From a virus: a stretch of 31,283 bases of DNA. The DNA lies in IMG/VR virus record IMGVR_UViG_3300022885_000059, positions 1-31,283 of that record. The stretch is one strand, 5' to 3'. Below are positions 1 to 31,283 of the stretch, one piece after another. The notes under the pieces are model-generated. The model saw nothing but the letters and a program-made list of their open reading frames with translations. It was not told the DNA's origin and searched no databases. A program made the position numbers and the translations under genes. Numbering within the stretch: position 1 is the first letter of the stretch; every line of letters starts with the position of its first letter.

Positions 1-447
1 TCCATTAATTATTCTCGCTTTGAAATTAGAGACAGGGACGTGTGGAGTTTCTTCTGTTGGCTCTTTATCCTCAGTAGGCTGCTTAATCTCTTCCGGATCA
101 TCTGATTCAGGCTCCTCAGTCTCTTCCTTATCTTCAACTACCGGATCATCCTCTACAGGTTCCTCATCTGAATCAGAAAGCATATGCCTGACCATTTCCT
201 CTGCCTGACCATAATCAAATAGATTAGTTCCTATTGGCTCATGCCGAGAATCACGGTCAAAACTAATACCTGCGTCAGGGTTAAAGTCCTCTGGCAACCG
301 CCAAGACAAAAACCGATTGACCATTTTTTCAACATCTATGTCCATTTCAGCTTCCGAAAAGTTATCACGGATTTCATCAATACCTTGTTCAAATTTCTGT
401 AAGTAACTCTCAACGATTTCTGCTTCTATGACTTTTTTCTTACTCAT
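1..447 (-). CDS. Hypothetical phage protein, C-terminus cut by window edge
   Basis: This ORF opens at an ATG ending at 447 and stays open through position 1, giving 149 codons without a stop, so the C-terminus lies outside the window. The N-terminal part (about residues 1-85) has the stretch RFLSWRLPEDFNPDAGISF, followed by GTNLFDYGQAEEM. From memory, similar FLxWPLPxDFxPDxGISF stretches recur in uncharacterised phage proteins, often near the end of structural operons; no function is known to me. From about residue 90 the chain becomes very acidic (repeated Asp, Glu and Pro), probably disordered. Its ATG overlaps the stop of the upstream 156-aa gene (ATGA), so the two are probably translationally coupled. 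Confidence 0.8.
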   Translation of the reverse strand, partial: MSKKKVIEAEIVESYLQKFEQGIDEIRDNFSEAEMDIDVEKMVNRFLSWRLPEDFNPDAGISFDRDSRHEPIGTNLFDYGQAEEMVRHMLSDSDEEPVEDDPVVEDKEETEEPESDDPEEIKQPTEDKEPTEETPHVPVSNFKARIING

Positions 448-914
448 AATTGTACCTGTTTTGCGTTTTCAAAAATTGTGTCTAATTGTGTGTCACTATA
501 TCCCATAGCTTTTGCAAGTACTGCAACGGTTTTACTACCTCTACGTACTGTATTTGCATTCTGCCAAGCTAACTGAACACCTTTCGGCTGTGATGAAATA
601 ATGGTTTCTATTGTATCAAGATCACCCATATTGTCAAGAACGATTTTCAGCTTATACAGATCGACTACCTCTGTAGCTCGCCAATGTTCGAGCTGTTCTG
701 TCTCGGATGGAATAGATTCAGCTATTGCGAGTTCATACGCATCAGCATTCGCCTGAGTACGATACGCTACCCAGTTTTCATCCTTTTTAATCAGAGTTTT
801 GTATTTATCCAATACCTGATTCGGTGCAATAACAGACCTGTGAAAGACACCATTATCTAATTCTCGAAGTTCAATGTGTCCCGTTTCTAAAATTCTGTGC
901 GTTGAGTATGTCAT
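444..914 (-). CDS. Hypothetical protein downstream of collagen-like fibre (156 aa)
   Basis: I do not recognise the family. The protein is soluble-looking, with no signal peptide or membrane segment, and a predicted helical C-terminal half (about residues 75-156). It follows the collagen-like fibre gene with an ATGA overlap and overlaps the next gene by another ATGA, so it belongs to the same translationally coupled string. By position it could be a small tail-fibre-associated protein or a fibre chaperone; that is inference from location only. No good Shine-Dalgarno lies before its ATG, which fits coupling to the upstream gene. Confidence 0.75.
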   Translation of the reverse strand: MTYSTHRILETGHIELRELDNGVFHRSVIAPNQVLDKYKTLIKKDENWVAYRTQANADAYELAIAESIPSETEQLEHWRATEVVDLYKLKIVLDNMGDLDTIETIISSQPKGVQLAWQNANTVRRGSKTVAVLAKAMGYSDTQLDTIFENAKQVQL

Positions 915-3001
915 ATGTTCATTATAATGTTTATGATTATATCGCTTGTATTTGTGAACTCAACAGAACTAACACCTCCTCCGGTATCTGTTCTGAATAA
1001 CTCGAGGTCAGATGTAGCCGATGGAATAAAATAAGCCACTAAATCCCGACTTATAGAACCAGCAAAAAATATAGTAAGACCATCTGATCGTAAACCCGTA
1101 GCCGATACTTGAGGTAAGCTAATTCTTGTAACACCAGTCGATGATCCTTTATTGGTAAGAGTAATCCTTAACCTGCCAAATAACTTACTGCCTATAATTG
1201 TATAGTCTCCATCTTGTGTGGAATAGGTGATGCCTACACTTGCCCCGCCAAATGTTAAGACAGGTGTCCATGTGCCTGCTTCTTCATAAGCCTGTAAGGT
1301 ATCACCGCCAGTGGATTCAAAGTTAATACCCAAAGTAGGACGTAAAAGCCCTGTCATGGTATCGCCGGCCCTGTCTACCTTCCCATCATCCAACACCTCT
1401 CCCTGCTCTCCCTGAATACCCTGAATACCCTGAATACCTTGAATACCTTGGTCGCCCTGTGGGCCAATTAAAGAATCAAGATAATCCTGTAGAGTACCCA
1501 CGTTTCCGTCGGCCAACCAAACCTCATAAGCGGAATCGCCTTCCTCTCCTTGAATCCCTTGCTCGCCTTGGATGCCTTGCTCTCCTTGAATACCCTGAAT
1601 GCCTTGCTCTCCCTGAATACCCTGCTCGCCTTGAATACCCTGAATGCCCTGATCCCCCTTTTCACCTTTTTTAGAAGCAATGTAATCCGCTTCTGTGCCT
1701 ACATTCCCTTCATTTAACCAAACCTGATAGGCAGAAATACCCTCTTCGCCCTGTATGCCTTGCTCTCCTTGAATCCCCTGCTCGCCTTGAATACCTTGCT
1801 CGCCTTGGATGCCTTGTACCCCTTGATCTCCTTGATCCCCTTTTTCGCCCTTCTTAGAAGCGATATAATCAGCCTCAGTACCAACGTTTCCTTCATCCAA
1901 CCACACCTGATAGGCGGATATACCCTGTTCGCCTTGGATGCCTTGCTCTCCTTGAATACCCTGAATGCCTTGCTCTCCCTGAATACCCTGCTCGCCTTGA
2001 ATACCCTGAATGCCCTGATCCCCCTTTTCACCTTTTTTAGAAGCAATGTAATCCGCTTCTGTGCCTACATTCCCTTCATTTAACCAAACCTGATAGGCAG
2101 AAATACCCTCTTCGCCCTGTATGCCTTGCTCTCCTTGAATCCCCTGCTCGCCTTGAATACCTTGCTCGCCTTGGATGCCTTGTACCCCTTGATCTCCTTG
2201 ATCCCCCTTTTCACCTTTTATCTGTGTTTTACCACCTACAATTGTAACGAGATCGCCTGATTCTTTGGTGAACACGATATCGTTACCTGAAAAATCAGCA
2301 TCGACAATAATATTAGTAACAGATTTTGTTGCCTCTGATATAACTTGATTCAAAATAGTCTGCGCAGCTGATAAAGCTGTTTGCTCTCTTTCAGCCTCTT
2401 CTTCGGACACCTCTGTGCGAAACCCGTCCTGATGATAAAGCACCAGTTTATCACGGCCAATTACACCCACGCCCTCTGCCTCAAAAACAAGAGAGTAATC
2501 ACTTGATGGATTGATACCCCTGAAATCACAAGGCACTATAACCTTTTCACCGGCCACACCGCCAATAGTAATTCCGTCCGGATCAAAGAGCCTGTCTGAT
2601 ATTGACAGCGATTTACTCTGAATGACAACACTTGCTTCATATCCGGCCTGAATCGTGACAATAGCTTTAAACCCTGTCCATGCACCGCTTAAAAACGTTC
2701 CTGTAAGAGTACTCTGGCCAACGGCCGCACTAAACACCTCTTGATGAACCAAGTTGTCATAGGTTGCATCATTGATATTCTTTCCCCATACCGTTACTGT
2801 AATATTTACAGCTACACCGGCATTGTTCTGAACGACAACGTCCACCTGACTTTGCTCCGGATCCACCAACACCTGATTCACGTTTTTAATGAACAGACCC
2901 TTTTCGTCATACACCTTAGCGTATATTAACCTCCCGGTTACGTCCTGAGAAGGTGTGACCTCTATCATCCGGGAAATATCGCTGTTAAACGCTTTAATCA
3001 T
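911..3001 (-). CDS. Collagen-like tail fibre protein (696 aa)
   Basis: Likely a trimeric receptor-contacting fibre. Three parts are visible. Residues 1 to about 215 form a globular domain that resembles the whole upstream 195-aa protein (start MIKAFN versus MVKAFN, and a shared VPC...SSDxYSxVF...EGVGV block), probably the virion-attachment end. Residues about 262-537 are Gly-X-Y collagen-like repeats rich in GIQGEQ and GEKGDQ, interrupted by four copies of a non-collagen module of about 25 residues containing SAYxVWLxxGNVGT. Residues about 540-696 are a Gly/Thr/Ser-rich C-terminal head, probably the trimerisation or receptor-binding end. The start overlaps the previous stop by 8 nt. The DNA of the shaft carries a long near-identical direct repeat. 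Fibre role is inferred from architecture and position; collagen-like fibres with such modules are common in phages. Confidence 0.88.
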   Translation of the reverse strand: MIKAFNSDISRMIEVTPSQDVTGRLIYAKVYDEKGLFIKNVNQVLVDPEQSQVDVVVQNNAGVAVNITVTVWGKNINDATYDNLVHQEVFSAAVGQSTLTGTFLSGAWTGFKAIVTIQAGYEASVVIQSKSLSISDRLFDPDGITIGGVAGEKVIVPCDFRGINPSSDYSLVFEAEGVGVIGRDKLVLYHQDGFRTEVSEEEAEREQTALSAAQTILNQVISEATKSVTNIIVDADFSGNDIVFTKESGDLVTIVGGKTQIKGEKGDQGDQGVQGIQGEQGIQGEQGIQGEQGIQGEEGISAYQVWLNEGNVGTEADYIASKKGEKGDQGIQGIQGEQGIQGEQGIQGIQGEQGIQGEQGISAYQVWLDEGNVGTEADYIASKKGEKGDQGDQGVQGIQGEQGIQGEQGIQGEQGIQGEEGISAYQVWLNEGNVGTEADYIASKKGEKGDQGIQGIQGEQGIQGEQGIQGIQGEQGIQGEQGIQGEEGDSAYEVWLADGNVGTLQDYLDSLIGPQGDQGIQGIQGIQGIQGEQGEVLDDGKVDRAGDTMTGLLRPTLGINFESTGGDTLQAYEEAGTWTPVLTFGGASVGITYSTQDGDYTIIGSKLFGRLRITLTNKGSSTGVTRISLPQVSATGLRSDGLTIFFAGSISRDLVAYFIPSATSDLELFRTDTGGGVSSVEFTNTSDIIINIIMNI
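1563..2202 (-). repeat. Tandem direct repeat in collagen-like fibre gene, period 366 bp
   Basis: Positions about 1563-1836 and 1929-2202 match almost base for base at an offset of 366 bp (122 codons). Each copy covers a collagen run plus one SAYQVWLNEGNVGT module. The offset is a multiple of three, so gain or loss of a unit keeps the reading frame. Boundaries are approximate because the flanking GIQGEQ repeats are themselves similar. Confidence 0.85.
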
Positions 3002-3581
3002 GCTGTTCCTCTAATCTTAATTTTCCATCGTTGTCGTATATCAATAGCCTTTCCGTGCTAACCACACCCACACCCTCGCCGTGAAACACAATCGAATACC
3101 TGTCTGAGGATGGCAGATCAAAAAAGTTACATGGAACGCTCAGCGGAGCGCCCTCGGCCACGCCTGTGATAGCTCCTTGTGGAATATTCCTCGCAACCTC
3201 TTCTATACTGATATCGGTTGTAAGTTTTTCCGTGCTTTCGGTAGCTATTTTAAAGCTTGAAAACAGACTCGATTCAAATTCAATAACCTCTTGGGAACTG
3301 CCTGTTACCGCTGAGACCACCCGAAGGGCAACCAAATCAATAAATTTTTCAGAATTAATGGTTCGCCCATAGACCTTCATCGTTAATTGAGTTTTATCCG
3401 CATTGGGGTTATGGATCGATACAGTCACTTTTCTCTTGGGCAGATCAACGGGCACCTGATTAAGCTGCTTAACACGTTTGTTATCCAACCACGCATGTGC
3501 ATGTATAATCCGCCCGGTACAGTCAATGCTTGGCTTGATCGTAATACTACGTACTTCGTCTCTGTTAAACGCCTTTACCAT
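2994..3581 (-). CDS. Fibre-base paralog, putative tail/fibre adaptor (195 aa)
   Basis: This protein aligns by eye to the N-terminal domain of the next gene product (the 696-aa collagen-like fibre). Both begin M[V/I]KAFN, contain TGR[I/L]I and NQV.VD blocks, and end with GVA...VPC.F...SSD.YS.VF..EGVGV. It therefore looks like a stand-alone copy of the fibre attachment domain, arisen by tandem duplication. No signal peptide or membrane segment is seen. It starts 2 nt after the stop of the nozzle-like gene and its own stop overlaps the fibre start by 8 nt. A plausible role is an adaptor between tail tip and fibre, inferred from paralogy and position. Confidence 0.8.
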   Translation of the reverse strand: MVKAFNRDEVRSITIKPSIDCTGRIIHAHAWLDNKRVKQLNQVPVDLPKRKVTVSIHNPNADKTQLTMKVYGRTINSEKFIDLVALRVVSAVTGSSQEVIEFESSLFSSFKIATESTEKLTTDISIEEVARNIPQGAITGVAEGAPLSVPCNFFDLPSSDRYSIVFHGEGVGVVSTERLLIYDNDGKLRLEEQHD

Positions 3582-3583
3582 GG

Positions 3584-6259
3584 TTACACTCCTATTTTGG
3601 TTCGTTGTGGGTGTCTGGCCTCAATCTGTGCTGATAGAGATTGCAGATAATCAGTTTCAACAGCCATACTTCCGGTTAGACGAATCCTGAAGGAAAAAAC
3701 ACTTCTATGCTTAAACCTCATTGCCATATTTGATGTTGAAAACTCACTACTACTTCCTTCAAACCATACATTTAGAGTATGTTCTTTAATGTTTCCACGA
3801 ATGTATAGAGCAAACAATCGCTTCAATAGTTCAGGCTGCATGAAGTGAACCGGATCCAGTTCAAGTTCAAAATCGACATCGGTGTTTAATTCCTTATACT
3901 CATCATAGATGTTCCCCTGCTGATCGATCGAGTATAGTTCCCCTGAAAACATAAAAAAGCCTTTTCTTGCTTTGTTTGACTCAAACCATCGCCCGTACCT
4001 GGTGTTGAATATGTAATACTTTGTCCCGGTGCTTATAATAAGTTCGGATGATCCTTCACGCTGCCTCGATGCCAGATGTATAGCTGAATAATCCATTTCA
4101 GGAGCGCCCGGATAGTTTCCTATCTCATGGGCAATTTCTTCAATCTGGCCACCATCAAGCGTAAATAACCCGTCTTTATACACAAAAACGATTAACCGAC
4201 CCACGTTTACCAACGCTCGTCTGTGGGCAACACCCCTGTTCAGTGACACCGGGCTAATACGACCAAAAGCAACCAGAGCATTTGAGCTTTGCTCAAGGGC
4301 ATAGATCATATTCTGCATCATTACAAACAATGGGTACTGCCCAAACTGACCTTGACTAACCGCTAATGCATTCGACGCAAACCCTGTGATTTTATTTGTA
4401 ACCTCTCCAACCCGATATACTTTGTCTGCAAAGAATTGAAACGGATTGTTTACCTCGCTTGCAGCAACCCTGTTTGGCACATATTCAACCACGTTATTTA
4501 CGGCCGGTTGATAAACAGGCTCATTGATAACAACTTGATCATCAATGCTTGCAGAAGGCAGGAATGCTATATTTTGAGTACTTGAACCGGTCAATTTATT
4601 CACGCTATGAAGAATCCAACCCAGTCCGTCATTAACCCAAACTTTCATGGTTGTTGCTCTCCTGTCCGGATAGGAGAACACTTTGCCGGAAAAACCAATA
4701 GCCCCGTCAGTCACCTTCGCCATTGTTACCCCACTTACTCTCTTATATACCCCCTGACTCGTTTTGATATCAACCCCAATAATTACCTCCTTTAAATCAG
4801 GATCAGCACCCACTCCCACAAAGGTGAAATTTTCAAAGGATAAAAAATCTTGTGCGAGATAGTCATCTTTATTCACCTCAACCCTCCAACCACTCACGGT
4901 AAAAACCAACCTTATATCATCACTATAAACACTTACTGAAGCTGTAATTCTGTCATCGGTTGCCCCAATTTGATCAAACCCAACAGCCTCATCTATTGTG
5001 ATTGGCCCAAGATCTACTCCAAAAATATCAACCTCCCATGTATCGGGTTCATATTCATAAAACTGTTCGCCATTTTCTTCAACAATCACTAATTCACCAT
5101 AAATAATATTTGTCTTGGCTGAAAAAGGAGGCGCTTCACTGTTTGATATTCCCTCGCTTCTCAGAGACGGCAAAGAGAAATCAACCGACATTCCACCGAG
5201 AAGTAACCGGGAATTGAATGTGTGTATTATATCAGCTCTTTTGGCATGAGCTGAGTTCATGTCTATGTCGGCCAATTCAAGTGTACTCCAAAGCTGCTCG
5301 TTCTTTTTAAACGTTGCCTCTTTAACGGTCTCCTCTTCATTGCCTAATTTTTTTGAAAACGGCAGGTATGTTGCCCGGTAGAATAATATGTTTTTCAGAT
5401 CCTCTTCATCTCTGGCCTGTGGATCACCATCATCGCCCAAGGGCTTAAACCCACCGATAAGCACAGCAACATTGGATATGTTCTCTATCCAAAAATCAAG
5501 AGAATTACTTTGCTGAGTAGCTTCAAATAATCGAAATATCAATCGATAGGTCTTATTTTCACCTTCAATAATTGAATTTTCAAGAGCTACATATTGTGGT
5601 GTTGAATGATAAATAAGTGTTCCATCAAAAAGCTCGTATGCATACTGAACATAAAGGCTACCTGTCATAATGGAATCCCTTGTCTCACCCAGGGTTTCAA
5701 TTTCCTCGTCAGAATAAGTCTTTTCTACTTCAGGAGAAATGGAGATAGGCGGCAATTCAGGGAATTTATATCGTATGATGATATCATCCACCAAAAAAAA
5801 CATTCCGTATGCCTGGCCATTGTTGGTGCAATTTATCACCAACGAATTATTGAACTGTATAAATTGCCCGTCATACACCCCCGGATCAGTTAGCTTTCTC
5901 TCCGTGACAAGTCCCCATCCGGCTACCGTTAACTCCGGATCATACACACGGATCCACCCGTCTGAGAAAATGCAGACCAAACGTTTCAGCGATTGACTGC
6001 CTGTTTGAACAAATTCACCAAGACTACCCCTTACATGCCACCCTGCTTCAACGATTAGAGATTTTTCGCCCGGATTAAAAACAATTCCACCGCTGTTTTT
6101 CAGCTGATCAACATTCGGCTCGGCAACCCAATACGGATCCTTGGTTGGCCCGGTAGGACGAAGATTGACGATACTTTTACACAAACCCGGAGTCTGCTGA
6201 CGTTTCACAGGTCTTCTATCAATCCCAATGGGTGATATGTCTACAGTTTTCTTATCCAT
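3584..6259 (-). CDS. Large tail protein, nozzle-like (891 aa)
   Basis: Largest tail gene in the window. The N-terminus has the pattern C-K-S-I-V-N-L-R-P followed by a short PYWVAEP segment, which I associate with large podovirus tail-tube/nozzle or hub proteins. The rest is beta-rich, with repeated hydrophobic-strand and aromatic patterns (for example SDGWIRVYD, GRWFESNKARKGFFMFSGE) that suggest a beta-propeller-like body, as in T7 gp12-type nozzles. Size (T7 gp12 is about 794 aa) and position between small adaptor genes and fibre genes agree. Its start shares the A of the preceding stop (TAATG). Nozzle is an inference from size, order and fold impression; a tail hub or stabilisation protein is the alternative. 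Confidence 0.7.
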   Translation of the reverse strand: MDKKTVDISPIGIDRRPVKRQQTPGLCKSIVNLRPTGPTKDPYWVAEPNVDQLKNSGGIVFNPGEKSLIVEAGWHVRGSLGEFVQTGSQSLKRLVCIFSDGWIRVYDPELTVAGWGLVTERKLTDPGVYDGQFIQFNNSLVINCTNNGQAYGMFFLVDDIIIRYKFPELPPISISPEVEKTYSDEEIETLGETRDSIMTGSLYVQYAYELFDGTLIYHSTPQYVALENSIIEGENKTYRLIFRLFEATQQSNSLDFWIENISNVAVLIGGFKPLGDDGDPQARDEEDLKNILFYRATYLPFSKKLGNEEETVKEATFKKNEQLWSTLELADIDMNSAHAKRADIIHTFNSRLLLGGMSVDFSLPSLRSEGISNSEAPPFSAKTNIIYGELVIVEENGEQFYEYEPDTWEVDIFGVDLGPITIDEAVGFDQIGATDDRITASVSVYSDDIRLVFTVSGWRVEVNKDDYLAQDFLSFENFTFVGVGADPDLKEVIIGVDIKTSQGVYKRVSGVTMAKVTDGAIGFSGKVFSYPDRRATTMKVWVNDGLGWILHSVNKLTGSSTQNIAFLPSASIDDQVVINEPVYQPAVNNVVEYVPNRVAASEVNNPFQFFADKVYRVGEVTNKITGFASNALAVSQGQFGQYPLFVMMQNMIYALEQSSNALVAFGRISPVSLNRGVAHRRALVNVGRLIVFVYKDGLFTLDGGQIEEIAHEIGNYPGAPEMDYSAIHLASRQREGSSELIISTGTKYYIFNTRYGRWFESNKARKGFFMFSGELYSIDQQGNIYDEYKELNTDVDFELELDPVHFMQPELLKRLFALYIRGNIKEHTLNVWFEGSSSEFSTSNMAMRFKHRSVFSFRIRLTGSMAVETDYLQSLSAQIEARHPQRTKIGV

Positions 6260-6699
6260 TAGAAATATGGTCTGTATTTAGGAACCACAAAAGCCTTTCT
6301 TGCCGTGTGATTACGCCAATCAGTTAATAGCTTCTCATATTTGGCCAGGCTATCATTTCGTAACTGATCGATACCAATATCATCATACCACCGTGATAGC
6401 AGGTATTCATGGGCTATTCTCGACAGAAGCGGTTGAAGTTCATCCAGTTTATGCTCGGTTTCTGAATCATTTAGCTCGTAGGACAGCATGCCCTCATAGT
6501 CTTTCAGCCGGCCAAAGGTAGCCGTCTCATTTTTAAACTCAGCAATAAACTCTTTGAAGTATCGGTCAAATATTTTTTGATCTTCCGGCCTGACAATTGC
6601 AATATCAATCATTTCCGGAACCTGACGGGCACGAAGCTGTGTCGTGGCCACAATCGATTCAAACAGATCCTTTCGGATATCTATCTGTATTCTTTTCAT
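6259..6699 (-). CDS. Putative neck/tail protein (146 aa)
   Basis: Not recognised at family level. It is a mostly helical, charged protein without membrane segments. It lies between the 215-aa adaptor candidate and the 891-aa nozzle-like gene and is joined to both by TAATG stop/start overlaps, implying coupled translation and a related structural role. In phages with this order, small proteins here often form or complete the head-tail junction; that is inference from position. Confidence 0.7.
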   Translation of the reverse strand: MKRIQIDIRKDLFESIVATTQLRARQVPEMIDIAIVRPEDQKIFDRYFKEFIAEFKNETATFGRLKDYEGMLSYELNDSETEHKLDELQPLLSRIAHEYLLSRWYDDIGIDQLRNDSLAKYEKLLTDWRNHTARKAFVVPKYRPYF

Positions 6700-7346
6700 T
6701 AGGCCACCTCGCTATTAAGTATTTTTATGGCCAAATCAAGCTTTTGCAGGGCTTTATCAGCCAGTGCAGTTAGTCTCATGGTCAGCAACACATTCGAAGT
6801 CGCATGCCATACCACCGCATCATCGAACTGATCCGGAAGATCATATACTTTATAATATGGCGCATAAAACAGGTCTTGAAGAGTATCGGATTTAGGAAAC
6901 ACTTCAAGGGCTTTTTTACTTGCATTGGTATAAGGCACAAGAGTAGCAAACGGGCTATTGTTTGTGGTTTTAAGGTATTCATAGGCCTGTTTTTTTATCA
7001 TGTCATCATCTTCCCTGATAACGGAAGTAACCGGGTAGTGCCATCCGGCCATTCTGATAGAAATAAACCGCACATAATCATCCGGAAGCGGTACAATCGT
7101 TCCTCTTTCTTCGGCCGTTGGCTGTACCAATACAACCGCGTCTGCTTTTTTTGACAATGAAAAAAGAGAAAACCGAGGAAGCAGATGAAGAATTGCCTTC
7201 GCACTCACCCCCAACTCTGAAGGAATATCCCCAATCGGAGCCTCAGGAGCCTCACCGTCTATATCCTCTGTGTATTCGTCAATACGGAGAGTAACAAGAT
7301 TTATTAACCGATCAAGCTTGGCTTGCTGTTCAGCCGTTATTGCCAT
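6699..7346 (-). CDS. Putative head-tail adaptor protein (215 aa)
   Basis: A soluble protein with a helical N-terminal part (about 1-65), a central segment reading LPDDYVRFISIRMAGWHYPV, and a helical C-terminus (about 170-215). The central pattern, in which a polar loop with P-D-D-[FY] precedes an Arg-rich beta strand, is familiar to me from phage adaptor or tail-tube A-type proteins that sit under the portal (T7 gp11 is about 196 aa). Size and position before the nozzle-like gene agree. Start and preceding stop overlap as TAATG. The assignment is a tentative inference without a diagnostic motif. Confidence 0.65.
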   Translation of the reverse strand: MAITAEQQAKLDRLINLVTLRIDEYTEDIDGEAPEAPIGDIPSELGVSAKAILHLLPRFSLFSLSKKADAVVLVQPTAEERGTIVPLPDDYVRFISIRMAGWHYPVTSVIREDDDMIKKQAYEYLKTTNNSPFATLVPYTNASKKALEVFPKSDTLQDLFYAPYYKVYDLPDQFDDAVVWHATSNVLLTMRLTALADKALQKLDLAIKILNSEVA

Positions 7347-7771
7347 TAGAGTTTTTTTTCAATGGTTGAGGATAGTTTGTCAACAGTGTCTTTGAAAGCC
7401 AAAATCACTTCTTTTTGACTTTCCTGATAGGTGATAGCCGATCTCTCCTGAGATTTAGCCATATCTTTTACCGCTCCTGCAAAATTGATAATTGCCTCAA
7501 TGTTATGAACCAAAATTTCTTTATTGTCAGTCTGTAGCTTATTGTTCTGCGCCTGAATGTTGTCTTTTTTCTTATTCGTATTTCTATTCTCGTACACCAT
7601 GTAAATCAGGAATATGAATAGCAAAAACACACTAAAGCCCATGTCATAGGCTTTTTCCATTCCAAATTCAGCCATCGGTTCTAACTGAGCAAATACCCAG
7701 GCAGAAACAAGTAAACCGCCTTTTACAACTACCCCACCACTTTGTTCAATTACAGGATCCATTTTTAACAT
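7346..7771 (-). CDS. Holin-like membrane protein with coiled-coil tail (141 aa)
   Basis: Two hydrophobic stretches are visible near the N-terminus: a weak one at about 12-35 (GGVVVKGGLLVSAW) and a strong one at about 45-62 (FSVFLLFIFLIYMVY). The remainder is a charged, probable coiled coil (KKKDNIQAQNNKLQTDNKE and following). The gene begins 8 nt after the lysozyme stop, so the pair looks like an endolysin/holin cassette. One or two N-terminal membrane helices followed by a polar cytoplasmic coil fits some phage holins or holin-like proteins. ATG codons exist at residues 1 and 4. No spanin-type lipobox is present. Role inferred from topology and neighbour. Confidence 0.65.
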   Translation of the reverse strand: MLKMDPVIEQSGGVVVKGGLLVSAWVFAQLEPMAEFGMEKAYDMGFSVFLLFIFLIYMVYENRNTNKKKDNIQAQNNKLQTDNKEILVHNIEAIINFAGAVKDMAKSQERSAITYQESQKEVILAFKDTVDKLSSTIEKKL

Positions 7772-7779
7772 TGATGTGT

Positions 7780-8268
7780 TTATTGGTTCTTAAAATAACT
7801 CTCAGCCTCAGCCTTGCTGTAGTACTTATCAAATCGCACCATCATCCAATTCCGTTTTGCCCTTACCCCAACCTGATCCCAATACTGGGAGTCTTTCATC
7901 TGCGCCGCGGCCTCATCCCAATCCCCAATCATCAGCGCCCGGATCATCTTCTTAAATTGCTTTAAACCGCCCATTCCCATGTTGTGTAGCATATCCATCA
8001 TCACTGCTTGCCGGACTTCGCTCAGGGACTTATAAAACCCAAATTCAGCCAATAACAAAGCATGACTGACCGTAACATCATTAGCAAGAAGAAGCTCGCT
8101 TTCTGAATGGGAGATACCTTTATCCTCCAAGTTCCGGCCATACCCGATAGTTAGCTTACCCACCGTGTCGTGATATGGGGTAAACGTAAGATTCTCATTG
8201 TCTCTGGCCATCTGCATAGCCAGAGCAATGTGAGAAAAAGGCTGTATGTTTGGCTTTATCTTTGTCAT
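7780..8268 (-). CDS. T4-type lysozyme endolysin (GH24)
   Basis: Hydrolyses the MurNAc-GlcNAc bonds of peptidoglycan to release progeny. The GH24 catalytic triad is visible with exact family spacing: Glu25, Asp34 (in PYHDT) and Thr40 (in LTIGYG). The nine- and six-residue gaps are the same as E11-D20-T26 in T4 lysozyme. The length of 162 residues matches T4 lysozyme (164). There is no signal peptide or SAR anchor, so export to the wall should depend on a holin, and the next gene is a holin candidate. The gene lies among structural genes rather than at the end of the late operon. A virion-associated role is possible but nothing in the sequence requires it. Confidence 0.93.
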   Translation of the reverse strand: MTKIKPNIQPFSHIALAMQMARDNENLTFTPYHDTVGKLTIGYGRNLEDKGISHSESELLLANDVTVSHALLLAEFGFYKSLSEVRQAVMMDMLHNMGMGGLKQFKKMIRALMIGDWDEAAAQMKDSQYWDQVGVRAKRNWMMVRFDKYYSKAEAESYFKNQ

Positions 8269-8281
8269 TTTTAAAATAGTA

Positions 8282-8315
8282 GCCCCTACTCATGGCAAAG
8301 CCATAAAGTAGAGGC
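8282..8315 (-). terminator. Long hairpin upstream of lysozyme, possible attenuator/terminator
   Basis: On the minus strand a 9-bp outer stem (GCCTCTACT with AGTAGGGGC, one G-U pair) encloses a perfect inner stem ATGGC/GCCAT with a 3-nt loop. The following bases are TACTATTTTAAAA, a poor U-tract, so it may be a weak terminator, a processing site or a structured leader of the lysozyme gene. The stem is clear; its function is open. Confidence 0.5.
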
Positions 8316-8336
8316 CGTAGGCTGGAAGGTTCGTTG

Positions 8337-8819
8337 TTACTCTTCCGATTTTTGGAAGTTCGGAAACTCTATTTTCAGCAGATCAGCCTGGGCAAATACT
8401 TTGTCCTTGCTGTTTACATCCTTGTGCTCCAACCCAAATTCTTCTTTGAGATAGTTCATCGCACTATTGAAGTCTGTAACCTCTTCAACAATAGTAGTCT
8501 TGATATTACTATCATCCGGTTTTGTCTCCGGGTTTTCGTCTAAAGGTTTCGTTTTCTCAGCCTTTTTTTCTTTACTGGCCACTTTGGCAACAGCCGCGGG
8601 GACTTCCTTGTACAGCCTTCCATATCCACGCTTGGTGCGTATTTCCTTGGCCTCAGTTTCAGTAACGGATAAATCTCCGTTCTCAAATTTAAATGGAGGC
8701 TGATCTTCTACAACGATCTGTGTCAATCCATTTACTGTTCGGGTAACCTGCCTTGGTTTCCTCATAATCATCAACTGCGAATGATTTGAAATGAACTTTA
8801 CTTTTTTTTCTTCACTCAT
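8337..8819 (-). CDS. Post-capsid hypothetical virion protein (160 aa)
   Basis: Not recognised by family name. The N-terminal part (about 1-75) includes FENGDLSVTETEAKEI and GYGRLYKEV, resembling small proteins encoded right after capsid genes in many phages. The middle (about 85-110) is Lys/Glu/Pro-rich and probably disordered. The C-terminus (about 115-160) is a helical segment ending in a FPNF motif. I chose the ATG at 8819. The frame can be extended upstream to a TTG at 8864, but that would place the start inside the capsid-gene terminator and read through its U-tract. A head-completion or decoration role is possible from position only. Confidence 0.75.
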   Translation of the reverse strand: MSEEKKVKFISNHSQLMIMRKPRQVTRTVNGLTQIVVEDQPPFKFENGDLSVTETEAKEIRTKRGYGRLYKEVPAAVAKVASKEKKAEKTKPLDENPETKPDDSNIKTTIVEEVTDFNSAMNYLKEEFGLEHKDVNSKDKVFAQADLLKIEFPNFQKSEE

Positions 8820-8840
8820 TTTTTCAGGGTTTATGATTTT

Positions 8841-8877
8841 TAAAAAAACAGAGGATTCCCCCAAAGGAACCCCCTGT
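8841..8877 (-). terminator. Rho-independent terminator after the capsid gene
   Basis: A 12-bp stem (plus-strand arms 8848-8859 and 8866-8877, two G-U pairs in the minus-strand RNA) with a 6-nt loop is followed on the minus strand by seven T residues. It starts 8 nt after the capsid protein stop codon, so it closes the scaffold-capsid transcription unit. Strong canonical shape. Confidence 0.9.
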
Positions 8878-8884
8878 ATAATGA

Positions 8885-10267
8885 TTACACCAGAAGTGCA
8901 TGTGTTTTTTCGTAGCGAACCTCAACGGTGCAAGTCTCGATGTACTTACGCCCTTCCTCTCGCTTACCGCCCGATCCTTCCGGACGAATATCTACGGTGT
9001 GCATTGGTTCAAGAACACGCTTTCTCAGGTGCATTGGATCCAAGATTGCGCCAAAACGCTTCTTGCCCAATTCCTTAAACCCTTTATGAACACCAACCAA
9101 AAGCTCACAGTGACCGGCTTGGATCCGGTTCACATATGCGCCTAAAACCCTCTCGCTTCTTTGAGATTGAAGCGTTTCCTTGATAAGAGGAATTTTGTTG
9201 ATTTCTGTCCACAGACTGGATGATACCCAAAGCATCTTCTCTTCTGATCCATGAGAATCAGCGGACACTCTTTCAGCCCAATCAAGGAACATGGTTTCAG
9301 TGATATCACCCACTGCAGGAAGCTCAATAACATTGGACTCAATGAAATGAGATACCCCTTTCATTGTGTACATGTTCTCTTCATTATCCGGATGCTGATC
9401 TTGCATGCCCACACCATCCCAAAAGATGGACTCCATATCCAGTCTCATATCATAGATGGACTGACGAATAGCGCGCTTAAGATCATCCTCAGTATAGGTC
9501 ACAAGCTTCTTGCGAAGTTTTGAAATACTGATATACTTCTCAAAAGTGTGAATACCGTTCTTGTACTGAACAGGCTTCATGCTTCTGGACTCACCCACCT
9601 TATCAGACTCACTCTTGGCATGTCCAATTCGGATAAGCTGCAACTCAGTGCCAATGGTCAAGGCAGGAATAGCAGGAACGGCAACAAAGCCGGTATCATT
9701 AAAGGCACGAACAGTTACGGTGTTATCAACATCGTTTCTGGTCTTAACGTACAAACGGATCCCCGTAAAGTTGGCATGATCCAGGTTTGTCGTTACATCA
9801 TAAACACGAAGAATATCGTCTTTGATGAAGTACTTGCTTTCTCCGGTGTTGGCCAAGTCAATTTCAACCTCAGCTGCGCCGGCAATATCAGCGGCAGGAT
9901 CGATTGTTGCGATTCTCGGAAACTGACCTACTTCCTCCCATTCGGCAAATTTTGCTTTTAAGGGGGCAGATTTAAGTTTTCGAAGAGCCGTATCTAATCT
10001 GGCCACCTCCGGTTTATGTTCGGTAAGATCCTTACTGACATCACGTACAAGACGATCATCATCAGTAGTATCGGTATCAATTCTACCTGAAGGAGCACCA
10101 ACGGCAAGCAATACGCCCCCGGTAGAACTTCCAAATAGAAACGTGATCAATTCGGGGCTTGCGTAAGGCAACTGAGCCAGAACTTCAGGCCCCATAAAGC
10201 TCACTGCTAAAAGCATAAGCCACATGACACCTGCTAAGCTTTGAAGGATTTTTGCTGTTATCTTCAT
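8885..10267 (-). CDS. Major capsid protein, SU10/DUF5309-like (460 aa)
   Basis: Likely the major shell protein with the HK97 fold. From about residue 70 onward it reads like the SU10/DUF5309 capsid group: an N-arm (DVSKDLTEHKPEVARLDTAL, then a KFAEWEE strand), a central TFEKYISISKLRKKLVTY segment and the helical RAIRQSIYDMRLDMESIFWD spine. It follows an acidic scaffold gene and precedes a strong terminator, the usual place for this highly expressed gene. Unusually, residues 1-31 look like a signal peptide or membrane anchor (Lys2, Lys6, hydrophobic 11-25, VLA-Q at 29-32) and a second hydrophobic stretch lies at about 40-57. All ATG codons before the conserved domain fall inside this extension. 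No clear Shine-Dalgarno precedes the start. Confidence 0.85.
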   Translation of the reverse strand: MKITAKILQSLAGVMWLMLLAVSFMGPEVLAQLPYASPELITFLFGSSTGGVLLAVGAPSGRIDTDTTDDDRLVRDVSKDLTEHKPEVARLDTALRKLKSAPLKAKFAEWEEVGQFPRIATIDPAADIAGAAEVEIDLANTGESKYFIKDDILRVYDVTTNLDHANFTGIRLYVKTRNDVDNTVTVRAFNDTGFVAVPAIPALTIGTELQLIRIGHAKSESDKVGESRSMKPVQYKNGIHTFEKYISISKLRKKLVTYTEDDLKRAIRQSIYDMRLDMESIFWDGVGMQDQHPDNEENMYTMKGVSHFIESNVIELPAVGDITETMFLDWAERVSADSHGSEEKMLWVSSSLWTEINKIPLIKETLQSQRSERVLGAYVNRIQAGHCELLVGVHKGFKELGKKRFGAILDPMHLRKRVLEPMHTVDIRPEGSGGKREEGRKYIETCTVEVRYEKTHALLV

Positions 10268-10286
10268 TTAACTGTTTGTTTTATGG

Positions 10287-11450
10287 TTATTGGATTTCAC
10301 TTATTCGACGTACTGGCTTTAGCGCCTCACTAAAGATGTCGCCTTCTTCCTTCTCAGCCTTCTTGGGAGCAGAAGTGTCCAAAGCAGGCAGTTTATCTCC
10401 CTTCTTTTTGCCCTTCTGCTCATCAATTTTCATGTTCTTTCCTTCGGTAAGCCCTTTTTCATACTCTGATTGAAGTGCTTGCTCATAATTCAGCCCCTTA
10501 AATACTATGCTCAAAAAATTCTTGGTGACTAAACCATTAGCAAGGTTGTCTATCTCCGGATTAATGCTTTCAGCCACAAGACTCTCAAACTGTTCATCAT
10601 CAACCTCAAATTCTTTTTTAAACTCGCTCACATACTCGGCAGATTTGTCTGCGTTCTTTTCAAGTTTTTCCTGTCTCTGCTTTTCATTGTCCTGAGCTTC
10701 TTTGGCCTTGGCCTCACGCTCTTCTCTTTTTTTAACAGCTTCCAGGTAAGCATCCGGATCCGTTTTCTTTAGCTCATCCATATCAACAGCCGGATCTATT
10801 TCAAGTGCTGAAAGAGCTGTATTTAGATCAGCCCCATGAACGTGCATAAACCGTGCTACTTCCCGAAGATCCTCAGAGCCTTCAAGTAGATTGTAAAAAG
10901 AAAGATTGCTCTCTCTCTCGGCTTCAAGATCCTTTTTAGCCTGATCAACCTGCTCCTTATAGGAGGCCATTTCATCAATAGCACTCTGAATTTGCTCAGG
11001 ATCTTCAACATCAAGCTCAGGATTAATTTCTTTTAGTTTATTAACCAACCACTCAGGTTGCTCAGAGACCTTTTCGGCCTCTTCTTTTTTAGCATCTTCC
11101 TTTTCCTTCTCAGCCTTTTTTTCTTCTTCAGATTTCTCTTTTTCAGAATCATCATCCTTTTCCTTGTTTTCAGCGGTTTTTTTTATGGCTTCATCATCTT
11201 CATCTTCTTCGGCCTCAGCTTTTTTCTTATCTGACTTTAACCCGGTTTCTTCATCCCCCCCCTCAGCCTTGGACACTTCGGTTTCATACTCTCTTTCGGT
11301 ATCATCAGCTACATCAGCAAAAGAGACACCACCACCTGCCTCCACTTCATCAAGAATTTCAAATGGGCTTTTATCGCTCTGCTTTCCGTTATAGTCAGCA
11401 TGCTCTTTGCTTTCAACAGTCTCAACAACTTCTTCTTCCTTGCCTTTCAT
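10287..11450 (-). CDS. Scaffolding protein (387 aa)
   Basis: Highly charged, mostly Glu/Lys/Asp, with long coiled-coil-prone helices (about residues 90-135 and 155-180, and again around 230-265), no Cys and no membrane segment. Such composition immediately upstream of a capsid gene, with a basic C-terminal end (KPVRRISEIQ) that could bind the capsid protein, is typical of phage internal scaffolds that organise procapsid assembly and then leave. It has the best ribosome site in the window (GGAGGAG, spacing suited to the ATG at 11450) and follows two tandem terminators, so a promoter or regulated readthrough should feed it. Assignment rests on composition and synteny, as scaffolds are poorly conserved. 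Confidence 0.82.
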   Translation of the reverse strand: MKGKEEEVVETVESKEHADYNGKQSDKSPFEILDEVEAGGGVSFADVADDTEREYETEVSKAEGGDEETGLKSDKKKAEAEEDEDDEAIKKTAENKEKDDDSEKEKSEEEKKAEKEKEDAKKEEAEKVSEQPEWLVNKLKEINPELDVEDPEQIQSAIDEMASYKEQVDQAKKDLEAERESNLSFYNLLEGSEDLREVARFMHVHGADLNTALSALEIDPAVDMDELKKTDPDAYLEAVKKREEREAKAKEAQDNEKQRQEKLEKNADKSAEYVSEFKKEFEVDDEQFESLVAESINPEIDNLANGLVTKNFLSIVFKGLNYEQALQSEYEKGLTEGKNMKIDEQKGKKKGDKLPALDTSAPKKAEKEEGDIFSEALKPVRRISEIQ

Positions 11451-11452
11451 AT

Positions 11453-11459
11453 CTCCTCC
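11453..11459 (-). promoter_or_regulatory. Strong Shine-Dalgarno of scaffold gene
   Basis: GGAGGAG on the minus strand just before the ATG at 11450. It fixes the scaffold start and is stronger than the sites of most other genes here, several of which have none. Confidence 0.8.
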
Positions 11460-11463
11460 AAAT

Positions 11464-11509
11464 AAAAAAAGCCTGGCACTCCCTGCATTTGCAAAGAATT
11501 ACCAGGCTT
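11464..11509 (-). terminator. Second tandem terminator before the scaffold gene
   Basis: Minus-strand AAGCCTGGTA pairs with TGCCAGGCTT (one G-U) and is followed by a run of T residues, 14 nt before the scaffold ATG. The loop is long (about 26 nt) and holds a further palindrome, TTTGCAAA. The sequence ATCGGAA precedes the stem, as before the other two RNA-element terminators. A promoter for scaffold would have to lie inside or between the two terminators, or expression depends on readthrough. Confidence 0.8.
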
Positions 11510-11530
11510 CCGATTTCCTGTTTTCAAGCC

Positions 11531-11582
11531 AAAAAAAAAGGCTACTATGACCGCATATTTCTATGCCGTTATAGTAGCCTTT
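11531..11582 (-). terminator. First tandem terminator after RNA element copy 1
   Basis: A long stem (minus-strand GGCTACTATAACGGCAT against ATGCGGTCATAGTAGCC, two internal mismatches, 6-nt loop) is followed by nine T residues. It starts within 3 nt of the 70-nt RNA element and closes the ejection-protein/portal unit. Confidence 0.88.
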
Positions 11583-11652
11583 CCGATAGCTTTATTATAT
11601 GTACATGTGCTTTCGCACGTCGGTTGGCGTCTGTGCTGAACGCCTATGGACA
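11583..11652 (-). ncRNA. 70-nt structured RNA element, copy 1
   Basis: Read on the minus strand: TGTCCAT; hairpin A (GGCGT, 9-nt loop, ACGCC); AACCGAC; hairpin B (GTGC GAAA GCAC); ATGTACATAT; an 11-nt spacer; CGGAAA running into a terminator. A second copy at 30308-30377 keeps the single-stranded blocks but has different, still complementary hairpin arms. TGTCCAT can pair with ATGTACA (one mismatch) to close a three-way junction, and CCGA can pair with TCGG at the end as a pseudoknot. It starts about 40 nt after the 73-aa gene stop. I recognise no known ribozyme or riboswitch class. Confidence 0.7.
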
Positions 11653-11691
11653 ACTCAATTTAATTAATCTTTAGAATTAATCAAATTTATA

Positions 11692-11913
11692 CTAATTATC
11701 TTCTAAATATTGTACTTCACATTTCTTTCCTGTACCCACCTCAACAATATGCCCGGTCTCCGGATCACGAATAAAAGTAACCTGATTCTTGCGATATCCA
11801 TTACCTTTATCTTTGGGCCTTAACAGATCGTATATAAAGTTTGTGGCTTTAAACAATCCATCTTGTGTTAATACACCTTTTGGTGAAATATTTTCATCAA
11901 TCCTTCTCGCCAT
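11692..11913 (-). CDS. Hypothetical small protein after portal (73 aa)
   Basis: Small basic-to-neutral protein, not recognised. It contains FIRDPETGHIVEV and GKKCEVQYLEDN, a short beta-hairpin-like second half that reads like a small SH3- or OB-type strand pair, after a helical N-terminal half (about 15-35). It lies 18 nt downstream of the portal gene and is the last gene before the structured RNA element and tandem terminators, so it is co-transcribed with the ejection proteins and portal. Only a weak GAG ribosome site precedes it. Function unknown. Confidence 0.75.
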   Translation of the reverse strand: MARRIDENISPKGVLTQDGLFKATNFIYDLLRPKDKGNGYRKNQVTFIRDPETGHIVEVGTGKKCEVQYLEDN

Positions 11914-11931
11914 CTGTTTCTCAATTTAAAT

Positions 11932-13875
11932 TTACTGATTGGGTGTTAAACCGCCCTGCTCCGCCATGCTTTGCATCTGCTCAGGGGTAAGCCCAACAGG
12001 AGGCTGACCATCCTCCTGCTGTTTCTCTTCACGATTATCCAATAGCTGTAATAGTTTATCAGCATATGGCATGCTCGTTGTCTGTAGATATTCTCTAAAA
12101 GTAATTAACTGACCTGACAAAAACTCTTTCAATTCAACGTCAACATTTTGTCGGTAAGCCAGAGTTTGTTGCGCCTCTCCAACTACCACATCAAAATCAA
12201 CATCTCGTACCTCGTCCGGATCATACATACTGTCTACACCACTGTCATATCCGGTTCCGCTGATTTTAATATACCTCGGTTCAGAGTAAAATTGTTTGAT
12301 CACTTTAACTACTTTTCGGTTTCTCTTGCGAATCAGCCCATAATAAAAATCGAAAATATCTTTATTGGTAATACTCGCATTTAAGGTCTGCTGTGCGTAC
12401 AACGATGCCGGTGTTTGCCTGCTTGGCTCTTTACCTTGAACCGCATCCGTAACGGCACTGATATCTTTTAGAAGCTCAGATTGAAGGTTCAAAAGACTCA
12501 TGGCCTCCACCGGGAATGATGCGCTTTGAATTTCTTTAGGCATGTTCAGCTTACCACCCTGGGAAGTATAAAAAGCAAAACCATTCATCTGAACCATATC
12601 ATCGGCATACTCTTGAAGATTGCCCTTATACTGCGCCGGGATGCTGTCTACATCAACCATCATAACCTTTTTCAAAGACCGGCCAAGACTTGCATCGATC
12701 ATAGAAATCAAACGGTTTACATGACGTTGCTGATCAATAATTGAACTGCAAAGACTCAACACTTTACCATCCATCATATACCGGCCAAGCACATAAGGGT
12801 GCTCTTGATGATCATACGGTGACTTCATGGATAAAATCAGATCGCCGTTTGGACTCAGATAATACACCCTCCAACACTCCTCATAACGGCTATGAAGCTC
12901 CATTTTGGCAACCGCATCCTCTCCCACACCTTGGGCAGCTGCCTGATCTACTCTTGCCTGATTCAATAGCTGAACAATCTCTTCGAGAGAGTAGCTATTA
13001 ATAATTTCAGGATCATATCCATTATCAATAAAAAACTGCTTATCAACTGGCTCAAAGTATCCGTCTTTATAGTCATGAAGAAAATCCATGTCCTCATAGC
13101 CCCTTTCCCATACCTCAATAACCCTGAGTTTATCCGGATTGTCAGGGATATAAAAGTCTCTGAACTTTTGAATATGCTGTGGAAAATTATTGATTTCCCA
13201 ATCATCTGCACGTGCATCCGGGAATATGGATAATAACTTCTCTTTGTCACGAATACTGAATCCAAATTTACTCATTATCTCATTCAGGGTAAGGTCATGC
13301 AGTTCCCCTATAATGGTTATATCCATTCCACGAATATCGTTTGCATCCGCATTATAAAATATTCGTGTAGCATCCAGGTTGTTTATATATAGATCTTCAC
13401 GGTCTAACTGACTCCACCATTTATAACCAACTTTCCATCCAACCACACCGCCAACGGAAAACTCCTTCATGTTCTGAGCATCCAGCTCATTTGCTTCATT
13501 GATATCCAAAGCATACTGCAGGGCACTTGTCATCATTTCCCCTGCTGAGGCGTTTCCTCTTGAACGTCCAAACGCTACAGGATCAGGGTAGTTTGTCCTG
13601 AATTGCCCTGCAAGATTTCGAATAGTCTTACCAATCAGATTTTGTTTTGCCGGAATCCTTCCCTGTTTTCGGATAAAGGTTTCCTCAGAGATCATTTCCC
13701 CCGTGTCGGGATCTTTCATCAGATCACTCCACTGGTCTCCGACATAGTACCTGAAATTCCTTTCTCTTTCCTCACGGATGGGCATGGTATCATCAAAAGC
13801 CAGACGTGCCCTTTCAAGTCGCTTTATGTTATCTATCCTTTGTTCTTCGGTTAATTTAGGCAGTTTTTGTTCCAT
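11932..13875 (-). CDS. Portal protein (647 aa)
   Basis: Forms the dodecameric DNA gate at one capsid vertex. Evidence is the overall portal pattern: an N-terminal helical region with RERNFRYYVGDQW (about 35-47), then RKQGRIPAKQNLIGKTIRNLAG (about 70-90), where portals have a polar loop followed by I-x-x-x-x-G-Q; a region with WKVGYKWW and beta strands forming the clip and wing; and a C-terminal helical stem/crown with a Gln-rich tail (KQQEDGQ and following). Length fits P22-like or other podovirus portals of 550-750 aa. It starts 2 nt after the giant gene's stop, and scaffold and capsid genes follow beyond the terminators. I am confident in portal, less so in which portal subfamily. Confidence 0.87.
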   Translation of the reverse strand: MEQKLPKLTEEQRIDNIKRLERARLAFDDTMPIREERERNFRYYVGDQWSDLMKDPDTGEMISEETFIRKQGRIPAKQNLIGKTIRNLAGQFRTNYPDPVAFGRSRGNASAGEMMTSALQYALDINEANELDAQNMKEFSVGGVVGWKVGYKWWSQLDREDLYINNLDATRIFYNADANDIRGMDITIIGELHDLTLNEIMSKFGFSIRDKEKLLSIFPDARADDWEINNFPQHIQKFRDFYIPDNPDKLRVIEVWERGYEDMDFLHDYKDGYFEPVDKQFFIDNGYDPEIINSYSLEEIVQLLNQARVDQAAAQGVGEDAVAKMELHSRYEECWRVYYLSPNGDLILSMKSPYDHQEHPYVLGRYMMDGKVLSLCSSIIDQQRHVNRLISMIDASLGRSLKKVMMVDVDSIPAQYKGNLQEYADDMVQMNGFAFYTSQGGKLNMPKEIQSASFPVEAMSLLNLQSELLKDISAVTDAVQGKEPSRQTPASLYAQQTLNASITNKDIFDFYYGLIRKRNRKVVKVIKQFYSEPRYIKISGTGYDSGVDSMYDPDEVRDVDFDVVVGEAQQTLAYRQNVDVELKEFLSGQLITFREYLQTTSMPYADKLLQLLDNREEKQQEDGQPPVGLTPEQMQSMAEQGGLTPNQ

Positions 13876-13877
13876 GA

Positions 13878-16800
13878 TTATTCAAGTATGTTGGTTAAGC
13901 TTGGGTTCAATATTCTTGTCAAAGAAGGGGGATTCTGCGATGCCGATGTTCCGGCTGCTCTATTGTATTCACTATTAAATTCATTATAGAACCGCTGAAT
14001 CCGATCTAAAATTTCTTCACTGATCTGATCATAATTATCAAGGTCAGTTGGAAGTTTGTTCAGTTCACTGAAATGATTCGTAACAGACACACGTGTAGAG
14101 TTTTTGAAAGGTATTAAATCAAACAGGTTTGCATTATCCTCTGCAAATCTATCAGCCTCACCAAACCTTTCGTCTGCAATCATTTGATCATATTTCCATT
14201 CAATTTCATTAAGTGCATCAAGGTTTTCATAGAACCTTCTTCGAGATCCACTTGCCGGAACTTTGGCAAAATATACTCTTGCGACAGGAAACCGCATGAT
14301 GTCCTCCTCCGTCAGTAGATTATCACCAACTAAATGATCAACAACTTTTTGAGCTGCGTTCATTGAGGATATTGCAAAGTAACCGGCCCCACCCAGGTAG
14401 TTACTTACAAGAAATTCAATGGCATTAGGAGACATTTCAATCAACCCTTCTGTATAATCGTCTCCACCTGATATTCGATTTAGCGCTTTAGCCGTATCAA
14501 TAGCCCATTGCTGAGTATAATATCTGTAGTTCTTGTGCTGTGGAATATGCCTGTCTCCATATCTTTGTTCAGGAATAATCGGCATTCCCCTAAAATCAAC
14601 ATTGGTTGCCAATTCAAAGGGAGGAACAAAGATTGTGGGAAGCAATGATTTAGTGCCAGACTGAACTATACCGGCATCGGTTGCCTGCCCTCCAATAGGG
14701 TTAAATGATTGCCATGATATACTGGCAAGATTAAACGCCATTTCCTGCGGAGTCATTACATTGTTTGCCACTTTATTGGCATAGACACCTGCTGCCCAAT
14801 AAACATTTTGACCATAGGGTAACGGAACAGATATCAGTGCATCAGGATCGTCACTCGCGAAATTGGGGATCATAATCCTGTGTGCTACGGTAAAGTTGTT
14901 TAATTTGTCGAACCGAAACTCATCATCTTCATCAACCCCCAAACCTATTCGCAACAGGTCTGCCATCGCATAGGAAACAGATCCCATAATCAATGGTACA
15001 GCCGCTGCACGTGTGCGCCTTCTTTTGCCACCCTCCAAGAACGGCTCTGCCAACCTGGCCACGTTCTTTTGCGTAGCATTATAAAAAATCCAAATATTAC
15101 CCATCGTACCTGCCCAACTTCCTTTCTTATCAAAGTTTACAGTAAGAGACTTAAAGTATCTTGCTGCTTGCTTTGGCGTAAATGCCTGTCCTGTTTTAGG
15201 GTTAAGAACCTTATTCTCCATGAAATAGTCGTACCCACTTAACCGAATCAGGTTTTCAACCGTCGATGTATAGGACTGCATGATATGGTGAAATGCCTTA
15301 CCCGCTTTTTTAACCTTATACCAGTTGCTCCCATGCTGATCGATAGCCTCTGTGAGATCCTTGGTCAATCTCTTCAGGGGACTTAATTGATAATAACCAC
15401 TCATGCCGCCATGATGGATGAAATTTTTGATGTTCTTACCAAAATCCCCACCAAACTCATCCTTGTATAAAGCTCTCCAAATAGGCTTCATCAATCTTGC
15501 TAATCTAACCGGATTACCAATGGCCATGGCGGTTTTTGTATCAAAATCAGTTGCGATGTGCAATACACCGGTTGTACCATCTCGAACCATGTTTCTCAAA
15601 GGAAATTCCGGAGAGTATGTAATGTAGGCATTGCGTAAAAACCTCATATACTTACCAAGAGCGTTCATAGCCTCTGGCATTATATCCATATCATGGCCTT
15701 TCATCCATTCTGCTATATGCGGATCCGAAAACTCAATAAATGCAGGTTTTCCCCTTTTCATAAGAAATAGGTTCCTTGCCCCCTCTGTGAATGGATTATC
15801 TCTTTCAGACCATTCTGTCAAATGTTGGTTAGGATCTATGTCACGTACAACCACACCGGTAAGAAGCTCTTCTGCGGTTGGTTTATCAAGCTCTGCTATA
15901 TATCGTTTTTTACCAGTATCAGCGTCAATCTTTCCGGTATCTCGCCAATAGATATTCTTGATCCTCATTACCTTTTGAAAATCCGGATTATCAGCAGCAA
16001 AATTAAAGATCTTCTCTTTAACAAGGTTGGTCTCTCCTCTAATGATATTTGACTCAACCAGTGCGATCGTGTACCCTATAACGTCTCCCGGCTCAGAAGA
16101 TCTCCCCTCTTGGGTTTCAGGCATGACATACATGGTAGGATCAACGCCCTCAAAGTCCTTAAAGCCCCTCATTGGTGCATACTTTGGGTACATCTTTTTA
16201 AGCTTGCCATACATACCCGGCGTAATTAATCCATAAGCCACCTGTGCCTTTAGGTTTTTGTCAATGATTTGATCATGAACATCACCAAAAGACTCCATGT
16301 GACTTCTCCATCCGTTGTTGTCAATTTTGGCATTAATTTCATCAATCCTTTCCTTGGAGAGGCCGCTTCGGTTTTTTTCGCCTGTAAGCTCTTCAAATCT
16401 CTTATTAACATCTGGGGCATGACGTGCTTTTATAAAGTCCTGATAATCCTCATAGGTAATACCCATCCCCTTATTACCCTGTTGCATGATCTGTACATAT
16501 TCCTTCTTCAAGCCATTTTCAAATCGATTAAGCTGTATTTCAACCCGGCCACGTTTGAGTTCATCATCCTGCTTAAAATCACTCTGATCGGTTACACGGC
16601 CACCATCCCGGGTAACACCCTCAATCAGACGTTGCCCAGCAATACCTCTATCATGTAACCGGCGTACCCACTCATCATACTTTCTGTAATAAGCAAACTT
16701 GTAATCTGAAAGGTTATGGCCACCACCAAGACGGTATCTTACCTCTGGCTGTGAATCTTCAACTTTAAATAGCGGAACGGCATCACTAAGATTCTCTTTT

Positions 16801-19800
16801 GCAGTATCAGTGAGCTTAATGGATAATTGTTTGGATATACTCTCATTAATAGATATTAATTGACTTACCTTTCCGTCTACAGGCTCAACAACTGCTTTAT
16901 ACCCCTCTTGCTTTAACCTTTCATCCAATCTTTGCCTGTCGAACACCTCATTTTCAAAAGCATGAACTATTTTAAATAGATTTTCTGGTATACTACTACT
17001 ATCTAATTCAATGGCGGCAAACTGATCCCCTTCAACGTGTTTTTTAGCATTTTGAAGGAACGAAAGAACATCAGCCCGAGTCCAGTTGACATCAAAGCCG
17101 ACAGATTTCATTAGATCATTAATAAACTTGACAATCTTATCCCACATGGTAGGGGTTAGATCTCCCTCTGCGACATTGGCAAGAAACTCATCTGCTGCAA
17201 CATTTCGCCCCTCAGCTGTACTGGTGTCTAAATTATACTTGCGGACAATATGTTTATAGCGATCGCTCTCAGAAAAGCTATCATGAATCTCTTGAAGGAT
17301 CTTATTCATCCTGTTTTCAAAAACATCTTTGTTGCTACTATTGACCGCAACCATCGATCGAATACCCAAATGGCCAAACGCCTCATGTGCCAGTGTACGA
17401 ATCGCATCTGTTGGTGACTTTGCGTTATCGGCCACGATATAAACCCTTGCATCTAAATACACGCCAAGAACCTTTCTTTCTGTGCCTTTTGTATAAATTT
17501 GCCGTTTCAAACCAACAGGCAAATCATCGACCGTATCTACAACATGAACAAAATCATCATTGGCCCACTTGCTTGTAACCTTTTTGATTTCATCTTTTAT
17601 TGACTGCCTCCATTTCGGACTTTTAACAGCAGCAAGGCTCTCTTCGGTTGCCGATTCACTCAACAGCATTCTCACGCTTTCCCCCTCCTGAATATTCTCC
17701 AATGGTACTTCTGCATAAACACTGAACTTATCGGTAAGAATCTTCAACACCCTGCTAACGCTTTCCGATGGTACATCGACCTTCATTTTACTTCCACGCT
17801 TGGTAAAGTCACCCACAAGATCTCTCAAGTCAGTATCAAGGAAAAACTTACCCCCTTTAACCTTAGAACTTTGAACGTTCAATCGAATAGTACCATGCCA
17901 ATCTCTTTCAAATGAAACCCCGCTGGTCATTTCCAAACTATGTCCGGCTCTTAGGTCAAATACCTGCTTCTCTGCCTCAACAGCTTTAACACGAACCTTG
18001 TTTAACTTTTTCAATTCAGCTTCCTTCATGTTCTTAGGAAGAAGCACGCCATTCTTAATGCTTCCGTCTTTGGTAGTAAACTGAATCAGTTGACCTTTTC
18101 CGTCAAGCTTGCCCATAGCCTGCAGGATGTTTCCTGTGGCAATTAGACGAGTTTCAAAATTATTGCTGTCAAGCTTGCTATCCCAGTTCTGATAAATATC
18201 GTTTCTTGCATACTGGCTTAAATGACCGGTGTCAGCAATAGCGCTATTGATAAAGGCCACATTACTACCGGGAACCGTCACGCTTCGTTGGGTATCATTT
18301 GTAACAAATTTTAGCTTGATTGCAGAAGGGGCAAAGGGGTTTCGACTCTTTGGGTTTATATCAAAACCGACAAAGATCGCATTTTTTGTGATACCACTTA
18401 CCGCCCTGCTGTCTGCCGGAATAACATAGACGTCTCTTGGTTTAAATTTATTAAAAAGCCTTTTAACCGTATTTCTCTTCCATTCTGCTGCTTGGTCATG
18501 CGCTCTTGAATTAACCTCTATACGTTCTTCTGTTGTCAGCTCTCTCCTGGAGATATCCAATCTCTTTTCACTTAACCAGGAATCAATATAAAATTCTGCT
18601 TCTTTAGCCAATTCATTGCTGTAAACTTCTGGTATTTTCCCACCAAGATTGTCATTAATGATCTTATCAAGCTCCTCTCTCTTCATTGGCTTTCGCAATA
18701 CCTTCGCCTGAACAGTTTCTAAATAGGAGTCTCCACCAAAGACACTGTTTTTATTATCACCCTTTACAAGCAGATCCTTTTTAACAGTTTCCGCTTGAAG
18801 ATCAAAACTGTCCATGATAAGCTCATTTTCTCCGTATTCATTGAGCATATCAATATGAGAGGCATATCTCTCAGAAATTACTTCATAGAAGTCCTCCTGA
18901 GTTTTCGAGTCAAGCAATGCAATACGGCCGGTAGCTTTCATTGCGATATCCGCAACCGATACCTTGCTTCCATCTAACACCTTTTGCCAATCCTCTTTAC
19001 CGATCGGATTTTGCATTTTCTGATGAAGGTCTTGGTTTTCTCTCAGGTATTGAGTGACAATGAAGTCACCGTATTTGTTAATAAAGTCCTCCATTTCCAA
19101 AAACTCACTACTTGTCTTTTGAGAAGATGTGACATTGGCATCCAATGATTTAATCTTCTTTTTTAAGACCATCATCAACCGGGTCTCAGCAGGAATCGAT
19201 GAAGTGATATATTTGTATTCAGGCAATACAACCTGACCTGTACGGAAAATTCTGCCCCACTTCTGAACTTCGGTATTGATATTCAGCTCAGGTTGATGAA
19301 TAATCATTACCCTTTGCCGCCTGTCCCCAAACTTTTCAGATGAATGTGCACTGGCTCCTGTAGCGCCGGAAGAGTTGATAATCAGAGCATCAAGATCCCC
19401 CTCATTAAAGCCTCTGTAAAGTGTTGTCTTATCCTTTTCAGCTTTAGTTCTGTTCTGCAGTACACCCGTTCCATCCGGATTTAGATTAATCTTTCGGCTC
19501 CTGCCAGTTACTTCTCCAACACTAAAGCCTGCTTTTTCAATCTTCATGACAAGATAATCAAGCGGAGAAGGGTGCAGGTCTGTGGTTATGCCTTTTGATC
19601 TTTCAACAATCCTGTCATAGGCTCGTTTGCCATGATCGCTTAGCTCTTCCCGGGTAAGCTGCTTTGCGTCCTCTGTTTTTGATATAGCATCTTTCACACG
19701 ATATTTCATGACTGATTTTAAAGCACGCTCCATGACAATACCAAAGTTCAGGCTTTCAACACCTTCCCCGGTTGTGAATGTATCATCTAAAATAGTTTCC

Positions 19801-22800
19801 ATCGTGCTTTTTACAGCAATAACCGGCTTACGATCACTCTTTATAATTCGAATAGCTTCATCGGCGACCGCATCTACTTTGATTGAAAAAAGAAGCTGGT
19901 CCACAATATTGTGAATACGTGATACAAAGGGCTGATTGTCAACGCCTGCTTTTTTAACGCCTCTTTGGCCAAGAGCTTCTTTGGCTTCCATTTTCAGGCT
20001 TTTCTCCATTCCGGAAAGAATTTCAGACACATATACGTTCTGAAAATCAATAATGTCTCTCATAACTTCAGATGCTTCATCATAAAGCTTTCTCTGCGCC
20101 TGCCCATCTTTGTTCAGAGTACCATCTTCATTGGTTCCCATTACTTCAAATTCACGTTTAACGCCCTTGAAACTTCTTTGTCGGCGTACCATTTGCCCTG
20201 ATTTAACCAAATCCGAACTGATAATCTCTTGAAGAGCTACACCGCCCCTTTCAATGGCTTCAATCATTTCGTCTGTGTCCATCGCAACATCACTGATATC
20301 AGTCTTGATAGCATACACGGGCATGTTATCCGGTCTCTTTGCAAACGTGGCAGACAGATACACGGCACCTTTGGCCTCACCAATGACTTCCATCATATAC
20401 TCACCTGTATTACTGTTGCCGGAAGCATTATGAGATTCATCCATTATGATCAAGGCATTTGGAGCAAGCGCCTTAATAAAGTCCCTTTTCTTGGAGTAGT
20501 TTTCACTTTGTATCTGAGAGTAGGTTACCGCCACATAATCATATTCAGATGCAAGAGAAGGATTCTTTAAAACTTTGTTGTGACGTGTTGTTTTATCTGT
20601 CCTGAATACAACCTTTCCGCTTTGATCTTCAATATTGGTGCTTGAATTTACAATGAATGGTCTAAATGATGATCCTACATCTACCAGATCTCGGTGCATA
20701 TCTGTGAAAAGATTGTCCTTTTCTGTAAAGAACACCGGTGTCATACCCTGATTCTTGGCATATCGAATCATAGAAGCAGCTACACGACCCTTACCAATAC
20801 CCGTCTGATCACCAACGATCAACGATTTACCATTCTCTATCTGCGCAATTGCCAATGCAACGGCGTCGACCTGTTCAGCGGCAAGGGCATCATAGAGTTG
20901 GTCCACATTGTCATAGCCAAGTTTATCCATGACAAAAGCATCCACATTGCCCACTCGGTCAGCCAATCCCTCAAGAGTATTGCGCATACTCATGGCCATT
21001 GTTGCGGGCATTTCGGTCTGAATAACTCCTGAATTACTTAATGGTGCGTAGTCAAGGTTGCCACCATCATTATCTAAGACATCCTTTGCAGTAATTCGAG
21101 AATCAAGTACAGATTTCTCTCTTGGTGTAGATCTTGGAGTTCGTTGTTGCTCGGCCTGTCCTGGTGAAGATTCTCCTTCTGATTGTTGGCCAATTGCTCT
21201 CTGATCAGATTTAGATGTGTCTGATAGAGATTGCTGCTGAGAAGCAGGCTCGCCAAATAATCCGGACTGTCCGTCTGCGATATCTCCCCTTGTAGCTCCG
21301 GCATCATTTCCCTGATTATCTGCGCCGGGTTTTCTTCCTGAGCGATTATCGTTTCGAGATCCCTGAGTAGGTATGGAATCAGTTTGTCCACCGATGTTAT
21401 CTGATCCGAATCTTGAACCTTTATCAGAAACAGTTGAATCGGTACCTCTACCGGAATCCAGTTGTGGTTGTGAAACAGCTTCATGGTTAGCCTCACTTAG
21501 TTTAGTATTTATAATCTGATAAAAAGAATCGAATGAATCAACTACTTTTGGGGGAATCTCATGCAATGGCGCAAACCCTTCCGGTAACATTTTACGCCCA
21601 TTGACCAATATGATCCGAGTAGGAAAGCTTGTCCCTTGCTTACGGAAGAAAGCCCCGTCTAAATTGATTATATCCTCAACATTATAGTTGTGGTATAGCC
21701 AGTTGAAGAATACTCCATCCTGACCGGTTCTCATTCCGTTATCGTTAAAACTGTCATTACCACCAATTATAATAGCAGCCTTTCCATCGTCACGCATTGT
21801 TTGAAGCGCTCTTGCGCTCATTACGTGCTCCAATTTTGTCATCTCTCCATTCCTGCCATCGATTGTATACCCAAATCGTGCATCAGTAGCTCCAAATGGA
21901 GGATTGGTCACAATAGCCTGCTGTGTATTTAAAAGACCAGTAAATTCTTTTGATCCATCTTGGTTGGTTACACGATTAAAACCCTGCTGATTAAGCGTAT
22001 CAAGCCTGTCGCTGTCAATCTCGTTTGCAATGATGTTCTTTACCGACTTACCCGCGGCTATCGTTAAAAGACCATTCCCTGCGCTTGGTTCAAACCCTGC
22101 AACACCATTGTGAAGATTCACATACCTACCCATCATGTAGGCCAATGGCGCCGGTGTACTGTACTGCTGTAGTTCAATAGAGCTACTTGTACGTGCGGTT
22201 AGGTTTGGCTGTGATGTGTAAAGATCAACCATTTCGCTGTAAGCATCATCGGCCAAAGGATTAGACTCAACGATTTGCCTTGCCTGAGATACTATAGCGT
22301 ATTCAGCAAGCTCTTTGATCCGTTTATCTCCACCCTCTACCTCATGTTTATCGGCCAGAGCATTGAGCTGTGATTTAGAGAGTACTCTTCCTTTTTTGAT
22401 ATTTGATTTTATCTCGGCAATGAAACCAACCTCATCAGATGTTATCTCATTGGGTTTTTCTGATTCTGCCTTTTTATTTGCCGGTTTATTGGGTTTAGCT
22501 GTCTGCGCAGATTGACCAAATAAATCAGCCTGGTCTGTTTCAGACTGCTGGCCAAGCTTCGTTATCTTACTAATAATCTCTTGGCTGTCCTGAATATCAC
22601 TTTTAAAATTCTTCGTTCCACCCTGTGGATCATCCATTGCTCTTGTAGGAATGATATGAGCATATATGGTATTGGTAGCCGGATCATAAGCCCAATCATT
22701 TACCCAATCAAAATTGATCACCGGGTTTCCTTTGCCTGGGGCATTATTTTCATTCATATATCTACCTGAGACACTTGCAAATGCCCTTGCTCCTTCTTTC

Positions 22801-25800
22801 GGAGCCATCATATCAACAACACCGCTAATGATATTTGACTCAAACTTTCGCCCTCTATCGCTTAATGCCTCTCTAAGGCCTTGAATATCTCCCACCGGCG
22901 CCTCTGCCGAATCACCTTCCACAAAACTTTGAATCTTACTAACAAGAGCCTCCTTATCTGTCCACACATCAGCACGCCCGGGTACCTTCAATTCATTGGC
23001 ATACTGACGCGCCTTGATCAGATTATCTCTCCAACCCTCTTTCGGGACAATATTGTCCTGAGTATCGCCTATATTTTCTTGGGAAGATTCTTGAACTATA
23101 TCAGTACTAAACTCAATACCACTTTTGGATGCAACATCGCTCATTGCATCAATCATTGTAGTAACTTGATCTAAGTCTGGTTTTGGATGATCTATCTTTG
23201 CAGTAATAGTGTTGACTCCCAAAGAAAGTTCAATTGGCACAGAGTATTCCGGATCGGTTAATTTTGCATTACCGGGCATATTTCCTTCTCTTCGCACATA
23301 CACGGTAACATCAAACCCACCTTTAGAAGGCACTTGGGCATAACTAACACCTTTTCCGGGAAGATCAGACTCATATAGATCTCGAAGGAAGTTATTTCGC
23401 ATCTTCATAATCGGATGGGTACTGATATCTGCTGTACCTTTGCCCTTTTTCCCATACAATAGAGCGCTGGAAGTATCTCCTTTCAGGTACCTCTTAAACT
23501 CATCCATTGACATTTCCGTAATAGCACCCATTCGACTTGGGCCACTATCATCAGAGAAGCTATCGTTATATGCCTGAACAGCATCTTTACGTGTATTAAA
23601 GCCTATAAACCCCTTGTGTTCATCGAACTTGGCATCAAGATCTATCTGATCGATTACAAAAACCGTATCAGACTGTGGTGAATCTCCAATAGTTACATCG
23701 AAATGATCTCCATCTGCGCCCTCTGATCGTTTGATGTATCCGTAATGAGCAGGCATCTTAACCTCCCACTCAGTACCGTCGGAGGCTTTCCCTCTTCGAA
23801 TGCTTCCCTTTGGGTTTTCAATGGTGATATTAAGCCCCTGAACATTGATATGACCCATTTTATAATTACCTGCCTCCTTCTGCGGATCTGTCGGTTCAGT
23901 ATCGGTCTGCTTGGCTGCTTTTTTTATATCACTGGCCTTCTCAGCTTTAACCGGGTTATTAATCGTCCCCTCTGCAGTATCCTTTGGCTTTATAAAATCG
24001 TCTGCATTTGATAGAGCCAGAACATTTAGATCTTCCTTATGCTTATTGCCTTCAAGAGCCATAGCGCCCATATAAGCAGCTTTAAAGTTTTTAAATATCT
24101 TTCGAAAGAATGGCTCCCCCTTTTGAGCAATAACAAAATCAGCAAACTGCTGAAACTTAATATAGCCGATCTCACTGCCTTTGCCGATGATTTTGATACT
24201 TAACTCAATCAACTTGGGATCAAAGCCTGTATTGAGCTGTCCACTAATTTGATCATTAAACTCATCAAACAAGGAGTTCAGCTCTTCTTTTGCTTTCTCC
24301 TCTTTGGATTTCAAGATTTCTGCCTTGGTTTCTTTGGCGTCCGATACAGTCTCGCCTTGATTAAATAAACCACCCCCCTCTAAATCGTCCTTAATGCTAT
24401 CATAAATATCTTTTACACTGAATACCTCATTAACCTTTTTGCCTTTATGCTCACTTACAATAACCTTAGTATTTGGATATTTTTTACCATCTACATAGCC
24501 ACCAATCTGAATACTGCCACCACTACCACCACGACCGCTGTAGCTTTTCATGCTATCAAGGGTGTCGCCTCTCTCTACACGGGCATAAAGAAATGATTTC
24601 GCAAACTCAAGAGGAGACTTCGACCGATCATAAGGGTTTTTAGACTTCGTTGGTGTCTCTTTCTCTTTATTTTCATCCTGTTTTTTATGAGTAGTCCTCC
24701 AATTATGAGAATCCTGATTCTCTAAAAGATGTTTGATTTCAGTCTTTCTTTTTCCCTCTGTCTCATAGACAGCACGCTTATAGTCCAAGTAATCACTAAA
24801 GGCATTAAATTCTGTTGGGTTCTTTAATTCTACCTTTCTCTTTTCAGGTTTAGGAAGATTTTTATCTTGATTATCAGAAAGCTTAAAAAACAGTATATCG
24901 GCATTATAATCTGTTATTTCACCAGGTCTTGTAGAATCAGATAGGTTTTTAAGTTCTGCACGTCCCTTCTTATTAGGATTCAGAACTTCATATCGAACAC
25001 CGTCTTGACTCTCTATTACATCCCCTTTATCGAAGCTTTTAGAAGGAAAGTACCCTTCGTTTTCGTCTTTCGTAGCATTTTCTACCTCAGCACCAGTCTT
25101 GGGTTTTTCAGTCGCCTCAGATATTCCCGGATCCTCTTGCGCCACTTCTGTAATTGTTCCATCGGTATCTTCTTGTTTTGTTTCGGTTTTTGCCTGAACC
25201 GGCTTTGCAGATTTATCTTTTATTGTTAGCCCGTCAAAGAAGTTCTCTAACTCTGCGAGTGTTTCTTCCTCAGTTTTTGAAGTTGTAACCGCAGTTTCAA
25301 GATCCTCAATGCTTTGCTCTGTTTGGCTGGCTGCTTGCTCAATTTGCTCGATTTCATCTTTACTTACTCCCTCATTTTCAAGTTCACGTTTAACCGATTC
25401 AATAGAATCATCTTTAATACCCAGTGCAGATAAATCTTCATCAGAGTTTAAATCACTATCTAAATCCTTTAAAAATTCTTCTTTACTTGTTTGCCTTCTT
25501 TCTATACCCTGAGAACCTGTTAAGGCATTTGCAACGCCAATATTGATATCAATTCCTGTAACCTTTTGAAATTGATCTTCAAGCCTTTGAATAATCTCAG
25601 GCTTTCTATTAATGACATTTTTTGGCCCACCAGGATTAGCTCGTATAAAATCCATGATATCATCAACACTAATATCCATGCCTGCCTGATCGCTCAAATA
25701 ATCAGCCCTCATACCTAAATCTACATCAGCCCTCTTTGAGGCGTATTGAGCATAGTAGATAGCCCCATCAAGGCCCCTGCCATCAAGATCGGATGAAGGT

Positions 25801-27980
25801 AGTCGTGATGATGCTAAATCATTAGCAATAATCATTTCTTTGTAATTTCCATCAGATTGCTCATCAAGCGTCTGAATGGCCTGCTGATAAGCCTCAGCAA
25901 TTTCAACCGGGTTTTCACTTCTTTGAGAGACTTCCCCCACAAAGTTACCTTCATTGACACCTGAATCAGGATCATCGGTAAGGCGAGGCATCTTAGAATA
26001 TTCATCTGCTGATTGCTCAAAAAACTCTTTAAGTTTAGGTAAGAAGTACTTGCTTCTGTTGCCTATTTCTTTTCCGTCCGGATTGATAACCTTAATTTCT
26101 GCTCCGTCTGCCTCAATACTGTACTGGCCAAGCTTTCTTTTGTTGTTAATGCTTTTTCCTAATTGACTATCAGAAGGCATTACCAATATCTGCATCTTGC
26201 TAAATGGATCTGTTGGATCCGTTGGCATTGCCTCTATTGTGTATTCAGAACCACGACCGGAGAGCTCTTCGGTAAGATCATTAACAATATCATTCACCTC
26301 TTTGCCGGTTAACTCTGATATTGGCGTTTCAATGATACCACCCTCACCGTCGGCTATTTTTGTGTTCAGAACATTGAAACTACCGTCTGCGCCCTCTTGA
26401 AGGTCAACTATCTGACGGTTTCTGCCTTGGCCTATGGTTAATTCGGTTATTCTGTTGCTAACACGATCAATTTTTGCCACTGCTTCCTCATAACCAACCT
26501 CACCCGGATAGAGGAAATCACCAGTATCAGGATCAACAACAACATTTTCCTGCGCTTCGGCATCATTTGACTCTGATTCATCGATCTCCATCATTGACCT
26601 TTCAGCTGCTTCCTGCTCCTGTGGAGTAATTTCTACTAAATCACTGATAGCATCCGCATCCACAAGCTTTTGTTTGCCATCTGGAAACTCTATATACAGG
26701 TCGCCTGCCTCATCTTCTCCAACAACTTTAACGTCTTGATCTTTATACTTTCCAACGGTAACCGGCTCACGTTCAACTATTGGCCCAGGTCTTTCTTGAT
26801 TCTGTGGTTCACCCGCATTTGTTCTTCCGGCCATCTTTGCAGCACGACCGCCAAGGCCTGTAAGAATAATATCAGACAAGAATCCTGCCCCACCACCCAC
26901 CGAAGCAGATTCAGCCCAACCCTCCATATATGGCCTCTCAGCATCATAAAGTTCTTTCGCTATGGCATTAAACCCAACCTGACCCAAAGTTTCTACAAGA
27001 GCCTCATTGATACCTGATTTACCACTTTCAAGAACACGCCTTGCCAACCCTTCAACCAGTCGGCCGCCGTATGCCCGATCCCACCTGTTAAGTACTCTGA
27101 GCGCCGTATTCGACACTTGAACAATACCGGGTAAAAATCCCCACTTAGCCGCCATCTGTGCATCGTCCTCAGATGCACCAAACTCCTTGGCCTCTTCATA
27201 AGATCGACCCGCACCACCAAACCCTGCTGTAACCCAAGCAAACGCCTGAGCTGCTTTCATAGACCCTGTCAACATCTTTGTAATAGCGCCACCACCTGCA
27301 AACCCTAAAAAACTACCAAGGCCTGCGGCTAACTGTTGTGAAAACTCCTCCTGTAGGATTGGATCTGTTTTAAAGTTTTCATTGACCAATGCTCTTAATC
27401 TCTGTCCAAGCTGATAAGTAAACTGTTCATCAACATCACCAGGCTGAAAGTCCACTCCAAGAGTTTCATCAAGCCATTTTGCTGTGGTAGCAATACCCAT
27501 CAATAACCCAACGGGCACCTCACTTGCTCCCTGAACAAAGTTATTGATACCATTGAGGAACCGAACACCGGCGCCGGATGGTTTTAAATCTTTTATTTCA
27601 CCCTCAATACTCTTTAATCGACCAGATATATCACTTATCTGCTGATAATTGACACCGGTTCCCTCACTTTTAAGCTGTGAACGCTCACGTGTTAATTCTT
27701 GCCGCTTCGTGGATAGTTCAGCATAACGCTGCTGATCCTCACTGTACTCTGGCTGTTTACCCTGTATAGGTTTACTTGGTGCCTTATCTGTTGGCTTTTC
27801 TGCTGATAAACCACCTCCGTAAATCTTGTCAATAAGGCTATTAACATCGTACTTATCGGTAGGAGCCGGGGGATCTCCTTGCTGATCAGAGTCGACAATC
27901 TCCGAAGGCAATAGGTGCCTGTTCCGGGTAAGTATATCCTTGGCCTGCAACTTTGTTGGATCGGTGCTATCCTGTTTCAT
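13878..27980 (-). CDS. Giant polyvalent ejection-type protein with methyltransferase and SNO/DarB-like helicase (4700 aa)
   Basis: One uninterrupted frame. Parts in order: coiled coil 81-133; Gly/Ala-rich hydrophobic stretches at about 138-170, 215-257 and 353-382, possibly membrane-active; acidic linkers; a helical polyvalent-type domain at about 1240-1305; an inorganic-pyrophosphatase-like domain with GADGDHFDV at 1421-1429; an N6-adenine methyltransferase-like domain at about 1895-2165 (FEPSAGNG from 1963, TNPPF at 2025-2029); a Ser/Gln/Gly-rich linker at about 2167-2293; a strawberry-notch-type helicase at about 2310-3150 (Walker A GDQTGIGKGR with Lys2397, DESH 2514-2517, arginine motif near 2906-2913); a DarB-associated beta-rich region at about 3170-3430; an HEXXGH metallopeptidase-like motif (His3532 to His3537); and a C-terminal LPD38-like region from about 3700 (PEFPLRNMVRD near 4124-4134). 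P1 DarB, a virion antirestriction protein, shares the methyltransferase-helicase pair. Ejection is inferred from position behind two smaller candidate internal proteins and before portal. ATG directly follows the upstream TAA. Confidence 0.85.
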   Translation of the reverse strand: MKQDSTDPTKLQAKDILTRNRHLLPSEIVDSDQQGDPPAPTDKYDVNSLIDKIYGGGLSAEKPTDKAPSKPIQGKQPEYSEDQQRYAELSTKRQELTRERSQLKSEGTGVNYQQISDISGRLKSIEGEIKDLKPSGAGVRFLNGINNFVQGASEVPVGLLMGIATTAKWLDETLGVDFQPGDVDEQFTYQLGQRLRALVNENFKTDPILQEEFSQQLAAGLGSFLGFAGGGAITKMLTGSMKAAQAFAWVTAGFGGAGRSYEEAKEFGASEDDAQMAAKWGFLPGIVQVSNTALRVLNRWDRAYGGRLVEGLARRVLESGKSGINEALVETLGQVGFNAIAKELYDAERPYMEGWAESASVGGGAGFLSDIILTGLGGRAAKMAGRTNAGEPQNQERPGPIVEREPVTVGKYKDQDVKVVGEDEAGDLYIEFPDGKQKLVDADAISDLVEITPQEQEAAERSMMEIDESESNDAEAQENVVVDPDTGDFLYPGEVGYEEAVAKIDRVSNRITELTIGQGRNRQIVDLQEGADGSFNVLNTKIADGEGGIIETPISELTGKEVNDIVNDLTEELSGRGSEYTIEAMPTDPTDPFSKMQILVMPSDSQLGKSINNKRKLGQYSIEADGAEIKVINPDGKEIGNRSKYFLPKLKEFFEQSADEYSKMPRLTDDPDSGVNEGNFVGEVSQRSENPVEIAEAYQQAIQTLDEQSDGNYKEMIIANDLASSRLPSSDLDGRGLDGAIYYAQYASKRADVDLGMRADYLSDQAGMDISVDDIMDFIRANPGGPKNVINRKPEIIQRLEDQFQKVTGIDINIGVANALTGSQGIERRQTSKEEFLKDLDSDLNSDEDLSALGIKDDSIESVKRELENEGVSKDEIEQIEQAASQTEQSIEDLETAVTTSKTEEETLAELENFFDGLTIKDKSAKPVQAKTETKQEDTDGTITEVAQEDPGISEATEKPKTGAEVENATKDENEGYFPSKSFDKGDVIESQDGVRYEVLNPNKKGRAELKNLSDSTRPGEITDYNADILFFKLSDNQDKNLPKPEKRKVELKNPTEFNAFSDYLDYKRAVYETEGKRKTEIKHLLENQDSHNWRTTHKKQDENKEKETPTKSKNPYDRSKSPLEFAKSFLYARVERGDTLDSMKSYSGRGGSGGSIQIGGYVDGKKYPNTKVIVSEHKGKKVNEVFSVKDIYDSIKDDLEGGGLFNQGETVSDAKETKAEILKSKEEKAKEELNSLFDEFNDQISGQLNTGFDPKLIELSIKIIGKGSEIGYIKFQQFADFVIAQKGEPFFRKIFKNFKAAYMGAMALEGNKHKEDLNVLALSNADDFIKPKDTAEGTINNPVKAEKASDIKKAAKQTDTEPTDPQKEAGNYKMGHINVQGLNITIENPKGSIRRGKASDGTEWEVKMPAHYGYIKRSEGADGDHFDVTIGDSPQSDTVFVIDQIDLDAKFDEHKGFIGFNTRKDAVQAYNDSFSDDSGPSRMGAITEMSMDEFKRYLKGDTSSALLYGKKGKGTADISTHPIMKMRNNFLRDLYESDLPGKGVSYAQVPSKGGFDVTVYVRREGNMPGNAKLTDPEYSVPIELSLGVNTITAKIDHPKPDLDQVTTMIDAMSDVASKSGIEFSTDIVQESSQENIGDTQDNIVPKEGWRDNLIKARQYANELKVPGRADVWTDKEALVSKIQSFVEGDSAEAPVGDIQGLREALSDRGRKFESNIISGVVDMMAPKEGARAFASVSGRYMNENNAPGKGNPVINFDWVNDWAYDPATNTIYAHIIPTRAMDDPQGGTKNFKSDIQDSQEIISKITKLGQQSETDQADLFGQSAQTAKPNKPANKKAESEKPNEITSDEVGFIAEIKSNIKKGRVLSKSQLNALADKHEVEGGDKRIKELAEYAIVSQARQIVESNPLADDAYSEMVDLYTSQPNLTARTSSSIELQQYSTPAPLAYMMGRYVNLHNGVAGFEPSAGNGLLTIAAGKSVKNIIANEIDSDRLDTLNQQGFNRVTNQDGSKEFTGLLNTQQAIVTNPPFGATDARFGYTIDGRNGEMTKLEHVMSARALQTMRDDGKAAIIIGGNDSFNDNGMRTGQDGVFFNWLYHNYNVEDIINLDGAFFRKQGTSFPTRIILVNGRKMLPEGFAPLHEIPPKVVDSFDSFYQIINTKLSEANHEAVSQPQLDSGRGTDSTVSDKGSRFGSDNIGGQTDSIPTQGSRNDNRSGRKPGADNQGNDAGATRGDIADGQSGLFGEPASQQQSLSDTSKSDQRAIGQQSEGESSPGQAEQQRTPRSTPREKSVLDSRITAKDVLDNDGGNLDYAPLSNSGVIQTEMPATMAMSMRNTLEGLADRVGNVDAFVMDKLGYDNVDQLYDALAAEQVDAVALAIAQIENGKSLIVGDQTGIGKGRVAASMIRYAKNQGMTPVFFTEKDNLFTDMHRDLVDVGSSFRPFIVNSSTNIEDQSGKVVFRTDKTTRHNKVLKNPSLASEYDYVAVTYSQIQSENYSKKRDFIKALAPNALIIMDESHNASGNSNTGEYMMEVIGEAKGAVYLSATFAKRPDNMPVYAIKTDISDVAMDTDEMIEAIERGGVALQEIISSDLVKSGQMVRRQRSFKGVKREFEVMGTNEDGTLNKDGQAQRKLYDEASEVMRDIIDFQNVYVSEILSGMEKSLKMEAKEALGQRGVKKAGVDNQPFVSRIHNIVDQLLFSIKVDAVADEAIRIIKSDRKPVIAVKSTMETILDDTFTTGEGVESLNFGIVMERALKSVMKYRVKDAISKTEDAKQLTREELSDHGKRAYDRIVERSKGITTDLHPSPLDYLVMKIEKAGFSVGEVTGRSRKINLNPDGTGVLQNRTKAEKDKTTLYRGFNEGDLDALIINSSGATGASAHSSEKFGDRRQRVMIIHQPELNINTEVQKWGRIFRTGQVVLPEYKYITSSIPAETRLMMVLKKKIKSLDANVTSSQKTSSEFLEMEDFINKYGDFIVTQYLRENQDLHQKMQNPIGKEDWQKVLDGSKVSVADIAMKATGRIALLDSKTQEDFYEVISERYASHIDMLNEYGENELIMDSFDLQAETVKKDLLVKGDNKNSVFGGDSYLETVQAKVLRKPMKREELDKIINDNLGGKIPEVYSNELAKEAEFYIDSWLSEKRLDISRRELTTEERIEVNSRAHDQAAEWKRNTVKRLFNKFKPRDVYVIPADSRAVSGITKNAIFVGFDINPKSRNPFAPSAIKLKFVTNDTQRSVTVPGSNVAFINSAIADTGHLSQYARNDIYQNWDSKLDSNNFETRLIATGNILQAMGKLDGKGQLIQFTTKDGSIKNGVLLPKNMKEAELKKLNKVRVKAVEAEKQVFDLRAGHSLEMTSGVSFERDWHGTIRLNVQSSKVKGGKFFLDTDLRDLVGDFTKRGSKMKVDVPSESVSRVLKILTDKFSVYAEVPLENIQEGESVRMLLSESATEESLAAVKSPKWRQSIKDEIKKVTSKWANDDFVHVVDTVDDLPVGLKRQIYTKGTERKVLGVYLDARVYIVADNAKSPTDAIRTLAHEAFGHLGIRSMVAVNSSNKDVFENRMNKILQEIHDSFSESDRYKHIVRKYNLDTSTAEGRNVAADEFLANVAEGDLTPTMWDKIVKFINDLMKSVGFDVNWTRADVLSFLQNAKKHVEGDQFAAIELDSSSIPENLFKIVHAFENEVFDRQRLDERLKQEGYKAVVEPVDGKVSQLISINESISKQLSIKLTDTAKENLSDAVPLFKVEDSQPEVRYRLGGGHNLSDYKFAYYRKYDEWVRRLHDRGIAGQRLIEGVTRDGGRVTDQSDFKQDDELKRGRVEIQLNRFENGLKKEYVQIMQQGNKGMGITYEDYQDFIKARHAPDVNKRFEELTGEKNRSGLSKERIDEINAKIDNNGWRSHMESFGDVHDQIIDKNLKAQVAYGLITPGMYGKLKKMYPKYAPMRGFKDFEGVDPTMYVMPETQEGRSSEPGDVIGYTIALVESNIIRGETNLVKEKIFNFAADNPDFQKVMRIKNIYWRDTGKIDADTGKKRYIAELDKPTAEELLTGVVVRDIDPNQHLTEWSERDNPFTEGARNLFLMKRGKPAFIEFSDPHIAEWMKGHDMDIMPEAMNALGKYMRFLRNAYITYSPEFPLRNMVRDGTTGVLHIATDFDTKTAMAIGNPVRLARLMKPIWRALYKDEFGGDFGKNIKNFIHHGGMSGYYQLSPLKRLTKDLTEAIDQHGSNWYKVKKAGKAFHHIMQSYTSTVENLIRLSGYDYFMENKVLNPKTGQAFTPKQAARYFKSLTVNFDKKGSWAGTMGNIWIFYNATQKNVARLAEPFLEGGKRRRTRAAAVPLIMGSVSYAMADLLRIGLGVDEDDEFRFDKLNNFTVAHRIMIPNFASDDPDALISVPLPYGQNVYWAAGVYANKVANNVMTPQEMAFNLASISWQSFNPIGGQATDAGIVQSGTKSLLPTIFVPPFELATNVDFRGMPIIPEQRYGDRHIPQHKNYRYYTQQWAIDTAKALNRISGGDDYTEGLIEMSPNAIEFLVSNYLGGAGYFAISSMNAAQKVVDHLVGDNLLTEEDIMRFPVARVYFAKVPASGSRRRFYENLDALNEIEWKYDQMIADERFGEADRFAEDNANLFDLIPFKNSTRVSVTNHFSELNKLPTDLDNYDQISEEILDRIQRFYNEFNSEYNRAAGTSASQNPPSLTRILNPSLTNILE

Positions 27981-29531
27981 TTATAGATCGTTTGGATTTA
28001 TACCTAATGCTGATTCAAGTGCTTTGCGATCCTCATCTTTAGCCAAGGTGCTGAACCTTCTTTTCAGCTCTTGCAGTCTGCGCTCAAGCTCACGTTGGCC
28101 TACAGAAAGGTCTGCATCCGGATTGTTTCGCTTCATCTCATCAAGACGATGCTTCTGTTCGAGATATTTATTGCCAACATCATAGGTCTGACGTAAGTGC
28201 GCCGGTATAGACTCTCGCCTGTTTGGCTTCTGATTAGTTGCAGAAGAATCGCTTTGCTGTGAACTCTGGTCTTGCTGAGCAGAACCACCACCGGTTGATC
28301 TTTTCGATTCTAAGACCTTTAAGAACATTTGCTCATTGAGTTCATCTATCTGATTTTCAGGCACACCCTCTTCAATCAATAGGTCACGATTGTTTTTCAG
28401 CCATAATGCAGCAATATCCTGTTGCGATTCAAAAGACCTTGTTTTGAAAAATTCATCTTCAAGAATCTGTTGTTGGGTTACACGAGATTGCCTGACCGCC
28501 CTTTGTATCTGTGGAGACTGTTGCAATTCTGCACTGGCCCGCTCCTGTTGGTTTTGTCTTGTCTGTTGCTGTATCTGCTCTCTCTCAGGCCTCATGGCAT
28601 GATCGATCACATAGAAATCATCGCCCATCTGATTCAACAACTTATCCACATGCCATGCAGCGGTACCGGGTTTGGGTTTGCTGTAGTCTGGCTGTCGCCT
28701 CTCATCAAGCATATACTGCGAATCATCGACCTGATCCAAATAGTGTTGATATTCACTGTATAAAGCCTGTTGTTTTGGTTCTATTTTTACTCCGGCTACA
28801 AGAGAGCCATCCTCTGCTTCGCTTTCTTTGCCCTTCTGTCTTAAAGCTTTTATTTCCTCAGAGCCCAATCCCGCACGAGACAAATAGAAATCAGCTGCTA
28901 CTTTGTCGCCCTGAGAAATACTTCTCAATCCTGCTTCATACATTCGCTCTTTCTCTTTATCCTTTCCAAGAGCCTCTGCGGTTTTTTGGCTAAGCAGGCT
29001 ATCATACTCCGTTCTGGCCACCTCATAATCAATTTCGTTGTTGCGAATCTCATTATTCATGCCCAGTCTGTTGTTATACTCCTCAACCCTGTCTTTCTTT
29101 TGGTTGAACTGACGAAGATCAAGTTTATGCTCCTGGTCAATATTGGCCAGATTGTTTAAAGCTTGTAAACCCGTTCTGTCAAATCTTGCAGATGTATTAA
29201 TGGCTTCTTCGCCTGCCGCATGACGTCCTGCAACACTGGCAATAGAGTCAATAGCCTGAAGCAATGCCATTTTCTTTGTCATGGCACGGTTTTTTTTAAC
29301 CATCTTCTTATCAATCTCTGGTCTCTTTGGATCTGAGAGAAGAAAATCATCAATATTCACCTTTCGCCCGGACATAGCTTCCATGACATTTTCGAAAGCA
29401 CTGTTTAATACCGGATCGTCATCATCGGTTGGAGGATCAGCTTTTATACCACGCCTTTGGTTTATCTGATCCCTGTTGGGAAGCTCAAATACGTTCGGAT
29501 GGTCTCGAAGTGTTCTGATTGGCTGTATCAT
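27981..29531 (-). CDS. Putative internal virion/ejection protein (516 aa)
   Basis: Not recognised by motif. It is almost entirely predicted helix and polar: Asp/Lys-rich N-terminus, coiled-coil-prone centre (about 120-215), then Gln-rich segments (about 325-365 and 415-435) that look disordered. No signal peptide or membrane helix is visible. It sits between a 169-aa Ala-rich protein and the 4700-aa giant, the same small-medium-large order as T7 gp14-gp15-gp16 internal core proteins. It has a clear Shine-Dalgarno (GGAGGG, plus-strand 29539-29544) before the ATG, and its TAA is immediately followed by the ATG of the giant, so stoichiometry may be set by coupled translation. Role as ejectosome component is inferred from order and composition. 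Confidence 0.72.
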   Translation of the reverse strand: MIQPIRTLRDHPNVFELPNRDQINQRRGIKADPPTDDDDPVLNSAFENVMEAMSGRKVNIDDFLLSDPKRPEIDKKMVKKNRAMTKKMALLQAIDSIASVAGRHAAGEEAINTSARFDRTGLQALNNLANIDQEHKLDLRQFNQKKDRVEEYNNRLGMNNEIRNNEIDYEVARTEYDSLLSQKTAEALGKDKEKERMYEAGLRSISQGDKVAADFYLSRAGLGSEEIKALRQKGKESEAEDGSLVAGVKIEPKQQALYSEYQHYLDQVDDSQYMLDERRQPDYSKPKPGTAAWHVDKLLNQMGDDFYVIDHAMRPEREQIQQQTRQNQQERASAELQQSPQIQRAVRQSRVTQQQILEDEFFKTRSFESQQDIAALWLKNNRDLLIEEGVPENQIDELNEQMFLKVLESKRSTGGGSAQQDQSSQQSDSSATNQKPNRRESIPAHLRQTYDVGNKYLEQKHRLDEMKRNNPDADLSVGQRELERRLQELKRRFSTLAKDEDRKALESALGINPNDL

Positions 29532-29534
29532 ATC

Positions 29535-30044
29535 TTAACCCTCCGCTTCATTACCATAAAGCTTAGACATGGCCAAAGCTTGCCCCGCCTGACTTAATGG
29601 ATTAAGGATGTTTGCCCACGCATTTTGATCTTTTGCTAATCGGCCTTGACGTGCTCCTTCGGCTGCGCCCATTGTATTTAGGTATCTTGACATATTTACA
29701 TCCTTCAACCGACTGGCAAAGGCAAGTAATTGATTCAGGCCTGAATTATAGTTTTCATTGGAGTTTTGAACCGTCGCCAACTTAGCATCGTCTGTAGCCC
29801 CAAAAACAGCGGACTGATTATTGATTGCCCGTCTGTTTTTCTTATCTCTTGCATCAAGTTCTGACTTGCCTGACTGAAACGCTCTGGACTGCGTTACCGG
29901 CGCCTTGGCTTCATTACCAAAAATATCAGCCATGTTAAGCAGCTCCTTTTCATATTTTGATTTTTTTGATTTACCAATGCCTGTAAGATCGCTGATTGTA
30001 CGAAGGGCAGTAGGAGCAAGCATCAATGCTGTGGATAGTGCCAT
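29535..30044 (-). CDS. Putative small internal virion protein, T7 gp14-like by position (169 aa)
   Basis: The N-terminus (ALSTALMLAPTALRTISDLTGIG) is a hydrophobic or amphipathic helix that could insert in a membrane, followed by polar helical segments rich in Ala, Asn, Gln and Ser. The length is close to T7 gp14 (196 aa), the smallest internal core protein, which is ejected first and forms an outer-membrane pore. It is the first of three consecutive genes (169, 516, 4700 aa) that resemble an ejection cassette by size and composition. No sequence motif proves this. Its stop lies 3 nt before the next start, and the next gene's ribosome site overlaps its end. No clear Shine-Dalgarno of its own. 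Confidence 0.7.
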   Translation of the reverse strand: MALSTALMLAPTALRTISDLTGIGKSKKSKYEKELLNMADIFGNEAKAPVTQSRAFQSGKSELDARDKKNRRAINNQSAVFGATDDAKLATVQNSNENYNSGLNQLLAFASRLKDVNMSRYLNTMGAAEGARQGRLAKDQNAWANILNPLSQAGQALAMSKLYGNEAEG

Positions 30045-30079
30045 GATTGTAGTATTAGGTTAACGTTGGCTTCCAGCCC

Positions 30080-30250
30080 TTATCCTATTCTGTATTCACG
30101 AACTATGCTATCGGAGTAGATCACGTTACCGTTTGGCCGTGTGTAGATAAAACAACCAAACTTGGATCTCGCCTTTTTACATAGATAGGCGTTTCCGTTT
30201 TCAAGTAGGCAAATGACTTTTTCAAACATAGTTTTAAAAACTTTAGACAT
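30080..30250 (-). CDS. Possible small gene right after a terminator (56 aa)
   Basis: An ATG at 30250 begins directly after the eight-T tract of the terminator at 30251-30307 and runs 56 codons to TAA. The product starts MSKVFKTMFEKVICLLENGN, has two Cys near residues 14 and 24 and one near 33, and is basic overall. Codon content looks protein-like (an N-G-N turn, then alternating hydrophobic strands such as CFIYTRPNGNVIYSDS). There is no ribosome site for the first ATG, and a second in-frame ATG lies at residue 8. It fills most of the otherwise gene-less gap between GroES and the 169-aa gene. It could be a real small protein or chance. Confidence 0.45.
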   Translation of the reverse strand: MSKVFKTMFEKVICLLENGNAYLCKKARSKFGCFIYTRPNGNVIYSDSIVREYRIG

Positions 30251-30307
30251 AAAAAAAACCCGCCTCTACACGCCTAAACTATGTTTAAGAGTGTAAAAAC
30301 GGGTTTT
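30251..30307 (-). terminator. Terminator after RNA element copy 2
   Basis: Minus-strand AAAACCCG pairs with CGGGTTTT and is followed by further T residues (eight in total). The long interior contains nested pairing: ACAC/GTGT and the near-palindrome TAAAC-ATA-GTTTA. It immediately follows the CGGAAA end of the 70-nt RNA element, the same arrangement as at 11531-11582. It closes the unit that ends with GroES. Confidence 0.82.
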
Positions 30308-30377
30308 CCGAGACCCAAGTAATATGTACATGCAGGGTATTCCCTGCGCCGGTTCAGGATTTAAATCCTAATGGACA
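30308..30377 (-). ncRNA. 70-nt structured RNA element, copy 2
   Basis: Read on the minus strand: TGTCCAT; hairpin A (AGGAT, TTAA loop, ATCCT); GAACCGGC; hairpin B (GCAGGG AATA CCCTGC); ATGTACATAT; an 11-nt spacer; CGGAAA. The blocks outside the hairpins match copy 1 at 11583-11652. The hairpin arms differ in sequence yet remain complementary, with three of five base pairs in hairpin A and several in hairpin B changed on both sides. CCGG can pair with the terminal TCGG (one G-U). Total span is again 70 nt. It lies 34 nt after the GroES stop and directly before a terminator. Confidence 0.7.
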
Positions 30378-30411
30378 CTTTAATGTAACTTATTTTTTTA
30401 AAAATCTGAAA

Positions 30412-30708
30412 TTAGTTGTGCTGTTCTTTATGAATTTGTTCACTCTTTTCATAAAAGTAGAGCAGATCAACATCCCTCATTACATAGTATTCTATTTTTT
30501 CAAGTTTCACCTTGGTTCCTGCCTTCGGATCAAATACGACGGGTGTACCTGGTTTAATACGGCTATCGGCATCTGGGCCAACTGCATGAACTATACCGTT
30601 TGCCTCGTCCATGTGAACCGATTCAGGCAATATGATACCACCTTTTTCTCTTTCCTGTGAAATAGGTGCGATAACCAACCTGTTGCTGACCACTGCTATT
30701 TTATTCAT
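30412..30708 (-). CDS. GroES/Cpn10-like co-chaperonin (98 aa)
   Basis: Caps a GroEL-type chaperonin during folding. Family features: N-terminal strand with NRLVIAPI (9-16), a mobile loop EREKGGIILPES (19-30) carrying the GGI-[IV]-L motif that docks GroEL, then GIVHAVGPD, a KPGTPVVFDPKAGTKV beta region and a C-terminal MRDVDLLYFYE strand matching the end of bacterial GroES. The length matches GroES (97 aa). No GroEL is in this window, so it would use a host or distant chaperonin, as T4 gp31 does for its capsid protein. The start overlaps the 33-aa ORF by 8 nt and has a GAGGAA ribosome site. The gene is the last before the RNA element and terminator. Confidence 0.9.
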   Translation of the reverse strand: MNKIAVVSNRLVIAPISQEREKGGIILPESVHMDEANGIVHAVGPDADSRIKPGTPVVFDPKAGTKVKLEKIEYYVMRDVDLLYFYEKSEQIHKEQHN

Positions 30709-30802
30709 TGCGTTCCTCGTTTTGTTGTTTTATAAATGGAATGATACCAATAGCATCATTTGAAAAGCTCTCTTCGGTAATTTCAGAGTTATGTTCATCC
30801 AT
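30701..30802 (-). CDS. Small hypothetical ORF overlapping GroES (33 aa)
   Basis: An ATG at 30802, one base after the stop of the 109-aa gene, opens a 33-codon acidic ORF that ends in TAA at 30701, overlapping the GroES start by 8 nt. It exactly fills the gap between its neighbours and contains the GroES ribosome site, so it may serve to couple translation even if the peptide (MDEHNSEITEESFSNDAIGI and onward) has no role of its own. No domain recognised. Confidence 0.5.
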   Translation of the reverse strand: MDEHNSEITEESFSNDAIGIIPFIKQQNEERNE

Positions 30803-30803
30803 A

Positions 30804-31133
30804 TCAACTATTAGGCCTTAAATGTTCGTAATCCACCCAAAACCTACTCTCTGCTATCTCATAATGCAGGTCTACCTGCGCCTGAATCTTATCACGAAGT
30901 ACCTTTGACTCTGGCTTCCACTTTACATTTTCAACCCATTGCCCCTCTTTCCAAGATACTTTTACAGTCTGCATCATTCGAAGAATACCCAACTTCTGCT
31001 TCAATGGAGAAATATGAGTGTTGATATACTTCTCGTACTCACGTGTTTTCTTTCGCAACACCTCATCGGACATCTGCCGAATAGCTCTGTCGTATTCTGT
31101 TAAGACTGCTTTGGTTTCCCGGCTCGGTTTCAT
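30804..31133 (-). CDS. Hypothetical protein (109 aa)
   Basis: Not recognised. A basic, mostly helical protein with heptad-like charged segments (about 10-45) and several Trp in the second half (KVSWKEGQWVENVKWKPES). No signal peptide or membrane segment. An AAGGAAA ribosome site precedes the ATG. It lies between an unknown gene cut by the window edge and the 33-aa ORF/GroES pair, in the same transcription unit. Position upstream of the virion cassette gives no clear function. Confidence 0.75.
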   Translation of the reverse strand: MKPSRETKAVLTEYDRAIRQMSDEVLRKKTREYEKYINTHISPLKQKLGILRMMQTVKVSWKEGQWVENVKWKPESKVLRDKIQAQVDLHYEIAESRFWVDYEHLRPNS

Positions 31134-31163
31134 AAATAAATTTCCTTACACCACCTGTTATCT

Positions 31164-31283
31164 TCAAGTTTTCCCTCCCCCACGCTCCAAGGGCAATCGT
31201 ACTATCCGATAAGTATCGTTTTCAAATTCCTTTTGCTTTTTCTTGGAAAATACGTGTTCAAGTTGATTTGCTGTCAGCTCGGT
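31164..31283 (-). CDS. C-terminal end of an unidentified gene (partial, 39 aa)
   Basis: Reading the minus strand from the window edge, one frame stays open for 39 codons and ends in TGA at 31164, 30 nt before the next ATG at 31133. The visible tail contains NQLEHVFSKKKQKEFEND and ends RGGGKT. Too little is visible for a family call. Because the other frames contain stops and the spacing to the next gene is normal, I take it as the end of a real gene whose start lies beyond the window. Confidence 0.55.
   Translation of the reverse strand, partial: TELTANQLEHVFSKKKQKEFENDTYRIVRLPLERGGGKT

Follow-up and report, generated by a model that had tools for sequence, protein, structure and literature searches.

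In phage lambda, the late region combines the pR' promoter, the 6S leader, the tR' terminator ahead of the late virion genes, and Q, and read-through of this terminator is the switch. In Bacteroidota, antitermination is known mainly from the NusG-like proteins of capsule operons, and late-gene timing in Bacteroidota phages is little known (our literature search found nothing on the subject). A terminator leader before each late operon would be a concrete, testable switch and a handle on its factor, and it would extend antitermination-type late control, as in lambda Q and HK022 put, to Bacteroidota.

Two other described systems are relevant for comparison. The put RNA of phage HK022 is present in two copies of ~70 nt, with two stem-loops each, which act on downstream terminators (PMC9378689). 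The dfn leader of Bacillus velezensis depends on LoaP, a paralog of NusG, and on a UNCG hairpin (PMC12691694).

We analyzed a window that consists of one whole virus record (31,283 bases), in which two copies of a 70-nt element precede terminators and late genes. The explanation that we consider moderately probable is that each copy belongs to a ~120-nt 5' leader, i.e., an attenuator, and that late expression depends on passing its terminator. Such a leader would work like lambda pR'-tR'/Q, HK022 put and the LoaP/dfn leader, by analogy rather than by demonstrated membership in any of them. As in lambda, a promoter would be followed by a short leader and by an intrinsic terminator before late virion genes; unlike in lambda, each late operon has its own leader, so that a genome contains several, with hairpins and an ACATA box. 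The window copies share with put the length of ~70 nt, the occurrence of two per phage, the two stem-loops and the terminators downstream, whereas put belongs to a lambdoid phage, where it serves early genes and has a reach of kilobases. In the LoaP/dfn system, too, a long operon is preceded by a 5' leader that carries a small RNA hairpin and then by an intrinsic terminator, but that operon belongs to a host and not to a phage, and no UNCG hairpin was seen among the leader loops studied here, which are GAAA, AAUA, UUAA, AACA and similar. Riboswitch-type attenuators also have a folded 5' element, a possible antiterminator and a terminator ahead of a gene; unlike them, the present leaders lack an Rfam match and a conserved aptamer core, and the genes downstream are not metabolic.

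Two copies of a structured element and their surroundings

The genes of the window lie on the minus strand, as do all window features given below, in the order GroES-like, small genes, 516-aa, 4700-aa, portal, 73-aa, 387-aa, major capsid and tail genes. Copy 1 of the element (11583-11652) is followed by the 387-aa gene in the scaffold position (10287-11450 in the ORF list, ATG at 11450) and then by the major capsid gene (8885-10267; PHROG major head protein). Copy 2 (30308-30377) precedes an operon that starts with a 56-aa ORF, a 169-aa gene and the 516-aa gene (27981-30250) and continues with the 4700-aa protein (13878-27980), all taken from the ORF list, and with the portal (11932-13875; PHROG 156 match). 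The annotated relatives of this portal are Bacteroides phages (~31% identity), and for this reason the host is probably a member of Bacteroidota. The RNA-polymerase motif D.DGD was looked for in the 4700-aa protein and was not found.

The sequence-only reading had described two 70-nt minus-strand copies containing TGTCCAT, AACCGRC, ATGTACATAT, an 11-nt spacer and CGGAAA, all of which we confirmed; in copy 1, the order is TGTCCAT, hairpin A, AACCGAC, hairpin B, ATGTACATAT, spacer and TCGG. The core AACCGRC-N{8,38}-ATGTACAT occurs twice in the window versus none in 100 dinucleotide shuffles. When copy 1 alone was used for a covariance model restricted to hairpins A and B, the only other match in the window was copy 2, at 28.6 bits (E = 1.5e-4). 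The statement that the hairpins are kept by paired changes also stood, as all nine pairs hold and six of them are changed on both sides between the copies, compared to slid control alignments, which pair in 12-46% of cells. The element is a structured RNA with paired changes, and in its consensus fold GUC/GRC closes hairpin A. Two further proposals found no support. The fold contains no three-way junction, and the suggested junction helix, TGTCCAT/ATGTACA, is invariant between the copies and unable to form in homologs; the suggested CCGR/TCGG pseudoknot changes once, on one side only (A-U to G-U), and is missing from the homologs. In agreement with the view that no known RNA family is represented, Rfam covariance models applied at gathering and permissive thresholds yielded only chance hairpin matches in the window, and no ribozyme, riboswitch or other family exceeded its gathering score in the window or the homologs, the sole match being a tRNA at locus L259.

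Downstream of hairpin B, each copy carries a TACATA box (11598-11603 in copy 1 and 30323-30328 in copy 2), which is kept in homologs. Copy 1 is followed by the terminator hairpin T1 (11538-11581; AAGGCTACTAT...ATAGTAGCCTT), with a U-tract to 11531 and a fold z of -4.9 together with the element, and by T2 (11469-11509), which lies directly before the scaffold-position gene; the second of these tandem terminators is 15-20 nt ahead of the gene. Copy 2 is followed by one terminator hairpin (30257-30305; AACCCG...CGGGTT) with a U-tract ending at 30251 and a fold z of -7.0 with the element. The ATG at 30250, immediately after this U-tract, opens the 56-aa ORF, a candidate gene.

On the 5' side, we predict a Bacteroidota-type promoter for copy 1, with the -7 box TAAATTGA at 11655-11662 and TTTG ~19 nt upstream (~11682-11685), and a promoter for copy 2 with the -7 box TACATTAA at 30380-30387 and TTTC ~20 nt upstream. 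The reference patterns are TAnnTTTG at -12 to -5 in Flavobacterium (PMC9723704) and TTTG near -33 in Bacteroides (PMC7366714). The corresponding predicted starts, ~11650 and ~30375, give window leaders of 120 and 125 nt up to the end of the U-tract.

Diverged homologs in related phages

Homologs in related phages were sought in several ways. Patterns with the exact joints, run on IMG/VR and GTDB, returned only the same virus (L002/L005) and chance matches in coding sequence that lack hairpins. A two-copy covariance model, R2, found no homolog in 84 related loci and 42 whole records, for which the model is too narrow. Its match in BS-TP4 (0.59) and the BLASTN matches among phage records were rejected as chance. 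Inspection of the corresponding intergenic gaps in syntenic relatives recovered four diverged homologs, two in each of two phages: G002 (locus L258), with a portal 49% identical to that of the window, and G003 (L178 and L259), with a portal 40% identical. The leaders of G002, which contain CCCACATAT, precede a 172-597-giant-portal operon and a 659-aa ORF, the latter taken as the terminase by its position and size. Those of G003 precede the scaffold-capsid genes and a 167-554-giant operon, and both gaps read hairpin, GGTTACATA, spacer and terminator. The gene order of the copy-2 operon is also found in L259/L178 and L258. In addition, G004 carries a near-identical version of the G003 operon copy, and G006 and G008 have a TTACATA box and a terminator ahead of the portal, at contig ends; no additional ACATA leader was found in the terminase and capsid relatives examined. 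The leader is carried by a small set of uncultured phages with probable hosts in Bacteroidota.

All six leaders share the order promoter, TG[AT]C/A, one or two hairpins of free sequence, [T/C]ACATA, a spacer of 14-17 nt with the capacity to pair with the 5' arm of the terminator, and an intrinsic terminator. The window, G002 and G003 each contain exactly two composites of promoter box, TG[AT]C/A and ACATA, which are followed by a terminator and lie ahead of a virion operon in every case, compared to order-2 Markov expectations of 0.3, 0.07 and 0.77 composites in the three phages, and of 0 with a terminator; a scan of ~3.6 Mb of sequence gave only these six and one weak extra match. It should be noted that the composite pattern was written after the leaders had been seen, and these counts measure specificity rather than serve as a blind test. 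The hairpins vary in number and sequence between the phages, the relatives having mostly one branched hairpin, so that a single fold common to the phages is only a possibility, and this counts against the leader explanation.

Directly 5' of each of the six leaders there is a Bacteroidota-type promoter-like sequence (TTTG-like, N19-20, TAnnTT-like). With a pattern that was fitted after the leaders were seen, the summed best score was 47 versus a mean of 40.3 for shuffled sequences, a value reached by 0.5% of shuffles (p = 0.005); the best unconstrained score of G002b was poor. In all six cases, TGTC, TGAC or TGTA follows 1-3 nt after the end of the -7 box. This fixed register suggests that transcription starts at the 5' edge of the element, which would explain why the conserved element opens with TGTCCAT. 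We infer promoter activity and the start site at this edge from these sequence features.

Proposed leader terminators and competing explanations

Each intrinsic terminator consists of a GC-rich hairpin and a directly adjoining U-tract and stands between leader and first gene, and coding or tRNA sequence usually adjoins its 3' side. For example, the ATG of the 659-aa ORF in L258 is 7 nt past the hairpin arm, and a tRNA-Met in L259 starts ~10 nt past the terminator. Genes placed in this way are reachable only by read-through or from a promoter that overlaps the terminator. In contrast, the 388-aa gene at G003 copy a has a longest-ORF start (12279) that is located within the terminator hairpin; this start codon is therefore only provisional, and the case counts against the leader explanation. 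The sequence-only reading had placed the copies before terminators at operon ends; intrinsic terminators do come after both copies, but they appear to belong to leaders ahead of genes. The 3'-end functions proposed with that placement do not agree with the homologs, which keep a promoter-like sequence upstream, hairpins, [T/C]ACATA and a terminator, usually with adjoining coding sequence, a combination that marks a 5' leader. Control of termination, another of the roles offered, is supported by the leader explanation, which draws on the hairpins with paired changes, the homologs in two relatives, the composite order and the adjacency of terminators and genes.

Under the leader explanation, each copy would represent the first 70 nt of a ~120-nt RNA starting at its own host-type promoter. 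In this RNA, hairpins would form ahead of a conserved (U/C)ACAUA box that stays single-stranded, and the polymerase would then meet the intrinsic terminator directly before the late virion operon. By default, the polymerase would stop there and a short RNA would be released; read-through, brought about by the fold of the leader or by a factor, of phage or host origin, that binds the leader or the polymerase, would turn the operon on. Read-through control, an antiterminator and any such factor are inferred elements of this scheme. As a tentative extension, possible rather than probable, these RNAs may form an undescribed class of Bacteroidota-phage leaders, one per late operon, in which a terminator joined to the beginning of the virion genes is controlled by hairpin(s) and (U/C)ACAUA at a fixed distance, possibly via a new phage antitermination factor or directly on the Bacteroidota RNA polymerase.

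A short hairpin between the spacer and the 5' arm of the terminator may be the antiterminator. When each leader was folded, by minimum energy, up to the first half of its terminator hairpin, this pairing formed in all six truncated folds (AGCT/GGCT, GGGT/ACCC, GGCTT/AAGCC, TAGGC/GCCTG, TAGC/GCTA and GGTTTT/AAAGCC). The summed spacer/arm energy was -27.8, compared to -15.8 for shuffled spacers (p ~0.012), whereas 79 of 720 exchanges of spacers among the leaders were as good, owing to the similarity of the arms. With its short length of 3-6 bp, the hairpin is far less stable than the terminator, and its role as an antiterminator is suggestive only. In a Pfam scan of 26 G003 proteins, a partial set in which most are unannotated, there was no Q-type protein, no NusG match and no recognised family of antiterminator proteins; the window record is itself incomplete.

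For both copies, the upstream gene is on the same strand and has its stop codon 35-40 nt before the element, and the paired hairpins around a single-stranded box are like processing sites. The copies might thus be 3'-UTR or intercistronic elements that protect or process the RNA ends of upstream transcripts, the hairpin and U-tract ending the upstream operon. We consider this unlikely, since a promoter-like sequence abuts the element in 6/6 leaders, the start codons or the tRNA are mostly too near the terminators for another promoter, and the downstream operon is matched across homologs. It is quite unlikely that the ACATA or TTATAC-like box is itself a promoter -10 element, with transcripts beginning near the hairpin and the hairpin and U-run stabilising the mRNA or aiding translation. 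The box does lie 12-18 nt before the hairpin (3-6 nt for the TTATAC-like box of G006-G008), and AU-rich sequence is found ahead of start codons; however, compensatory hairpins 5' of the box only make sense if they are transcribed, and a GC-rich hairpin that runs directly into a long U-run is characteristic of a terminator. As a -10 box, ACATA was rejected, as it does not fit TAnnTTTG and its upstream spacing is variable.

An autonomous, put-like RNA, in which the leader contacts RNA polymerase and, with no factor involved, makes it terminator-resistant, appears decidedly unlikely. The window copies match put in size, copy number and their two hairpins, but the relatives mostly have a single branched hairpin, the sequences do not resemble HK022, and the terminator lies at a closely maintained distance, which is not the case for put. 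Model R2, searched with E up to 10 against HK022 26000-40751, where the PL/PR region is assumed to lie and put is unannotated, gave no match. Direct RNA action on polymerase in general is possible but less likely than the leader explanation, because hairpin number varies and the terminator distance is kept. An aptamer-like element with a possible antiterminator and a terminator could also suggest a ligand-binding riboswitch or a leader-peptide attenuator, and copy 1 holds AUG-UAC-AUA-UAA while copy 2 has a 21-codon ORF from the same AUG. Either of these is highly improbable, given that the homologs share no strongly conserved aptamer core; the leader peptide was rejected, since the AUG before UACAUA occurs only in the two window copies and none of the four homologs (L258, L178 and L259) has it at this position.

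A related arrangement, hairpin, TTATAC-like box, terminator and ATG, was observed before the scaffold and 107-aa genes of G006, G007, G008 and G040. In the orthologous scaffold leaders, the terminator sequence is kept, while the upstream hairpin co-changes with its partner (GTTGCC/GGCAAC, GTTGTC/GACGAC and TTGCGTA/TACGCAA), suggesting that leader terminators are common in the clade.

Genes and a terminator in the window

On the minus strand, a gene for a GroES-like co-chaperonin (Cpn10, E=1.1e-13; 30412-30708) lies closely upstream of copy 2 of the 70-nt RNA element. The gene for the 4700-aa protein (13878-27980, minus strand) is flanked by that for a 516-aa protein and by the portal gene; the counterpart of the 4700-aa protein carries a DarB-like annotation in one relative. 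An intrinsic terminator (8848-8877, minus strand) is found immediately 3' of the major capsid gene, and its position is matched in relatives, e.g., GGGGGAGG..CCTCTCCC.

A second set of leader terminators in relatives

The leader terminators of another set (L266:10398 and 18495; L269:10947 and 19058; L268:6759; L314:8736 and 16834) are located immediately 5' of virion genes. The corresponding leaders show paired changes in hairpins and contain a TTATAC-like box, without ACATA.

Features of the related phage G003

In G003, a tRNA-Met gene (L259:7763-7835, minus strand) separates the leader terminator from the operon of the giant protein. This phage also has a gene (L261:3464-3991, minus strand) whose product contains a domain similar to Tad2 (Thoeris anti-defence; E=3.8e-21). 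The string AATACAAACACACAT, or a near-identical one, is present a few nucleotides 5' of many G003 start codons (loci L178, L259 and L261); this recurrent motif is perhaps a translation signal that replaces the Shine-Dalgarno sequence.
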